DNA of 64,000 nt from Limosilactobacillus reuteri (lineage in GTDB: Bacteria > Bacillota > Bacilli > Lactobacillales > Lactobacillaceae). The stretch covers positions 558,001-622,000 of the forward strand of contig NZ_CP059275.1 of assembly GCF_013694365.1 (NCBI RefSeq). The letters run 5' to 3'. Below the pieces are notes generated by a model, which saw nothing but the letters and a program-made list of their open reading frames with translations, searched no databases and was not told the DNA's origin. Below are positions 1-64,000 of this stretch, in pieces (within the stretch, counting starts at the first letter, position 1; every line of letters starts with the position of its first letter). Both the position numbers and the translations under genes were made by a program.

Positions 1-202
1 GCCCTATGCTAAACAGCAAATTGTTAATGATATGGAGCAGATGGTTAAAAATAATTTGCTAGCTAAAGATGCAATAATTGTGGCAGAAACAGATCAGAAT
101 GCGAAATTGCCGACAGATTTAGCTGAGTTTAACTTTATTCGTCGTCAAGAATATGGAATTACGGTTTTAACAATTTATCAATATAAAGGAGAATCAAAAT
201 AA
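1..202 (+). CDS. rsmD: 16S rRNA (guanine-N2)-methyltransferase RsmD, C-terminal part
   Basis: The frame is open from base 2 and stops at 200-202, giving the last 66 residues of a protein whose start lies before the window. The first visible residues, PYAKQQ, fit the end of the DPPY catalytic motif of N6/N2-type SAM methyltransferases. The remainder (a helix, then EFNFIRRQEYGITVLTIYQY) matches the RsmD C-terminus. RsmD methylates G966 of 16S rRNA during 30S assembly. Lactobacilli carry ylbG directly before rsmD, and coaD usually follows. Here rsmD comes before ylbG, part of the reversed order seen throughout. The SAM-binding half cannot be assessed. Confidence 0.85.
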   Translation, partial: PYAKQQIVNDMEQMVKNNLLAKDAIIVAETDQNAKLPTDLAEFNFIRRQEYGITVLTIYQYKGESK

Positions 203-487
203 ATGTTTAAATTAATTCCACGGCGTTCCCTAATAATTTACATTAACAATAATCGTGTGATTCGAGCTCTTCGTCATTATGGTCAGATTGATTATATTTC
301 CCGACGAATGCATTATGTGGTAATGTATGTAGACCAAAGTGATGTCGAAAAAATAAAAGAGAAGATAAGTCGATTACGCGCAGTGAAAAAGGTTGAATTA
401 TCAGCTCGGCCAGATTTAGACCCGACGTTAGCTGATCTTGAATTAACAGGGGTCTATCAATTACATGATGAGGATGATAAAAAATGA
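203..487 (+). CDS. ylbG: UPF0298 (DUF2129) family protein YlbG
   Basis: This 94-residue basic protein opens with RRSLIIYINNNRVIRALRHYGQIDYISRRMHYVVMYVD, the recognisable core of the YlbG/UPF0298 family. It is a small cytoplasmic protein of Firmicutes with no established biochemical role. Family members sit next to rsmD and ftsW/typA, as here. The ATG at 203 is supported by an unusual route: the first eight bases (203-210) recur as the last eight bases of ftsW, and a GGAGG motif sits 8 bases upstream of that copy. In the native genome ylbG therefore starts inside the ftsW stop region. It ends in AAAAAATGA, compatible with a native ATGA overlap with rsmD. Confidence 0.88.
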   Translation: MFKLIPRRSLIIYINNNRVIRALRHYGQIDYISRRMHYVVMYVDQSDVEKIKEKISRLRAVKKVELSARPDLDPTLADLELTGVYQLHDEDDKK

Positions 488-1711
488 GTGAAGAAAAAGA
501 AATTAAGATTCCGTAAGATTCGTTCTGTATGGAATAACGTCCGCTACCTTGATTATTATATTTTAGTTCCTTACCTTGCTTTATGTTTAGTAGGAATTGT
601 AATGGTCTATTCAGCTAGTGCTTCCATTGAAATGCAAAATGGTGGAACCCCATTAGGATATTTAGTAAAACAAACAATCTATGTTGTAATGGGAGTTGCG
701 GTAATGGCATTTATGGCAAATTATCCTTTGCGGCATTATCGAACGCCAAGGTTTTTACGAGATTCAACATTGGTAGTTGGTGCTTTACTTGTCATTGTTT
801 TGGTTTTTAGTCGGGCTGTTAACGGAGCTAAAGGTTGGATATCCTTGGGCTTCTTTAATATTCAACCGGTGGAAATTTGTAAGCTATATTTTATCTTATA
901 TTTAGCTGATCGAATGGCTAAAATTAGGCAACGTGGACAACATTTTACCACTGATGCTAAAGGTCCTTGGCTCATAATTGCAGTTTTTCTCGGGTTGATT
1001 ATGATTCAACCAGATATTGGAGGAATGGCGATTAACGGAGCGATTATTGCAATCATGCTTTTAGCGGCGGATTATAAATGGGGCGTTGGTTTGGAAATAA
1101 TTCTTGTCTTACCAGCGCTTGGCTACCTTGGATTGGAACGACTAGTTGAAAGTGGTTTGCTTCAAGGCGGTGGATACCAAGTTGCGCGTTTTGTTGCCTT
1201 TCTAAATCCCTTTGGAAATGCTAGTGGTTCAGGAAATCAATTAGTTAATTCCTATTATGCAATCAGCAATGGTGGTGTATTTGGGGTTGGACTTGGAAAT
1301 AGTATTCAAAAAATGGGATATTTGCCAGAGCCCAATACCGACTTTATTATGTCAATTACTAGTGAAGAATTGGGTCTAGTCGGGGTAACGGCAATTTTAG
1401 TTACTTTACTCTTTTTGATCTGTCGTATTATTCAAGTTGGGGTGCGGGCAGATAGTTTGTATCAAACGCTCATCTGTTATGGCTCAGCAACATTCTTTAC
1501 GATTGAAACACTCTTTAATATTGGTGGAGTTCTAGGACTCTTGCCGATTACGGGGGTTACCTTCCCATTTATTAGTTACGGGGGATCAAGTATGTTGATT
1601 CTTTCTGCAACGGTAGGCATTATAATGAATATTAGTATGCAGCAAAATCGGGATCGCTTGGTTATGGGGAAACCATTTATTCCTGAAACAGGAGGCGTAA
1701 AGAATGTTTAA
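488..1711 (+). CDS. ftsW: SEDS-family peptidoglycan glycosyltransferase FtsW
   Basis: This 407-residue polytopic membrane protein has a GTG start and about ten hydrophobic segments beginning near residue 24. SEDS hallmarks are visible: VNGAKGWISLG with FNIQPVEICK, the extracytoplasmic stretch NQLVNSYYAISNGGVFGVGLG, then PNTDFIMSITSEELG. The Asp in that last motif is the presumed catalytic residue of the family. A late PFISYGGSS motif is also present. FtsW polymerises lipid II glycan strands at the septum with a class B PBP. It lies outside the dcw cluster, beside typA, as usual in lactobacilli. Its last 21 bases carry the ribosome binding site and start of ylbG, showing that natively ftsW precedes ylbG. 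Confidence 0.93.
   Translation: MKKKKLRFRKIRSVWNNVRYLDYYILVPYLALCLVGIVMVYSASASIEMQNGGTPLGYLVKQTIYVVMGVAVMAFMANYPLRHYRTPRFLRDSTLVVGALLVIVLVFSRAVNGAKGWISLGFFNIQPVEICKLYFILYLADRMAKIRQRGQHFTTDAKGPWLIIAVFLGLIMIQPDIGGMAINGAIIAIMLLAADYKWGVGLEIILVLPALGYLGLERLVESGLLQGGGYQVARFVAFLNPFGNASGSGNQLVNSYYAISNGGVFGVGLGNSIQKMGYLPEPNTDFIMSITSEELGLVGVTAILVTLLFLICRIIQVGVRADSLYQTLICYGSATFFTIETLFNIGGVLGLLPITGVTFPFISYGGSSMLILSATVGIIMNISMQQNRDRLVMGKPFIPETGGVKNV
1691..1695 (+). promoter_or_regulatory. Shine-Dalgarno GGAGG for native ylbG, displaced
   Basis: GGAGG lies inside the ftsW coding end. It is followed after 8 bases by ATGTTTAA (1704-1711), identical to the first eight bases of ylbG at 203-210. In this window the motif serves no adjacent gene with good spacing. 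Natively it would initiate ylbG. Confidence 0.85.
1704..1711 (+). repeat. Octamer duplicate of the ylbG start
   Basis: ATGTTTAA ends ftsW, and the same eight bases open ylbG at 203-210. This is the expected trace of an 8-base native gene overlap copied into both extracted genes. Confidence 0.85.
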
Positions 1712-3556
1712 TTGAAAACTCGTGACGACATTCGTAACATTGCGATTATTGCCCACGTTGACCACGGTAAGACTACCTTAGTTAACGAAATGTTGAAGCA
1801 ATCAGATACTTTACCAGAACACTTCTCAATTGAAGATCGTGCGATGGATACTAACGCTATTGAGCGTGAACGTGGTATTACTATTCTTTCAAAAAATACT
1901 GCTGTTAAATATGATAATCACCAAATTAACATCTTGGATACACCAGGACACGCGGACTTCGGTGGTGAAGTTGAACGTGTTATGAAGATGGTTGATGGTG
2001 TATTACTTGTTGTGGATGCTTTCGAAGGGACAATGCCTCAGACACGGTTCGTCCTTAAGAAGGCCCTTGAACAACACTTAACACCAATTGTTGTGATTAA
2101 CAAGGTTGACCGTAAAGGTGCTCGTCCTGAAGAAGTTGTGGATGAAGTTCTTGACCTCTTTATCGAATTAGGTGCAGATGAAGATCAACTCGACTTCCCA
2201 GTTGTTTACACTTCAGCAATGAACGGTACTTCAAGTTATGATTCAGATGTTTCTACTCAAGAACACACCATGAAGCCATTGTTTGATACTATTATCAAGA
2301 CAATCCCTGCTCCAGTAGACAATTCTGATGAACCACTTCAATTCCAAGTTGCTATCTTAGATTACAATGACTTCGTTGGTCGAATCGGTATCGGTCGTGT
2401 CTTCCGTGGTAAGATTAAGGTCGGCGATAATGTTACCTTAATGAAACTTGATGGCTCAAAGAAGAATTTCCGGGTTACTAAGCTTTTTGGTTTCTTCGGT
2501 TTGAAGCGGTTGGAAATTAATGAAGCTGAAGCTGGTGATTTGATTGCGGTTTCTGGGATGGAAGACATCAATGTTGGTGAAACTGTAGCTGATGCAGAAC
2601 ATCCCGAAGCAATTACTCCATTACGGATTGATCCACCTACATTACAAATGACTTTCCGGACTAACGATTCTCCATTCGCTGGTCGTGAAGGTAAATTTGT
2701 TACTGCCCGTCAGCTTGAAGATCGTTTGAAGCGTGAAATGCAAACTGATGTGTCCTTAAAGGTTGAAGATACTGATGATCCAGGTGCATGGACTGTTTCT
2801 GGTCGTGGGGAATTACACCTTTCTATCTTGATCGAAACATTACGTCGTGAAGGATATGAGTTATCTGTATCACGTCCACAAGTTATTTACCGTGAAATTG
2901 ATGGAGTAATGAGTGAACCATTTGAAGAAGTTCAAATCGATACTCCAGATGAATATACTGGTGCAGTTATTGATAGCCTTTCTAAACGTAAAGGTGAAAT
3001 GAAGAACATGGAACCAGGCGAAAATGGTCAAACTCGTCTTATCTTCTTAGCACCATCACGTGGCTTGATTGGATACTCAACTGAATTTATGACTATGACC
3101 CGTGGTTACGGAATCATGAGCCATACCTTTGAAAAATACGCACCAGTTATCAAGAACTGGAACCCTGGTCGTCAAAAGGGTACTCTTGTGTCCATGAATG
3201 CTGGTAAGGCTACTACTTACGCAATGATGGGTATCGAAAGTCGTGGTCAATTATTAATTGATCCAGGTACGGAAGTTTACGAAGGTATGATCGTTGGTGA
3301 AAACAGTCGTGAAAATGATATTACTGTTAACATCACCAAGGGTAAGAACTTAACGAACGTTCGTGCTGCTGGTTCTGATGAAATGGCTCACATTAAGACC
3401 CCTACTCACTTCTCCCTTGAAGAATCACTCGAATTCTTAAATGAAGATGAATACTGTGAAGTAACTCCAGAAAATATCCGTTTACGGAAGAAGACCCTTA
3501 ACACAAATGCCCGTGAAAAGGAAGCTAAGCGTCGTCGTGCTGCTTCACGGAAGTAA
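1712..3556 (+). CDS. typA: Ribosome-associated translational GTPase TypA/BipA
   Basis: This 614-residue translational GTPase has a TTG start. The G-domain motifs appear in order: [10 protein letters not shown] near residue 14 (P-loop), RERGITI in switch [12 protein letters not shown] in switch II and NKVD near residue 128. An EF-G-like domain II, the TypA-typical stretch with [12 protein letters not shown], and [23 protein letters not shown] follow. The C-terminus is basic. TypA associates with the ribosome and helps 50S assembly and stress or cold adaptation. Length matches the family. In this window it sits between ftsW and suhB, consistent with the usual lactobacillar order read backwards. 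Confidence 0.96.
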
Positions 3557-4330
3557 ATGATTAGTATTGAAGAGTTAGATCAAAAAGCACAACAAATAAT
3601 TCGTCAAGCAGGTCAAAATGCATACCAGAAAATGGAAAATGATTACCAGATTGATACAAAGACGAATTATACTGACCTTGTAACGACAATTGACCGGGAA
3701 AATGAACAATTAATAAATGATCAACTACGAAAAATTGATCCTGATAGTCAAATTTTAAGTGAAGAAGGATTTGGCGACAAACAAATAAGCAATATGCAAG
3801 GACATGTTTGGATTGTTGATCCGATTGATGGAACAATGAATTTTGTTAAGCAGCATAATAATTTTGCTGTTATGTTAGCATTGTATGTTGACGGTCAACC
3901 GATGCTTGGCTATATTTTAGATGTAATTAATAATCGTCTTTACCATGGTCGAAAGGGTGCTGGTGTTTATGTTAACAACCAAAAAATTGGCCAGCCAGCT
4001 GACTTAGGCTTGCGAGAGAGTTTGTTAGCGATGAATCGGACATTAACTTTAAGTGGTGATTCAGCATTAAAGAAAATCGCTCAAGACGCAATAGGCTTAC
4101 GGATGTATGGAAGTGCGGGCATTGAGGTGATTGGTGTGATCACAGGTCAATTAGGTGGATATATCTCTAATTTGAAGCCATGGGACCTTGCTGCTGGGCG
4201 AATGTTAGCAGAAGAATTAGACTTAGTTGTGAAATCAATTGACGGTAGTTCTATTAATGTGTTATCATCTAATCTTGTATTAGTAGCAACGAGGCAGGTT
4301 AGTCGAGATATTCGACAGATCATCAATTAG
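3557..4330 (+). CDS. Inositol monophosphatase family protein (SuhB-like)
   Basis: This 257-residue protein has the three metal-binding signatures of the lithium-sensitive phosphatase family: ILSEEGFG near residue 66, VWIVDPIDGTMNF near 89 and KPWDLAAGRM near 208. These coordinate Mg2+ for hydrolysis of sugar or inositol phosphates. The actual substrate in lactobacilli is not certain; fructose-1,6-bisphosphate, inositol-1-phosphate and related phosphates are alternatives. The first eight bases, ATGATTAG, recur at the end of the following UPF0223 gene (4617-4624). The two overlap by 8 bases natively, with UPF0223 upstream. Confidence 0.88.
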   Translation: MISIEELDQKAQQIIRQAGQNAYQKMENDYQIDTKTNYTDLVTTIDRENEQLINDQLRKIDPDSQILSEEGFGDKQISNMQGHVWIVDPIDGTMNFVKQHNNFAVMLALYVDGQPMLGYILDVINNRLYHGRKGAGVYVNNQKIGQPADLGLRESLLAMNRTLTLSGDSALKKIAQDAIGLRMYGSAGIEVIGVITGQLGGYISNLKPWDLAAGRMLAEELDLVVKSIDGSSINVLSSNLVLVATRQVSRDIRQIIN

Positions 4331-4624
4331 ATGAATTCACATAACTATAGTTATCCCCTTGATCTATCATGGACAACTAAAGAGATGGAAACGGTAATTG
4401 CCATGTTTAGGGCGGTTGAAGATGCTTATGAAGTTGCGATTGATAGAGATAAAATTTTAGATTGTTATCGTGCCTTTAAGCAAGTCGTTCCCTCAAAGGC
4501 TGAAGAGAAACAATTGGGTCGCGAATTTGAAAAGAATTCGGGTTATGTTCTCTACCGTGTTGTCAAAGCAGCACAAGAGTCAACAGATAAGCGAATTAAG
4601 ATGGTTAGGCAAAAAAATGATTAG
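4331..4624 (+). CDS. UPF0223 family protein (YktA-like)
   Basis: This 97-residue protein contains YPLDLSWTTKEMETVIAMFRAVEDAYE and a C-terminal helix KNSGYVLYRVVKAA, both recognisable features of the UPF0223/YktA family. The role is unknown. The protein is predicted cytoplasmic, without membrane segments. In lactobacilli and bacilli the family lies between pdhD and the inositol-phosphatase gene, and that neighbourhood is kept here. The final bases (AAAAAATGATTAG) contain the suhB-like start codon, so translational coupling to that gene in the native operon is likely. Confidence 0.85.
   Translation: MNSHNYSYPLDLSWTTKEMETVIAMFRAVEDAYEVAIDRDKILDCYRAFKQVVPSKAEEKQLGREFEKNSGYVLYRVVKAAQESTDKRIKMVRQKND
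4617..4624 (+). repeat. Octamer duplicate of the suhB-like start
   Basis: ATGATTAG closes the UPF0223 gene and also opens the preceding gene at 3557-3564. The pair is again explained by a native 8-base overlap copied into both extracted genes. Confidence 0.85.
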
Positions 4625-6052
4625 ATGGCTGATGTTGAACAAAAGGATACAGTAATTGTTGGTGGAGGTCCTGGTGGTTATGTAGCCGCTATTCGAGCTT
4701 CAGAATTAGGTCAAAAGGTTACCTTAATTGATAAGGGAGAACCAGGTTTAGGTGGTGTTTGTTTAAATGTTGGATGTGTACCATCTAAAGCATTAATTGC
4801 TGCTGGCCACCGTTACCAAGAAACTTTAGACTCATCTATTTATGGTATTTCTAAAACCGATGCAAAGCTAGACTTTACTAAGACTCAAGAATGGAAGGAC
4901 CATAAAGTTGTCGACCGTATGATTCGTGGAGTTAAGATGCTTTTGAAGAAGCATAAAGTTGAAATCATTGATGGAGAGGCAATTCTTGATAATGACCACC
5001 AACTTCGTGTAATCAAGCCTGGTCCAAAGCAATTCATGGATAATGATAATGGTCGTACTATCACGTGGAAGAATTTAATTCTTGCAACAGGAAGTCGTCC
5101 AGTAGAAATTCCTCATTTTAAGTTTGAAGGTCGTGTTATTGATTCAACCGGTGGCTTAAACCTTAAGAAAGTACCAGAAGAATTAGTTGTAATTGGTGGG
5201 GGCTACATTGGTACAGAATTAGCTGGTGCCTATGCTGATCTTGGTGCTCATGTAACGATTATTGAAGGTACTGATTCAATTCTTGGTGGATTTGACCACG
5301 ATATGGTTGATATTGTTGTCAAGAATCTTGAAAAGAAGGGCGTAGACATTGTAACTAAGGCAATGGCTAAAGATTCTCAGCAAGATGAAAATAGCGTTAC
5401 TGTCACTTATGAAGTTGATGGTAGCGAAAAGAGCATTAAAGCAGACTACTGCATGGTATCTGTTGGTCGTAAACCAAATACTGATGATTTTGGGCTTGAT
5501 ATGACAAATGTTAAGTTAAACGACCGTCATCAAGTAATTGTTGATGAACAAGGCCGGACGAATGTACCTGGTATTTGGGCTATTGGAGATATTGTTCCTG
5601 GTCCTGCACTTGCTCACAAGGCATTCTTTGAAGCTAAGACTGCCGCTGGTGCCATTGCTGGTAAGAATACTGCTAACGATTGGGTTGGAGTACCAATGGT
5701 TTGTTTTGCTGATCCAGAATTAGCTCAAGTTGGTATGACGGTTGAAGAAGCTAAAGATAAAGGAATTGATGTATCTACTGCTCAATTCCCATTTGCCGGT
5801 AATGCCCGTGCTGTTTCTCTTGATGCTGCCGAAGGATTTATTCGCTTAATCTACACTAAAGATAAGAAAAATGTTATTGGTGCTCAAGGTGTCGGTCCTG
5901 GTGTTAGTGACCTTACTGGTGAACTTTCATTGATTGTCAACTGTGGTATGAATGTTGAAGATGTTGCTTTAACAATTCACCCACACCCAACATTGAATGA
6001 ACCTGTTCAAGAAGCTGCAGATATTGCGCTTGGCTTCCCAACACATATTTAA
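4625..6052 (+). CDS. pdhD: Dihydrolipoyl dehydrogenase, E3 of pyruvate dehydrogenase
   Basis: This 475-residue flavoprotein disulfide reductase begins with the FAD Rossmann motif VGGGPGGYVAAIRASELG. The redox-active disulfide motif GGVCLNVGCVPSKAL follows near residues 42-56. An NAD-binding GGGYIGTELAGAYADLG lies near residue 190, an FAD contact motif GIWAIGDIV near 317, and the C-terminal catalytic HPHPTLNE near 450. It reoxidises dihydrolipoamide on E2 and transfers electrons to NAD+. The native operon order is pdhA-pdhB-pdhC-pdhD. Here pdhD stands first, each gene still in sense, which is a key sign of reversed concatenation. Confidence 0.97.
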   Translation: MADVEQKDTVIVGGGPGGYVAAIRASELGQKVTLIDKGEPGLGGVCLNVGCVPSKALIAAGHRYQETLDSSIYGISKTDAKLDFTKTQEWKDHKVVDRMIRGVKMLLKKHKVEIIDGEAILDNDHQLRVIKPGPKQFMDNDNGRTITWKNLILATGSRPVEIPHFKFEGRVIDSTGGLNLKKVPEELVVIGGGYIGTELAGAYADLGAHVTIIEGTDSILGGFDHDMVDIVVKNLEKKGVDIVTKAMAKDSQQDENSVTVTYEVDGSEKSIKADYCMVSVGRKPNTDDFGLDMTNVKLNDRHQVIVDEQGRTNVPGIWAIGDIVPGPALAHKAFFEAKTAAGAIAGKNTANDWVGVPMVCFADPELAQVGMTVEEAKDKGIDVSTAQFPFAGNARAVSLDAAEGFIRLIYTKDKKNVIGAQGVGPGVSDLTGELSLIVNCGMNVEDVALTIHPHPTLNEPVQEAADIALGFPTHI

Positions 6053-7387
6053 ATGGCATACATTTTTAGACTACCAGAAATGGGAGAAGGATTAACTGAA
6101 GGTGATGTTGCTTCTTGGCTCGTTAAAGAAGGAGAAGCAATTAAAGCTGATGATCCTTTAATTGAAATTCAAACTGATAAATCGACTACTCAATTGGTAT
6201 CCCCAGTTGATGGAACTGTCAAAAAATTATTTGTAAAAGAAGACGACCACGTTGAAAAGGGCGACAAGCTCGCTGAAATTGATGATGGTAAGCCTGGTAT
6301 TAGTACAAACGTCGAAAGCGAAGACGACGATGATGAAACTGATACAGGCAGTGAAGAAGCTACTGAAAGTGAAAAATCCACGGCTCCAGCTGCAGATTCT
6401 CCTTCAGAAGATAATTCTCCAAAGGGTGGAGTAGCTCCACTTGCAGAACCAAACAAGCTTGTAATGGCAATGCCTTCTGTTCGTCAATATGCCCGTGATA
6501 AGGGTGTTGATATTTCACTTGTTCAACCAAGTGGTAACCACGGTCAAGTTCTTAAAGAAGATATTGATAACTTTAATGGGTCAGCTGCTCCAGCTAAGGA
6601 AGAAAAGAGTGCAGCTATGTCAGCTAAGACTGCTCCAGTTGCAGCTAAGACCGCTGGTAATACAATCAAGCCATGGAATACCGACCTTGAAGAACGTGAA
6701 CCAATGTCTAATATGCGGAAGATTATCGCTAAGACTACTCGTGAATCAAAGGATATCTCGCCACATGTTACATCATTTGATGAAGTTGAAGTATCTGCTC
6801 TAATGGCTAGTCGCAAGAAGTACAAGGCAGTTGCTGCAGAACAAGATATTCACTTGACTTTCTTGCCATACATTATTAAGGCTTTAGTTGCCACATGCAA
6901 GAAGTTCCCAGAATTAAATGCTTCAATTGATGATTCTACTCAAGAAATTGTTTACAAGCACTACTATAATGTTGGGATCCTTACAAACACTGACCACGGT
7001 CTCTATAATCCAAATATTAAGAATGCAGATTCTAAGAGCATGTTTGAGATTGCAAAAGAAATTACCGAAAATACTCAAGCGGCCTTTGATAACAAGCTAA
7101 GTCCGGAATCAATGGCTGGTCGGACTATCAGTATCAGTAATATTGGTTCAATTGGCGGTGGCTGGTTCACCCCTGTTATCAACCAACCAGATGTTGCCAT
7201 TCTTGGTGTTGGTCGAATTGACAAGGAACCATACGTTAACGAAGATGGTGAAATTGTTGTTGGTCGAATGATGAAGTTATCATTGACTTACGATCACCGT
7301 TTAATTGATGGTGGACTTGCACAACATGCATTGAACTACATGAACAAGTTATTACATGATCCAGAATTATTGATGATGGAGGGCTAG
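6053..7387 (+). CDS. pdhC: Dihydrolipoamide acetyltransferase, E2 of pyruvate dehydrogenase
   Basis: This 444-residue protein has one N-terminal lipoyl domain with the lipoylated Lys in [11 protein letters not shown], near residue 43. An acidic, Ser/Glu-rich linker follows, then a peripheral-subunit-binding domain ([18 protein letters not shown], near 141) and an Ala/Lys-rich linker. The C-terminal catalytic acyltransferase domain ends with [14 protein letters not shown], which contains the catalytic His. It transfers the acetyl group from lipoamide to CoA. A single lipoyl domain is common in Firmicutes. The 3' end has GGAGGG just before the stop, a likely ribosome binding site for native downstream pdhD. 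Confidence 0.96.
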
Positions 7388-8365
7388 ATGGCTAAAAAGA
7401 CTTATATCAAAGCTATTACTGAAGGTATTGACATCGCTTTAGCCGAAGATCCTAAGACTTTAGTATTCGGTGAAGATGTTGGTAAAAACGGTGGTGTTTT
7501 CCGTGCGACTAATGGGCTTCAAGAAAAATACGGTGTTGATCGAGTATTTAGTACCCCTCTTGCCGAATCAGGTATTTTAGGAATGTCAATTGGTTTAGCA
7601 GTAACTGGCTGGCGTCCAGTACCAGAAATTCAATTCATGGGCTTTACTTTTGAAGCAATGGATTCTATCGCTGCTCAAATGTCAAGGATACGTTTCCAAT
7701 ACAATGGGACTAAGCATGCACCAATTACTATTCGGACTCCTTATGGTGGTGGTACTCATACTGCTGAACTACACGGGGATGATCTTGAAAACTTCTTCGT
7801 TGGTATTCCAGGATTACGGGTTGTTGCACCAAGTTCTGCCTATGATGCTAAGGGATTAATTATTTCTGCAATTGAAAATAACGATCCAGTTCTTTTTCTT
7901 GAAAACCTTCGTCTCTATCGTTCAGTCAAAGGTGAAGTTCCTGATGACAAGTATACTGTTCCGTTGGATAAAGCAAATGTTGTTCAAGAAGGTACTGATG
8001 TTACAATTATCGCTTATGGTGGTGAAGTATCAGAAGCACAAAAAGCCGCTAAGAAATTAGCTAAGGACAATATTTCTGCTGAAATTATCGACTTACGTTC
8101 TCTTTACCCACTTGATACTGACACGATCTTTGAATCAATTAAGAAGACGCACAGAGTAGTCATTGTTCAAGAAGCGCAAAAGATGGCTGGTGTTGGTGCC
8201 CAAGTTGCATCAGCTATTTCAGAAGGTGCAATTATGTATCTTGATGCTCCTGTTACCCGGGTTGCTGCTCCTAACTCAGTATATCCATTCCCACAAGCTG
8301 AAAATGTTTGGCTTCCAGGTGCACGTGATATTGAGGATGCCGTACGAGAAGTAATTAATTACTAA
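7388..8365 (+). CDS. pdhB: Pyruvate dehydrogenase E1 component, beta subunit
   Basis: This 325-residue transketolase-like subunit begins KKTYIKAITEGIDIALAEDPKTLVFGEDVGKNGGVFRAT. The E1beta fold signatures FSTPLAESGILGMSIGLA and EIQFMGFTFEAMDSIAAQMSRIRFQ follow, then RTPYGGG and a C-terminal domain with VVIVQEAQKMAGVGAQVASAI. It forms the thiamine-diphosphate-dependent heterotetramer with E1alpha that decarboxylates pyruvate and acetylates E2 lipoamide. Length and motifs are normal. Its likely native ribosome binding site is the AAAAGGAG at the 3' end of pdhA (9456-9463). Confidence 0.97.
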   Translation: MAKKTYIKAITEGIDIALAEDPKTLVFGEDVGKNGGVFRATNGLQEKYGVDRVFSTPLAESGILGMSIGLAVTGWRPVPEIQFMGFTFEAMDSIAAQMSRIRFQYNGTKHAPITIRTPYGGGTHTAELHGDDLENFFVGIPGLRVVAPSSAYDAKGLIISAIENNDPVLFLENLRLYRSVKGEVPDDKYTVPLDKANVVQEGTDVTIIAYGGEVSEAQKAAKKLAKDNISAEIIDLRSLYPLDTDTIFESIKKTHRVVIVQEAQKMAGVGAQVASAISEGAIMYLDAPVTRVAAPNSVYPFPQAENVWLPGARDIEDAVREVINY

Positions 8366-9472
8366 ATGGCCAATACCAAAGCTGTCAATTTTGCTGAGAT
8401 TAAAGCCAATGAAGGGGTACCTTATGCAAAACCCGTACAAATTCTGGATAACGACGGAAATGTTGTTAACGAAGAATTAATGGCTAATTTCAATGATGAA
8501 TTATTAGTTGACTTAATGAAAAAAATGGTTTGGGCACGTGCCTTGCATGAACAAACAATGAGTTTTTCAAAGCAAGGTCGATTAGGTTTCTATGCGCCAA
8601 CTTGGGGTGAAGAAGCTTCTGAAATGGGAACAGCTGCTGCATTTAAGAAGCAAGACTTCCTTTTCCCTGCTTATCGTGATTTGCCACAATTAATTCAACA
8701 TGGAGCAACTGTTGCTCAAATGTACTTATGGTCAAAGGGACACATCAAAGGTAACCTTTTTGATGCACGTGCTCTCCGGCCACAAATTATTATCGGAGCG
8801 CAGATGGTCGAAATGGCTGGTGGTGCTCTTGGAATTAAGAAGAATGGTGAAAAGGACACTGTTGCCTATGCTTACACTGGTGAAGGTGGAAGCTCACAAG
8901 GGGATACTTATGAAGGAATGAACTTTGCTGGTGCATTCCAAGTACCTGGTGTATTTATTATTCAAAATAATGGATGGGCTATTTCGTTCCCACGAAAGCT
9001 ACAAACTGAAACACAAACAATTGCCCAAAAGGCTGTTGCTGCTGGAATTCCAGGTGTCCAAGTTGATGGAATGGATGTCCTTGCATGTTATGAAGTTGCT
9101 AAAGAGGCACGTGAATTTGCTGCTGCTGGTAATGGACCAGTGCTAATCGAAACATTAACATACCGGTTTGGTGCTCACAGTTCAGCAGGTGATGATCCTA
9201 CTCGTTACCGGACTGAGGATGAAACAAAGCCATGGTTTGATAAAGATCCATTGATTCGTCTTCGCAAGTACCTAACGAAAAAGGGGCTTTGGTCTGAAGA
9301 AGAAGAACAAAAATATGCTGATGAATGCAAACAAAGCTTTAAAGAAGCAATGAAAGAAGCAGACTCAGTAGAACCTGAAAAAGTTAGCGATATGTTGAAG
9401 CGGACGTTTGAAGTACCAACTCCAGACATTAAAGAACAAATTAAGAAGTACGAAGAAAAGGAGTCGAAGTAA
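8366..9472 (+). CDS. pdhA: Pyruvate dehydrogenase E1 component, alpha subunit
   Basis: This 368-residue subunit carries the thiamine-diphosphate binding region GEGGSSQGDTYEGMN, ending in FIIQNNGWAIS (family pattern GDG...NN), near residues 172-208. The phosphorylation-loop region YRFGAHSSAGDDPTRYR is also present. It works with E1beta in pyruvate decarboxylation. Natively it should be the first pdh gene, with def upstream; here def follows it. The C-terminus is a charged helix, and the bases encoding KEKESK include the purine-rich AAAAGGAG suited to starting pdhB. Confidence 0.97.
   Translation: MANTKAVNFAEIKANEGVPYAKPVQILDNDGNVVNEELMANFNDELLVDLMKKMVWARALHEQTMSFSKQGRLGFYAPTWGEEASEMGTAAAFKKQDFLFPAYRDLPQLIQHGATVAQMYLWSKGHIKGNLFDARALRPQIIIGAQMVEMAGGALGIKKNGEKDTVAYAYTGEGGSSQGDTYEGMNFAGAFQVPGVFIIQNNGWAISFPRKLQTETQTIAQKAVAAGIPGVQVDGMDVLACYEVAKEAREFAAAGNGPVLIETLTYRFGAHSSAGDDPTRYRTEDETKPWFDKDPLIRLRKYLTKKGLWSEEEEQKYADECKQSFKEAMKEADSVEPEKVSDMLKRTFEVPTPDIKEQIKKYEEKESK
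9456..9463 (+). promoter_or_regulatory. Shine-Dalgarno AAAAGGAG at the pdhA 3' end
   Basis: The motif ends 9 bases before the next start codon. In this window that start is def, but in conserved pdh operons the gene after pdhA is pdhB, so the site most likely belongs to pdhB. Confidence 0.6.
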
Positions 9473-10033
9473 ATGTATTTAATGAAAGATATTACCCGTG
9501 ATGGCAATCCCGTTTTACGTAAACGAGCTGCTAAGGTCTCATTTCCCCTATCTGATGAAGACCAAAAATTAGCAAAGGATATGATGCAATACTTAGAAGT
9601 AAGCCAAGATCCTGAATTATGTGAAAAGTACAAGTTACGAGCTGGAGTTGGCCTTGCCGCTCCTCAAGTTGGTGTTTCAAAGCAAATGGCTGCTGTCCTT
9701 GTTCCCGCACCTGCTGAAGGTGAAAAGCCCTTATTTAAGGACGTTATCATTAATCCAGTAATCGTTAGTGAATCGGTTCAATATGGTGCTCTTACTGAAG
9801 GCGAAGGTTGTCTTTCAGTTGATAAAGACGTGCCTGGCTACGTACCACGACATGACCGCATCACATTACGTTATCAAGACGTTAACGGTGAAACTCATAA
9901 GGTACGATTAAAGCATTATCCAGCAATTGTTTGTCAGCATGAAATTGACCATTTGCATGGGGTGCTATTTTACGATCATATTAATAAAGATCAACCATTT
10001 GAGGCGCCTGCAGATACAGTAATGATTAGTTAA
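9473..10033 (+). CDS. def: Peptide deformylase
   Basis: This 186-residue type-2 deformylase has all three catalytic motifs: [10 protein letters not shown] near residue 60, EGCLSVDKD near 109 (metal-ligand Cys) and [14 protein letters not shown] near 151 (metal-binding His pair and catalytic Glu). The insertion between motifs one and two is typical of Gram-positive enzymes. It removes formyl groups from nascent polypeptides. It neighbours pdhA in many Firmicutes. Start MYLMKDI is accepted because the conserved [10 protein letters not shown] follows at once; a second Met at residue 4 is an alternative. Confidence 0.96.
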
Positions 10034-10510
10034 ATGGTTATATTCTTAATCTGTATTTTAGCAGCAATAATTGTTATTGCTCTTTATTTAACGATCCATC
10101 GCGTATTTCTTAAGCGAGCAACGATGATGGTACAGAAAAACGCTCAAGACGTTACTGATGCAGCGTTAAATACTAGTTTGAAAGAAATGTTACATTGGAA
10201 TAAAAATCTAAATTCTCAAATTGTTGCCGATGTTTGGGGAAAAGGTGTGCTTGCTTTTGAATACCATTTTGATTATAAAAAAGAAAATATTAATCTTGAT
10301 GATTTCACACGTCAAAAACTAGCAGCAGAACTTAATGAATATGCAAAACGACACCATTTAAAGATGGCTCCCAAAGCCTCTCAACCGTTTATTATAACCG
10401 ATTGGTGGAAATATGAGGGGATTTTGCATATCGATATTGCCTATTTGATAAATGAAGCAACTGTTGAGTACATTGAAGATTTAAAAAAATTAAATCAAAA
10501 TAGTAATTAG
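10034..10510 (+). CDS. Membrane-anchored protein of unknown function
   Basis: I do not recognise this 158-residue protein. An N-terminal hydrophobic helix (about residues 2-22, FLICILAAIIVIALYLTI) is followed by a basic stretch, suggesting a single membrane anchor with the rest in the cytoplasm. The remainder is mixed alpha/beta, with several aromatic residues (GKGVLAFEYHFDY, ITDWWKYEGILHIDIAYLI). No catalytic motif is visible. It sits between def and rpoY, where lactobacilli often keep a small hypothetical gene. Expression from the same transcript is plausible but cannot be shown here. Confidence 0.7.
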   Translation: MVIFLICILAAIIVIALYLTIHRVFLKRATMMVQKNAQDVTDAALNTSLKEMLHWNKNLNSQIVADVWGKGVLAFEYHFDYKKENINLDDFTRQKLAAELNEYAKRHHLKMAPKASQPFIITDWWKYEGILHIDIAYLINEATVEYIEDLKKLNQNSN

Positions 10511-10723
10511 ATGACTTTTAAAGTATACTACCAAGCTGATAAGACAAAACGCCCAGTTCGTGAAAACACTCAATCATTGTATATTGAAGCTGATTCAGAA
10601 GCTGAAGCACTTTTAATGGTTGAACACAATACTGACTACAATATTGAATTTGTAGAACAACTTGATGAAAAGGCCCTTGCTTACGAAAAGCAAAACCCTA
10701 ACTTTAAGTTGACGACGTTCTAA
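10511..10723 (+). CDS. rpoY: RNA polymerase epsilon subunit RpoY
   Basis: This 70-residue acidic protein contains FKVYYQADKTKRPVRENTQSLYIEA and YNIEFVEQLDEKALAYEKQN, which match the RpoY (YkzG, UPF0356) family. It is a small accessory subunit of Firmicutes RNA polymerase, structurally related to the phage inhibitor Gp2. In bacilli it is encoded beside rnjA and near def/pdh. Here it neighbours def, but no rnjA is present. Length is typical. Confidence 0.92.
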   Translation: MTFKVYYQADKTKRPVRENTQSLYIEADSEAEALLMVEHNTDYNIEFVEQLDEKALAYEKQNPNFKLTTF

Positions 10724-11671
10724 ATGAATTATTCAATCATCCTCAACCGTCATGCTGGTAATGGTAATGCAGAAAAGGCATGGTCGTCAATTAAACCGGT
10801 CTTAGATCAACAACAAATTGATTATCACATGGAAACAACTAAGTATCCTAATCATGGAGAATACCTTGCCAGCCAAATCGCCCAATCTCATAATGCGAGA
10901 TCAACAATTGTCATTGCGATTGGTGGTGATGGTACGCTACATCAAGTTGTTAATGGACTTATGAAGACGGCCAAGCGATTGAATAAAAAACCACTTGCGG
11001 TTGGATATATTCCTGCTGGGACAGGAAATGATTTTGCCCGCGGTTACGGGATTTCTATGCATCCACAAAGGGCATTAAATCAAATTTTAACTGCAGACGC
11101 ACCACAAAAAATTAACATTGGTCATTATCATGAGGCGATTCGGGGTGAAGAAGGTTATTTTCTTAATAATTTAGGGATTGGTTTTGACGCGGCAATTGTT
11201 AGTCGTGCTAATACGTTTAAGGCTCGTCACAAGAAAAATCATATTGGGCGTTTCACCTACCTCCAAAAGGCAATTGGAGTAATCTATGATCAAGAGCCCT
11301 TTACCCTGATGATTCAATCTGGGCGTGAACGCTTTATTTTTCCTAAAGCTTACATCGCAATTACCAGCAACCATCCATTTATCGGTGGTGGATTTAAAGT
11401 TGCCCCAAGTGCTTCGTTAAAGAAACCATCATTGGAATTAGTCGTCGCTGAACGGAAAGGATGGCCTATGACAATATGGCAATTGCTGCAATTAGCCCAA
11501 GGCAATTTAGATCAATCAAAATTTGCCCACCACTTCCAAAGCGATAATCTCCACATCACAACTACTTCACTAGAATTTAGTCAAACTGACGGAGAAGAAA
11601 TAGGTAATCGTTTTATCGACCTCACCCTAGACATTAGTCAATATCCAATTTGGCAAACAACAGAAAAATAA
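10724..11671 (+). CDS. Diacylglycerol/lipid kinase family protein (DagK/YegS-like)
   Basis: This 315-residue protein starts with NYSIILNRHAGNGNAEKAW and has the nucleotide-binding GGDGTLHQVVNGL near residue 67, then PAGTGNDFARG near 102. It also shows LGIGFDAAIVSRAN and the C-terminal SLEFSQTDGEEIG, all marks of the soluble lipid kinase family. Members phosphorylate diacylglycerol or related lipids at the membrane, recycling DAG from lipoteichoic acid synthesis. The exact lipid is inferred from the family. The gene is complete, with no unusual features. Confidence 0.9.
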   Translation: MNYSIILNRHAGNGNAEKAWSSIKPVLDQQQIDYHMETTKYPNHGEYLASQIAQSHNARSTIVIAIGGDGTLHQVVNGLMKTAKRLNKKPLAVGYIPAGTGNDFARGYGISMHPQRALNQILTADAPQKINIGHYHEAIRGEEGYFLNNLGIGFDAAIVSRANTFKARHKKNHIGRFTYLQKAIGVIYDQEPFTLMIQSGRERFIFPKAYIAITSNHPFIGGGFKVAPSASLKKPSLELVVAERKGWPMTIWQLLQLAQGNLDQSKFAHHFQSDNLHITTTSLEFSQTDGEEIGNRFIDLTLDISQYPIWQTTEK

Positions 11672-11875
11672 ATGAGTAACAAACATGAAATTGAAGAAGA
11701 TTTATACCGTGCACAGTCCCGTTTGGATGATTTATGTAAACAAGAGGGACAGGAAAATACGGGCACTCAGACTGTTACTATTCAACCAAAATACGGTGAA
11801 GAGATGCAATCTTTACGGGAAGAATGCAGTCAGTTACGGATTATTTTAGAAGCAATGGAAGCTTCTGAAGATTAA
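11672..11875 (+). CDS. Small hypothetical charged protein
   Basis: This 67-residue, strongly charged, Glu/Gln-rich protein has two predicted helices (IEEDLYRAQSRLDDLCKQEG and EEMQSLREECSQLRIILEAMEA) joined by a Thr/Gln-rich loop, so it could form a coiled-coil dimer. It has two Cys residues. I do not recognise the family. Its frame is fully open between the lipid kinase and the cell-wall hydrolase genes, which supports it as an annotated gene, but function is unknown. Confidence 0.6.
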   Translation: MSNKHEIEEDLYRAQSRLDDLCKQEGQENTGTQTVTIQPKYGEEMQSLREECSQLRIILEAMEASED

Positions 11876-13387
11876 ATGAGTAAAAAAAGAACACATCATT
11901 CAAATAACCATCGATCTCGTGGCGTTTTTGCAGGAGCAGTTAGTGCCTTAAGTTTATTAGCAGTGACAACACAAGCAGTTAATGCTGAACAGCTTACTGT
12001 TAAGTCTGGTGACACTATTTGGGGGCTTGCAAAACAACATGGACTTTCTATTAGTGCATTAGAACAAACAAATCCTTCAGTTAAGAAGATAAGTGATAGC
12101 ATCGACTTAATTACAGTTGGTCAACAATTAACGTTGCCTACTACTCAACATGATGCTAACGCGGATTTGAATACTGATGGTAGTTATACTGTTAAGCCTG
12201 GCGACACGCTTAGCTCTATTGCAGATCGTTATAATGTAACTGTTAGTCAATTAATGTCATGGAATAACTTAAGCTCTAATGATTCATTATACATTGGACA
12301 ACAACTCAGTGTAACAGGTCCTGCGATCTCAACTGCTGTAAACGCGCCCGTTGTAAGTACCCCTGTTGCTGATGCGAGTGTATCGGCTCAGCAACCGGCT
12401 GCTCAATCGACGGACACAACTTCATTGATCCAGGTTCAAACTTCAGCAGTTGCCTCTGCTTCTGTGCCTCAACAAGATGTGGCTAGTAGCCAACCAGCAG
12501 GAACTTCACAAGCAACTCCTGCTTTGAGTGCAACGCAACAAGTTTCAACTTCTTCAACAGTAGCTGCTCCTAACCAAAGTGCAGCCAACAATAGTAGTAC
12601 CACTATTGCGAATAGTACAACTTCGACTTCTGCTGCTGTAACGTCCTCAGCAACTACTAATAGTCCAGCCATTACAACAGTTGCTGCTCAACCTGCTACA
12701 GCTAATAATGTTCAGGTTGCTTCTGCCTCAGCTGAAAATAGTGTTGCACCGCAAACACAAAGTTTTGCTGTTAGTCAAGCTACTTCAACAGCTGTGAATA
12801 CTGCTGCTTTATATGGACAATCATTTGTTCAAGTAGCACCAGTAGCAAGTCAAGCTTCACAATCACAGACTGCACCAGCATCACAAGCGACGGATAACGT
12901 TCAGAATAGTAATGCTGCTTCGCAACAAACAACTGTTATAACGTCACAAGCTCAACCGCAACAATCACAAGCGGCTGCTAGTCAACCTGCACAGCAAGCA
13001 GCAACTACTAATCAAGATTTACAACATGGTTCTGTAGTTAGTCTTGCCACTAAGATTGCTAACTCTAATAGTGTTCCATACGTATGGGGTGGTGAAAGTC
13101 TTAGTGGAATGGATTGTTCTGGATTAGTTAAGTATGTTTATGCTAATGCGGAAGGTAAGCAATTACCACACTATACAGGAGCACTTGAAAACTGTGTGGA
13201 CCAACATCCAGTTAGTGAAGCTAAGCCAGGCGATCTCTTATTCTGGGGTAACCATGGTTCAACTTACCATACAGCTATTTACACAGGAAATAATCAATAT
13301 GTGGCCGCTGCTCACCCAGGGACTAATGTTTCGACTTACACAATCAGTCCATACTTTAATCCAAGTTTTGCCGGAACGGTTAAATAG
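11876..13387 (+). CDS. Secreted LysM and NlpC/P60 peptidoglycan hydrolase
   Basis: This 503-residue secreted protein has a signal peptide of about 37 residues ending near AVNA-EQ. Two LysM domains follow (about residues 39-85, LTVKSGDTIWGLA, and 101-145, YTVKPGDTLSSIA). A low-complexity Ala/Gln/Ser/Thr linker runs to about residue 385. The C-terminal NlpC/P60 domain has the catalytic Cys in GMDCSGLVKYVY, His in STYHTAIYTG and a third polar residue near AAAHPGT. It probably cuts D-Glu to diamino-acid peptide bonds in the cell wall, acting in cell separation. The linker composition is unlike its neighbours but usual for such enzymes. Confidence 0.93.
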   Translation: MSKKRTHHSNNHRSRGVFAGAVSALSLLAVTTQAVNAEQLTVKSGDTIWGLAKQHGLSISALEQTNPSVKKISDSIDLITVGQQLTLPTTQHDANADLNTDGSYTVKPGDTLSSIADRYNVTVSQLMSWNNLSSNDSLYIGQQLSVTGPAISTAVNAPVVSTPVADASVSAQQPAAQSTDTTSLIQVQTSAVASASVPQQDVASSQPAGTSQATPALSATQQVSTSSTVAAPNQSAANNSSTTIANSTTSTSAAVTSSATTNSPAITTVAAQPATANNVQVASASAENSVAPQTQSFAVSQATSTAVNTAALYGQSFVQVAPVASQASQSQTAPASQATDNVQNSNAASQQTTVITSQAQPQQSQAAASQPAQQAATTNQDLQHGSVVSLATKIANSNSVPYVWGGESLSGMDCSGLVKYVYANAEGKQLPHYTGALENCVDQHPVSEAKPGDLLFWGNHGSTYHTAIYTGNNQYVAAAHPGTNVSTYTISPYFNPSFAGTVK

Positions 13388-13684
13388 ATGAATAGTCTAA
13401 TAACGTTTATTATTTCAATTGCCTTTTTAGGATTAGTGATTTGGGAAAATCGTTTACATAGTCAACTTGGATTCTTGGCAAGTCAACGACCAGATAAAGT
13501 TACAAAGGATTTTATTCGGGTAGTTCGTCAAGAAAAACGGTTGAATTGGATCTTGTGTATACTAGCAATTATTGTTTTCATGACGACTAGTCGTTACTCA
13601 GTTCTATTAATGAGTATTATTACAATTATTGAATTGTTATTAGTAACTCGTATGGATCGTGTAAAAAATGAAATGATAGATTAA
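13388..13684 (+). CDS. Small integral membrane protein of unknown function
   Basis: This 98-residue protein has a hydrophobic N-terminus (SLITFIISIAFLGLVIW) and two later hydrophobic stretches (WILCILAIIVFMTT and YSVLLMSIITIIELLLV), giving about three membrane segments with a basic loop between the first and second. The family is not recognised. Its first eight bases, ATGAATAG, recur at the end of the following gene (14028-14035). The two genes overlap by 8 bases natively, with the acidic protein upstream, so they are probably co-translated. Confidence 0.65.
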   Translation: MNSLITFIISIAFLGLVIWENRLHSQLGFLASQRPDKVTKDFIRVVRQEKRLNWILCILAIIVFMTTSRYSVLLMSIITIIELLLVTRMDRVKNEMID

Positions 13685-14035
13685 ATGGAAGATAATAAAT
13701 ATCAATATGATGAAAACGGCTTTCGTGAAGATTTAAAAGATGATCCAGATGTCCTCCACCAGCCAGATGCTGACCGTACACAGCGCGATTTAATAACTCT
13801 GGACTATGATGAGACGTTGGCATTTCTTAATGGTGAAAAGGAAGTTAAGACTGTTTATGACTTTTCAGATGATGTTTTGGAAAAAATAAAAGAAAAATAT
13901 CCAACCCTAAATGATACACCGATCAATAAAGTAATCATGGAAAAATATCAGCAGATTTTATCCGCTCGATACAATGAATCACAAGCAAATAATAAGACGG
14001 TGCATGCCGATGATAGCGAGGATAATGATGAATAG
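13685..14035 (+). CDS. Acidic cytoplasmic protein of unknown function
   Basis: This 116-residue, Asp/Glu-rich protein has no membrane segment or signal peptide. Readable parts are YDENGFREDLKDDPDVLHQPDADRTQ, a central helix YDFSDDVLEKIKEKYP and an acidic tail DDSEDNDE. I do not recognise it. The gene ends GAGGATAATGATGAATAG, where GAGG and the internal ATG form a good ribosome binding site and start for the small membrane protein at 13388. Together they look like a two-gene unit of unknown role. Confidence 0.6.
   Translation: MEDNKYQYDENGFREDLKDDPDVLHQPDADRTQRDLITLDYDETLAFLNGEKEVKTVYDFSDDVLEKIKEKYPTLNDTPINKVIMEKYQQILSARYNESQANNKTVHADDSEDNDE
14028..14035 (+). repeat. Octamer duplicate of the start at 13388
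   Basis: ATGAATAG ends this gene and begins the preceding one at 13388-13395. A GAGG motif 6 bases before the octamer supports it as the genuine native start of the membrane protein. Confidence 0.82.
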
Positions 14036-15187
14036 ATGAAATTTGTAATTGCTCCAGATTCATTTAAAGGCGGACTAACAGCAAAAGAAGCAGCAAATGT
14101 GATGGCAGAAGGAATTAAAAGAGTGTTTCCGAATGCCGAGTATGTTTTAGTTCCAATGGCTGATGGAGGAGAAGGAACTGTTCAATCCTTAGTTGATGCG
14201 ACTAACGGTCGAAAAATGATTGCTAAAGTCCACAACCCATTAAATAAATTAGTTAATGCTGAGTACGGAATATTAGGTGATGGGGAAACAGCAGTGATTG
14301 AAATGGCAGCGGCAAGTGGCCTTCAATTTGTTAATAAGGAGACTGCGAACCCGCTTATTACAACTACATATGGTACCGGCGAGTTAATTAAGGATGCTCT
14401 TGACCATAACATAAAAAAAATAATTATTGGAATTGGTGGAAGTGCAACCGTTGATGGCGGGGCGGGAATGGCCCAAGCACTTGGAGCACGTTTACTGGAT
14501 GCTGATAATCATGAAATTGGTTTAGGCGGTGGTGAGTTAGCAAGTTTAGAGCAAATAGATTTTGGAGACTTAGATCCTCGCTTAAAAAATGTAGATATTC
14601 AGATTGCATCAGACGTTACCAACCCATTAACAGGAAAAAATGGGGCCGCCCCAGTATTTGGCCCGCAAAAAGGAGCTGATGACGAAATGGTGAACATCTT
14701 GGACAAAAATCTTCATCATTATGCACGAAAAATAGTTGCAGCTGGTGGGCCAGACGTTGAACAAACGGCAGGTGCAGGGGCAGCCGGTGGTTTAGGAGCC
14801 GGATTAATAGCATTTACCGGTGCGACAATGAAGCGAGGAGTAGAATTAGTGATTGAAGCAACTCAACTACAAAAAAAGGCAGTTGGCGCTGATTATGTTT
14901 TTACTGGTGAAGGAGGAATTGATTTCCAGACTAAATTTGGTAAAACGCCATATGGAGTCGCTAAGGCAACTAAAGAGGTGGCTCCTAATGCTCCAGTAAT
15001 TGTGTTGGCTGGAAATATTGGTAAAGGTGTAAATGATCTATATTCATCCACGGCCATCGATGCAATTTTTGCAACTCCTGAAGGGGCTAAACCATTAAAA
15101 GCAGCATTAGCAGATGCACCTATTGATATTGCGCAAACAGCAGAAAACGTTGCGCGTTTAATTAAAGTGAGTCATGTTAATAATTAG
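14036..15187 (+). CDS. Glycerate kinase, GlxK/GarK family
   Basis: This 383-residue type II glycerate kinase opens with KFVIAPDSFKGGLTAKEAANVMAEGIKRVFP and contains VPMADGGEGTVQSLVDA, GIGGSATVDGGAGMAQALGA near residue 140 and NPLTGKNGAAPVFGPQKGA near 205. A late YVFTGEGGIDFQTKFGKTPYGVA is also present. All are family hallmarks. It phosphorylates D-glycerate to 2- or 3-phosphoglycerate, feeding lower glycolysis. It precedes a GntP-type permease and a CdaR-type regulator, a common catabolic cassette. Because the broken regulator is read N-terminal fragment first, this block was probably on the native + strand. Confidence 0.94.
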   Translation: MKFVIAPDSFKGGLTAKEAANVMAEGIKRVFPNAEYVLVPMADGGEGTVQSLVDATNGRKMIAKVHNPLNKLVNAEYGILGDGETAVIEMAAASGLQFVNKETANPLITTTYGTGELIKDALDHNIKKIIIGIGGSATVDGGAGMAQALGARLLDADNHEIGLGGGELASLEQIDFGDLDPRLKNVDIQIASDVTNPLTGKNGAAPVFGPQKGADDEMVNILDKNLHHYARKIVAAGGPDVEQTAGAGAAGGLGAGLIAFTGATMKRGVELVIEATQLQKKAVGADYVFTGEGGIDFQTKFGKTPYGVAKATKEVAPNAPVIVLAGNIGKGVNDLYSSTAIDAIFATPEGAKPLKAALADAPIDIAQTAENVARLIKVSHVNN

Positions 15188-16483
15188 ATGATTTCTTGGT
15201 GGGGAGCATTAATAGGATTAGCACTTGCGATTTTTTTAATTTTACGAAAATTAGATCCAGTATATTCATTATTACTAGGTGCAATAGTCGGCGCCGTTAT
15301 TGGTGGGGCTGGTTTAGAAGGAACTATTAATATTTTGGTTAAAGGTGAACAAAGTGTAATGGGAACGGTCCTTCGAGTATTAGCAGCAGGAATGTTAGCT
15401 GGTGTTATGATGGATTCTGGGGCTGCCGAAACCCTTGCACGGACAATCGTTAATAAATTTGGTGATCGGTTAGCTATTTTTGCATTAGCTCTAGCAACGA
15501 TGATAATTACAGCTGTGGGTGTCTTTATCCCAGTCGCTGTTTTAATTGTTGCACCAATTGCCCTTGAAGTTGGTCGCAATATGCATATTTCAAAATTATC
15601 TTTATTGGTTGCCTTATCTGGTGGAGGCAAGGCAGGTAACATAATCTCACCAAATGCAAATACAATTGCAGCAGCAAAGGGTTTTGGGCTTGAACTAAGT
15701 CAAGTAATGATTGCTGATTTTATTCCTGCCGTCATCGCTTTAATAGTTACAGTTGTTGTAGCTAGAATGATCCGCAAAAAAGGTAGGGCAGTTCTAGAAC
15801 AAGATCTTGAAGATAGTGCAAAAACAATCAAGCAAAGTGATTTGCCGACATTTAAACAAGCCATCGTTGCTCCTGTTATTGCAATAGTTTTACTTTTATT
15901 AGGACCAATTGGAACTATTTGTCATTTACCATTATTAGCAAAAGTAAATTTAGATGCTACCTATGTTTTGCCATTTGCAGCAATAATAGGTGCTCTAGCA
16001 ATGGGAAAAGGTGAAAAAATTAAGAGTTATGCTCAGACCGGTGTTAGTCGAATGACTGGCGTAGTAATGATTTTAATTGGTGCAGGTGCAATTGGTGCTA
16101 CTATTACTGCGTCTACTTTCCCAGAGTTATTAATCGAACTTATTAAGGCAAGTCATGTGCCTGGTGTCTTATTAGCACCACTTTCTGGTATTCTCATGGC
16201 CGGAGCAACTGCTTCAACCTCTACGGGTGTTATTTTAGCTACTGGTTCTTTTGCCAAGTCTATTTTAGGATTTGGTGTTGCACCACTTGCAGCGGCTGCA
16301 ATGGTTCATACTGGGGCGATTGTCATTGACCAATTACCTCAAGGAAACTATTTCCACGTTACAGCGAATGCAATGCATATGGATATTAAAGAACGATCGC
16401 AAGGTATTTTTTATGAATTCTTAGTTGGAGGTTCCGCAATGTTAACCGCAACTATCTTGTATGGCTTTTTGCATTTACTATAA
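15188..16483 (+). CDS. GntP-family permease, likely glycerate or sugar-acid:H+ symporter
   Basis: This 431-residue protein has about 12 hydrophobic segments, beginning WWGALIGLALAIFLILRKLDPVYSLLLGAIVGAVIGG. The GntP-family motif region SLLVALSGGGKAGNIISPNANTIAAAKGFG lies near residue 140, and late GAIVIDQLPQGNYFHVT also fits. Known members import gluconate, idonate, D-serine or glycerate with protons. Pairing with glycerate kinase favours glycerate, but that is inference. The protein is complete and of typical length. Confidence 0.9.
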   Translation: MISWWGALIGLALAIFLILRKLDPVYSLLLGAIVGAVIGGAGLEGTINILVKGEQSVMGTVLRVLAAGMLAGVMMDSGAAETLARTIVNKFGDRLAIFALALATMIITAVGVFIPVAVLIVAPIALEVGRNMHISKLSLLVALSGGGKAGNIISPNANTIAAAKGFGLELSQVMIADFIPAVIALIVTVVVARMIRKKGRAVLEQDLEDSAKTIKQSDLPTFKQAIVAPVIAIVLLLLGPIGTICHLPLLAKVNLDATYVLPFAAIIGALAMGKGEKIKSYAQTGVSRMTGVVMILIGAGAIGATITASTFPELLIELIKASHVPGVLLAPLSGILMAGATASTSTGVILATGSFAKSILGFGVAPLAAAAMVHTGAIVIDQLPQGNYFHVTANAMHMDIKERSQGIFYEFLVGGSAMLTATILYGFLHLL

Positions 16484-16702
16484 ATGGAACTCAAACCAGA
16501 ACTTGCACAATCAATTGTCGATCATATGATGACGCAAATACCGTATAACATTAATATTATGAATAAGAAAGGTTATATTATTGCAAGTGGAAATAAAAGC
16601 AGGATAAATACTTTACATGTTGGAGCTGTTGATGCGATAAAACACTACCAATGGAGCAACAATATGGAAATCATGGACAGCCAGGCGTTAATATGCCCTT
16701 AA
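16484..16702 (+). pseudogene. cdaR: CdaR-type sugar-diacid regulator, N-terminal fragment
   Basis: These 72 residues (ELAQSIVDHMMTQIPYNINIMNKKGYIIASG...INTLHVGAVDAIKHYQ) match the N-terminal sugar-diacid recognition domain of CdaR regulators. The frame fails after VDAIK. Inserting one A into the A-run at 16639-16642 would restore AIKTLPMEQQYGNHGQPGVNMPLKF, running into the next ORF. A one-base deletion therefore splits the gene. The final ten bases (16693-16702) are repeated immediately at 16703-16712, because the two predicted fragments overlapped natively and were both copied in full. Whether the deletion is real or a sequencing error in a homopolymer cannot be told here. Confidence 0.85.
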
Positions 16703-16712
16703 ATGCCCTTAA
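16693..16712 (+). repeat. 10-base tandem duplication at a split gene
   Basis: ATGCCCTTAA occurs twice in tandem: first as the stop end of the N-terminal cdaR fragment, then as the start of the C-terminal fragment. A single copy restores the continuous reading expected for the family, so the duplication is a joining artefact. Confidence 0.85.
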
Positions 16713-17542
16713 AATTTAAAAATGAAATTATTGGTGTTGTTGGAATTACTGGTGACCCTAATAAAGTTACTCCCCTAGCATCATTGCTAAAAACAGCAGT
16801 CGAGCTCTTGCTACAGCAAAAACAAGAAAATGAACAAGAGCACGAAATTGAAAAAGTTAAACAAAGATTTATTTATAGGTGGATTAATGTCAGCAAGTAT
16901 CAAAATCCGCAACTTGATAGTGAACTAGTTGAGGAAGCAAATCGTCTAAATATAAATCTAGCAAAACAACGACTTGTAATTGCAATTGCTGGGAGTTCTC
17001 AGATAATCAAAAACCTTAAACTAGATCAGGAAACAATTATTTTTTCTCTTACTAATCACATTGAGTTGATTATCCTCAGTTCAAAGCACCAAGAAACATA
17101 TATTCAACAAAAACTTGAACATCAAGAAATTGAATACGGTATCAGTAATTGGGGTAATTTGCTTGGTAGATTAGCGGAGCAAGCAGTTACAACACTGCGA
17201 TTAAGTAATATTTTTGGAAAGCCATCATTTAGGCATTACTCACAAGTCTCTTTTATTAAACAGGTATTAGATAGTGATTTAAATTTAATAGCAGTTAATG
17301 ATCAATATGAAGCTTTACTAAAAAGAAAAGATGGGAAAGAATTGATCGATACAATCCGTGAGTTCATTAAGTGTAATATGAGTGTAAATCAAACTGCGCA
17401 TAATTTATTTGTACACCGTAATACACTTAATAACCGATTACTTCGCATTAAAAAACTTTTTGAACTAGATCCTAAAAATACTGAAGACTTATTTCAACTT
17501 TTTATTGGCTACATTACTTTTTACTATCGACAAACTTTATAA
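16703..17542 (+). pseudogene. cdaR: CdaR-type sugar-diacid regulator, C-terminal fragment
   Basis: These 279 residues begin inside the sensor domain (MPLKFKNEIIGVVGITGDPNKV, a strong CdaR/PucR-family signature). A coiled linker, a GGDEF-like middle region and a C-terminal helix-turn-helix follow (CNMSVNQTAHNLFVHRNTLNNRLLRIKKLF, about residues 228-258). Intact homologues activate genes for uptake and use of glycerate, glucarate or galactarate, matching the adjacent kinase and permease. Without the N-terminal half, sensing is probably lost unless the frameshift is an error. Start at ATG 16703 is only the gene-finder's choice. Confidence 0.85.
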
Positions 17543-18601
17543 ATGAGTAAAGAATATAATGTCGCAATTTTGGGTGCTACTGGTGCAGTTGGTACACGGA
17601 TGATTCAGCAATTGGAACAATCAACAATTCCAGTAAAGAGTGTGAAATTACTGGCATCTGCTAAGTCAGCTGGTAAACAATTATCATTTAAAGGCCAACC
17701 GATCACTGTTGAAGAAACGACACCTGATTCTTTTAATGGGGTTGATATTGTGCTTTCATCTGCTGGTGGATCAGTATCAAAAAAGTTCCTTCCAGAAGCA
17801 GTAAAACGGGGAGCAGTTTGTGTTGATAATACGAGTGCTTTTCGAATGGAACCTGATGTACCGCTAGTAGTTCCAGAAGTAAATGAAGAGGCGTTAAAAA
17901 ATCATCACGGAATCATTGCTAATCCTAACTGTTCGACAATTCAAATGGTGGTAGCATTGGAACCAATCCGCCAAGCATTTGGATTAAATCAAATTATTGT
18001 TTCGACTTACCAAGCAGCTTCAGGAGCAGGCCAATCAGCCTTAAATGAATTACGACAAGAAACTCAAGACTACCTTGATGGTAAAGATATGCAAGCAGAT
18101 GCCAAGATTTTGCCAACAAAGGGTGACAAGAAGCATTATCCATTAGCTTTTAATTTATTACCCCAGATCGATGTCTTTGAAGATGATGGTTACTCCCATG
18201 AAGAATGGAAGATGATCCACGAAACAAAGAAGATCATGTTAAACGACATGGACGCTAAGGATATTAAGGTTACTGCCACTTGTGTTCGTGTACCTGTCCC
18301 AATTGCTCATGGAGAATCGATTTACTTTACTGTTGATGATCCAACGGTAACTGTTGACCAATTGCGGGCAGTATTAAAGGACGCTCCCGGGGTAGCTCTG
18401 CAGGATGATCCTGCGCACCAGGTTTATCCTCAACCAATTAATGCTGTTGGCAAGCGTGACACTTTTGTTGGTCGTCTCCGTGCAGATGAAGAAAATCCTG
18501 GTTCCTTTAATATGTGGGTTGTTGCTGATAATCTCCTTAAAGGGGCGGCTTGGAATACCGTTGAAAATGCAGAACGTTTAGTCGCAAATGGGTTAGTTTA
18601 A
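17543..18601 (+). CDS. asd: Aspartate-semialdehyde dehydrogenase
   Basis: This 352-residue enzyme begins [22 protein letters not shown] (NADP-binding loop). The active-site motif [13 protein letters not shown] near residue 128 holds the catalytic Cys, and [11 protein letters not shown] follows near 252. It reduces aspartyl phosphate to aspartate semialdehyde, the precursor for both diaminopimelate/lysine and threonine/methionine. It belongs to the lysine block. In related lactobacilli this gene ends the operon rather than starting it, again consistent with reversed order. Confidence 0.95.
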
Positions 18602-19786
18602 ATGCCAAGACTCCATGCTGAATTAGCAACAACCGTAAATAGTCATCTGGCAGCTGTTCCGCCAGCACAGATTCGCGCATTTGATGAAGAAATTTCTGCC
18701 GTTCCTGGACTAGTAAAATTAACGCTTGGGGAACCGGACTTTGCTGTGCCAGATCATGTTAAGAAGGCAGCAATTGAAAGTATTCAAAATGATGATTCTC
18801 ACTATTCGTCGAGCAAGGGTAAGATTGAATTACGCAAAGCGATTAGTAAATATCTTGAGCAGAGTCGTCACGTTTACTATGACCCTGAAACCGAAATTGT
18901 AGTAACGATTGGGGCAACAGAAGCGGTAACCGCGACAACTTTTGCAATGTTAAATCCGGGAGATAAAGTAATTATTCCCACTCCAGCATTTTCGCTATAT
19001 TTCCCGAGTGTTTCTCTAACTGGTGCTGAACCGATCAAAGTTAACACTGCTGAAGATGGCTTTTTGTTATCCGCTGAAAGACTAGAAGAGGTATTAGCAA
19101 AAGAGGGTCCGGCAGTAAAGGCTGTTCTCTTAAATTATCCTAATAATCCAACTGGCCGTTCGTACACTGAAGAAGAGTTAAAAGCATTGGCTAAAGTAAT
19201 TGAAGATCATCATATCTATGCGATTGTTGATGAGATTTATAGTTCATTGATGTACGATCAACCCTTCCATTCACTTGCGACACTTTTGCCCGAGCAGACA
19301 ATTCTGATTAGTGGTTTATCAAAATCACATGCAATGACGGGTTATCGTTTAGGATATGTGGCTGGCCCAGGAGAATTTATTTCAACGATGTCAAAGATGC
19401 ATTCATTTATGGTAACGTGCCCAAATGATACTGCTCAAGCGGCCGCGATTGAAGCGTTAGAAAACGGGAATGATGATCCGCAAGAATTTAAGCGGGCCTA
19501 TCGTCAACGGAGAGATAAACTTGCGAGTGCAATGAGAAAGATGGGCTTTGAAATTGCGTTGCCAGATGGCGCATTTTATATTTTTGCTAAAATCCCTGCG
19601 CAATTTGGGAAGGATGATCTCGCTTTTGCTCGTAAACTAGCCCACGAAGCTAAAGTTGGCGTAATTCCTGGAAATGCATTTGGTCCTGGTGGAGAAGGAT
19701 ACATTCGCTTATCATATGCAGCGGCAGATTCTGTTATTGATACGGCGATTGAACGGTTACAAAATTTTATGAATAATTTAGGATAG
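18602..19786 (+). CDS. Class I/II PLP aminotransferase, likely N-acetyl-L,L-DAP aminotransferase
   Basis: This 394-residue fold-type I aminotransferase has GLVKLTLGEPDFAVPDHVK, the family motif NYPNNPTGRSYTEEE near residue 180 and DEIYSSLMYD near 215. The PLP-Lys motif is SGLSKSHAMTGYRLGY, with Lys near residue 243. The substrate is not encoded in these motifs. Its place among dap genes, together with the acetylase-type DapH and deacetylase, suggests it makes N-acetyl-LL-diaminopimelate (PatA role). An aromatic or other amino-acid transaminase remains possible. Confidence 0.88.
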   Translation: MPRLHAELATTVNSHLAAVPPAQIRAFDEEISAVPGLVKLTLGEPDFAVPDHVKKAAIESIQNDDSHYSSSKGKIELRKAISKYLEQSRHVYYDPETEIVVTIGATEAVTATTFAMLNPGDKVIIPTPAFSLYFPSVSLTGAEPIKVNTAEDGFLLSAERLEEVLAKEGPAVKAVLLNYPNNPTGRSYTEEELKALAKVIEDHHIYAIVDEIYSSLMYDQPFHSLATLLPEQTILISGLSKSHAMTGYRLGYVAGPGEFISTMSKMHSFMVTCPNDTAQAAAIEALENGNDDPQEFKRAYRQRRDKLASAMRKMGFEIALPDGAFYIFAKIPAQFGKDDLAFARKLAHEAKVGVIPGNAFGPGGEGYIRLSYAAADSVIDTAIERLQNFMNNLG

Positions 19787-20566
19787 ATGAAAAAAGTTTT
19801 AATTGCTGGTGCGACTGGAGCAATGGGACAAAAGGCTGTTGATCTAGTGAACTCACTCGCTGGGTTTGAAATTACTGCTGCGCTTGCACCAACCTTAACA
19901 AAAGAGAATATGGCTGATTTTCACCTTGCATCATCTGTTCATCCTTATCAAACTTTGGATGAAATTGAAGATGGCGTTGCTGATATTTGGATTGATTTCA
20001 CCTTGCCAAGTGCTGTTTATCAGAATGTTAAGTTTGCGCTTGAACACGGAATGAGGCCGATTGTTGGAACGACCGGCTTAATCGATGAACAACAAGCAGA
20101 CCTGGTGCGCCTCAGTGAAGAAAAACAAGTGGGTGGATTGATCGCTGCTAATTTTGGGATGTCGGCAGTTCTTCTTATGAAATTTGCTCAGGAAGCAGCT
20201 AAATATTTCCCGGACGTTGAAATTATTGAAATGCATCATGGTGATAAAAAAGATGCCCCATCGGGAACGGCTTTGAGTACCGCAAAGTTGATCGATCAAG
20301 TCCGTCCTGCACATGAGACGAATCCTGATGAGACAGAGAGCTTAACCGGTGCGCGGGGTGGCGACTACCATGGAATTAAGATTCATGCTGTTCGACTTCC
20401 GGGGTACATTGCTCACGAACAAGTTCTCTTTGGTGGGGATGGCGAGGCCCTAACTATCCGCCAAGACTCATTTGACCGTCAATCCTTTATGAATGGGGTT
20501 AAGGTTGCTCTGGAGAAAGTTGATGGATTATCAAAATTGGTAATTGGCTTAGAAAATATTTTATAA
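19787..20566 (+). CDS. dapB: 4-hydroxy-tetrahydrodipicolinate reductase
   Basis: This 259-residue enzyme has the N-terminal nucleotide motif KVLIAGATGAMGQKAVDLV, then DFTLPSAVYQNV and VGTTGL. The signature EIIEMHHGDKKDAPSGTAL lies near residue 145 and contains the catalytic His/Lys region. It reduces the DapA product using NAD(P)H. Length is typical of bacterial DapB. The end of dapA contains GGGGGAATAA, a plausible ribosome binding site for a gene placed natively just downstream of dapA, which would be dapB. Confidence 0.95.
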   Translation: MKKVLIAGATGAMGQKAVDLVNSLAGFEITAALAPTLTKENMADFHLASSVHPYQTLDEIEDGVADIWIDFTLPSAVYQNVKFALEHGMRPIVGTTGLIDEQQADLVRLSEEKQVGGLIAANFGMSAVLLMKFAQEAAKYFPDVEIIEMHHGDKKDAPSGTALSTAKLIDQVRPAHETNPDETESLTGARGGDYHGIKIHAVRLPGYIAHEQVLFGGDGEALTIRQDSFDRQSFMNGVKVALEKVDGLSKLVIGLENIL

Positions 20567-21490
20567 ATGACATTATTACAAAATGCAGACTTAATGACGG
20601 CAATTGTAACCCCTTTTGATGATGAGGGAAATATTGACTATGGTCGTTTAGAATATTTGACAAATTACTTAATTGAACATGGGAGTAATGGTTTTGTTAT
20701 CGGGGGGACCACTGGGGAAACTCCAGAACTCACTCATGATGAAAAAATTGAGCTATACCAACATTTCGGTGAAATTGTAAACGGACGGGTTCCGGTTATT
20801 GCTGGAACTGGTAGCAATAATACTAAGGAAACGATTGCCTTTACTAATGAGGTTGCGCAAATTAACGGTATCGATTATGCCCTTGTTGTTGTTCCTCCTT
20901 ATAACAAACCTAACCAACGGGGAATGGTTGCTCATTTCACAGCAGTTGCGGATAATGTTGACCTCCCAATCATCATTTACAACATTCCTGGTCGTACAGG
21001 GGTAAAGATGGCTCAGGAAACCGTAGTAGAATTGTCGCACCATCAAAATATCGCCGCTGTAAAACAATGTACATCTTTGGAAGAACTTGAATACATTGTT
21101 GAACACCGCGACCCTGATTTTGCAGTTTTCACGGGTGAAGATGCACAGGCGCTAACTGCCCGGGTTTTAGGAGCAAATGGGGTTATCTCGGTTGCTTCCC
21201 ATACCTATGTCGATCAAATGCGCCAAATGTATGACTCACTATACCGAGGCGATTATCAAACTGCTGGTAAGTTGCAACGGTGGTTAACTCCCCGGATGGC
21301 CGCTTTGTTTATGTTCCCATCACCATCACCAGTTAAAGCTGTTTTGAATGCGCAAGGTTTTAACGTTGGTAGTTGTCGCTTACCAATTCTTCCATTAAAT
21401 GAAGAAGAAAAACGCGAATTAGAGACTGCCTTATCATTACCTACTAATTCGTTGACTGCCAAGAACTTACCTTTAAATTTGGGGGAATAA
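20567..21490 (+). CDS. dapA: 4-hydroxy-tetrahydrodipicolinate synthase
   Basis: This 307-residue TIM-barrel aldolase has [14 protein letters not shown], the [10 protein letters not shown] loop, Tyr in [10 protein letters not shown] near residue 136 and the Schiff-base Lys166 in [11 protein letters not shown]. It condenses pyruvate with aspartate semialdehyde, the committed step of DAP synthesis. The catalytic set appears complete. Whether it is lysine-feedback inhibited cannot be judged from these motifs. Confidence 0.96.
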
Positions 21491-22636
21491 ATGTTAACAG
21501 AAGAAGAATTAATTCAAATTCGTCGTCATCTCCACCAAATTCCGGAACTAGCTCTCCATGAATTTGACACCCACCAATACTTAGTGGAGACGGTTGCTAG
21601 TTTTAACCAAGCATTTTTAGAAGTTCGTACTTTTAAGGAATTGCCAACTGCTCTCATGGTGTTAGTTCATGGTCAGAATCCACAACGAACAATTGGATAT
21701 CGAACAGACATTGATGCTTTACCAGTTGAGGAACAAACAGGCTTGCCATATTCATCAACTCATCCGGGAATAATGCACGCCTGTGGTCATGATATTCATA
21801 TGACGGTTGCATTAGGGGTATTGAATTATTTTAGTGAACACCAGCCGCAAGATAATATCCTGTTTTTCTTCCAACCGGCCGAAGAAAGCGAAAATGGTGG
21901 AAAGCGGGCATATGAACTGGGCTTGTTTAGCGGAAAGTGGAAACCAGATGAGTTTTACGGTTTGCATGATAATCCTGATTTGCCAGCAGGAGCAATTGGT
22001 TGTCGGATGGGGACCTTGTTTGCGGGAACCACGGAAGTTAATATTGACCTCAATGGTAAGGGCGGTCACGCGGCGTATCCTCAAAATGCTAATGATACGG
22101 TCGTTGCGGCAGCCTCATTAATTCTTCAAGTGCAGACTGTGATTTCGCGGAGTATCGATCCTATTCAAAGTGGTGTAATTACTTTAGGAAAGATTGACGG
22201 CGGGACGATTCGAAATGTTATCGCTGGACATACACGGATTGAAGGAACGATTCGGGGACTAACGCAGACGATGATTGAAACTATTGATGACCGCTTGAAG
22301 GACGTATGTGAAGGAATCGGGCGTAGTTTTAACATGGATGTTTCCCTTGAATTAAATCAGGGTGGCTATTGGCCAGTAGAAAATAATCCAGAATTAACAA
22401 AACGGTTTATCCATTATATGGAAGAAACACCAACTGTAAACTTTATCGAAACAGAACCAGCAATGACTGGGGAAGACTTTGGCTACTTACTGGCTAAATT
22501 TCCGGGAACCATGTTTTGGCTTGGGGTTGAAGATGATTCACAATTACATTCGGCCACCCTTACCCCCAATGAAAAAGCAATTAAACGTGGAGTAGATGCG
22601 ATTACTGGTTTTCTTGAATATCGGATGCAAAATTAA
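21491..22636 (+). CDS. N-acetyldiaminopimelate deacetylase (M20 family, YkuR-like)
   Basis: This 381-residue M20 metallohydrolase has HLHQIPELALHEFDT, GYRTDIDALPVEEQTG, metal-binding HACGHDIHM near residue 95 and PAEESENGGKRAYE near 132. It also shows GLHDNPDLPAGAIGCR and the dimerisation-domain motif GKGGHAAYPQNAND. It lies between dapA and dapH, the usual place of the enzyme that removes the acetyl group from N-acetyl-LL-DAP. By sequence alone it could be called a hippurate-type amidohydrolase; the operon context decides. Confidence 0.92.
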   Translation: MLTEEELIQIRRHLHQIPELALHEFDTHQYLVETVASFNQAFLEVRTFKELPTALMVLVHGQNPQRTIGYRTDIDALPVEEQTGLPYSSTHPGIMHACGHDIHMTVALGVLNYFSEHQPQDNILFFFQPAEESENGGKRAYELGLFSGKWKPDEFYGLHDNPDLPAGAIGCRMGTLFAGTTEVNIDLNGKGGHAAYPQNANDTVVAAASLILQVQTVISRSIDPIQSGVITLGKIDGGTIRNVIAGHTRIEGTIRGLTQTMIETIDDRLKDVCEGIGRSFNMDVSLELNQGGYWPVENNPELTKRFIHYMEETPTVNFIETEPAMTGEDFGYLLAKFPGTMFWLGVEDDSQLHSATLTPNEKAIKRGVDAITGFLEYRMQN

Positions 22637-23347
22637 ATGGCTGAATTAGATGCACAAACAATCATTAACTACATTAGTAACGCACCCAAGAAGACACCGG
22701 TAAAGGTCTATCTTAAAGGAAATTTGGGTGATTTAGAATTTCCCACAGAAGTAGAAACATTTCTTGAACAGCGTACGGGTGTTATTTTCGGTGATTGGAC
22801 AGTTATTGAACCGTTATTAAAGGAATACAGTTCAGCAATTGAATCTTACCATGTGGAAAACGATGCGCGTAATTCAGCAGTCCCTTTGCTTGATTTGAAG
22901 GATATTAATGCCCGCATTGAGCCAGGAGCAATTATTCGCGATAAAGTGCTTATTGGTGACAATGCTGTCATTATGATGGGCGCAACAATTAATATTGGTG
23001 CTGAAATTGGTGCCGATTCGATGATTGATATGGGGGCAGTTCTTGGTGGCCGTGCAATTGTTGGTCGCCACTGTCATATTGGTGCTGGTACTGTATTAGC
23101 TGGAGTGGTTGAACCGGCTTCAGCTGAACCAGTCCGCATTGATGACAATGTAATGATTGGCGCCAATGCGGTGGTAATTGAAGGGGTTCATGTAGGAGAA
23201 GGAGCGGTCATTGCTGCTGGCGCCGTGGTTACTCATGATGTTGCTCCTCATACGATGGTTGCGGGAGTTCCTGCTAAGTTTATTAAGAATGTTGATGACC
23301 AAACTGCTGGTAAGACTGAATTAGAGGACGATTTACGGAAGCTTTAG
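22637..23347 (+). CDS. dapH: Tetrahydrodipicolinate N-acetyltransferase
   Basis: This 236-residue enzyme has an N-terminal helical domain ([25 protein letters not shown]) and a left-handed beta-helix of hexapeptide repeats from about residue 90 ([25 protein letters not shown]...). The helix is interrupted by the acceptor loop [13 protein letters not shown]. It transfers acetyl from acetyl-CoA to tetrahydrodipicolinate, defining the acetylase branch of DAP synthesis used by bacilli and lactobacilli. Length and domain order match the DapH/YkuQ family, not the succinyl-transferring DapD of proteobacteria. Confidence 0.94.
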
Positions 23348-24658
23348 ATGAACGAACAGATTACTGATCAACAATTAAATGCCGCTGGTCATCTAACGAT
23401 TGGGGGATGTGATGCGGTTGACTTAGCTCATCAGTTTGGTACCCCGTTAGTTGTTTATGATGTTCAACAGATTCGCCAACAGATTCGAGCATTTAAGCGG
23501 GTTTTTGAAGAAAATAATGTTGATTATGCGGTTAGCTATGCTAGTAAAGCTTTTTCAGCAATCGCAATGTATCAAGTAGTTGCTGCAGAAGGTGCGCATG
23601 TTGATGTTGTTTCTGGTGGTGAATTATATACGGCAATCAAAGCCGGCTTTCCAATGGCTGATGTTAGTTTTCACGGAAACAATAAATCACGGGAAGAATT
23701 GGAAATGGCAATTGACCATCACGTGGGAACAATCATGATTGATAACTTCCATGAGATTGAATTGCTAGCAGACGTTTTGGAGAAGCTTGATGCACATGTT
23801 GATGTAATGTTGCGAATTACTCCTGGAATTTCTGCTCATACAAATAAGTACATTCAAACTGGTCAGGTTGACAGTAAGTTTGGGTTTGACCTTCAATCAG
23901 GACAGGCAGATGAGGCGTTAGCAAAAGTCCTCGAGAATCCCCGGATGCAAATGAAAGGGTTGCATGCCCATATTGGTTCACAGATTTTTGAGCTTGCGGG
24001 ATTTGAAGGGGTAGCTAAGAAGTTGGTTGAAGTTGCTGCCCACTGGCAAGAAAAATTTAACTATCAAGCTGCTGTGATCAATGTTGGGGGCGGTTTTGGA
24101 ATTCGTTATGTAAAAGATGATACACCACTTGCTCCAGAAGAATTTGTGGCAGCAATTATTAAGGTAATTAAAGCTGAAATTAAAGAAACAAATCTTGCTA
24201 TGCCAGCGATCTGGATAGAACCCGGACGTTCAATCGCGGGGCCCGCTGGTTATAATCTTTATACTGTTGGATCACGTAAAGATGTACCAGGGTTGAAGCC
24301 ATATGTAACAGTTGATGGGGGGATGGGTGATAACATTCGTCCAGCACTTTATGAAGCACAATATGAAACGGTCTTAGCAAATAATCCTCGTGCAGAGTTG
24401 GTTGAACATGTTCGGGTAGCAGGAAAGTATTGCGAGTCTGGTGATATCCTCAGTCAGAATCAGGTATTACCGGCTACAAAACCAGGAGATGTCTTAGCGA
24501 TGCTTGATACTGGTGCTTATGGTTATTCAATGGCTTCAAATTATAATCGGAATCCTCGTCCAGCAGTTGTCTTTGCAGAAAAAGGCACAGCTCAGGTTGT
24601 AATTAAACGAGAAACCTATGATGATTTAATTCATTTGGATGAACCATACCAACAATAA
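23348..24658 (+). CDS. lysA: Diaminopimelate decarboxylase
   Basis: This 436-residue fold-type III PLP enzyme has Lys67 in SYASKAFSAIAMYQ, VVSGGELYTAIKAGF, HAHIGSQIFE near residue 200, NVGGGFGIRY near 242 and the cofactor/substrate motif GKYCESGDIL near 360. A late GAYGYSMASNYNRNPRPA is typical. It decarboxylates meso-DAP to L-lysine. It completes the pathway whose other enzymes surround it. Confidence 0.96.
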   Translation: MNEQITDQQLNAAGHLTIGGCDAVDLAHQFGTPLVVYDVQQIRQQIRAFKRVFEENNVDYAVSYASKAFSAIAMYQVVAAEGAHVDVVSGGELYTAIKAGFPMADVSFHGNNKSREELEMAIDHHVGTIMIDNFHEIELLADVLEKLDAHVDVMLRITPGISAHTNKYIQTGQVDSKFGFDLQSGQADEALAKVLENPRMQMKGLHAHIGSQIFELAGFEGVAKKLVEVAAHWQEKFNYQAAVINVGGGFGIRYVKDDTPLAPEEFVAAIIKVIKAEIKETNLAMPAIWIEPGRSIAGPAGYNLYTVGSRKDVPGLKPYVTVDGGMGDNIRPALYEAQYETVLANNPRAELVEHVRVAGKYCESGDILSQNQVLPATKPGDVLAMLDTGAYGYSMASNYNRNPRPAVVFAEKGTAQVVIKRETYDDLIHLDEPYQQ

Positions 24659-26017
24659 ATGAAAGTTGTAAAATTTGGTGGAAGTTCTCTGGCTAATGGA
24701 GAAGCCTTTCAAAATGCAATTAATATTATTACCTCTGACCCCCAACGCCGGGTAATTGTCACTTCTGCGCCGGGTAAACGTTTTGCCGATGATATTAAAG
24801 TTACTGACTTACTGATTAAATATGCCCAAGCAGTAATTGCAGGCCAAAATCCCCAAGAAATCGTTGAACAAATTTTAAATCGATATCAAGAGATTGCCGC
24901 TTATTTTGGCTTACCAGCAGATAAATTAATTCCGCTAGTTGAACGACTGGAAGGTCTTCCTAACCATACGTATCCAAATGATAACTATCTCTTGGCCGCT
25001 TTCAAAGCTCATGGTGAACGCTTAAACGCTCAACTAATGGCTATCCTTTTGCAGCATTTAGGCTATGAAGCACGTTTTGTGACACCAAGTGAAGCTGGTA
25101 TTATCGTTACTGGAACACCCAATAATGCTAACGTTATTCCAGAAACATATGCAAACTTGAGTCATTTTACGTTTAATGAGAACGAATTATTAGTATTCCC
25201 TGGTTTCTATGGCCTAACTCTTGCTGGACACATTGCTACTTTTTCCCGTGGTGGTTCTGATATCACCGGTGCAATTCTCGCGCGCGGTCTTCACGCTTCA
25301 ACTTATGAAAATTTCACCGATGTCGATGCTATTTACTCAGCCAATCCACAAATTGTCGACCATCCGCAACCAATTACAACCATGACTTACCGGGAAATGC
25401 GAGAACTATCTTATGCTGGTTTCTCCGTCTTTCACGATGAAGCATTGATTCCTGCTATTCAAGGAAATATTCCAATTAATGTTCGTAATACTAATGATCC
25501 TGAAAAGCCGGGAACAATGATTGTCCCTGATAAAGATTTTCAACCAAGCGATATTATAACGGGGGTCGTGAGTGGAAAACACTTTGCAGCCCTCTACCTG
25601 CACAAATATCTTCTTAACAAGCAAGCAGGTTTTACTCTTCGGATCCTTGAAATTCTCGCAAAGCACAACGTCTCATACGAACATATGCCTTCCGGAATCG
25701 ATGATATAACAATTATCCTTGATCGGAATGCAATTAATGACCAATTAATCGATACCATCTGCAATGAAATTCAAGAGGAGATTAATCCTGACCGTTTAGA
25801 ATGGATTGATAATTATGCAATTACCATGGTTGTTGGTGAAGGTATGCGTAATCGCACGGGGGTAATTGATGATATATTAATGCCTCTAGCCGAAAAACAC
25901 ATTGCGGTTCCCATGATTAATCAAGGAGCTTCACGAATTGCAATTATGATCGGAACATACAACGAAGACGCGGATGATGCCGTTCGAGCTATTTACCATC
26001 GCTTTTTCGCAAATTAG
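24659..26017 (+). CDS. lysC: Aspartate kinase with C-terminal ACT domains
   Basis: This 452-residue amino-acid kinase has the N-terminal VKFGGSSLANGEAFQNAINII, SRGGSDITGAILARGL near residue 200, the FTDVDAIYSANP motif near 220 and YREMRELSYAGFSVFHDEAL. Two ACT-like regulatory regions follow from about residue 300 to the end. It phosphorylates aspartate, the first step to lysine, threonine and methionine. ACT domains suggest feedback control by an amino acid, unspecified here. Any lysine riboswitch leader would lie in the missing upstream DNA. Confidence 0.94.
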   Translation: MKVVKFGGSSLANGEAFQNAINIITSDPQRRVIVTSAPGKRFADDIKVTDLLIKYAQAVIAGQNPQEIVEQILNRYQEIAAYFGLPADKLIPLVERLEGLPNHTYPNDNYLLAAFKAHGERLNAQLMAILLQHLGYEARFVTPSEAGIIVTGTPNNANVIPETYANLSHFTFNENELLVFPGFYGLTLAGHIATFSRGGSDITGAILARGLHASTYENFTDVDAIYSANPQIVDHPQPITTMTYREMRELSYAGFSVFHDEALIPAIQGNIPINVRNTNDPEKPGTMIVPDKDFQPSDIITGVVSGKHFAALYLHKYLLNKQAGFTLRILEILAKHNVSYEHMPSGIDDITIILDRNAINDQLIDTICNEIQEEINPDRLEWIDNYAITMVVGEGMRNRTGVIDDILMPLAEKHIAVPMINQGASRIAIMIGTYNEDADDAVRAIYHRFFAN

Positions 26018-27019
26018 ATGGTGCAATTATTAAAAGTACACGGATCACAAAATGCCTTTTTTATTCTTGACCAAACACAATTGACTACTCCCCTTACCGA
26101 TAAAGAACTAGTTTCATTTACCCGAAAAGTAACTGATACACAAAATGGCGTTCTCGGTGGTGCTGATGGCGTTTTAGTTGTTAACCATCCAACTAGACCA
26201 GGATCGGTAGCACAAATGCGGGTAATTAACGCAGATGGCAGCGAAGCCTCAATGTGCGGTAATGGTTTGAGAACGGTTGCTCGTTATGTAGCAGAACGTG
26301 ATAATTTAACCGATTTTAAAGTTGATACAATGAATGCTAGTCTTCGTGTTCGTCAGCATGAAGACCTTGCACCTGGAGTTCCTGCTTTTGCGGTTGAAAT
26401 TTCACCAGTAAAGTTTGACCGCACTGCTTTGCCATTTGATAATCTTGGCCATGAGCGCCTGTTAGACACCCTCGTCCCTGAGTTATATCCTAATCTCCGT
26501 TTTTCAGCCCTTGCTGTTCCTAACCCCCACTTAATTAGTTTTGTTAGTATGGAAGAGCTAAATGGCCCAGCACTTGAAGAATTAGGTACACGGTTAAATA
26601 GTGATAATCTTTACTTCAGTGACGGGGTAAATGTTAATTTTGGCCATATTCTCGGTCATAACAAACTCTTTGTAAAAACGTTTGAACGAGGAGTCGGCTT
26701 TACAAATGCTTGTGGGACAGGTATGTCTGCCACTAGTCTCGCTTTAGCCCTCACTCATCCAGACGCAGCATCATTTAATGAACCAATTAGTGTTTATAAT
26801 CCTGGTGGCATGGTTAAGACAATTCTTCACCGTGATGACTACAACTACTGGGTCGAACTAATCGGTAATGCTACGTTTACTCATATTATTACTGTAGAGG
26901 AGTCAACAATTCACCAAGAAAATCTTGATGAGCTTCAAAGCAGTAGCGTTGAAACGGATGAAAACAAAGCATATTTGGCTTTTGTTAATTCACTACCTTC
27001 CTTAAAATTTGAAAACTAA
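26018..27019 (+). CDS. dapF: Diaminopimelate epimerase
   Basis: This 333-residue protein has both active-site cysteines of the pyridoxal-independent epimerase: SMCGNGLRTVARY near residue 78 and TNACGTGMSATSLAL near 232. HGSQNAFFILDQTQ at the N-terminus is the first conserved segment. It converts LL-DAP to meso-DAP. It is longer than many DapF proteins because of a C-terminal extension of some 30-40 residues with an acidic tail. I infer no special function for that extension. Confidence 0.93.
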   Translation: MVQLLKVHGSQNAFFILDQTQLTTPLTDKELVSFTRKVTDTQNGVLGGADGVLVVNHPTRPGSVAQMRVINADGSEASMCGNGLRTVARYVAERDNLTDFKVDTMNASLRVRQHEDLAPGVPAFAVEISPVKFDRTALPFDNLGHERLLDTLVPELYPNLRFSALAVPNPHLISFVSMEELNGPALEELGTRLNSDNLYFSDGVNVNFGHILGHNKLFVKTFERGVGFTNACGTGMSATSLALALTHPDAASFNEPISVYNPGGMVKTILHRDDYNYWVELIGNATFTHIITVEESTIHQENLDELQSSSVETDENKAYLAFVNSLPSLKFEN

Positions 27020-27994
27020 ATGACCCAGATAAAAAATGCCGATAATGTGCGTTTATTTTCACTAAATTCAAATCCAAAACTAGCTGAACAAATTGCTCAA
27101 CGCGTGGGGATTCCGTTGAGTAAAGCTTCCATTAGTCATTTTGCTGATGGGGAAATTAAAATTACAATTGACGAAAGTATTCGTGGCTGTGAGGTCTACG
27201 TCATCCAGTCAGTTTCTGATCCAGTTAACACTAACTTGATGGAACTATTAATTATGGTTGATGCTCTACGGCGGGCAAGTGCGGCCAAGATTAACGTAGT
27301 AATGCCATACTATGGCTATGCACGTCAAGATCGAAAAGCACGAAGCCGTGAACCAATTACAGCTAAATTGATCGCCAACCTTCTTGAAATGGATCAAATT
27401 AGTCGACTAGTAACGATTGACCTTCATGCTCCTCAAGTTCAAGGTTTCTTTGATATTCCTGTTGATCATCTTCAAGCAACCAGTCTTTTTACTAAATATA
27501 TTGAGGAACAAAACTTGGGTGATGATATTGTAGTAGTTGCCCCTGATCATGCTGGCGTTAATTTAGCGCGGAAATATGCTGAACGAATTAAAGCTTCCAT
27601 TGCGATTATTGATAACCGTAACAATGAAGTTCGGGAACGGACTGAACAAGAAGTACCGGAATATGTAATCGGGGATGTAAAAGGAAAGACTGCGATTATT
27701 GTTGATGATATTGTAGATACAGGAGTACGGATGAACTTATCTGCACAAGCATTAAAGAACTTTGGTGCCGCTAAAGTTTACGGAATTGCTACGCATGCAG
27801 TATTATCAGCTGATGCGGTAAATACGTTACAAAATTCTCCTCTTGAAAAAATGATTGTAACAGATACAATCCACCTACCAAAAGAGAAAGAATTCCCTAA
27901 GTTGGTTCAATTATCAGTGGACGATTTATTAAAAGAAGCAATTGTTCGTATCCACAATAACCAATCAATTGATACATTGTTTAATCGTAAATAA
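27020..27994 (+). CDS. PRPP synthetase paralogue lacking catalytic-loop residues
   Basis: This 324-residue protein is clearly of the ribose-phosphate diphosphokinase family ([51 protein letters not shown]). Two active-site elements differ from the second copy at 62814. The flexible catalytic loop reads [10 protein letters not shown], with Asn199 and Asn201 where the other copy has Lys199 and Arg201 in DKRRPRAN. The PRPP-binding loop reads DDIVDTGVR (residues 229-237) instead of DDMIDTAGT. In Bacillus subtilis the corresponding Lys and Arg are catalytic. The protein may be inactive or regulatory, analogous to mammalian PRPP synthetase-associated proteins; this is inference. Confidence 0.88.
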
Positions 27995-30472
27995 ATGGCT
28001 GAAGAAATCGACCTATTTAAGACGCCAACGGAGCCGTCTTTTTTTATTGGTCAGGTACAATCTGAGATTTTTACTAGTCCAGATTCGTTTTTTAAAGTTT
28101 TAATTGTCTCGGTTGAAGAAGCAAATTTTGATTGGCACGAGCCGGAAATTACTGTAACCGGAAGTTTTGGTGATCTTAGTGATGATCAGACTTACCGCTT
28201 TGAGGGAAAAATTGTTGAGCATCCACGATATGGACAACAATTTCAAGCTACTTCTTATCATGTCAACCGTCCTACAAGCAAGGATGGGTTAGTTGATTTC
28301 TTGTCTGGAAAACAATTTACCGGAATTGGAAAAAAGACGGCTGAAAAAATTGTCGACAAGTTAGGAACAGATGCGATTAATAAAATTATTGCTGACCCGC
28401 ATGTTTTAGATAAATTAAAACTCCGCAAAGCAGTTAAGGATTCATTGGTTGATAATTTACGGGCAAACCAGGGGATGGACGAGATTATTATCGGCCTAAA
28501 TGATCTCGGCTTTGGCGCTAACCTTAGTAGTGCAATTTTTGACAAGTACGGGGAAGAAACTCTACATATTATTAATGAAAACCCCTATCAACTCGCCGCT
28601 GAAATAGATGGAATTAGTTTTAATCGTGCTGATCAGGTGGCACAAAAATTAGGAATTGCCACGGATGATTCACGCCGGATTGATGCAGCAATTATCCAGA
28701 CACTTGATGACTTGACAATGGAAACTGGTGATACATTTACTACAACAAAACCTCTTCTGCAGCAAACTATCCAATTGCTTGCCCAAGGAAGTGGTGGCCG
28801 TGTTTCTACAGATTTAATTGCCAACCAAATTGTTGAGTTAGAGAAAAATCAAGAAATTAGTTACGCGGATGAAAAAATTTATCCAACTGCCCTTTATAAC
28901 GCGGAATGGCAAATTGCTGATCACTTACATCGTCTTCTTACCGTTGACCAGGAAAAATTACCAGCAACGACTATTGAAAAAACAGTTACGGAAGTTGCTG
29001 ATCAATCGGGGATAACCTATGACCAAGTTCAAAAAGAGGCTATTAAAACAGCCTTAAACAGCAAAGTCATGCTTCTTACGGGAGGCCCAGGAACGGGAAA
29101 AACAACAATTATTAAGGGAATTGTAGCTAGCTATGCGAAAATTCATAATCTCTCATTGGATGTAAATGAATATAAGGAAAAGTCTTTTCCTGTTTTGCTA
29201 GCTGCTCCTACAGGCCGAGCTGCTAAACGAATGAGTGAAGCTACAGATTTGCCAGCAAGTACAATCCATCGCTTGCTAGGACTTAACGGTCGGGAAATGC
29301 CAACTGATATGAATGCCCGCGATTTAGAAGGCTCGTTATTGATTATTGATGAAATGTCGATGGTCGATACCCTCTTGTTTAAGACTCTTATTCAAGCCGT
29401 CCCTACTTCTATGCATGTGGTTTTGGTAGGTGATAAAGACCAATTACCATCTGTTGGTCCCGGGCAAATTTTCCATGATCTTCTTGACTTTGCAGAACTG
29501 CCCAAAGTTGAACTAACCAATATTCACCGCCAGGCTGCTGATTCAACAATTATCCCATTAGCTCATGCTATCAAAGAGGGTAAGTTACCATCAGATCTAA
29601 CGAATAAAATGCCAGATCGATCATTTATCTCATGCCATGCTAACCAAGTGCCAAGTGTGGTTCAACAAATTATTGACCTTTCTAAAAAACGAGATTATTC
29701 CGCAAATGATATTCAAATCTTGGCACCAATGTACCGCGGACAGGCGGGAATCGACCGTTTGAATGAACTTGCACAACAGGCATATAATCCTCCAGCTAAT
29801 GGAAAGCAAGAAGTCGATTTTAGGGGACTAACTTTTCGTGTTGGAGATAAGGTTCTGCAACTCGTTAATGTTCCAGAAAAGAACATTTTTAATGGTGATA
29901 TTGGAAAAATCACAGCAATTGAAAGCGGTAGGACAGTCGGTAAGAAAAATGAATCAATTACTGTCGATTTTGATGGTAATGAAGTGAGCTATAGCCGCAT
30001 GGAATGGAATCAATTACGGTTAGCTTATTGTATTTCGATCCATAAAGCACAGGGAAGTCAGTTTAAGATGGTTCTTTTGCCGATTGTTCAGCAGTTTAGC
30101 CGGATGCTTCAACGAAATCTTTTATATACGGCGATTACCCGTGCCGCAGAAAAGTTAGTCTTGATCGGTGAGCCGTATGCGGTTGTGACTAGTGTAAAAA
30201 ATGAAGCAGTTAACCGGAAAACTTCTTTGGTCGATCGTCTTGATAAGGTTTGGAGTAAGCATGGTGAACTAAAATCAAAATTGGATCATCAAACGGATTC
30301 GTTAACCAAAGAACTTTCTAGTCCGCAACCTGTTCAAAAAGAAAATGAACAGTTAATAAATAATGATGCTCAGCAATATATCCTAACAGCTGATCTCATT
30401 AATTCAGAGACAATTGATCCATTAATCGGAATGGAAAATATTAGCTTACAAAGTTTGCATCAAGCCAAATAA
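27995..30472 (+). CDS. recD2: ATP-dependent DNA helicase RecD2 (SF1B)
   Basis: This 825-residue helicase has an N-terminal OB-like region and helix-hairpin-helix segments (FTGIGKKTAEKIVDKLG near residue 110). The motor domain carries Walker A LLTGGPGTGKTTII near 363, Walker B SLLIIDEMSMVD near 448, a motif III-like VLVGDKDQLPSVGPGQ and the late ISIHKAQGSQFKMVLLP and LLYTAITRAAEKL. RecD2 works without RecBC as a 5'-3' helicase in repair and replication-fork maintenance. A terminator-like inverted repeat occurs within codons 9-17, described separately. No later start codon lies close enough to suggest a wrong start. Confidence 0.94.
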   Translation: MAEEIDLFKTPTEPSFFIGQVQSEIFTSPDSFFKVLIVSVEEANFDWHEPEITVTGSFGDLSDDQTYRFEGKIVEHPRYGQQFQATSYHVNRPTSKDGLVDFLSGKQFTGIGKKTAEKIVDKLGTDAINKIIADPHVLDKLKLRKAVKDSLVDNLRANQGMDEIIIGLNDLGFGANLSSAIFDKYGEETLHIINENPYQLAAEIDGISFNRADQVAQKLGIATDDSRRIDAAIIQTLDDLTMETGDTFTTTKPLLQQTIQLLAQGSGGRVSTDLIANQIVELEKNQEISYADEKIYPTALYNAEWQIADHLHRLLTVDQEKLPATTIEKTVTEVADQSGITYDQVQKEAIKTALNSKVMLLTGGPGTGKTTIIKGIVASYAKIHNLSLDVNEYKEKSFPVLLAAPTGRAAKRMSEATDLPASTIHRLLGLNGREMPTDMNARDLEGSLLIIDEMSMVDTLLFKTLIQAVPTSMHVVLVGDKDQLPSVGPGQIFHDLLDFAELPKVELTNIHRQAADSTIIPLAHAIKEGKLPSDLTNKMPDRSFISCHANQVPSVVQQIIDLSKKRDYSANDIQILAPMYRGQAGIDRLNELAQQAYNPPANGKQEVDFRGLTFRVGDKVLQLVNVPEKNIFNGDIGKITAIESGRTVGKKNESITVDFDGNEVSYSRMEWNQLRLAYCISIHKAQGSQFKMVLLPIVQQFSRMLQRNLLYTAITRAAEKLVLIGEPYAVVTSVKNEAVNRKTSLVDRLDKVWSKHGELKSKLDHQTDSLTKELSSPQPVQKENEQLINNDAQQYILTADLINSETIDPLIGMENISLQSLHQAK
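28019..28045 (+). terminator. Terminator-like hairpin inside the recD2 5' coding region
   Basis: AAGACG (28019-28024) pairs with CGTCTT (28035-28040) across a 10-base loop, and seven T residues run from 28039 to 28045. It has the form of a weak intrinsic terminator but lies in frame within recD2, so it may be chance or an attenuator. Confidence 0.3.
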
Positions 30473-31156
30473 ATGACAGAGAAAAAAGGTTTTCGTGATC
30501 CTAAGAAAAAGGAAACAGAAAAATTAGTTCATAAACTAGTTGAAGCAATTGATGAGCACCCAGATAAAGTAAACAATTATTATGATTTAGGTTCTTTGCT
30601 AACCCGGTTAAATGACTATCAACAAGCAGAAGAACTCTTTATGAAGGCTTTGGGGATCTTTGAGGCAAAGGGTGACAAGGATGCTATGAACCTCTTAAAC
30701 TATGGTCTTGGTAACCTTTACTATGAGATTGGCAAAGTTAATGAAGCAATTAAGCTTTACAATAAGATTGATGATCCCAAACTCAAAGCTGATTCTTATC
30801 TTATGTTAGCCCAAAGCTATATGAAAAAGGGACAATACAAGCAAGCCGTTGCTTATGGATTAACTGCCCTTGAATTACGTCCAGACGATCCTGAAATTAA
30901 TCAGGTAATTGGTGATTCATTATTAGCATTAGGTGAATTTAAACAGGCTAAGGCTTATTATGATGCAATTCTAAAGTATCATCCGGGCCGTGCTGATACG
31001 CAATTTAACCGCGGAATTGTAGCGATGGTTCTTGGTGAGCAATACAAAGACTACCTTGCGCAAGCTAAGCAGTTAGATCCTAACTACTACCATAAAAGTG
31101 AGCAACGACTTAATGATATTGAAAAAGCGCTTCAGGCAACGCAAAAGAAAAATTAG
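30473..31156 (+). CDS. Tetratricopeptide-repeat protein
   Basis: This 227-residue protein is made of TPR-like helix pairs: NNYYDLGSLLTRLNDYQQAEELFMKALGIFEAKGD, then LNYGLGNLYYEIGKVNEAIKLYNKI, ADSYLMLAQSYMKKGQYKQAVAYGLTALELRPDDPEI and further repeats to about residue 200. No signal peptide or membrane segment is seen, so it is a cytoplasmic protein-binding scaffold. Partner unknown. Lactobacilli keep it next to mnmA and recD2. Confidence 0.9.
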   Translation: MTEKKGFRDPKKKETEKLVHKLVEAIDEHPDKVNNYYDLGSLLTRLNDYQQAEELFMKALGIFEAKGDKDAMNLLNYGLGNLYYEIGKVNEAIKLYNKIDDPKLKADSYLMLAQSYMKKGQYKQAVAYGLTALELRPDDPEINQVIGDSLLALGEFKQAKAYYDAILKYHPGRADTQFNRGIVAMVLGEQYKDYLAQAKQLDPNYYHKSEQRLNDIEKALQATQKKN

Positions 31157-31813
31157 ATGACAAAAGTTTATTTAATCCGGCACGGAAAAACGCAATGGAA
31201 TTTAGAATCCCGTTATCAAGGTGCCAATGGCGATTCACCGTTATTAAAGGATAGTTATCGTGAAATTGAATTATTAGCAAGTTCTTTACAAAGAATTCCG
31301 TTTGAACACGCTTATACTAGTCCTTTAAAGCGTGCGCGCGTAACAGCTCAGGCATTATTGAACCATTTGAATCCAGAAATCCCATTAACAATTGATAGCC
31401 GGTTAAAAGAATTTAATTTAGGCAAAATGGAGGGAATGCATTTTGAAGATGTTGCGGCAAAATGGCCTGAAGTCTTAAAAAACTTTCGTCATCATCCTGA
31501 TAAATATGATGAATCATTAGTAGAAGGAGAAAGTTTTCTAGAAGTAATCGCTCGTTTCCGTGCAGCAATTGAAGAGTATTGTCGCCAGTATCCTAATGGT
31601 AATATTCTCGTGATTTCACATGGAGCTGCCTTGAATGCTGCCATTAATGCATTGATTGGAACACCGCTTGCTCACTTGAAAGATCGTGGTGGACTAAGCA
31701 ATACATCAACGACGATTCTTATTACTAATGATGGTCGTCATTTTGAACTTGAAAAGTGGAATGATACATCTTACCTTCACAAGAGCAAGGTTGATCCGAC
31801 TGATACGATTTAA
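31157..31813 (+). CDS. Histidine phosphatase family protein
   Basis: This 218-residue protein has the phosphohistidine motif VYLIRHGKTQWNLESRYQGANGDSPL at its N-terminus (catalytic His8 in RHG), AYTSPLKRARVTAQ near residue 54 and the second His in NILVISHGAALNAAINALIG near 150. These are hallmarks of the phosphoglycerate-mutase-like superfamily. Substrate is not predictable; small phosphorylated metabolites are usual. The spacing resembles broad phosphatases rather than the cofactor-dependent glycolytic mutase. Confidence 0.9.
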   Translation: MTKVYLIRHGKTQWNLESRYQGANGDSPLLKDSYREIELLASSLQRIPFEHAYTSPLKRARVTAQALLNHLNPEIPLTIDSRLKEFNLGKMEGMHFEDVAAKWPEVLKNFRHHPDKYDESLVEGESFLEVIARFRAAIEEYCRQYPNGNILVISHGAALNAAINALIGTPLAHLKDRGGLSNTSTTILITNDGRHFELEKWNDTSYLHKSKVDPTDTI

Positions 31814-32947
<1,134 letters not shown>

Positions 32948-33286
32948 ATGGAATTTACAAAAACAGTACAAATTTCTGGTGATAAGGATAAATACACAAT
33001 TAGCCCAGAGATAAAAAAATATGCTTTACTTGATTTGGGATTTGAACAGACTAACCGGGGAAACTTTGAATATTTAGGAAGTCTCGATACTGATAACCCA
33101 TTTAAACCGGTTGCCCGTCTTCGGATTTTAATTAACAGTGATTTAGACGGTTTTAAAATGGAGACTCTTTCAGGAAATGGTTTAAGAAAAATTAATATTT
33201 TTAATCACCAACGCGCAGCTGAATTTATTCAACAATATCACTATATTTTAGATGAAATGGTTGCCCGGCAAATATTCACTAAATAA
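32948..33286 (+). CDS. DUF1831 domain-containing protein
   Basis: This 112-residue soluble protein starts MEFTKTVQISGDKDKYTISPEIKKYALLDLGFEQTNRGNFEYLGSL and shows the mixed alpha/beta profile of the DUF1831 family. The family is found almost only in lactobacilli, between the cysteine desulfurase and mnmA genes, exactly the context here. A role in sulfur transfer to tRNA is an attractive guess, but no catalytic Cys is present, so a chaperone or adaptor role would be likelier than a carrier. Confidence 0.85.
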   Translation: MEFTKTVQISGDKDKYTISPEIKKYALLDLGFEQTNRGNFEYLGSLDTDNPFKPVARLRILINSDLDGFKMETLSGNGLRKINIFNHQRAAEFIQQYHYILDEMVARQIFTK

Positions 33287-34441
33287 GTGAGTGAGATTTA
33301 TTTGGATAATGCAGCAACAACCCCAATGACCCCAGAAGTGATTGCGGAAGTGACTAAACAAATGCAAGAATCATGGGGAAATGCCTCAACTGGTTACTCT
33401 TATGGGCGTCATGCCAAACTTGTAATGGAAGATAGTCGTCACGTTCTTGCCCAAAGCATTAATGCTGATGATAATGAGATTATCTTTACCAGTGGGGGGA
33501 CTGAAAGTGATAATACTGCTATTATCCAAACTGCTTTTAAACGGCAGAATCTTGGTAAGCATATTATTACAACTGCCATTGAGCATGAGGCAGTCTTAAA
33601 ACCTCTCCATTTTTTAGAAGAACATGGCTTTGAGGTAACCTATTTGCCAGTTGATGAAAATGGTAATATCTCAATTGATGATTTTAAGGCCGCTCTTCGT
33701 GATGATACGATTTTAGTAACCATTATGATGGAAAACAATGAAGTGGGTAGTCAAATGCCTATCCATGAGATTGGTGAAATTTTGAAAGACCATCAAGCAT
33801 GGTTCCATACAGATGCAGTTCAAGCATATGGACTGTTGCCAATTGATGTTAAAGCTGATCATATTGATATGCTTTCAACATCAGCCCATAAGATTAATGG
33901 GCCAAAGATGATGGGATTTTTATATCGTCGTGATGGCATTAGTTTTCCAAGCTTTATTAAGGGTGGGGACCAAGAAACTAAACGCCGTGCGGGGACTGAA
34001 AATGTACCTGGAATTGCCGGTTTTGCTAAAGCGGTAGAATTAAACACGCCGGAGGTAAAAGAAGAACGCCGTGATCGTTATTATGCCTTTAAGCAAAAGA
34101 TCGTTAATGCGCTTAAGGAAAATAATGTTGATTTTGAAATTAATGGACAAATCAACAAAACCCACGTGCTTAACTTATGGTTTAAGGGAATTTCAACTTA
34201 TGTTATCCAGACAGACCTAGACCTTGCAGGCATCGCAGTCTCTGGTGGTTCTGCATGTACAGCGGGTAGTATTGAACCTTCTCACGTTTTAACAGCGATG
34301 TTTGGCGCTGATAGCCCCCGAATTAGTGAATCAATTCGAATTAGTTTTGGTGGGTTAAATACGGAAGAAGATATTGATCAGTTAATTGCTACGATTGTTA
34401 GAACCGTTGAAAACCTAAAGAAGATTAATGGGGACAATTAA
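33287..34441 (+). CDS. Cysteine desulfurase (IscS/NifS-like)
   Basis: This 384-residue PLP enzyme uses a GTG start. It has YLDNAATTPM, SGGTESDNTAI near residue 68, TAIEHEAVLKPL, the PLP-binding Lys202 in TSAHKINGPKMMG and the catalytic Cys324 in SGGSACTAGSIEPSHVL. It removes sulfur from cysteine as a persulfide. Placement with DUF1831 and mnmA makes tRNA thiolation its probable main task. Fe-S assembly by a SUF system elsewhere is usual in lactobacilli but is not visible here. Confidence 0.94.
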   Translation: MSEIYLDNAATTPMTPEVIAEVTKQMQESWGNASTGYSYGRHAKLVMEDSRHVLAQSINADDNEIIFTSGGTESDNTAIIQTAFKRQNLGKHIITTAIEHEAVLKPLHFLEEHGFEVTYLPVDENGNISIDDFKAALRDDTILVTIMMENNEVGSQMPIHEIGEILKDHQAWFHTDAVQAYGLLPIDVKADHIDMLSTSAHKINGPKMMGFLYRRDGISFPSFIKGGDQETKRRAGTENVPGIAGFAKAVELNTPEVKEERRDRYYAFKQKIVNALKENNVDFEINGQINKTHVLNLWFKGISTYVIQTDLDLAGIAVSGGSACTAGSIEPSHVLTAMFGADSPRISESIRISFGGLNTEEDIDQLIATIVRTVENLKKINGDN

Positions 34442-35137
34442 ATGCGATTTGGAATTATTTGTGCAATGCCTGAAGAAATTAAAGAATTAACTGCGAAGTT
34501 ATCTGATAAACAAGAAAAGGAAATCGGGGGTAAATCCTACCTTTTCGGTAAGATCAGTAATCAAGACGTTGTATTAGTAGAATCTGGAATTGGTAAAGTG
34601 GAAGCTGGGATTACTACTGAACATTTAATTACCGATTGTGAGGCAGATGTTGTGATTAATTCTGGATCAGCTGGCGGGATTGGTGAAGGCTTACATGTTG
34701 GGGACATTGTAATTTCAACTGAAACGGCCTACCATGATGTCGATGCAACTGCATTTAATTACCGTTATGGTCAACTCCCAGGGAAAGAACCGCGCTTTAA
34801 GGCTTCTGATCAATGGGGACAAGCCTTAGAAAAAGCCGGCGAAAAGACTGGTTTAAATGTAAAACGAGGATTAATTGTTTCTGGTGACCAATTTATTGCA
34901 AGCTCAGAAGCAATTAAAAAGATTTTGAATAATTTCCCTGATGCACTTTCTAGTGAAATGGAAGGGGCAGCGGTTGGACAAGTTGCCACTGACCACCAAA
35001 TTCCATATGTGGTAGTTCGGGCAATGTCTGATACAGGTGATGAAGATGCCGGCGTTAGTTTTGACGACTTTATTATTGATGCCGGAAAACGCTCTGCAAA
35101 CATGCTTCTTCAGCTCTTTGCAGATTTAGATAAGTAA
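34442..35137 (+). CDS. mtnN: 5'-methylthioadenosine/S-adenosylhomocysteine nucleosidase
   Basis: This 231-residue nucleoside hydrolase has GIICAMPEEIKEL at the N-terminus, VINSGSAGGIGEGLHVGDIVIST near residue 75, SGDQFIAS, the substrate-binding SSEMEGAAVGQVA near 175 and VRAMSDTGDEDAGVSFDDF with the catalytic Asp near 200. It splits MTA and SAH, clearing inhibitors of methylation and feeding the activated methyl cycle. It is a neighbour of the desulfurase gene in most lactobacilli. Confidence 0.95.
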   Translation: MRFGIICAMPEEIKELTAKLSDKQEKEIGGKSYLFGKISNQDVVLVESGIGKVEAGITTEHLITDCEADVVINSGSAGGIGEGLHVGDIVISTETAYHDVDATAFNYRYGQLPGKEPRFKASDQWGQALEKAGEKTGLNVKRGLIVSGDQFIASSEAIKKILNNFPDALSSEMEGAAVGQVATDHQIPYVVVRAMSDTGDEDAGVSFDDFIIDAGKRSANMLLQLFADLDK

Positions 35138-35401
35138 GTGGATAATAAACAACAAGATGAGCAACAATCACGTATGTCACGTAGTCAATATCGTCAACAG
35201 CAACGTCAGACTGAACAACCTAATGAAGCGGCAGAAAATACAACTGATCGACCTTATAGTCGCGAAGCAGTTGCTAGTCAGCGTCATGACGAAACAGTGG
35301 CAGAAAAAACAGCGCGCTTGAAGCGTCGTTTAAATATTGCAATCATTGCTTTGATTGTGGCAATTATTATTGTTTACTTAATACTATTTTATGTTGGATA
35401 A
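35138..35401 (+). CDS. Small single-pass membrane protein
   Basis: This 87-residue protein with a GTG start has a Gln/Arg-rich, charged N-terminal two-thirds (SRMSRSQYRQQQRQTEQ) and one C-terminal membrane helix (about residues 66-86, NIAIIALIVAIIIVYLILFYV). A tail-anchored orientation with the basic part inside is likely. No function is recognised. The unusual GTG start is supported because GTGGATAA (35138-35145) also forms the end of nudF at 35946-35953. The gene therefore overlaps the nudF stop natively by 8 bases. Confidence 0.75.
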   Translation: MDNKQQDEQQSRMSRSQYRQQQRQTEQPNEAAENTTDRPYSREAVASQRHDETVAEKTARLKRRLNIAIIALIVAIIIVYLILFYVG

Positions 35402-35953
35402 ATGGAATTTGAAGAGCGACCAATAAGTAGTAAAACAGTTTTTCACGGCCATTTAATCGATGTTGAAGTACAGCAAGTTATCACCCCACATGGTAATAAA
35501 ACACAACGAGAAATCGTCCACCATGCACCAGCAATTGCGATTTTGGCTTTGACGGCTGATAATAAAATGATTCTTGAAAAACAGTGGCGCGCACCAATTG
35601 CGAAAACAACCCTTGAAATTCCTGCGGGGAAGCTCGACCAACGGGATGCTGATAATGCTCTTCATGCGGCTAAACGTGAATTAAATGAAGAAACAAGGTA
35701 TGAAGCAACAAGTTTAAAAAAGATTTCTTCATTTTATACTTCTGTTGGTTGTATGGATGAATACATGACTCTTTATTTGGCCACGGGATTAAAACGGGTT
35801 AGCAACGAGCTGCCGCAAGATCAAGATGAACAATTGATGTTAAAAGAAGTAACTTTACCACAAGCGCTTGAAATGATTGATCAAGGCGAAATTGAAGATG
35901 CTAAGACAATCATGGCAATCTATTACTGGCAAGGAATGAACAACCGTGGATAA
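35402..35953 (+). CDS. Nudix hydrolase, ADP-ribose pyrophosphatase type
   Basis: This 183-residue protein has the Nudix box EIPAGKLDQRDADNAL continuing into HAAKRELNEETRYEA near residues 77-106. It carries two extra residues compared with the standard spacing, a form I recall from other lactobacilli. The preceding ILEKQWRAP segment and the downstream YTSVGCMDEYMTLYLA stretch favour the NudF/ADP-ribose group. It would hydrolyse ADP-ribose to AMP and ribose-5-phosphate. Its final eight bases are the start of the small membrane protein at 35138, showing native order nudF first. Confidence 0.9.
   Translation: MEFEERPISSKTVFHGHLIDVEVQQVITPHGNKTQREIVHHAPAIAILALTADNKMILEKQWRAPIAKTTLEIPAGKLDQRDADNALHAAKRELNEETRYEATSLKKISSFYTSVGCMDEYMTLYLATGLKRVSNELPQDQDEQLMLKEVTLPQALEMIDQGEIEDAKTIMAIYYWQGMNNRG
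35946..35953 (+). repeat. Octamer duplicate of the GTG start at 35138
   Basis: GTGGATAA ends nudF and begins the preceding gene. AAGGA at 35931-35935, ten bases upstream of this copy, would serve as its ribosome binding site in native DNA. Confidence 0.82.
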
Positions 35954-36157
35954 ATGCTCAAAGGAAAAGTAAAAAGTTTTGACGAACAAAAAGGATGGGG
36001 CTTTATTACAGTTCCTCACGAAGGAGAAATTTTTGTTCATTATAGTGGAATTGAAGGAACGCGTCGTCGTATCCTTCACCCTGATGAAGAGGTCTCATTA
36101 GTAATTGTTCAAGGACAAAAGGGACCACAAGCAGCACATGTTCGTGTTTTAAGATAA
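35954..36157 (+). CDS. Cold-shock-like nucleic-acid-binding protein
   Basis: This 67-residue OB-fold protein contains the RNP1-like KGWGFITV and RNP2-like EIFVHYSGI, with an N-terminal LKGKVKSFDEQ as in CspA proteins. It differs from standard Csp: Ser replaces nothing essential, but the second half (EGTRRRILHPDEEVSLVIVQGQKGPQAAHVRVL) is more divergent and more basic. It probably binds single-stranded RNA or DNA. It sits between nudF and ileS. Confidence 0.88.
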   Translation: MLKGKVKSFDEQKGWGFITVPHEGEIFVHYSGIEGTRRRILHPDEEVSLVIVQGQKGPQAAHVRVLR

Positions 36158-39010
36158 ATGGGAGGAAGCTTTTTTATTATTAAAATACAAGAATTAATGA
36201 AAGGGGTAGTTACAATGCGTGTTAAAGATACGTTAAACCTTGGCCGTACTAAATTTCCAATGCGCGGAAAGTTACCTGTAACTGAGGCACAACGGGAACA
36301 GCTATGGGAAGAAAATAAAGTTTATGAACTACGACAAAAACTAAATGAAGGAAAGCCTACTTTTGTTTTACATGATGGGCCTCCATATGCTAATGGTAAT
36401 ATTCACATTGGCCACGCTATGAACAAGATTTCTAAAGATTTTATTGTGCGCTATAAGTCAATGTCTGGCTACCGGGCACCTTATGTTCCTGGTTGGGATA
36501 CTCACGGATTGCCAATTGAACACCAATTGACTAAGTCCGGTTACGACCGTAAGAAGATGAGCTTAACTGAATTCCGTGATCTTTGTCGGGAATATGCCCT
36601 TAAGCAAGTTGATAAGCAACGGACTGACTTTAAGCGGTTAGGTGTAAGTGGTGAATGGGATCATCCATACCTTACCCTTGATAAAGAATTTGAAGCTGCT
36701 CAAATTCGGGTATTCGGTGAATTTGCTAAGAAAGGTCTATTATACCAAGCTAAGAAGCCAGTTTACTGGTCATGGTCTTCAGAATCAGCCTTAGCAGAAG
36801 CCGAAGTTGAATATCATGATGTTGTTGCTAAAACAGCCTTCTTCGTAGAGCAAATTAAAGATGGCAAAGGCCGTTTAGATAATGATACATATTTAGTTGT
36901 ATGGACGACAACACCATGGACTGTTCCTGCTTCTGAGGCAGTTGCGGTTAATCCAAAGTTTGATTACTCTGTTGTAAAGCCAGCAAATGATGACCGGAAA
37001 TTTGTTGTTGCAACAGACCTGCTTGAGAAATTAGCAGAAAAACTTGGGTGGGAAGATTATGAAGTTGTTGATCATTTAATGGGTCAAGAACTTGAAGGGA
37101 TGACTACTCAACATCCATACCTTGATCGTGATCTTCTTGTTGGTTTAGCAGATTATGTTACTGCTGATGCTGGTACTGGCCTTGTTCACACTGCTCCTGG
37201 ATATGGGGATGATGATTACAACTTTGGTAAAAAGTATGACTTGCCAATTTTTGCCCCAATCAATGATCAAGGTGTTTTAACTAAGGAAAACGGTGAAGGC
37301 TTTGAAGGGGTATTCTACCAAGATGCTGATGATGTATCTCTTCAAAAGCTAGAAGAAAACAATGCTTTACTTCTTCAAGAGCCATTACAACACAGTTACC
37401 CATTTGATTGGCGGACAAAGCAACCAATCATCTTCCGGGCAACTGATCAATGGTTTGTATCAATTGAAAAGATGCGTCAAAGTATTTTGGACGCCTTAGA
37501 AGACGTTAAGTACCACCCAGAATGGGGAAAGGTTCGTCTTCGCAATATGATCAAAGACCGTGGTGATTGGGTAATTTCTCGTCAACGTGTTTGGGGTGTA
37601 CCTCTACCAATCTTCTATGCTGAAGATGGCACACCAATCATGGAAGAAGAAACAATCAACCATGTAGCAGAATTATTTGCTAAGTATGGTTCTAATGTTT
37701 GGTTTGAACGTGAAGCAAAAGATCTTTTGCCAGAAGGATACACTAATGAACATTCTCCTAATGGTAAGTTCACTAAGGAAACTGACATTATGGACGTATG
37801 GTTTGATTCTGGTTCATCACACCAAGGGGTATTAGCTGAACGTGATTATTTAACATACCCAGCGGACCTTTACCTTGAAGGGTCTGACCAATACCGTGGT
37901 TGGTTTAACTCTAGTTTGATTACCAGTGTTGTATGTTCAGGACATGCGCCATATAAGGAAATCGTTTCTCAAGGGTTCACACTTGATAAGCGCGGTAACA
38001 AGATGAGTAAATCTCAAGGTAACGTTATCGATCCAAATAAGGTTGTTCAACAAATGGGTGCGGAAATTATCCGGTTATGGGTAATGAGTGCTGATACTTC
38101 AGCTGATGTTCGTGTATCGATGGGAACATTCCAACAGATTTCTGAAGCATATCGTAAGTTGAGAAATACGTTCCGCTTCTTACTTGCTAATACTAGTGAC
38201 TTCAATCCTGAAGAAAATACCGTTTCTTATGAGAAGTTACAATCGGTAGACAAGTACATGTTGGTTAAACTTAACCACTTCTTAAAGACAATGCGGGAAG
38301 ATTTTGATAATTATGATTTCCTTGATGCTTATAAGGCATTGATCAACTTTGTAAACAATGACCTTTCAGCTTTCTACATGAACACTGCCAAAGATGTGCT
38401 CTATATTGAGGCTGAAAATTCAGAAGTTCGGCGGTCAATGCAAACCGTCTTCTACGATATCCTTTTGACACTTGTTAAACTTCTTACGCCAATTCTCCCT
38501 CATACTACAGAAGAAGTATGGAGCTACATGAATGAACCAGAAGATTTTGTTCAATTAACTGAAATTCCAGATCCACGGACATTCGCTGGCGAAGAAGAGC
38601 TATTGAGCAAGTGGGATGACTTTATGGAAGTACGTTCACATGTTCTGAAGAGTCTTGAAGAGGCACGGAATGCTAAGCTAATCGGTAAATCACTTGAAGC
38701 TCAAGTTGATCTTTACTTAACCGATGATCAAAAGCAATTACTTGATAGTCTTAATGAAAACATTCAATTATTGCTAGGGGTTTCTGCTCTTCATGTCCAT
38801 CCAGCTGATGAAGCGCCTGCTGATGCTGACCAATACAACGATGGGGTAGCAGTTAAGGTTACAACTGCTAATGGTGAAACTTGTGCTCGTTGTCGCATGG
38901 TTAAGGAAGATGTTGGCAGTGATCCAGCATATCCTGAATTATGTGCTCGCTGTGCTGCGATTGTTCGGGAAAATTTCCCTGAAACAGCAGAAGATGGTTT
39001 AGAAGAATAA
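36158..39010 (+). CDS. ileS: Isoleucine--tRNA ligase (start probably 36215)
   Basis: This class I synthetase is 950 residues from the first ATG, but the real start is probably ATG 36215 ([18 protein letters not shown]), about 931 residues. Motifs are HIGH as [15 protein letters not shown] near residue 77, KMSKS as [14 protein letters not shown] near 615, the editing domain with [11 protein letters not shown], and a C-terminal zinc knuckle (CARCRMV...CARCAAI). It charges tRNA-Ile. The 57 bases before 36215 look like leader DNA: GGGAGGAAGC followed by six T residues, then AAAGGGG 8 bases before the ATG. Confidence 0.96.
36159..36177 (+). terminator. Possible 3' arm of a T-box terminator before ileS
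   Basis: A purine/GC-rich arm GGGAGGAAGC runs into TTTTTTATT. The 5' arm that would complete the hairpin is not in the window, as it lies upstream of the annotated ORF. Many Firmicutes ileS genes have a T-box leader ending in such a terminator, so this is a likely fragment of one. Confidence 0.45.
36200..36206 (+). promoter_or_regulatory. Ribosome binding site AAAGGGG deciding the ileS start
   Basis: AAAGGGG ends 8 bases before ATG 36215, ideal spacing. The family-conserved N-terminus begins at that ATG, so the upstream ATG at 36158 is very probably an over-extended call. Confidence 0.85.
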
Positions 39011-39754
39011 ATGAGTTTGACGGTTGATCAAATTAACAATAAGCAATTTAATACTAAGATGCGGGGTTATAATCCTAAAGAAGTTCAAGAATTTATTCAG
39101 GAAGTTTCACAAACGGTCCAACAATTAATAACTGAAAATAATAATTTACAAGAGCAAGTACGGGCTAACGATAGCAAGATTAAGTACTTTGCTGACTTGA
39201 AAGATTCTTTAAATAAGTCAATTTTAGTTGCTCAAGAGGCCGCTGATAAGGTTAAAAATAATGCTAAGCGTGAAGCAGATATTATGATTCGTGAAGCGCA
39301 AAAGCAAGCAACCGATATTGTTTCGGAAGCTAATGATAAGTCAAATCAAGTAATTGAAGACGCTGCTAATTCTACTAAGAAGTTAACAAGTGAAACTAAT
39401 GATCTTCGTAAACAGACTCGGATCTTCCGTCAACGGCTTCAAGTCATGCTTGAATCTCAATTAGAAGTCATTAAGAGTAATGAATGGGACAAGCTTTTGG
39501 AAAATGATGACTTGAGTAAATATGACGAAATTGAAAAAATTTTAGGTAGTCGTCTTGACAGCAGTTCACCAACCAGTGTAGAATCAACTGCAACAACTGC
39601 TAGTGAAGAACAACCTGTTGAATCAGAACAGCCAGTTGCTTCTGCTGAACAAACAGAAGAAGAGAGTACACCTGTACAACCAACAGCTGTTAACGATGAC
39701 AAAGGATCAGATGCACCTGAAACTGTTGTTGTCTTCCCTGATAATAACAAGTAA
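39011..39754 (+). CDS. divIVA: Cell-division initiation protein DivIVA
   Basis: This 247-residue protein has the membrane-curvature-sensing N-terminus LTVDQINNKQFNTKMRGYNPKEVQEFIQEV. A long coiled coil runs to about residue 165, and a low-complexity Ser/Glu/Thr/Val tail follows. DivIVA marks negatively curved membrane at septa and poles and recruits division or cell-wall partners. It is the last gene of the dcw cluster before ileS in native order, and here it follows ileS. The acidic tail is longer than in bacilli but usual in lactobacilli. Confidence 0.93.
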   Translation: MSLTVDQINNKQFNTKMRGYNPKEVQEFIQEVSQTVQQLITENNNLQEQVRANDSKIKYFADLKDSLNKSILVAQEAADKVKNNAKREADIMIREAQKQATDIVSEANDKSNQVIEDAANSTKKLTSETNDLRKQTRIFRQRLQVMLESQLEVIKSNEWDKLLENDDLSKYDEIEKILGSRLDSSSPTSVESTATTASEEQPVESEQPVASAEQTEEESTPVQPTAVNDDKGSDAPETVVVFPDNNK

Positions 39755-40540
39755 TTGAGCGAAGATAATATTAAACAACATTTTCGTCCGGATGAAGCCA
39801 CCCTTATTGACCAAGCAAATGACTGGGTAGCCACTGCAGAAGGTCAATATCGTCCTGTCCTCACTCCTTTTTTAAATCCACGTGAACGTTTTATTATCCA
39901 AACGATTGTTAATCGAAATAACAATGTTAAAATAACAATGTATGGTGGTTGGCAAGGCGCAGAAATGCAACGAGTTTTAATTTATCCGCCTTATTATGAA
40001 CCCTCTATCGAAGACTTTGCTTTACAGGCTTTAGAGATAAACTATCCTGTTAAGTTTTCAGAACTTCACCATCGGCAAATTATGGGAACATTAATCGGTG
40101 AAGGGATGGAGCGGAATGCATTTGGTGATATTTTAACTGATGGAGCGCATTGGCAAGTGATCGTAACGAAACCAATGGCAGAGTATTTACGGAAAAACGT
40201 TGAGCACGTTGGCCAAATTAAGGTTAAATGGATTCCGATCGCAACAGAAGCAGTGGTAACACCTAAAGAGGAATGGGTACCGATAGTTACAACAGTTTCA
40301 TCACTACGGTTAGATGTTGTGATAGCTGCAGGCTTTAATTATTCACGAAACCGGGCAAAGCAATTAATAGAGCATGGTCAAGTTCGATTAAACTGGGAAG
40401 AGATTGATCGTCCAGATTATCAAATTGTGGTTCATGATTTGATATCTGTGCGTCATGGTGGTCGCCTCAGAATCGATATGACCAATGGGAAAACAAAAAA
40501 AGACAAAGAAAGAATTACCATTTCAGTTGTAAATGCGTAA
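39755..40540 (+). CDS. ylmH: YlmH-type RNA-binding protein with S4 domain
   Basis: This 261-residue protein has a TTG start. The N-terminal two-thirds is the YlmH alpha/beta region (QTIVNRNNNVKITMYGGWQGAEMQRVLIYPPYY). The C-terminal S4 RNA-binding domain is near residues 185-250 (RLDVVIAAGFNYSRNRAKQLIEHGQVRLNWEEID). YlmH belongs to the division cluster of Firmicutes. In B. subtilis it has been linked to rescue of stalled ribosomal complexes, which suggests translation quality control. Confidence 0.92.
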   Translation: MSEDNIKQHFRPDEATLIDQANDWVATAEGQYRPVLTPFLNPRERFIIQTIVNRNNNVKITMYGGWQGAEMQRVLIYPPYYEPSIEDFALQALEINYPVKFSELHHRQIMGTLIGEGMERNAFGDILTDGAHWQVIVTKPMAEYLRKNVEHVGQIKVKWIPIATEAVVTPKEEWVPIVTTVSSLRLDVVIAAGFNYSRNRAKQLIEHGQVRLNWEEIDRPDYQIVVHDLISVRHGGRLRIDMTNGKTKKDKERITISVVNA

Positions 40541-40801
40541 ATGATCGCATTTTTATTATGGGCTCTTAATCAATTAGTTGATGCTTATATCTTAGTGATA
40601 GTTGTGTGGTGCATTATGTCATGGTTTCCAAATGCACGTAATTCACGACTCGGTGATGTTATCAATCGGTTGGTAGAACCTTATATGCATTGGTTTGATT
40701 TTATTCCTCCAATCGGGGGGATAAGTTTTGCGCCGATGATCGCTATCCTTGTACTATATTTTGTTCAGGCAGGATTAGCACAAATAGCAGCAATCATTTA
40801 A
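40541..40801 (+). CDS. YggT family membrane protein (YlmG)
   Basis: This 86-residue protein has two hydrophobic segments (LLWALNQLVDAYILVIVVWCIMSWF and MIAILVLYFVQAGLAQIAAI) around the conserved RLVEPYMHWFDFIPPIGG motif of YggT/YlmG proteins. It is an inner-membrane protein of the dcw region, implicated in envelope or division organisation. Mechanism is unknown. Length is typical. Confidence 0.92.
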   Translation: MIAFLLWALNQLVDAYILVIVVWCIMSWFPNARNSRLGDVINRLVEPYMHWFDFIPPIGGISFAPMIAILVLYFVQAGLAQIAAII

Positions 40802-41218
40802 ATGGCAGCAAATTTTTTAAAAAGCCTATTTGGTGAAGAAGACATTGATGAACAAGATGGTCTCTATGAAACGAGTGAACAAGTTTCAACGCCAGCAAAC
40901 ACAAGCAACAAAGTAGTTTCAATTAATAGCGGGCGTCTTAACAAAATGAGTCAGATTTCCTTATACGAACCCCGTCTTTATGCAGATGTAAAGCAGATCG
41001 CATCCCAATTATTAGAAGGACATGCGGTGATCGTTAATTTCACTCAAATGGATACAAATGTTGCAGCACGGTTAGTAGACTTCTTAAATGGCACCGTTTT
41101 TGCAATTGATGGTGAAATGAAACGGATCGGAAAGGAAATTTTCCTCTGCACCCCTAAAAACTATGAAATCTCAGGTAGTTTAACGAGTAATCTAAAAAAT
41201 GATGGTGATAAATTTTAA
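40802..41218 (+). CDS. sepF: Cell-division protein SepF
   Basis: This 138-residue protein has an N-terminal amphipathic membrane-binding helix ([11 protein letters not shown]), a variable linker and a C-terminal SepF domain from about residue 55. That domain reads [32 protein letters not shown]...[15 protein letters not shown]. It tethers FtsZ filaments to the membrane and bundles them into rings. Its place beside ftsZ is conserved. Confidence 0.95.
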
Positions 41219-42454
41219 ATGGATAACGAAACGTTCGCTAACGACAACCAATTTGCGGAAGCGCAAATCAAAGTAATTGGTGTTGGTGGAGCTGGCGGTA
41301 ATGCCGTCAACCGAATGATCACTGAAAAAGTACAAGGTGTTGACTTTATTGTTGCTAACACCGACCTACAAGCATTAAATAATTCTCAAGCAACAACTAA
41401 GATCCGCTTAGGACCTAAATTGACAAAGGGATTAGGTGCTGGTTCAAATCCAGAAGTAGGTGAAAAAGCTGCCCAAGAAAGTGAAGAACAAATTAAAAAG
41501 GCTCTTGAAGGCGCAGATATGGTCTTCATTACAGCCGGAATGGGTGGTGGAACTGGTACTGGAGCAGCCCCAGTTGTAGCTAAGCTTGCTAAGGATAGTG
41601 GAGCATTAACTGTTGGTGTTGTGACTCGTCCGTTCTCATTTGAAGGACCTCGTCGAGCACGCTATGCTGCAGAAGGACTTGAAAAGTTAAAGTCAAATGT
41701 TGATACTTTAATTATCGTTGCTAATAACCGTTTATTAGAGATGATTGATAAGAAGACGCCAATGATGGAAGCATTTAAAGAAGCCGATAATGTTCTTCGT
41801 CAAGGTGTACAAGGTATTTCAGACTTAATTGTTACCCCAGGTTACATCAACCTTGACTTTGCTGATATTAAGACATTGATGTCTAATCAAGGTTCTGCCT
41901 TAATGGGGGTTGGTGCTTCTACTGGTGAAAACCGTGCTACTGAAGCAACTAAGAAGGCTATTTCTTCTCCATTACTTGAAGTGTCAATTGATGGGGCTCA
42001 ACATGTCTTGATGGATATTACTGGTGGTAAAGACTTATCAATGTTTGAAGCTCAAGAAGCATCAGATGTGATTAAACAAGCTGCTGGAACTAATGTTGAT
42101 ATTTCATTTGGTATGTCCTTAAATGAATCAATGGGCGATGAAGTTCGCGTTACTGTAATTGCCACTGGAATTGATAAGAAAAAGAAAATTCAACAACAAA
42201 AGCCAGCGGAAAAAGAAGCACCACGAGTAACTCGGTCTATTCCACAAGAAGAACAACCAAAGCAACGAGATCCTTTTGATGGTTGGAATGATCCAACAGC
42301 CGATACAAGTAACCAATCAAGAAATTCTGATAACGAATTTTCTCACGTTACTAAGCCAGAATTTAACGTATTTAACGATGATGCGGCTAATACGGATGAC
42401 AATGATGATACTAACTTATCGACTCCACCGTTCTTCAAGAATCGTCGTAAGTAA
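41219..42454 (+). CDS. ftsZ: Cell-division tubulin FtsZ
   Basis: This 411-residue GTPase has [13 protein letters not shown] near residue 22, the tubulin signature [15 protein letters not shown] near 103, the T7-loop region [20 protein letters not shown] and the typical [26 protein letters not shown]. After residue 320 a disordered linker leads to the C-terminal peptide [13 protein letters not shown], which binds FtsA/SepF. It forms the Z ring. The gene is complete and normal. Confidence 0.97.
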
Positions 42455-43828
42455 ATGAATAATTCAGAAGTATACGTTGGATTAGATATTGGAACCACCT
42501 CGATCAAGGCACTGGTGTGTGAAAGTGTTAAGGGTCAGTTGAAAGTTATTGGTGTTGGTGTAGAACGATCGGCAGGATTAAACCGAGGAGTTATTGTCGA
42601 CATTGATAAAACCGCCCAGGCAATTTCGGCGGCGGTAGCACAGGCCGAGGAAAAGTCCAACGTAGAGATTCAAAGTGTTGTAGTTGGCTTACCGGCAAAT
42701 TACTTACAAATGCAACGAGTACACGGTATGATTACGATTGCAACAAGAGGACAATCAAGAGAGATTGTTAACCAAGACGTAATTGACGTTGCTCGTGAAG
42801 CGTTGACGCAAAGTATTCCCCCCGAGCGGGAAATAATTGATTTAATTCCAACAGAATTTACTGTTGATGGCTTTTCTGGTATTAAGGACCCCCGTGGAAT
42901 GGTTGGTGTCCGTTTAGAAATGAAGGCCACCTTGTATACAGGACCTAAGACCATTATTCATAATACAAAAAAGGCAGTTCAACAGGCAGGATATGACATT
43001 AAAGATTTTGTTATTACGCCGATCGCAACAGACTTTAACCTCCTTAATGACGGAGAGCAAGATTTTGGTACTGTTGTTATTGATTTAGGTGGTGGTCAAA
43101 CAACGACCAGTATTATTCATGATCATCAATTAAAGTATACTTATGTTGATCCTGAGGGTGGGAAATACATTACTAAAGATATTTCTACGGTCATGAATAC
43201 ATCATTAAAAAACGCTGAACAACTTAAGCTAAATCATGGATATGCTATGGCATCCTTAGCCGATGAAGATGTTCAAGTTGACGTTGATGTTGTTGGTCAA
43301 AATGATCCTGTCCAATATTCAGAGCAGTATTTATCAGAAATAATTGAAGCACGAGTAAGGCAAATTTTTGATCGTATTCAGGATAAACTTAAGGCTATTC
43401 ATGCCCCTGAATTACCGGGAGGAGTAGTCTTGATTGGTGGAGTGGCTGCTCTGCCAGGAGTTAAGGAACTTGCTGAACAGTACTTTACTGGTAATATTAA
43501 GGTGAATGTTCCAGAACAAATGGGCATTCGTCACCCTCGCTATGCGGTTAGTTTAGCTTTGGGGATGTATGAAAATCAGTTATCAGATATTGATCGATTA
43601 ATTAAGCAAACTGTTCAACGAATTGATACGATTAAGAGTCCTCATGAAGAAAAAAGACAAGTTGTTAATCAGCCACATCAACAATGGACTGAAAAATCTG
43701 ATAAATTACAACGTTCACAGCGAGAGGCACAGCAGCAACCAGTTACTGAAGAGCCAGCGCCAAAGAAGAAAAAGCAAAATGGCCTAAGTAATCGGTTTAA
43801 AAACATTTTTAATAATTTATTTGACTAA
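42455..43828 (+). CDS. ftsA: Cell-division protein FtsA
   Basis: This 457-residue actin-like ATPase has the phosphate-1 motif VGLDIGTTSIKALV at the N-terminus, the 1C subdomain, phosphate-2 motif TVVIDLGGGQTTTSI near residue 205 and the adenosine motif GGVVLIGGVAALPGVKEL near 328. The C-terminal region is Gln/Lys-rich and ends in RFKNIFNNLF, the amphipathic membrane-targeting helix. It anchors FtsZ to the membrane. Its first four bases ATGA equal the last four of divIB, consistent with a native overlap. Confidence 0.96.
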   Translation: MNNSEVYVGLDIGTTSIKALVCESVKGQLKVIGVGVERSAGLNRGVIVDIDKTAQAISAAVAQAEEKSNVEIQSVVVGLPANYLQMQRVHGMITIATRGQSREIVNQDVIDVAREALTQSIPPEREIIDLIPTEFTVDGFSGIKDPRGMVGVRLEMKATLYTGPKTIIHNTKKAVQQAGYDIKDFVITPIATDFNLLNDGEQDFGTVVIDLGGGQTTTSIIHDHQLKYTYVDPEGGKYITKDISTVMNTSLKNAEQLKLNHGYAMASLADEDVQVDVDVVGQNDPVQYSEQYLSEIIEARVRQIFDRIQDKLKAIHAPELPGGVVLIGGVAALPGVKELAEQYFTGNIKVNVPEQMGIRHPRYAVSLALGMYENQLSDIDRLIKQTVQRIDTIKSPHEEKRQVVNQPHQQWTEKSDKLQRSQREAQQQPVTEEPAPKKKKQNGLSNRFKNIFNNLFD

Positions 43829-44677
43829 ATGTTGGATGATAGATCTGCGATTGAGCATCATAAATATTCACAGCGGTTAACTGAATTAGAAAGGCGAAGT
43901 GCTGCTGCCCAACAGCGACAACAGAAAAAGAAGCCTCCAAAAATGCATGTTGGTAATAAGATTCGCGGGATTAAGATTAAGCGTTATGTTTCTAACGGCG
44001 AGCGAGTCTTAAAATTAGTTGTATTGTTCAGTGCTATTCTCCTCTTTATGCTTTATATTATTTCTCCCTTAAGCAAAATTACCACGCTTCATGTAACGGG
44101 TAATCATGACTTAACAAAAGAGCAAGTAGAAAAAAATGCAAATATTTATCCAGGACGGTTTATTTGGGGCGTTTATCTTGCTCGTCATCAACTCACTAAA
44201 CAAGCTATTCGCAAAAATCCTCAAATAAAAGATTTAAGGATCAAGGTAACCGGTCCTCAGTCTCTGCAAATATCTGTAAAAGAAAATGCGCTTTTAGGAA
44301 CAGCGGTGATGAATAATGATACATACGCTGTTTTAGCTGACGGCCAATTACAGCGAACAAAAAATGCTGATAATGGTATTGCTTATAAACGTTTTGATGG
44401 TCATAAAAAAGTTCTTGCTACAACGGCCGCTCAGTTAGGAAAGCTGAAACTGGCAATAAGAAATGGTATTTCAAGTGTGAGTTATCAACCCACTAAAGAG
44501 TATCCAGATCGCGTTATTATTTATATGCGTGATGGTAATACAGTTTATGGCGACTTAAATACTATCGGGGATAAAATGGGATATTACCCTGCAATTGCAG
44601 CAAGTATGAAAAATAAGGGAATTATAGATCTTCAAGTCGGAGCTTATTCTTATGACTATGGATCTAAGGATAAATGA
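43829..44677 (+). CDS. divIB: Cell-division protein DivIB/FtsQ
   Basis: This 282-residue protein has a basic cytoplasmic N-terminus (about residues 1-65), a membrane helix near 68-88 (LVVLFSAILLFMLYIISPL) and the POTRA domain beginning ITTLHVTGNHDLTKEQVEKNA. An FtsQ/DivIB beta domain follows to residue 260. It connects early and late division proteins outside the membrane. The last four bases are ATGA and coincide with the first bases of ftsA, its native downstream gene. Confidence 0.92.
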   Translation: MLDDRSAIEHHKYSQRLTELERRSAAAQQRQQKKKPPKMHVGNKIRGIKIKRYVSNGERVLKLVVLFSAILLFMLYIISPLSKITTLHVTGNHDLTKEQVEKNANIYPGRFIWGVYLARHQLTKQAIRKNPQIKDLRIKVTGPQSLQISVKENALLGTAVMNNDTYAVLADGQLQRTKNADNGIAYKRFDGHKKVLATTAAQLGKLKLAIRNGISSVSYQPTKEYPDRVIIYMRDGNTVYGDLNTIGDKMGYYPAIAASMKNKGIIDLQVGAYSYDYGSKDK

Positions 44678-45790
44678 ATGCGGTTATTGGTATCAGGTGG
44701 TGGAACTGGTGGTCATATTTACCCAGCATTAGCATTAATCGAACGCTTAAAGCAGGTTGATCCAGATACTGAAGTGTTATATGTTGGAACAACCCGTGGC
44801 CTTGAAAATAAAATTGTACCGGATGCCGGAATTGAGCTTGAAACAATGCATATGCAGGGCTTTAAGCGTTCTCTTTCTCTTGAAAATTTTAAGACAATCT
44901 ATCTTTTCTTAAGTTCTGTTCATCATGCTAAAAAAATTATTAATGAGTTTAAGCCTGACGTTGTTTTAGGTACAGGTGGATATGTAAGTGGAGCCGTCCT
45001 ATATGCTGCCGCAAAGAAACATATCCCAACCGTAATTCATGAACAAAATAGTGTTGTTGGTGTAACAAACAAGTTTTTAAGTCGGTATGTTGATCAAATT
45101 GCAATTGCATTTGAAGCTGCACGCAGTCAGTTCCCTGCTGATAAAGTTACAATGGCAGGTAATCCTCGTGCTCAACAGGTAGCTGCTAAAAAAGATAGTG
45201 ACTTTTCATGGACAAGTTATGACTTGAAAGATGATATTCCAACCTTAATGATTTTTGGGGGAAGTCAAGGAGCACCAAAAATTAATAAAACAGTTGTCGA
45301 CGCTATTCCAGAATTCAATAAGCGTCCTTATCAGGTTATCTTTGCAACCGGTCAAAAACGGTATGATGATGTAAAAAAGCAACTTGCAGAAAATAATATT
45401 AGACCAGCTGATAATGTTAAAGTCGTTCCTTACATTAAAGACATGCCGGCTAAGATGCCTCGAGTGGCAGCTTTAGTATCGCGCGCAGGAGCAACCACTA
45501 TTGCTGAGGTAACGGCACTCGGAGTTCCTACAATCTTAATTCCTAGTCCGTATGTTACCGCTAACCATCAAGTAAAGAATGCTCAAGCTTTAGTTAAGAA
45601 TAACGCTGGCTTGATGATTACTGAAGATAAGTTAGATGCCCGGGCATTATTGACTCAAGCAGATAAGATTATGGAAGATGAAGAAGTGCGTAAAGAGATG
45701 GCGCATGCTGCTGAAAAGATGGGTCGGCCAGATGCCGCTGATAGACTAATTAAGATCTTACATAAGGCAATTGATGAACACGAAAAATAA
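44678..45790 (+). CDS. murG: UDP-N-acetylglucosamine transferase MurG
   Basis: This 370-residue GT-B enzyme has the glycine-rich [19 protein letters not shown] at the N-terminus, [14 protein letters not shown] near residue 100, [28 protein letters not shown] near 190 and [32 protein letters not shown] near 265. It converts lipid I to lipid II on the inner face of the membrane. The 3' end of murD has AAGGAACAATAA, a likely ribosome binding site for murG natively. Confidence 0.96.
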
Positions 45791-47161
45791 ATGAAAAAAA
45801 TTGATGAATATCAAGGTAAAAAAGTTCTTGTAATGGGTTTCGGAATTAGTGGCATTAATGCGGCTCACTTATTGGTAAAACTTGGTGCCAATGTTACCGC
45901 TAATGATAAAGCAACTCCTAAAAATAATGATATTGTTGATGATTTAAAAGCTGATGGAATCAAGGTAATTACTGGTGATAATCCCATTTCATTAGCTAAT
46001 GAAGGTTTCGATGTTGTAGTAAAAAATCCTGGAATTCCTTATGATAATCCATTAGTGGCTGCATTCGTTAAGCAGGGGACACCTATTATTACGGAAGCAG
46101 AACTAGGATGGCAAATTTTTGATGGTCACCTTGTAAGTGTAACTGGAAGTAATGGGAAGACTACCACAACGACTTTAACTCAACTAATGATTGCTGAAAA
46201 TGCAAAATATCAAGTGAAATATGCAGGTAATATTGGAATTTCCTTTAGTAAAATTGCTGAGGATTTAGGGCCAGACGATACATTGGTCACGGAATTATCT
46301 AGTTTCCAATTATTAGGAGCACCAACAATTCATCCGCATATTGCAATTATTACTAACATTTTTTCTAATCATTTAGACTATCATAAGACACGAGAAAACT
46401 ATATTAATGCAAAGCTTAATATTACCCGGAACCAAACCAAGGATGATTTCTTAGTTATTAACTGGGATCGTGATGAATGGCAAAAGATTGCTCAGCGTAG
46501 TCAAGCTACCATTGTGCCATTTTCTCGTCTCAATAAGAGTCATGAAGGATCTTATGTAGAAGATGGAATGATTTACTGGCGTGGACAAGAGGTTATGCCA
46601 ACCAAAGATATTCGATTGATCGGTCCCCAAAATGTAGAAAATGCATTGGCAGCAATTGCAGCGGCAAAATTAAGCGGTGTTACAAATGATGCAATAAAGA
46701 AAGTTTTAACAACATTTAGTGGAGTCCGTCACCGCTTACAATATGTGATGGAATACCAAGAACGGCTTTTCTACAATGATTCAAAATCAACTGATATTGA
46801 AGCTACTGAAGTTGCCTTGCAAGGCTTTGATCGTCCAGTAGTTCTTTTGGCGGGTGGCCTTGATCGTGGTTATACCTTTGAACGGTTGGTTCCTTACTTT
46901 AAGAAGCATGTCAAGGCAATGATTGTTTTTGGTGAATGTAAAGATAAAATGAAGGATGCGGGGAATCAAGCAGGGGTTCCAGTAATTGAAAGTGAAAATG
47001 CAATTACTGCGGTACCAGAAGCATGGAAGCTGAGTGAACCAGGAGATGTCATTCTCCTCTCGCCTGCTAATGCTAGTTGGGACCAATTCCCGAGCTTTGA
47101 AGTTCGTGGTGATAAATTTATTGAAGCAGTTGAAAAATTAACAGGAAAGAAGGAACAATAA
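45791..47161 (+). CDS. murD: UDP-N-acetylmuramoylalanine--D-glutamate ligase
   Basis: This 456-residue Mur ligase has an N-terminal UDP-binding fold ([19 protein letters not shown]), ATP-binding [13 protein letters not shown] near residue 117, [32 protein letters not shown], the GVRHRLQYV motif, [12 protein letters not shown] and [21 protein letters not shown] near 420. It adds D-Glu to UDP-MurNAc-L-Ala in the cytoplasm. All expected motifs are present. Confidence 0.97.
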
Positions 47162-48133
47162 ATGAATTTCTTAAGTGCAGTTTTGACTATTCTTAGTTCA
47201 TTCTTAATTACGTTTTTATTGATGCCCTCGTTAATTAAATATTTTCGGGCTAAAAAAGAAGGTCAGCAAATTCGTAAGGAAGGCCCTACCTGGCATGCTA
47301 AAAAGGCTGGGACGCCAACAATGGGAGGATTATTGTTCATCTTCTCTGCAGTAGTAACAATTTTATGGGTTGCTGCTTGGCAAGGGTTAATTACGAATAC
47401 GCTGTGGGCACTCCTCTTTGTCCTGGTTGTTTATGGCCTGATTGGGATGTGGGATGATAGTATTAAAATCTTCCACCATCAAAATGAAGGATTTAAACCA
47501 TGGCAAAAGGCGCTATGTCAGGTATTAGCAGCAATGGTCTTTACAGTTATTTACCAACATGAAGGTTTTCAAATGGGCTTTGGAACAACTCAAATTGGTT
47601 GGCTTTACGGTTTGTTTATTATTTTTTGGATCGTCGGCTTTTCAAATGCTGTTAATTTAACCGATGGACTTGATGGCTTGGTAAGTGGTCTTTCCATTAT
47701 TTCTTTTGCGGCTTATCTAATCATTGCTTTAGTAAATCTCAATCAACCAGGTTATCCTGAAATTGCTCTTTTCTGTTTAGCAATGATCGGAACTTTACTA
47801 GGTTTCTTCCCTTATAATCATAAGCCCGCTAAGATTTTCATGGGTGATATGGGATCTTTAGCAATTGGGGCATCCTTAGCCGCTGTTTCATTGTTATTAC
47901 ATCATGAATGGTCCTTATTAGTAATTGGAATTGTTTATGTTTGTGAAACTGCTAGTGTCATTCTTCAAGTGGCTTCATTCAAAACAACCGGTAAACGAAT
48001 TTTTAAGATGACCCCAATCCACCACCATTTTGAAATGAGCGGATGGAGTGAATGGAAAATTGATATTGTGTTTTGGCTTGTAGGGTTAGTTGCTGCAATT
48101 ATTGCCGCTACAACAATCTTATTAGTAGGTTAG
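47162..48133 (+). CDS. mraY: Phospho-N-acetylmuramoyl-pentapeptide transferase
   Basis: This 323-residue polytopic enzyme has [20 protein letters not shown] near residue 40, the Asp-rich [10 protein letters not shown] near 98, [19 protein letters not shown] near 160, [20 protein letters not shown] and the C-terminal [17 protein letters not shown] motif. It transfers phospho-MurNAc-pentapeptide to undecaprenyl phosphate, giving lipid I. About ten membrane segments fit the family. Confidence 0.97.
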
Positions 48134-50293
48134 ATGAATAAGAAGCCACAACGAACGAAAAATAGGGGACATAGAGAAAACCGAGGGACCTTTGGCAAAT
48201 GGCTCTTTCTAATCACGGTTGGATTGTTTACCTTATTTATCGTTCGTTTTGCGTATATCGCAATAAATAAGGATGTTCAACATGTTAACTTACGGTCACA
48301 AGCGGAACAAATTTATACCCAGCAGCGAATTATTCAAGCGCGACGGGGTGATATTTATGATTCAGAAGGGAATCCCTTGGCAACTGATACAAGTAAATAT
48401 ACCCTCTATGCGGTTTTGGATCGAACCCAAAAGTCTTCTGATGGTAAACCGTTATATGTAAAAGATCGAAAAAAAACTGCCAAGGTATTATCACAGTATA
48501 TTGACCTGACACCAAAGCAAATTGAAAAGATTCTTAAACCAAAAGGGCAAGCCTACCAAGTTGAATTTGGAAATGCTGGAAGCAACCTTTCTGTTTCAAC
48601 AATGCAGAAGATCAAGAACCGGCACTTGCCAGGAATTAATTTTATTGCGACTCCAGCACGTCAATATCCAGAAGGCGAATTTGCTTCTCAAATAATTGGG
48701 ATGGCAACTCCTAAAGTTAAAAATGATAATGGAACTGAAGAGACCAACTTAGTGGGACAATTGGGCTTAGAAGGCTACTTTAATAAACAACTGACAGGAA
48801 TAAACGGGTTGAGAAAAGATAAACAGGACGTCTATGGATACCAAATTGCTAATTCTAAGCAGGTAACTAAAAAAGCCGTCAATGGAGATAATATCTACAC
48901 TACCCTTGATTCACAAACCCAACATTTTCTCGAAAATAAAGTTAATAAAGTTTATAAAAGTTCTAACGCCAATGCAATGACTGCAGTTGTAATGGAAGCT
49001 AAAACAGGTAAAATTATTGCCGCTACGCAACGGCCAACTCTTCATGCAGAAAATAATCCTGTTTGGCGGAATATGTTAGTTCAAGATGCTTATGAACCAG
49101 GTTCGGTAATGAAAATTTTGTCATTAGCTGCTGCTATTGATACCGGACATTTTAATCCTAATGCGACCTTTAATTCGGGAACATGGGCTATGGGTGGCGG
49201 AAAAATCACTGATTGGTCAAGTTCTGGTTGGGGAACAATTTCCTATAAAGATGCTTTTGATATGTCTAGTAATGTTGGGTTTGCTCATGTAGAGCAGGAC
49301 ATGGGAGCAGAGACATGGATGAAGTACATTAAACGATTTGGCCTGTTAAAAAAAGTTAATGTTATCGGAATGAGTAACGAGGTTAATGGTTATACTTCAT
49401 TCAAAGGGATTCTTGCTCAGGCAAATACCGCTTTTGGACAGGGAATTACTGTAAATGTCATGCAGATGATGCAAGCGTTCAGTGCTATTGGCAATAATGG
49501 TAAAATGATGAAGCCTTACATTGTTAGCAAAGTTGTAGATGGTAATAGCGGAAAGACGATTCAAAAGGTTAAGCCTAAAGTTGTTGGACACCCAATAAAA
49601 GCATCGACAGCGAAAAAGGTCCTTGGTTACATGCAAGGCGTTGTTTATGATCAAAAGGGCCTTGGCCATGATTACCAAATTAAGGGTTACCGAATTGCTG
49701 GAAAGACCACAACTGCACAAATTGGTGGTGCTCATGGTTATTCAACTGGTGATACAAACTACCTTTACTCCTTTGCAGGGATGGCACCAGCTAAAAATCC
49801 AAAGTATATTATGTATGTCACCCTTCGCCAACCGCAAAACCTTAAAAAAACAGCAACCAAACAAATTGCCAGCGTCTTTAATCCGACAATGAAAATGTTG
49901 TTGAGCCAACAAAAAGTTGCAGAAAAGGTCAAGAAAAAGGTTATTACAATGCCTAATGTTGTTGGTCAAGCAAGCGATGAAGCTAATAAAGAATTATCAG
50001 GTAAAGGAATGCAGGTAATTGTTGTAGGTTCTGGCAAGAAAGTTAAACAACAATCAGCAGTTCCAGACGAACAAGTGTTAACAGATCAACATGTTATTCT
50101 TGATACTGGTGGCGAGTATAAAATGCCAGATATTTCTGGATGGAGTTCTGCGGATGTTCAACAATTAGCTAAGGTCCTTAAGCTAAAAGTAAAAGAAAAT
50201 GGAAACGGCTATGTTACTCAGCAAAGTATTTTACCTGATACAACTATTAAGCGTGGAACAACTTTAACCGTTCAATATGAAGCTAAAAACTAG
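48134..50293 (+). CDS. Class B penicillin-binding protein (PBP2B/PBP2X-like) with PASTA domains
   Basis: This 719-residue division transpeptidase has a short basic N-terminus, one membrane helix near residues 23-42 and a dimerisation domain (ARRGDIYDSEGNPLATDTS). The transpeptidase domain has catalytic Ser324 in PGSVMK and Ser378-Ser379-Asn380. Two PASTA domains lie at about 605-660 and 661-717. The third active-site motif reads Lys524-Thr-Thr (GKTTTAQ) where KTG is the family norm. It cross-links septal peptidoglycan with FtsW. The KTT form may alter beta-lactam or substrate binding; this is inference. Confidence 0.93.
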   Translation: MNKKPQRTKNRGHRENRGTFGKWLFLITVGLFTLFIVRFAYIAINKDVQHVNLRSQAEQIYTQQRIIQARRGDIYDSEGNPLATDTSKYTLYAVLDRTQKSSDGKPLYVKDRKKTAKVLSQYIDLTPKQIEKILKPKGQAYQVEFGNAGSNLSVSTMQKIKNRHLPGINFIATPARQYPEGEFASQIIGMATPKVKNDNGTEETNLVGQLGLEGYFNKQLTGINGLRKDKQDVYGYQIANSKQVTKKAVNGDNIYTTLDSQTQHFLENKVNKVYKSSNANAMTAVVMEAKTGKIIAATQRPTLHAENNPVWRNMLVQDAYEPGSVMKILSLAAAIDTGHFNPNATFNSGTWAMGGGKITDWSSSGWGTISYKDAFDMSSNVGFAHVEQDMGAETWMKYIKRFGLLKKVNVIGMSNEVNGYTSFKGILAQANTAFGQGITVNVMQMMQAFSAIGNNGKMMKPYIVSKVVDGNSGKTIQKVKPKVVGHPIKASTAKKVLGYMQGVVYDQKGLGHDYQIKGYRIAGKTTTAQIGGAHGYSTGDTNYLYSFAGMAPAKNPKYIMYVTLRQPQNLKKTATKQIASVFNPTMKMLLSQQKVAEKVKKKVITMPNVVGQASDEANKELSGKGMQVIVVGSGKKVKQQSAVPDEQVLTDQHVILDTGGEYKMPDISGWSSADVQQLAKVLKLKVKENGNGYVTQQSILPDTTIKRGTTLTVQYEAKN

Positions 50294-50665
50294 ATGGTTT
50301 CAAATGCGGCAAGGCAACTGGCGGGAGAGCAACAACCGCAGCAAGCGCCAAGAAAAAAGACTTATCAACAACTAAAAATTTCTCCAAGTCCGGTTAGATG
50401 GTCAAAATTTGAAAGATCTTTAGTAGCAGTAGGTAGCTTAATTACGCTATTCTTAATGATTAGCTTACTTTCTACAAAAATTAGTATTAATAATCAGCAA
50501 CGGCGCTTACAGGATACCCAAACTCAAATTACTAAGGCAAAAAGTAGTAATACAAGTTTGCAGCAAGAAATCGCTGAATTGACGACTCAATCGCATTTGA
50601 AATCAGCAGCACATAAATATGGATTATCAGATAAAAATTCAAATGTAAGGAACGTTAATAAATAA
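50294..50665 (+). CDS. ftsL: Cell-division protein FtsL
   Basis: This 123-residue bitopic protein has a Gln/Ala-rich cytoplasmic N-terminus, a membrane helix near residues 45-65 (LVAVGSLITLFLMISLLST) and a leucine-zipper-like coiled coil (NNQQRRLQDTQTQITKAKSSNTSLQQEIAEL). Sequence conservation is poor in FtsL, so the call rests on architecture and on position between the PBP gene and rsmH, which is invariant in dcw clusters. Confidence 0.88.
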   Translation: MVSNAARQLAGEQQPQQAPRKKTYQQLKISPSPVRWSKFERSLVAVGSLITLFLMISLLSTKISINNQQRRLQDTQTQITKAKSSNTSLQQEIAELTTQSHLKSAAHKYGLSDKNSNVRNVNK

Positions 50666-51622
50666 ATGGCAGAATTTAAACATGTAACGGTACTTTTAAA
50701 GGAGGCCGTAGCAGGATTAAATGTGCAACCAACAGGTACCTACGTTGATGCAACATTAGGTGGTGGTGGTCATACGCAAGCTATTTTACAACAGCTCGTC
50801 GATGGCCACCTATATTCATTTGATCAAGATCAGACGGCAATTAATTACAATAAAGAACAGTTAAAAACAGCAATAGAGCAACAAAAATTAACATTAATTG
50901 AAGATAATTTCCGCAACTTAAAAGCGGAATTGGATAGCTATAATGTAAAACATGTTAATGGAATTTTATATGATTTAGGTGTTTCATCTCCACAGTTCGA
51001 TGATGCTAAAAGAGGTTTTAGCTATCAGCATGACGCCCCCTTAGACATGCGGATGAATCAGGAACAAAAATTGTCGGCAATGGAAGTTGTTAACGAATGG
51101 TCATATGAACGGCTCGTTAAGATTCTTTACCGATATGGAGAAGAAAAATTTGCCAAGTCAATTGCTAGAAAGATTGAACAACGCCGAAAGATAGCACCAA
51201 TAAAGACGACATTTGAATTAGTTGATGTGATTAAAGAGGGAATTCCAGCAGCAGCTCGCCGTCATGGTGGTCATCCAGCGAAAAAGAGTTTTCAAGCTAT
51301 TCGGATAGCAGTTAACGACGAATTAGGTGCTTTAGAGGAATCGTTAGAGCAAGCATTAGACTTGTTGGATGTTGGAGGACGAATAAGTGTTATTACCTTC
51401 CAATCCCTAGAAGATCGGTTAGTAAAGACAATGTTTCGTGAAAAGACTTCATTAAGTGGGGATGTACCGCAGGGATTACCAGTAATACCAGCGGGAATGG
51501 AACCAAACTTCAAATTAATTAATAAAAAGCCGATTGTAGCTAGTGAGGAAGAATTAGCGGCAAATCATCGTGCGCATAGTGCCAAGTTGAGGATAATCGA
51601 GAAAATTAGAGAAGGAAAGTGA
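50666..51622 (+). CDS. rsmH: 16S rRNA (cytosine1402-N4)-methyltransferase RsmH
   Basis: This 318-residue SAM methyltransferase begins [66 protein letters not shown] lies near residue 98, [19 protein letters not shown] near 202, and [14 protein letters not shown] and [12 protein letters not shown] near the end. It methylates C1402 of 16S rRNA in the decoding centre. It is the second gene of the native dcw cluster. Confidence 0.97.
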
Positions 51623-52051
51623 GTGTTAATGGGAGAATTTACACACACTATTGATTCCAAAGGCCGATTAATTATTCCTGCCAAATTTCGAGAACAATTG
51701 GGGGCACACTTCATTGTTACTCGGGGGTTAGATGGATGTTTGTTTGGATATCCATTAAATGAATGGGCGATTTTAGAGCAAAAGCTAAAGGCGCTCCCAT
51801 TAACAAAGCGTGATGCACGTGCATTTGTACGTTTTTTATATTCCGCTGCGACAGATTGCGAAATTGATAAACAAGGACGGATTAATATTCCGATAACATT
51901 ACGAACTCATGCCTCACTTGAAAAGAAATGTGTAATCGTTGGTGTGTCTAATCGCTTAGAAATCTGGAGCGCTGAACGGTGGAATAAATTTACAAGCGAA
52001 ACAGCTGATAATTTTGATGAGATTGCTGAAGATCTTAATATTGATTTTTAA
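51623..52051 (+). CDS. mraZ: Transcriptional regulator MraZ
   Basis: This 142-residue protein contains two AbrB-like SpoVT half-domains: [23 protein letters not shown] at the N-terminus and [25 protein letters not shown] near residue 75. MraZ binds direct repeats upstream of its own gene and represses the dcw operon. Those repeats would lie in the missing upstream DNA. The call begins at GTG 51623. An ATG four bases past that codon (51629) gives MGEFTHT, the usual N-terminus, and is an equally good start. Confidence 0.95.
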
Positions 52052-52405
52052 ATGGTTAGTATTCAAGTTATAATTTTAGAGATTATTTTATTATTAGTGA
52101 TTGGGATAGTAGAACGATTATTAGTACGAATATTTCATCATCCTAAAAAAATAAAGCATTTATGGTGGGGATGGACAATTATTTTATGGATTCTGATAAT
52201 CTTTAATATTGGATTCTATTGGCCAGCTTATCCTATTGCCTTATGGATGATTCTAGCTCTGCTATTAATTGCTTTACAAATTATTCACAATCATGAATTC
52301 ATTTATCGCCGTTACTGGCCAGTATTTTGGCGGTATTCGGCATATTATGCTTTAATTATATATATTGGTAGCTTAATTATTTCACCATGGTTACCGTTGA
52401 TATAA
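52052..52405 (+). CDS. DUF3397 family membrane protein
   Basis: This 117-residue protein has four hydrophobic segments (IILEIILLLVIGIVERLLV, WWGWTIILWILIIFNIGFYW, IALWMILALLLIALQII and YYALIIYIGSLIISPW). It is very rich in Ile, Leu and Trp and fits the DUF3397 family, which lactobacilli encode just upstream of mraZ. Its function is unknown. Association with division or envelope genes is by location only. Confidence 0.82.
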   Translation: MVSIQVIILEIILLLVIGIVERLLVRIFHHPKKIKHLWWGWTIILWILIIFNIGFYWPAYPIALWMILALLLIALQIIHNHEFIYRRYWPVFWRYSAYYALIIYIGSLIISPWLPLI

Positions 52406-52525
52406 ATGCAGCGAAAAAAGAAAACTCGTTTCCAAAAAATTACCATGGTTGCTATTTGGCTCATGTTAATTGCAATGCTTGGTTCTTTAATCTTTGGAGC
52501 AGTTGCATCCTTAAACTTAATTTAG
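52406..52525 (+). CDS. DUF4044 family small membrane protein
   Basis: This 39-residue ORF (MQRKKKTRFQKITMVAIWL...FGAVASLNLI) has a highly basic N-terminus and one membrane helix (about residues 14-36). The start follows the DUF3397 stop and the TAG ends directly before ftsK, so it occupies the whole gap. Basic leader plus single helix and the position next to DUF3397 match DUF4044 proteins of lactobacilli. It is probably inserted with the N-terminus inside. Function is unknown. Confidence 0.82.
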   Translation: MQRKKKTRFQKITMVAIWLMLIAMLGSLIFGAVASLNLI

Positions 52526-54856
52526 ATGGCGAGAAGAAAAAAGGCATCATCCCGCCGGACAAGAGGGAAAAAACAACAGTATCGATTAATGGATAATCTA
52601 TTAGGAATAATTGTTTGCCTCTTAATGTTAGTTGGCTTATTTAATTTAGGAGCATTAGGAACCTTTCTCGATAACTGTTTTAAGATTTTTGTAGGGTCAT
52701 CCTTTCCAATTGCAATGATTATTGTTTTTCTTTATGGATTATGTTTTGCATTGTATGGGCATCGTCCGCATTTCAAAAAACGTTGGATTGCAGGAACTAT
52801 TATTGCCTATATTGGTTTATTAATGTGGCTTCAGACAGTAATGTTTCAGCGCCTGAATCTTCATGCAAAGGTAATCAAAACTACTTGGAATAGTCTTAGT
52901 AAGGTCATTTTTAACGGTGATTCAACTGTTCCGGTTGGTGGAGGGATGATTGGTGCTTACCTATATAATGGAAGTAATATTTTAATTTCAGAAGTTGGAA
53001 CAGCGGTATTGTCATGGTTGTTAATGATTATCGGAATTATTGTCTTTTTTGCATTACCATGGCGCGAATTTCTAGTAAAATGTGGGATTGGCATTAAAAA
53101 ATCTGGAGCAGCCATGGCTAATGCTCACGATCAATTAATGAAAAAGAGAACGGAGAGAGCAACCAAGACAACTACGGTACCATCGATTAGCGTGCCCCTT
53201 GCTAAAGCATCAAGGCAGGTTAAAGATTTTTTTGCTGACCAAGAATCAGCAGAGCCAACGTCAACGCCGCCAGTTTCTCCAGCGATGCCTGCTCAAGATC
53301 CTGTTGAACCAACTATTAGGGTCGCAGGTGAAAGTCAGGTGGAAGAAACTCAGAGTGGACGTAAGGATGATCAGGACTCGAACCAACGTGATGATGCGGA
53401 AATTAAACTTGCAGGAATTGACGCTAAAGAAGACAATGATTATCAATTGCCGCCAGTCAGCCTGCTAAGTCAAGTAAAAGCAACAGATCAGCAGGAAGAT
53501 TTGAATAATATCAAAAAGAACACCAAAACGCTCCAACAAACTCTAAAATCTTTTGGTGTGGATGCAACAGTTGAAAATGTTAATTTAGGTCCTTCCGTTA
53601 CCAAATATGAGTTACGCCCAGCAGTAGGAGTAAAGGTTAGTCGAATAACCCATTTGGCTGATGATTTGGCACTTGCACTTGCGGCTAAAGATATCCGGAT
53701 TGAAGCGCCGATCCCAGGGAAATCATTAATTGGGATTGAAGTTCCGAACCAGCAAATTGCAACAGTTGGTTTTCGCGATATGGTCGAAAATGCTCCTAGT
53801 AATGATAATCCCATGGAAGTTCCGCTTGGTCGCAGTGTCACTGGGGATATCAAAATGGCTGATCTAACTAAGATGCCACACCTTCTTATCGCTGGGGCAA
53901 CTGGTAGTGGTAAGTCTGTTGCAATCAATGTTATCATTACAAGCATTTTATTAAAGGCTAAACCGCATCAGGTAAAGATGTTAATGATTGACCCTAAAAA
54001 AGTCGAATTGAGTGTTTATAATGGTATTCCCCATCTACTCAGTCCGGTAGTTTCTGAACCCAAAAAAGCAGCTCGGGCATTAGGAAAAGTTGTTGCAGAA
54101 ATGGAGCGTCGTTATGAATTGTTTGCAAAATTCGGTGTTCGTAACTTGGATGGATATAATAAGTTGGTCAAACAACAAAATGATGACCATCCTGATGAAG
54201 TTCAAGCTAACCTACCATTAATTTTAGTTATTGTTGATGAATTAGCCGACTTAATGATGACTGTTTCTCATGATGTTGAAGATGCAATTGTCCGGATTGC
54301 ACAAATGGGGCGGGCTGCTGGTATTCATATGATTTTGGCAACTCAGCGTCCTTCTGTCGATGTTATTACAGGGCTTATTAAGGCTAACGTTCCTTCTCGA
54401 ATTGCCTTTGCGGTTTCTAGCGGGGTTGATTCGCGAACTATTATCGATACTAATGGGGCAGAAAAGCTCCTTGGTCGAGGTGATATGTTATTTGAACCAA
54501 TTGATCAAAATAAGCCAATCCGGATTCAAGGTGCATTTATTTCTGATCATGATGTTGAATCAGTAGTAGACTTTATAAAAAACGAGCGAGCAGCTGAGTA
54601 TGACGATAATATGGTTGTAACTGACAGTGAAATTGAGCAAGAAGAGCAAACTGAAGAGGAAGATGAATTATTCCCCGAAGCATTAGATTTTGTGGTTGAT
54701 CAACAAAAAGCATCAACTTCGCTAATTCAGCGGCGATTTAGAATTGGTTATAATCGTGCAGCAAGAATTATTGATGATATGGAACAGCGCGGTTTTATCG
54801 GACCAGCTAATGGCTCAAAACCACGGGAAGTTTATAAGCAAAAAAGTGAGGAATAA
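52526..54856 (+). CDS. ftsK: DNA translocase FtsK/SpoIIIE
   Basis: This 776-residue protein has a basic N-terminus, about four membrane segments in residues 20-190, and a Pro/Ser/Glu-rich linker to about 300. The FtsK alpha domain (ESFGVDATVENVNLGPSVTKYEL-like region) follows. The motor domain carries Walker A LIAGATGSGKSVAIN near 455 and Walker B-like LILVIVDELADLMM near 570, with later RMAQMGRAAGIH-type sequence and LATQRPSVDVITGLIK. The C-terminal gamma winged helix is STSLIQRRFRIGYNRAARIIDDME. It pumps chromosomal DNA through the closing septum. Confidence 0.95.
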   Translation: MARRKKASSRRTRGKKQQYRLMDNLLGIIVCLLMLVGLFNLGALGTFLDNCFKIFVGSSFPIAMIIVFLYGLCFALYGHRPHFKKRWIAGTIIAYIGLLMWLQTVMFQRLNLHAKVIKTTWNSLSKVIFNGDSTVPVGGGMIGAYLYNGSNILISEVGTAVLSWLLMIIGIIVFFALPWREFLVKCGIGIKKSGAAMANAHDQLMKKRTERATKTTTVPSISVPLAKASRQVKDFFADQESAEPTSTPPVSPAMPAQDPVEPTIRVAGESQVEETQSGRKDDQDSNQRDDAEIKLAGIDAKEDNDYQLPPVSLLSQVKATDQQEDLNNIKKNTKTLQQTLKSFGVDATVENVNLGPSVTKYELRPAVGVKVSRITHLADDLALALAAKDIRIEAPIPGKSLIGIEVPNQQIATVGFRDMVENAPSNDNPMEVPLGRSVTGDIKMADLTKMPHLLIAGATGSGKSVAINVIITSILLKAKPHQVKMLMIDPKKVELSVYNGIPHLLSPVVSEPKKAARALGKVVAEMERRYELFAKFGVRNLDGYNKLVKQQNDDHPDEVQANLPLILVIVDELADLMMTVSHDVEDAIVRIAQMGRAAGIHMILATQRPSVDVITGLIKANVPSRIAFAVSSGVDSRTIIDTNGAEKLLGRGDMLFEPIDQNKPIRIQGAFISDHDVESVVDFIKNERAAEYDDNMVVTDSEIEQEEQTEEEDELFPEALDFVVDQQKASTSLIQRRFRIGYNRAARIIDDMEQRGFIGPANGSKPREVYKQKSEE

Positions 54857-55366
54857 ATGACAAACCATATTGTCTTGTTTGAACCATTGTTTCCAGCAAA
54901 TACAGGAAATATTGCACGAACTTGTGCGGGAACAAATACTGAATTACATTTAATTAAGCCATTAGGATTTTCAACTGATGATAAGCATATGAAACGGGCT
55001 GGATTAGACTACTGGGATAAAGTAAAGATCACGTATCATGAGGATTTACCTTCATTTATGAAGACTATTCCTGATATTAACCGTTTATATATTGTTTCTA
55101 AGTTTGCCACTCATGATTATAGTGATGTTGATTATACGGGTGAAGGAGATCATTATTTCCTATTTGGAAAAGAAACAACTGGCTTGCCCGAACGTTTTAT
55201 GCAAAAATATCCAGAAAATGCTATCCGGATTCCACAAAATGATAATAATATTCGGGCCCTGAATTTATCGAATAGTGCAGCGATTGTTATTTATGAGGTA
55301 TTGCGGCAACAGAGTTTTCCTAATTTAGCCCGAGTTCATAAATATGAATTCGATAAATTAAAGTAA
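54857..55366 (+). CDS. trmL: tRNA (cytidine/uridine-34 2'-O)-methyltransferase TrmL
   Basis: This 169-residue SPOUT methyltransferase starts NHIVLFEPLFPANTGNIARTCAGTNTELHLIKPLGF, with GLDYWD near residue 50. The trefoil-knot SAM-binding segments are FLFGKETTGLPERFM and AIRIPQNDNNIRALNLSNSAAIVIYE near 100-150. It methylates the wobble ribose of tRNA-Leu isoacceptors. Size and motifs fit TrmL rather than larger TrmH relatives. Confidence 0.94.
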   Translation: MTNHIVLFEPLFPANTGNIARTCAGTNTELHLIKPLGFSTDDKHMKRAGLDYWDKVKITYHEDLPSFMKTIPDINRLYIVSKFATHDYSDVDYTGEGDHYFLFGKETTGLPERFMQKYPENAIRIPQNDNNIRALNLSNSAAIVIYEVLRQQSFPNLARVHKYEFDKLK

Positions 55367-56224
55367 TTGAAAAAAGTTGAACGTCAACGAGAAATGGTAA
55401 AAAATAATCTTGCCCTTTTTCAATGCCCTGTTTGTGAACAGCCAATGGAGAGAGTTGAAGGAAATAGTATTATTTGCGGAAATAACCACCGATTTGACTT
55501 TAATCGGCATGGTTATCTTCACTTTCTTAATGGAGCGGCTAATACTGAATATGATTGCTCAATGTTTGAATCTCGTCGTCAGCTATTAAATGCAGGACTA
55601 TTTAAGCCAATTATTGAAAATATCAGTAAATTCTTACCTTCAAAATCTTTAAGGATCTTAGATGTAGGAACTGGGGAAGGAACACCATTATTACAATTAG
55701 AAACAATCCGTGCTAACTGTAATGATACGATGATTGGCTTTGATATTTCGAAACCAGGGATAACGCTTGCTACTCAGTTATCGTTAAAGGCATTTTTTTG
55801 TGTAGCTGATTTACGTAAATTACCTTTTAATGATGAGAGTTTTGATTGTATATTAGAGTTGTTTTCTCCATCTGATTATCAAGAGTTTAAACGGGTTCTA
55901 ACAAAAGATGGGACCCTTATTAAGGTAATTCCTAACGCTAACTACTTAGTCGAATTACGTCACCTCTTATATAAAACAGGAGAACGCAATTACCACTATG
56001 ATAATTCACGAGTAATCGAGTTATTTAAACGACATTATCCGCATAGTAAAGTTGAAACGGTAACCTACCAATTTAGAATCCCAGACGGCTTACAACAATC
56101 AATGTTAGAAATGACACCTTTACACTGGGGAGCAAACGCTAAAAGATTATCTAAAGAAGAATTAACTCAATTGAAAACAATTACGGTGGATGTAAGCTTA
56201 TTAATTGCGAAAAAAGCTAATTAA
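55367..56224 (+). CDS. RlmA-type 23S rRNA guanine-N1 methyltransferase
   Basis: This 285-residue protein with a TTG start has an N-terminal zinc-binding motif FQCPVCEQPME...ICGNNHRFDFNRHGYLHFL (two CxxC-like pairs plus His), typical of RlmA. A class I SAM domain has ILDVGTGEGTPLLQLE near residue 98 and DSFDCILELFSPSDYQEFKRVL near 165. Members methylate G745 or G748 in 23S rRNA, the latter affecting tylosin binding in Gram-positives. Which site it targets cannot be read from sequence alone. A later Met at residue 10 is a possible alternative start. Confidence 0.86.
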   Translation: MKKVERQREMVKNNLALFQCPVCEQPMERVEGNSIICGNNHRFDFNRHGYLHFLNGAANTEYDCSMFESRRQLLNAGLFKPIIENISKFLPSKSLRILDVGTGEGTPLLQLETIRANCNDTMIGFDISKPGITLATQLSLKAFFCVADLRKLPFNDESFDCILELFSPSDYQEFKRVLTKDGTLIKVIPNANYLVELRHLLYKTGERNYHYDNSRVIELFKRHYPHSKVETVTYQFRIPDGLQQSMLEMTPLHWGANAKRLSKEELTQLKTITVDVSLLIAKKAN

Positions 56225-57253
56225 TTGATTGAACAATTTCTAATTGGAACTTATACTAAAAAAACAAGTAAAGGGATCTACAAAGTTACCCTCGATACTG
56301 ACCAAGAAAAAATAACGAACGTTGAATTAGCAATTCCATCTCAAAAACCAGCTTACTTACAAGTTGGTCAAGATGGTCGTATTTACGCAATCAAACAAGT
56401 AGATGACAAGGGGGGCGTTGCTTCTTACTCATTAAATGACGATAACGCTAAGATGCTAAGCGATATCTTAGCTGCCGGTGCTCCTCCTGCATATGTAGGC
56501 ATTGATAACAAACGGCATTTATTATTCAGTGCTAATTATCATACAGCAAAAATAGATGTTTTTAAGATCAACGAAGATGGAACGTTGACACAAACTGATT
56601 CTGTCCTTCATGAAGGAGCAACTGGTCCTGAACCTGAGCAAGAGGCTCCACATGTTCATTATGCCGATCTAACTCCTGATAATCGTCTAGTTGTATGTGA
56701 CTTAGGAATGGATCTTGTTGTGGTTTACGATGTCTCTGATGATGGTAAATTAACTGCTGTTTCTCGCTATAAGTGTGAAGATGGCTTTGGTACCCGTCAT
56801 ATAGTTTTCCATCCAAATGGCAATTATGCTTATCTTTTGGGTGAACTAAGCAGTAAACTAGAAGTACTCAAGTATAATAGTAAGGATGCATCATTTAAGC
56901 ACCTTCAAACGCTCAAAACAATTCCTGAAGACTGGACAGCTCACAATGGAGCAGCTGCTATCCGGATTTCAAATGATGGGAAATTTGTCTATACATCAAA
57001 TCGTGGTGAAAACACTATTGCCGTCTTTGAAGTTCAACCAGATTTTACCGTTAAACATATTCAATCAATTTCAACTGAAGGAGATTTCCCACGTGATTTC
57101 AATCTAAATCAAGATGAAAATTATCTTTTAGCTTCAAATCAGAACTCTGATAACCTTACTCTTTATAAACGAAACCCATCAACTGGTAAGTTAACTCTCC
57201 TTCAAAAAGATGTTAGTTGTCCAGAACCAGTGTGTGTAATGAAGTGGAAATAA
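56225..57253 (+). CDS. Lactonase (6-phosphogluconolactonase YbhE-type) family protein
   Basis: This 342-residue protein with a TTG start is a seven-bladed beta-propeller: LIGTYTKKTSKGIYKVTLD, PAYLQVGQDGRIYAIKQ, HVHYADLTPDNRLVVCDLGMDLVVVYDVSDDGKL, TRHIVFHPNGNYAYLLGEL, AAAIRISNDGKFVYTSNRGENTIAVFEV and DFPRDFNLNQDENYLLASNQNSDNLTLYKR are blade repeats. Homologues hydrolyse 6-phosphogluconolactone in the pentose phosphate route. Many lactobacilli use this fold as their Pgl, so that is the best guess. No signal peptide is seen. Confidence 0.87.
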   Translation: MIEQFLIGTYTKKTSKGIYKVTLDTDQEKITNVELAIPSQKPAYLQVGQDGRIYAIKQVDDKGGVASYSLNDDNAKMLSDILAAGAPPAYVGIDNKRHLLFSANYHTAKIDVFKINEDGTLTQTDSVLHEGATGPEPEQEAPHVHYADLTPDNRLVVCDLGMDLVVVYDVSDDGKLTAVSRYKCEDGFGTRHIVFHPNGNYAYLLGELSSKLEVLKYNSKDASFKHLQTLKTIPEDWTAHNGAAAIRISNDGKFVYTSNRGENTIAVFEVQPDFTVKHIQSISTEGDFPRDFNLNQDENYLLASNQNSDNLTLYKRNPSTGKLTLLQKDVSCPEPVCVMKWK

Positions 57254-57442
57254 ATGGCATGTACCGGAGCATGTTTACTTATTGCAGAACAAAATGAAAT
57301 TATCACTCCTGTTTTCAAAAATAAACTAAGTACTTTTAATAAGCATTCTTCAACTATTGCTGATATCTTTGACCGATGTAATGACAATTCTTTAGTCATG
57401 GATACAATTAAACAGACCCTGGTAAAAAATATTACTCTGTAG
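57254..57442 (+). CDS. Orphan short ORF of unknown function
   Basis: This 62-residue ORF starts MACTGACLLIAEQNEIITPVFKNKL and ends at TAG, directly before the IS66 fragment. It has three Cys (two in CTGAC near the start, one in FDRCNDN) and a mostly helical remainder. I do not recognise it. It may be the end of a gene broken by the adjacent insertion elements, or a small gene of the island. Confidence that it is expressed is low. Confidence 0.4.
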   Translation: MACTGACLLIAEQNEIITPVFKNKLSTFNKHSSTIADIFDRCNDNSLVMDTIKQTLVKNITL

Positions 57443-57964
57443 TTGAAAAAAGAACAATTGAAGAATTCCAAAGCATACCAAGTTTTACAACTAATGCGAC
57501 CAGTTTTTCACGAAGAGAAACAATTAGCATATCACACTCATAAGGAAAAGCTAGTGCAACGTCGGTTGCACGTAAAACCCTTGATGGATAAGTTCTATGC
57601 CTATTTAGAAAACATTAACTTTCCTCAAGGACGTTTAAGAGCCGCCATTAACAATGCTTTAAAGTTAAAAACACGAGTGTATCGAATTTTTGAAGATGGC
57701 CGAGTACCATTAACAAATAATCCTGTTGAACGAGCGATTCGTCCATCAACTCTTATTCGAAAGAATAGCTTATTTGCGAAAAGTACTGCCGGAGCTCAGG
57801 CAAATGCCATTTTCTATACTTTGGTGGCAACTGCAAACCAGAACCATTTAAATATCTACAAATACTTTAAGTATCTTTTTGATCACTTACCAAACCGCAA
57901 GGACGAAGGACTTGAGGCTTATTTACCATGGTCAAAAGAAGTCCAAACAGAATGCCATAAATAA
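57443..57964 (+). pseudogene. IS66-family transposase, C-terminal fragment
   Basis: These 173 residues, called from TTG, contain the IS66 end: KPLMDKFYAYLE, LKLKTRVYRIFEDGRVPLTNNPVERAIRPSTLIRKNSLFAKSTAGAQANAIFYTLVATANQNHLNIYKYFKYLF and a final LPWSKEV. The Glu in NNPVERAIRP is the last member of the DDE triad. The N-terminal helix-turn-helix, zinc and first catalytic Asp segments are missing, so it is a truncated transposase of an element normally encoding about 500 residues. The TTG start is only the gene-finder's choice. Confidence 0.88.
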
Positions 57965-57984
57965 TCCCGAAATGTCAATTTAAG
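57965..57984 (-). mobile_element. Probable IS30-type element end beyond the transposase stop
   Basis: Twenty bases separate the IS66 stop from the minus-strand IS30 stop. Read on the minus strand they give AATTGACATTTCGGGA just downstream of the transposase gene, where an IS30 terminal repeat is expected. The right-hand IS30 copy lacks this segment. Confidence 0.45.
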
Positions 57985-58413
57985 TTAGAAAAAAAGTAGT
58001 TGCTCATCAGTGACATACTTCATGAATACCTCGTAAGGTGTTTGATAGCCCAATGATTTGCGAGGAATGTTGTTCCGGTAACTCATTATTTGAGCAACTT
58101 CTTCATCAGCTAGGTGGCGGAGATCGCGACCTTTGTGGAGCCCATCGCGCCGCAGAAGGCCGTTGTTGTTCTCGTTTAACCCCCGTTGGTTAGGTGCCCC
58201 CACCTCGGCAAAGTAGGTCTGGAGGTCAAATTGGTTGGCAATTGCTCGCCAGTCAGCGAACTCCTTCCCATTGTCGAAGGTAATCGACTTGAAGAAGTGG
58301 GGTGGAAACTTTGCCAACCATTCCTGTAAGTGCTGGATCACACTGGTGGCCGTCTTACTATGGACGTTAAGCTTAACGTCCATAGTAAGACGGCCACCAG
58401 TGTGATCCAGCAC
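57985..58413 (-). pseudogene. IS30-family transposase C-terminal fragment, left copy
   Basis: Read on the minus strand this is 142 residues. About the last 128 are genuine IS30 transposase (LNVHSKTATSVIQHLQEWLAKFP, FDNGKEFADWRAIANQFD with the second catalytic Asp, GAPNQRGLNENNNGLLRRDG with the catalytic Glu, KSLGYQTPYEVFMKYV). The first 14 residues are translated from the opposite arm of the palindrome and are not real protein. The N-terminal helix-turn-helix and first Asp are absent. It cannot be an active transposase. Confidence 0.85.
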
Positions 58414-58758
58414 TTACAGGAATGGTTGGCAAAGTTTCCACCCCACTTCTTCAAGTCGATTACCTTCGACAATGGGAAGGAGTTCGCTGACTGGCGAGCA
58501 ATTGCCAACCAATTTGACCTCCAGACCTACTTTGCCGAGGTGGGGGCACCTAACCAACGGGGGTTAAACGAGAACAACAACGGCCTTCTGCGGCGCGATG
58601 GGCTCCACAAAGGTCGCGATCTCCGCCACCTAGCTGATGAAGAAGTTGCTCAAATAATGAGTTACCGGAACAACATTCCTCGCAAATCATTGGGCTATCA
58701 AACACCTTACGAGGTATTCATGAAGTATGTCACTGATGAGCAACTACTTTTTTTCTAA
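58330..58758 (+). pseudogene. IS30-family transposase C-terminal fragment, right copy
   Basis: This encodes the same 142 residues as the left copy, on the + strand. From 58372 to the stop at 58758 the arm is exactly 129 codons in frame. It therefore looks like a partial coding sequence that began at a contig edge at CTT AAC GTC. No element end follows; the next base already belongs to an IS200-type tnpA on the other strand. Confidence 0.85.
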
Positions 58759-58933
58759 TCCATTCTTGCAAATTAATGCCGTATGCTTGTCCCACAACTA
58801 CAAAACGATGTTTAAGATATTCAGATATTTCATCGTTAATTACTTTTCGACGATACTTAACCACCATTACCAAATGGTAATTAAGCAAGTATACTGAATG
58901 CTGATTTCTATCCAATTCTATTGTTATCAACAC
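58759..58933 (-). pseudogene. IS200/IS605 TnpA (Y1 transposase), N-terminal fragment
   Basis: On the minus strand from ATG 58933 the 58 intact residues read LDRNQHSVYLLNYHLVMVVKYRRKVINDEISEYLKHRFVVVGQAYGINLQEW, a clear TnpA N-terminus. Reading then runs into the IS30 arm and ends with a foreign tail. The last native base, 58759, supplies only the first base of the next codon, probably Asn of EWN. The HUH motif and catalytic Tyr are missing, so the enzyme is inactive. Confidence 0.85.
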
Positions 58934-58974
58934 ATTTTATAGATATATACTAAATATATCATAGAACAAAAGAA

Positions 58975-58992
58975 AAAGCACTAACGTGCTTT
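58975..58992 (-). terminator. Intrinsic terminator upstream of the tnpA fragment
   Basis: AAAGCAC and GTGCTTT form a perfect 7-bp stem around a TAAC loop. On the minus strand a T-rich run (TTTTTCTTTTG) follows. IS200-type elements typically carry such a terminator before tnpA to block outside transcription, and its place and direction fit. Confidence 0.7.
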
Positions 58993-58998
58993 AAGAGA

Positions 58999-59038
58999 GC
59001 GATTCATCCCCTACTTATAGAAGTGGGGGTATTCTCGC
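58999..59038. repeat. IS200/IS605 left-end hairpin
   Basis: GCGA (58999-59002) pairs with TCGC (59035-59038). Inside this, CCCC with ACTT pairs with AAGT and GGGG around a short loop, with one bulged T. Such an imperfect hairpin near the element boundary is the recognition structure of single-strand Y1 transposases. It lies 5' of tnpA, as expected for the left end. Confidence 0.7.
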
Positions 59039-59054
59039 AAATTTATGGATAAAT

Positions 59055-59879
59055 ATGGCTAATTTTAAGAATCAGTGTTTTCAGCGGTTTATTCAACCTT
59101 TAACTCCAGCGGATAATCTTTCGTCTTTCATCTATACCAACGCTTTGTTACGTTCAGCTAACAAACTCAAATATCCTCTTCTTCATTTTTGGACCTTAGA
59201 AGATACGGTTATTTTAGGGTTAAAAGATCAACGATTACCGCATTTATCAACTGCCCTTACTTCGCTTACGCACCGTGGTTTTCATTATTTCATGCGTAAT
59301 TCAGGGGGATTAGCAGTTGTAAGTGACGACGGTATTTTAAACCTGTCAATTTTCTATCCATGGCACCTCGAAGACCATGAATTAACTATTGATGAAGCAT
59401 ATCAACGAATGGTCGACCTAATTCAGGCTGCTTTTCCTAGCCTAAAAATCGCTACTGGTGAAATCACTCATTCATACTGTCCGGGGAGTTTTGATATCAG
59501 CGTTAACGGCCAAAAAATCGGTGGCATTTCCCAACGCCGAAACAAAATGGGAGTTACAGTAATGCTTTACTTAAGTGTCGGTGGCAATCAGCAGGATCGG
59601 GGCAAACTAATTCGTGACTTCTATGATACAGGATTGCAGCAAAGCCAAAATAAGTGGCATTTTCCAGATGTTTGGCCGGGAGCGATGACAACTATCTCTA
59701 AAGCCCTCAACACGCAATTAAGCGTTCAGGATGCGATCCAGCGAATCCAATCAGTCGTTCAAATCATTGTTCCTGACAGCCTTAATAACTTAATGTGGTC
59801 GCCTAATTTTATATCAACCCTCAATAAAGAACTAATCAGCATGGAACGTTTACAAGAACGTTTAGAGAAAGAAGATTAA
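59055..59879 (+). CDS. Octanoyl/lipoyl protein transferase, LipL type
   Basis: This 274-residue protein of the biotin/lipoate protein ligase fold has FMRNSGGLAVVSDDGILNLSIFYP near residue 78 and SYCPGSFDISVNGQKIGGISQRRN near 140. The Cys142 in SYCPG corresponds to the acyl-Cys of Bacillus LipL, which moves octanoyl or lipoyl groups between GcvH and E2 proteins. A lipoate ligase role is the alternative, but the Cys argues for transferase. It would serve the lipoyl domain of PdhC. The next gene is a YwfO homologue, as in B. subtilis, where lipL and ywfO are close. Confidence 0.85.
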   Translation: MANFKNQCFQRFIQPLTPADNLSSFIYTNALLRSANKLKYPLLHFWTLEDTVILGLKDQRLPHLSTALTSLTHRGFHYFMRNSGGLAVVSDDGILNLSIFYPWHLEDHELTIDEAYQRMVDLIQAAFPSLKIATGEITHSYCPGSFDISVNGQKIGGISQRRNKMGVTVMLYLSVGGNQQDRGKLIRDFYDTGLQQSQNKWHFPDVWPGAMTTISKALNTQLSVQDAIQRIQSVVQIIVPDSLNNLMWSPNFISTLNKELISMERLQERLEKED

Positions 59880-61247
59880 ATGAATCACTTTTATGACGAA
59901 AAACTTCGCCGTGAAAAGGTTTTTCGCGATCCAATTCACGGACAAATTATTGTCGATAATCAAATTATTATGGACCTAATTAATACTCCTGAGTTTCAAC
60001 GATTACGACGAATCAAGCAGCTAGGAACTTCATCATTTACCTTTCATGGAGCCGAGCATTCCCGCTTTGGCCATTGCTTAGGCGTCTATGAAATTACCCG
60101 CCAAATGTGCAACTATTTCCAGCGAAACTATCCTAGTCAGCATCCTGGCGACGGCCTATGGGATGATCACGAACGACCAGTTGCCTTATGTGCAGCCCTC
60201 CTCCATGATTTAGGGCATGGTCCTTATTCCCATACATTTGAGCATATTTTCCATACAAACCATGAGCAAATTACCCGCCAGTTGATCACCGACAGCAGCA
60301 CTAATATTAATAAAATATTACAACGGGTATCTCCTGATTTTCCTCATCAAGTTGCTAGTGTGATCGACCATACTTATGAAAATCCACAAGTGGTGCAAAT
60401 GATCTCAAGCCAAGTTGATGCGGACCGGATGGATTACTTGCAACGAGACGCGTATTACACAGGAACAAACTACGGAAAGTTTGATCTTGATCGTGTTCTT
60501 CATGTTATGCGACCAGTTAAGAGAGGAATTGCCTTTGAAATTTCAGGAATGCATGCGGTAGAAGATTACATTATCAGTCGCCTTCAGATGTATCTGCAAG
60601 TCTACTTTCACCCAGTTTCCCGTTCAATGGAAGTTATCTTAGACCACCTCTTAATGCGGGCAAAATATATTTACCAACATCCTAATGACTTTGAGCCCGA
60701 CTTCACCCCTCATATGCTGATGCCGTTTTTTAATGGTAAGTTTACCTTGGATGACTATTTGGCGCTTGACGATGGTGTCTTAACCACCTATTTTATTCAT
60801 TGGACCCATTCTCGTGATGATATTTTAAGCGACCTTGCTAGTCGTTTTCTTAACCGCCGACCATTTAAATCAGTCATTTATGATCAAAATACACAAAAAC
60901 TTTTACCAACTTTACGAAAGCTCATCCAAACTGCTGGGTTTAATAGCCAGTATTACACCGCAGTCAACGATAGTTTTAAACTTCCATATGATACTTATCA
61001 TCCACAAGATTCTAATACTCAAACGCAAATCGAGCTTCTCCAACCTAATGGCGATTTTGTGGAACTATCCCAAGTTAGTACCTTAGTCGCTAGCGTATCG
61101 GGACGAGAAGCCGGAGATCAACGGTTCTTTTTCCCAAAAGAGATGCTTGAAACGCGAAACAATATTGAAATTTTCGAACCAATCTATGAAGAATTTCAAA
61201 GCTATATCAAGAATAATCATATTATTAACCCAAAGGAGCAAAAATAA
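59880..61247 (+). CDS. HD-domain phosphohydrolase (YwfO-like)
   Basis: This 455-residue protein has the HD metal site: HSRFGHCLGVYEITRQM near residue 60, ALLHDLGHGPYSHTFEHIF near 110, HEQITRQLI and VDADRMDYLQRDAYYTGTNYGKFDLDRVL near 180. These match the dGTPase-like HD family of YwfO, which hydrolyses nucleoside triphosphates. Which nucleotide it prefers is not shown by the sequence. The C-terminal 150 residues are less conserved. Its 3' end carries AAAGGAG 9 bases before the next ATG. Confidence 0.9.
   Translation: MNHFYDEKLRREKVFRDPIHGQIIVDNQIIMDLINTPEFQRLRRIKQLGTSSFTFHGAEHSRFGHCLGVYEITRQMCNYFQRNYPSQHPGDGLWDDHERPVALCAALLHDLGHGPYSHTFEHIFHTNHEQITRQLITDSSTNINKILQRVSPDFPHQVASVIDHTYENPQVVQMISSQVDADRMDYLQRDAYYTGTNYGKFDLDRVLHVMRPVKRGIAFEISGMHAVEDYIISRLQMYLQVYFHPVSRSMEVILDHLLMRAKYIYQHPNDFEPDFTPHMLMPFFNGKFTLDDYLALDDGVLTTYFIHWTHSRDDILSDLASRFLNRRPFKSVIYDQNTQKLLPTLRKLIQTAGFNSQYYTAVNDSFKLPYDTYHPQDSNTQTQIELLQPNGDFVELSQVSTLVASVSGREAGDQRFFFPKEMLETRNNIEIFEPIYEEFQSYIKNNHIINPKEQK
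61232..61238 (+). promoter_or_regulatory. Ribosome binding site AAAGGAG before the HAD phosphatase
   Basis: The motif is inside the end of the HD gene, 9 bases before ATG 61248. Spacing is ideal, so this may be one of the few junctions where the window order equals the native order. Confidence 0.6.
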
Positions 61248-62069
61248 ATGGCAATTAAATTAGTCGCAATCGATATCGATGGAACATTAATCAATGACCA
61301 ACGTGAAATCACACCACAAACTGTTGCTGCAATAAAAAAAGCCAGCGCGCAGGGAGTAAAGATTGTCTTATGCACTGGACGTCCAATGACAGGCGTAAAA
61401 GCATACCTTGACCAATTGGGCTTAAATGATTCAGATAACGAATTTGTTATTAGCTTCAACGGTGCACTAGCCCAATCAACTAGTGGGAACGTCCTGGTAA
61501 ATTACACGATGCCTTTCAATGACTATGCAGACTGGCAAACTTATTGTATTAAAGAAGGCGTCAAGTCCCAAATCGAAACGCGAGATTACATCTACACAAT
61601 TAACCGGGATTTGAGTCCTTATACAGTCTACGAGTCAGACCTTGTAAGTATGCCAATTCGTTATCGTACCTTTGAAGAACTTTCTAAAATGCAAGATCAA
61701 TACGTAATCGCCAAAGCAATGATGGTTGATACTAAAGAACAAATTGACAAAGCATGGGCAGAGCTTTCGGCAGAAATGCGTGACCGCTTTTCCATTGTTC
61801 GCAGCGAAGACTTTTATCTAGAATTCATGAATAAACAAGCAAGTAAAGGAAATGCCCTTCAATTACTTAGCGAAGAACTCGGAATTAAAAAAGAAGAAGT
61901 AATGGCCCTTGGCAACGCACAAAACGATGATTCAATGATCGAATTTGCTGGGTTAGGGGTAGCGATGGGAAACTCAATTCCTGGTACCTTAAAGATCGCT
62001 GACGTAACAACCGCTGATAATAATCATGATGGTGTTGGAAAAGCGATTGAAAAATATGTTCTTAAGTAA
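61248..62069 (+). CDS. Cof-type HAD hydrolase (YidA-like sugar phosphatase)
   Basis: This 273-residue HAD phosphatase has motif I AIDIDGTLINDQ (nucleophile Asp8, Asp10), motif II VLCTGRPMTGVKAYL near residue 43, Lys in NKQASKGNALQLL near 198 and motif IV ALGNAQNDDSMIEFAGLGVAMGN near 220. The cap domain is of the Cof/IIB type. Relatives dephosphorylate sugar phosphates or flavin/pyridoxal phosphates, so the substrate is open. Confidence 0.93.
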   Translation: MAIKLVAIDIDGTLINDQREITPQTVAAIKKASAQGVKIVLCTGRPMTGVKAYLDQLGLNDSDNEFVISFNGALAQSTSGNVLVNYTMPFNDYADWQTYCIKEGVKSQIETRDYIYTINRDLSPYTVYESDLVSMPIRYRTFEELSKMQDQYVIAKAMMVDTKEQIDKAWAELSAEMRDRFSIVRSEDFYLEFMNKQASKGNALQLLSEELGIKKEEVMALGNAQNDDSMIEFAGLGVAMGNSIPGTLKIADVTTADNNHDGVGKAIEKYVLK

Positions 62070-62813
62070 ATGACAACAATTAAGTTTTTCAAAAAAGCAA
62101 TGGTTGGAACAGCTGCAGTCGCTACTATCTTTGCCTTAGCTGGTTGTGGTAAACAATCTGCGTCAAGTAGTGATACAAGTTCTTCCAGCACATCGTCGTC
62201 TGTCCGTTCTTCCGAAAGTAAAGCTTCAAAGGCTTATCGTACAGCTAATAAGCTTATCCAAAATCATGATTATGAAGGGGCTTATGAACAGTTAAACCAA
62301 TTAAATGATCATAATGCTCAAACGGAAGCACTTGCTGATGATTTACAAAGCTACATGGATGCCCAAAAAGCATATGAAAATGGCGATTATGATGGTGCTA
62401 AGAACAAATTGAAATCACAAAAGTCAACTAGTCCGGCAATGCGGAATGCATACGCTGATTTACAAAGCAAGGTAAGTTCTGCACAGGGTTCTACTAGTTC
62501 TCAAACTTCATCATCTACTAATAATAGCAAGCAAACAAATAAGCAATCCGGTTCTACAAGTGCAGCAACTCAACAATCATCCTCTGCTGCTAACCAAGCT
62601 GCATCTGATGCAACTAGCGATAATGTAGTACAACAATTTGCTAACAAGATGGGCTTTAGTGGCTCCCAAGGTTACCAAATTATGCCAACTGGTAAGACTG
62701 GTAATGTTTACAAGTTTGAAGTACGTCAAAACAATAGTGATAACACTGTTGCTAACTTAATCGGTATTTACCAATACAATAGTCAAACTGGAGCGGTAAC
62801 AAAAATCGCTTAA
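62070..62813 (+). CDS. Secreted lipoprotein with TPR-like and C-terminal beta domain
   Basis: This 247-residue protein has a lipoprotein signal peptide with lipobox LAGC (Cys26). A Ser-rich linker follows, then a helical TPR-like segment (about residues 50-130, AYRTANKLIQNHDYEGAYEQL and AQKAYENGDYDGAKNKL), a second Ser/Thr/Gln-rich linker and a C-terminal domain of about 60 residues (MGFSGSQGYQIMPTGKTGNVYKFEVRQN). It would be attached to the outer membrane leaflet. Function is unknown; related lipoproteins occur in lactobacilli. Confidence 0.82.
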   Translation: MTTIKFFKKAMVGTAAVATIFALAGCGKQSASSSDTSSSSTSSSVRSSESKASKAYRTANKLIQNHDYEGAYEQLNQLNDHNAQTEALADDLQSYMDAQKAYENGDYDGAKNKLKSQKSTSPAMRNAYADLQSKVSSAQGSTSSQTSSSTNNSKQTNKQSGSTSAATQQSSSAANQAASDATSDNVVQQFANKMGFSGSQGYQIMPTGKTGNVYKFEVRQNNSDNTVANLIGIYQYNSQTGAVTKIA

Positions 62814-63803
62814 ATGACACAGCAATATTTTGATCAAAATTTAAAAATCTTTGCGTTAAATTCAAACCGTCCCTTAGCAGAAAAGATTGCTAAGCATGTC
62901 GGGGTTGATTTAGGAAAATTATCTGTTAATCGTTTTAGTGATGGTGAGATCCAAATTAATATTGAGGAAAGTGTGCGAGGAGACAATGTTTATGTCATCC
63001 AATCGACCTCTGCCCCAGTTAATGACAACTTAATGGAGTTGTTAATTATGGTAGATGCGCTTCGTCGTGCTAGTGCCAAGACGATTAACGTGGTGATGCC
63101 ATACTATGGTTATGCCCGTCAAGACCGAAAAGCACGGAGCCGTGAACCAATCACTGCTAAGTTGGTTGCTAATATGTTGCAAAATTCCGGTGTTGATCGG
63201 ATTATTGCACTTGATCTTCATGCCGCACAAATTCAAGGGTTCTTTGATATCCCTGTCGATCATTTGATGGGTGCTCCTCTTTTAGCAGAGTATTTTATCA
63301 ACCAGGGTGTTGCTGAAAATGCAGTTGTTATTTCTCCTGATCATGGTGGAGTAACACGGGCACGAGCACTTGCCGAGTTTTTAAAATCTCCAATTGCGAT
63401 TATTGACAAGCGGCGTCCACGGGCGAACGTTGCTCAAATCATGAATATTATTGGAGACGTTAAGGGTAAGAAGTGTATTATGATTGATGACATGATTGAT
63501 ACTGCGGGAACTATTAGTTTAGGTTCGCAAGCATTAATAGATGCCGGCGCAGAAGAAGTCTACGCATCATGTACCCATGCGGTATTATCTGGCCCAGCAA
63601 TTGAACGTTTACAGAATGCACCACTTAAAGAAGTCGTTGTGACGGACTCGATTCAATTGCCAAAAGAAAAACAAATCGATAAAATCAAGCAGGTATCGGT
63701 TGCTCCACTAATTGGGGATGCAATCAAACGGATTAACGAAAATCGTCCGGTTAGTCCACTATTTAAGCAAGTATTCCAAAGTGCACAGTTGGAAAAGAAG
63801 TAA
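62814..63803 (+). CDS. prs: Ribose-phosphate pyrophosphokinase (canonical copy)
   Basis: This 329-residue PRPP synthetase has [42 protein letters not shown], the catalytic loop [13 protein letters not shown] with Lys199 and Arg201, and PRPP-binding [10 protein letters not shown]. All active-site elements are intact, unlike the paralogue at 27020. It makes PRPP from ATP and ribose-5-phosphate for nucleotide, His and Trp synthesis. In Firmicutes prs follows glmU; here it precedes it, consistent with the reversed order. Confidence 0.96.

Positions 63804-64000
<197 letters not shown>

Follow-up and report, generated by a model that had tools for sequence, protein, structure and literature searches.

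The window analysed here, a 64,000-nucleotide stretch of Limosilactobacillus reuteri (positions 558001-622000 of a single 2,085,667-bp record), raises the question of whether it represents chromosomal sequence or a series of coding sequences (CDS) written one after another. The initial annotation had described plus-strand open reading frames (ORFs) lying end to end from 203 to 57964 and again from 59055, and an ORF walk along the window confirmed this, giving 64 ORFs in the first block and five in the second (59055-63803), all on the plus strand and with zero bases between each stop codon and the next start. Start codons in the first block are ATG, GTG or TTG, each directly 3' of the preceding stop, and the stop codon at 200-202 of the preceding piece, presumably RsmD to judge from its neighbours, is likewise flush with the start at 203. 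The chain is interrupted only at 57965-59054, between the two blocks. Scanning the window for Rfam families (at gathering scores) and for tRNA genes returned no match, a result that carries little information on the organism. Features of the window are given in Table 1.

Table 1. Coordinates of features in the 64,000-nucleotide window, with the evidence for each.
Positions	Strand	Feature	Evidence
1..202	+	End of preceding written-out CDS	ORF 32-202 flush with 203; separate alignment piece in 4 of 4 relatives
203..57964	+	64 abutting CDS, each given in its coding orientation	ORF walk; mapping to strain WF-AA1-C
4625..9472	+	Pyruvate dehydrogenase (PDH) genes E3, E2, E1 beta, E1 alpha	Reverse of natural order, each still on plus strand
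9473..10033	+	Peptide deformylase	Best NCBIfam match; natively on opposite strand to PDH genes
57443..57964	+	IS66 transposase C-terminal part, last ORF of first block	Pfam IS66 matches
57965..58371	+	Written-out repeat with transposase fragment, read as draft contig end	Exact repeats
58372..58758	+	Transposase CDS of 57985-58371, a second time as reverse complement	Stop codon present, no start codon
58759..59054	+	Written-out repeats, read as next draft contig start	Exact repeats
59055..63803	+	Five CDS end to end, read as next draft contig	Split three to two between the strands in the relative

End-to-end writing throughout the record

The same pattern extends over the whole record. Defining a chain as at least three abutting ORFs of at least 25 amino acids each, we found 117 chains, all of them on the plus strand; they comprise 2,282 ORFs and 1,924,770 bases, or 92% of the record. 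By comparison, 80 loci of Lactobacillaceae relatives (1,661,272 bases) contain five chains, counting both strands together. The abutment lies far beyond chance. Of 20 samples of 20 kb taken elsewhere in the record, 18 are patterned in this way over 79 to 98% of their length, and the remaining two, near the end of the record, have no chain of three or more ORFs. A fault confined to the window was considered and rejected, as the chains are record-wide. Towards the tail of the record (~2.0 to 2.085 Mb) abutting ORFs are scarce, and repeats, RNA genes and fold-back fragments are abundant, as expected for the many tiny contigs that close a size-sorted draft.

Spacing, strand and gene order relative to Limosilactobacillus genomes

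The initial annotation had proposed nucleotide alignment as a way of locating breakpoints, and we aligned positions 1-16000 of the window to L. reuteri WF-AA1-C, L. balticus, L. agrestis and L. caviae. In all four genomes the match is not collinear: it falls into separate pieces on mixed strands (for example 203-488, 488-1711 and 1712-3558), with breaks within ~20 bases of ORF boundaries, the only other breaks being inside a variable ORF at 11876-13387. This agreement among the four alignments supports the earlier claim that CDS features, and not chromosome, are written end to end. Beyond position 16000 the alignment to WF-AA1-C breaks at the boundaries in the same way with the exception of three junctions, 26017/26018, 59879/59880 and 61247/61248, each spanned by a single alignment. 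At these junctions the two genes keep the same order and orientation in WF-AA1-C, where they are 12 bases apart, one base apart and overlapping by one base, respectively, so that a gapped alignment can bridge them. Apart from these three bridged junctions, no result contradicting concatenation was found.

Gene by gene, the window corresponds closely to this strain. Sixty-two of the 69 ORFs match WF-AA1-C end to end within 9 bases at 91.6-99.5% identity, and 65 could be mapped to the WF-AA1-C stretches examined, of which 55 share one strand and 10 occupy the opposite one; the ORFs starting at 15188, 16484, 16703 and 57443 had no match in these stretches. For the first block, 60 of the 64 ORFs lie on WF-AA1-C contig C36 in descending order, 53 on the plus and seven on the minus strand. 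Genes that occupy both strands in the relative are thus all turned to the plus strand in the window. The intergenic bases are lost as well. With gene ends in WF-AA1-C extrapolated from the alignments, none of 62 comparable neighbour pairs abuts in that strain; in 56 the genes are 1 to 4,335 bases apart, and in six they overlap. Each of the four native 8-nt overlaps occurs twice in the window: the shared bases open one gene of the pair and close the other, with the two copies at the outer ends of the pair; the two native overlaps of 1 nt are too short to show doubling.

The first genes of the window illustrate the effect on gene order. Best NCBIfam matches identify a hypothetical family (203-487), FtsW (488), TypA (1712), dihydrolipoyl dehydrogenase E3 (4625), E2 acetyltransferase (6053), E1 beta (7388) and E1 alpha (8366), the matches at 203, 488, 6053 and 7388 being under the curated cut-offs. 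In relatives, E1 alpha, E1 beta, E2 and E3 follow one another on one strand and the deformylase gene is on the opposite strand. A reversed PDH order in which every gene still reads on the plus strand is what is expected from a coordinate-ordered list whose minus-strand genes were individually reverse-complemented. Ribosome-binding motifs are also affected: among the 62 ORFs aligned from their first base, a Shine-Dalgarno-like motif is present upstream of 51 in WF-AA1-C versus 7 in the window. Record-wide, 245 of 2,165 ORFs have such a motif as against 4.3% of 5,000 random positions, leaving a small excess. The variable gaps, ribosome-binding motifs and natural operon order of a native chromosome are accordingly not what characterizes the window.

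RNA genes and repeats in the record, and a probable contig junction within the window

The pasted material is not limited to CDS, and in this respect, as in its extent over the whole record, our analysis goes beyond the initial annotation: RNA genes, repeats and a CRISPR array were pasted as well. The record contains three full-length 16S rRNA genes and 81 tRNA matches, 77 on the plus and four on the minus strand. One 20-kb stretch has 21 tRNA genes spaced by 0 to 16 bases, several without any base between them. At record positions 1306183-1308050 and 2046506-2048368, a full-length 16S rRNA gene (two of the three) is directly followed by minus-strand 16S pieces, which are probably repeats written out. 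A 2,347-bp CRISPR array, whose period is 66 bp and whose commonest 28-mer occurs in 35 exact copies, is present twice (record positions 988706-993399), the copies being identical and flush with each other, with a stop codon on one flank and an ATG on the other. Such exact doubling is expected from a list in which the entry for the array is followed by its repeats and spacers one by one, in order, and spacer counts taken from this record would be doubled.

Between the blocks of abutting ORFs are 118 gaps totalling 160,897 bases, 74% of which recur elsewhere in the record at an identity of 90% or higher. The remaining 26% have no second copy at this identity, and some of these bases belong to RNA genes or to ORFs in chains of fewer than three. 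Exact repeat pairs peak at a length of 127 bp (152 direct, 150 inverted), with 126 and 128 bp also high, and 74 of the 118 gaps carry an exact repeat of 125-129 bp. Distances between these repeat-bearing gaps (n = 73) fall along the record from 179 kb to ~1 kb (Spearman -0.93), with exceptions such as a 3-kb block near the record start. Exact 127-bp repeats and shrinking blocks are the marks of a de Bruijn assembly made with k=127 and with contigs ordered by length. Both are found here, suggesting that a draft of this kind, with length-sorted contigs, underlies the record.

The interruption at 57965-59054 fits this pattern and seems to be the one draft-contig junction inside the window. On its left side, 57965-58091 is an exact 127-bp repeat and 58245-58373 a 129-bp repeat of other places in the record; on its right side, the same is true of 58759-58885 (127 bp) and 58931-59054 (124 bp). 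Across the gap the match to WF-AA1-C switches from contig C36 to contig C35. Between the repeats, 57985-58758 is a perfect palindrome with two arms of 387 bases, a multiple of three. Its right arm (58372-58758) is open throughout, begins with CTT and ends with TAA, and has weak integrase-core matches under the Pfam cut-off; judging by its sequence, it is written as a minus-strand gene cut by a contig end would be. A second perfect palindrome with 387-base arms, its right arm also open and with a stop codon at the end, occurs at record positions 550906-551679. Neither palindrome is a natural inverted repeat. Among the 12 perfect palindromes of the record, four have an open, stop-terminated right arm and fit a repeat followed by its own minus-strand CDS, and the other eight require a different cause, such as repeats written on both strands.

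Origin and use of the record

We conclude that the record is almost certainly a concatenation and not a chromosome; the best reading is a joined file of feature DNA, probably obtained by annotating a draft k=127 assembly with a RASTtk/PATRIC-like pipeline. Abutment, a single strand, doubled overlaps and alignment breaks at feature ends were all found, as a concatenation of features would have them. The source file would have contained CDS, tRNA, rRNA, repeat regions and a CRISPR array together with its individual repeats and spacers. Features would have been written 5' to 3', each in its own orientation and following the order of contigs and coordinates, before being joined into one sequence. 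Minus-strand genes, being reverse-complemented singly, appear in a list running opposite to their transcription, intergenic bases were dropped and natural overlaps were written twice. The underlying assembly would be a short-read draft made with k=127 and with its contigs sorted by length.

RASTtk/PATRIC may be the pipeline involved, a suggestion drawn from the kinds of feature, and the same concatenation could have come from another pipeline with its own repeat and CRISPR features. We consider this unlikely; it is a variant of the preferred explanation, and the probabilities of the two overlap. PATRIC gives CRISPR repeats and spacers separately from the array, which favours it over another pipeline. 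A further point in its favour is the listing of repeat regions beside CDS, tRNA and rRNA among RASTtk/PATRIC features in the feature table of PMC11804002. The passages of PMC7660901 consulted hold nothing helpful on the origin of the record. A concatenation of CDS alone, as would result from an ordinary CDS file or from the core genes exported by a pan-genome program, would agree with the 92% of the record made up of abutting ORFs, but is very improbable and was rejected because the record also holds the rRNA and tRNA genes, the repeats and the doubled CRISPR array described above, and because gene order in the window follows that of a related strain. The proposal that this is a real, compact chromosome, in which intergenic DNA was lost and all genes came to lie on one strand, can draw on the end-to-end alignment of most window ORFs with L. 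reuteri and on the completeness score of the record, but is rejected as practically impossible given the alignment breaks at ORF ends, the ordinary spacing in a relative of such high identity, the mostly absent ribosome-binding motifs, the doubling of overlaps at separate places, a PDH operon ordered against its own transcription, a CRISPR array present twice without any change, and blocks that shrink along the record between repeat-bearing gaps.

A joined feature-DNA file, as we take the record to be, has practical consequences. The initial annotation was right to regard the window as unusable for inferences on promoters, operon spacing or riboswitches, and gene direction should be added to this list. 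Over most of the record neither spacing nor gene direction nor operon order is genuine, and promoters, terminators and cis-regulatory RNAs are therefore not in place; single genes can still be read, and inferences on anything larger are unsafe. Completeness of the record is given as 100% and contamination as 0.96%, scores that are blind to this fault. Completeness checks count proteins only, so that pasted lists pass. The fraction of ORFs whose start codon directly follows a stop would offer a cheap screen for such records, and the value of the present case lies mainly in the warning and in this screen. It is possible, if rather doubtful, that other genomes in reference collections are also pasted feature lists, which their rate of abutting ORFs would reveal. 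No published report of a pasted record of this kind appeared in the titles and abstract openings among the matches listed.

Two known systems provide the closest comparisons. Contigs C36 and C35 of WF-AA1-C resemble the window in their genes and neighbourhood order, but differ from it in having natural gaps and overlaps, genes on both strands and ribosome-binding motifs. Feature-DNA FASTA files, of which the PATRIC/BV-BRC feature DNA file and the Prokka ffn file are examples, resemble the record in giving features in their own sense and in coordinate order, without flanks and with overlaps doubled, the difference being that the entries of the record form one continuous sequence stored as a genome.
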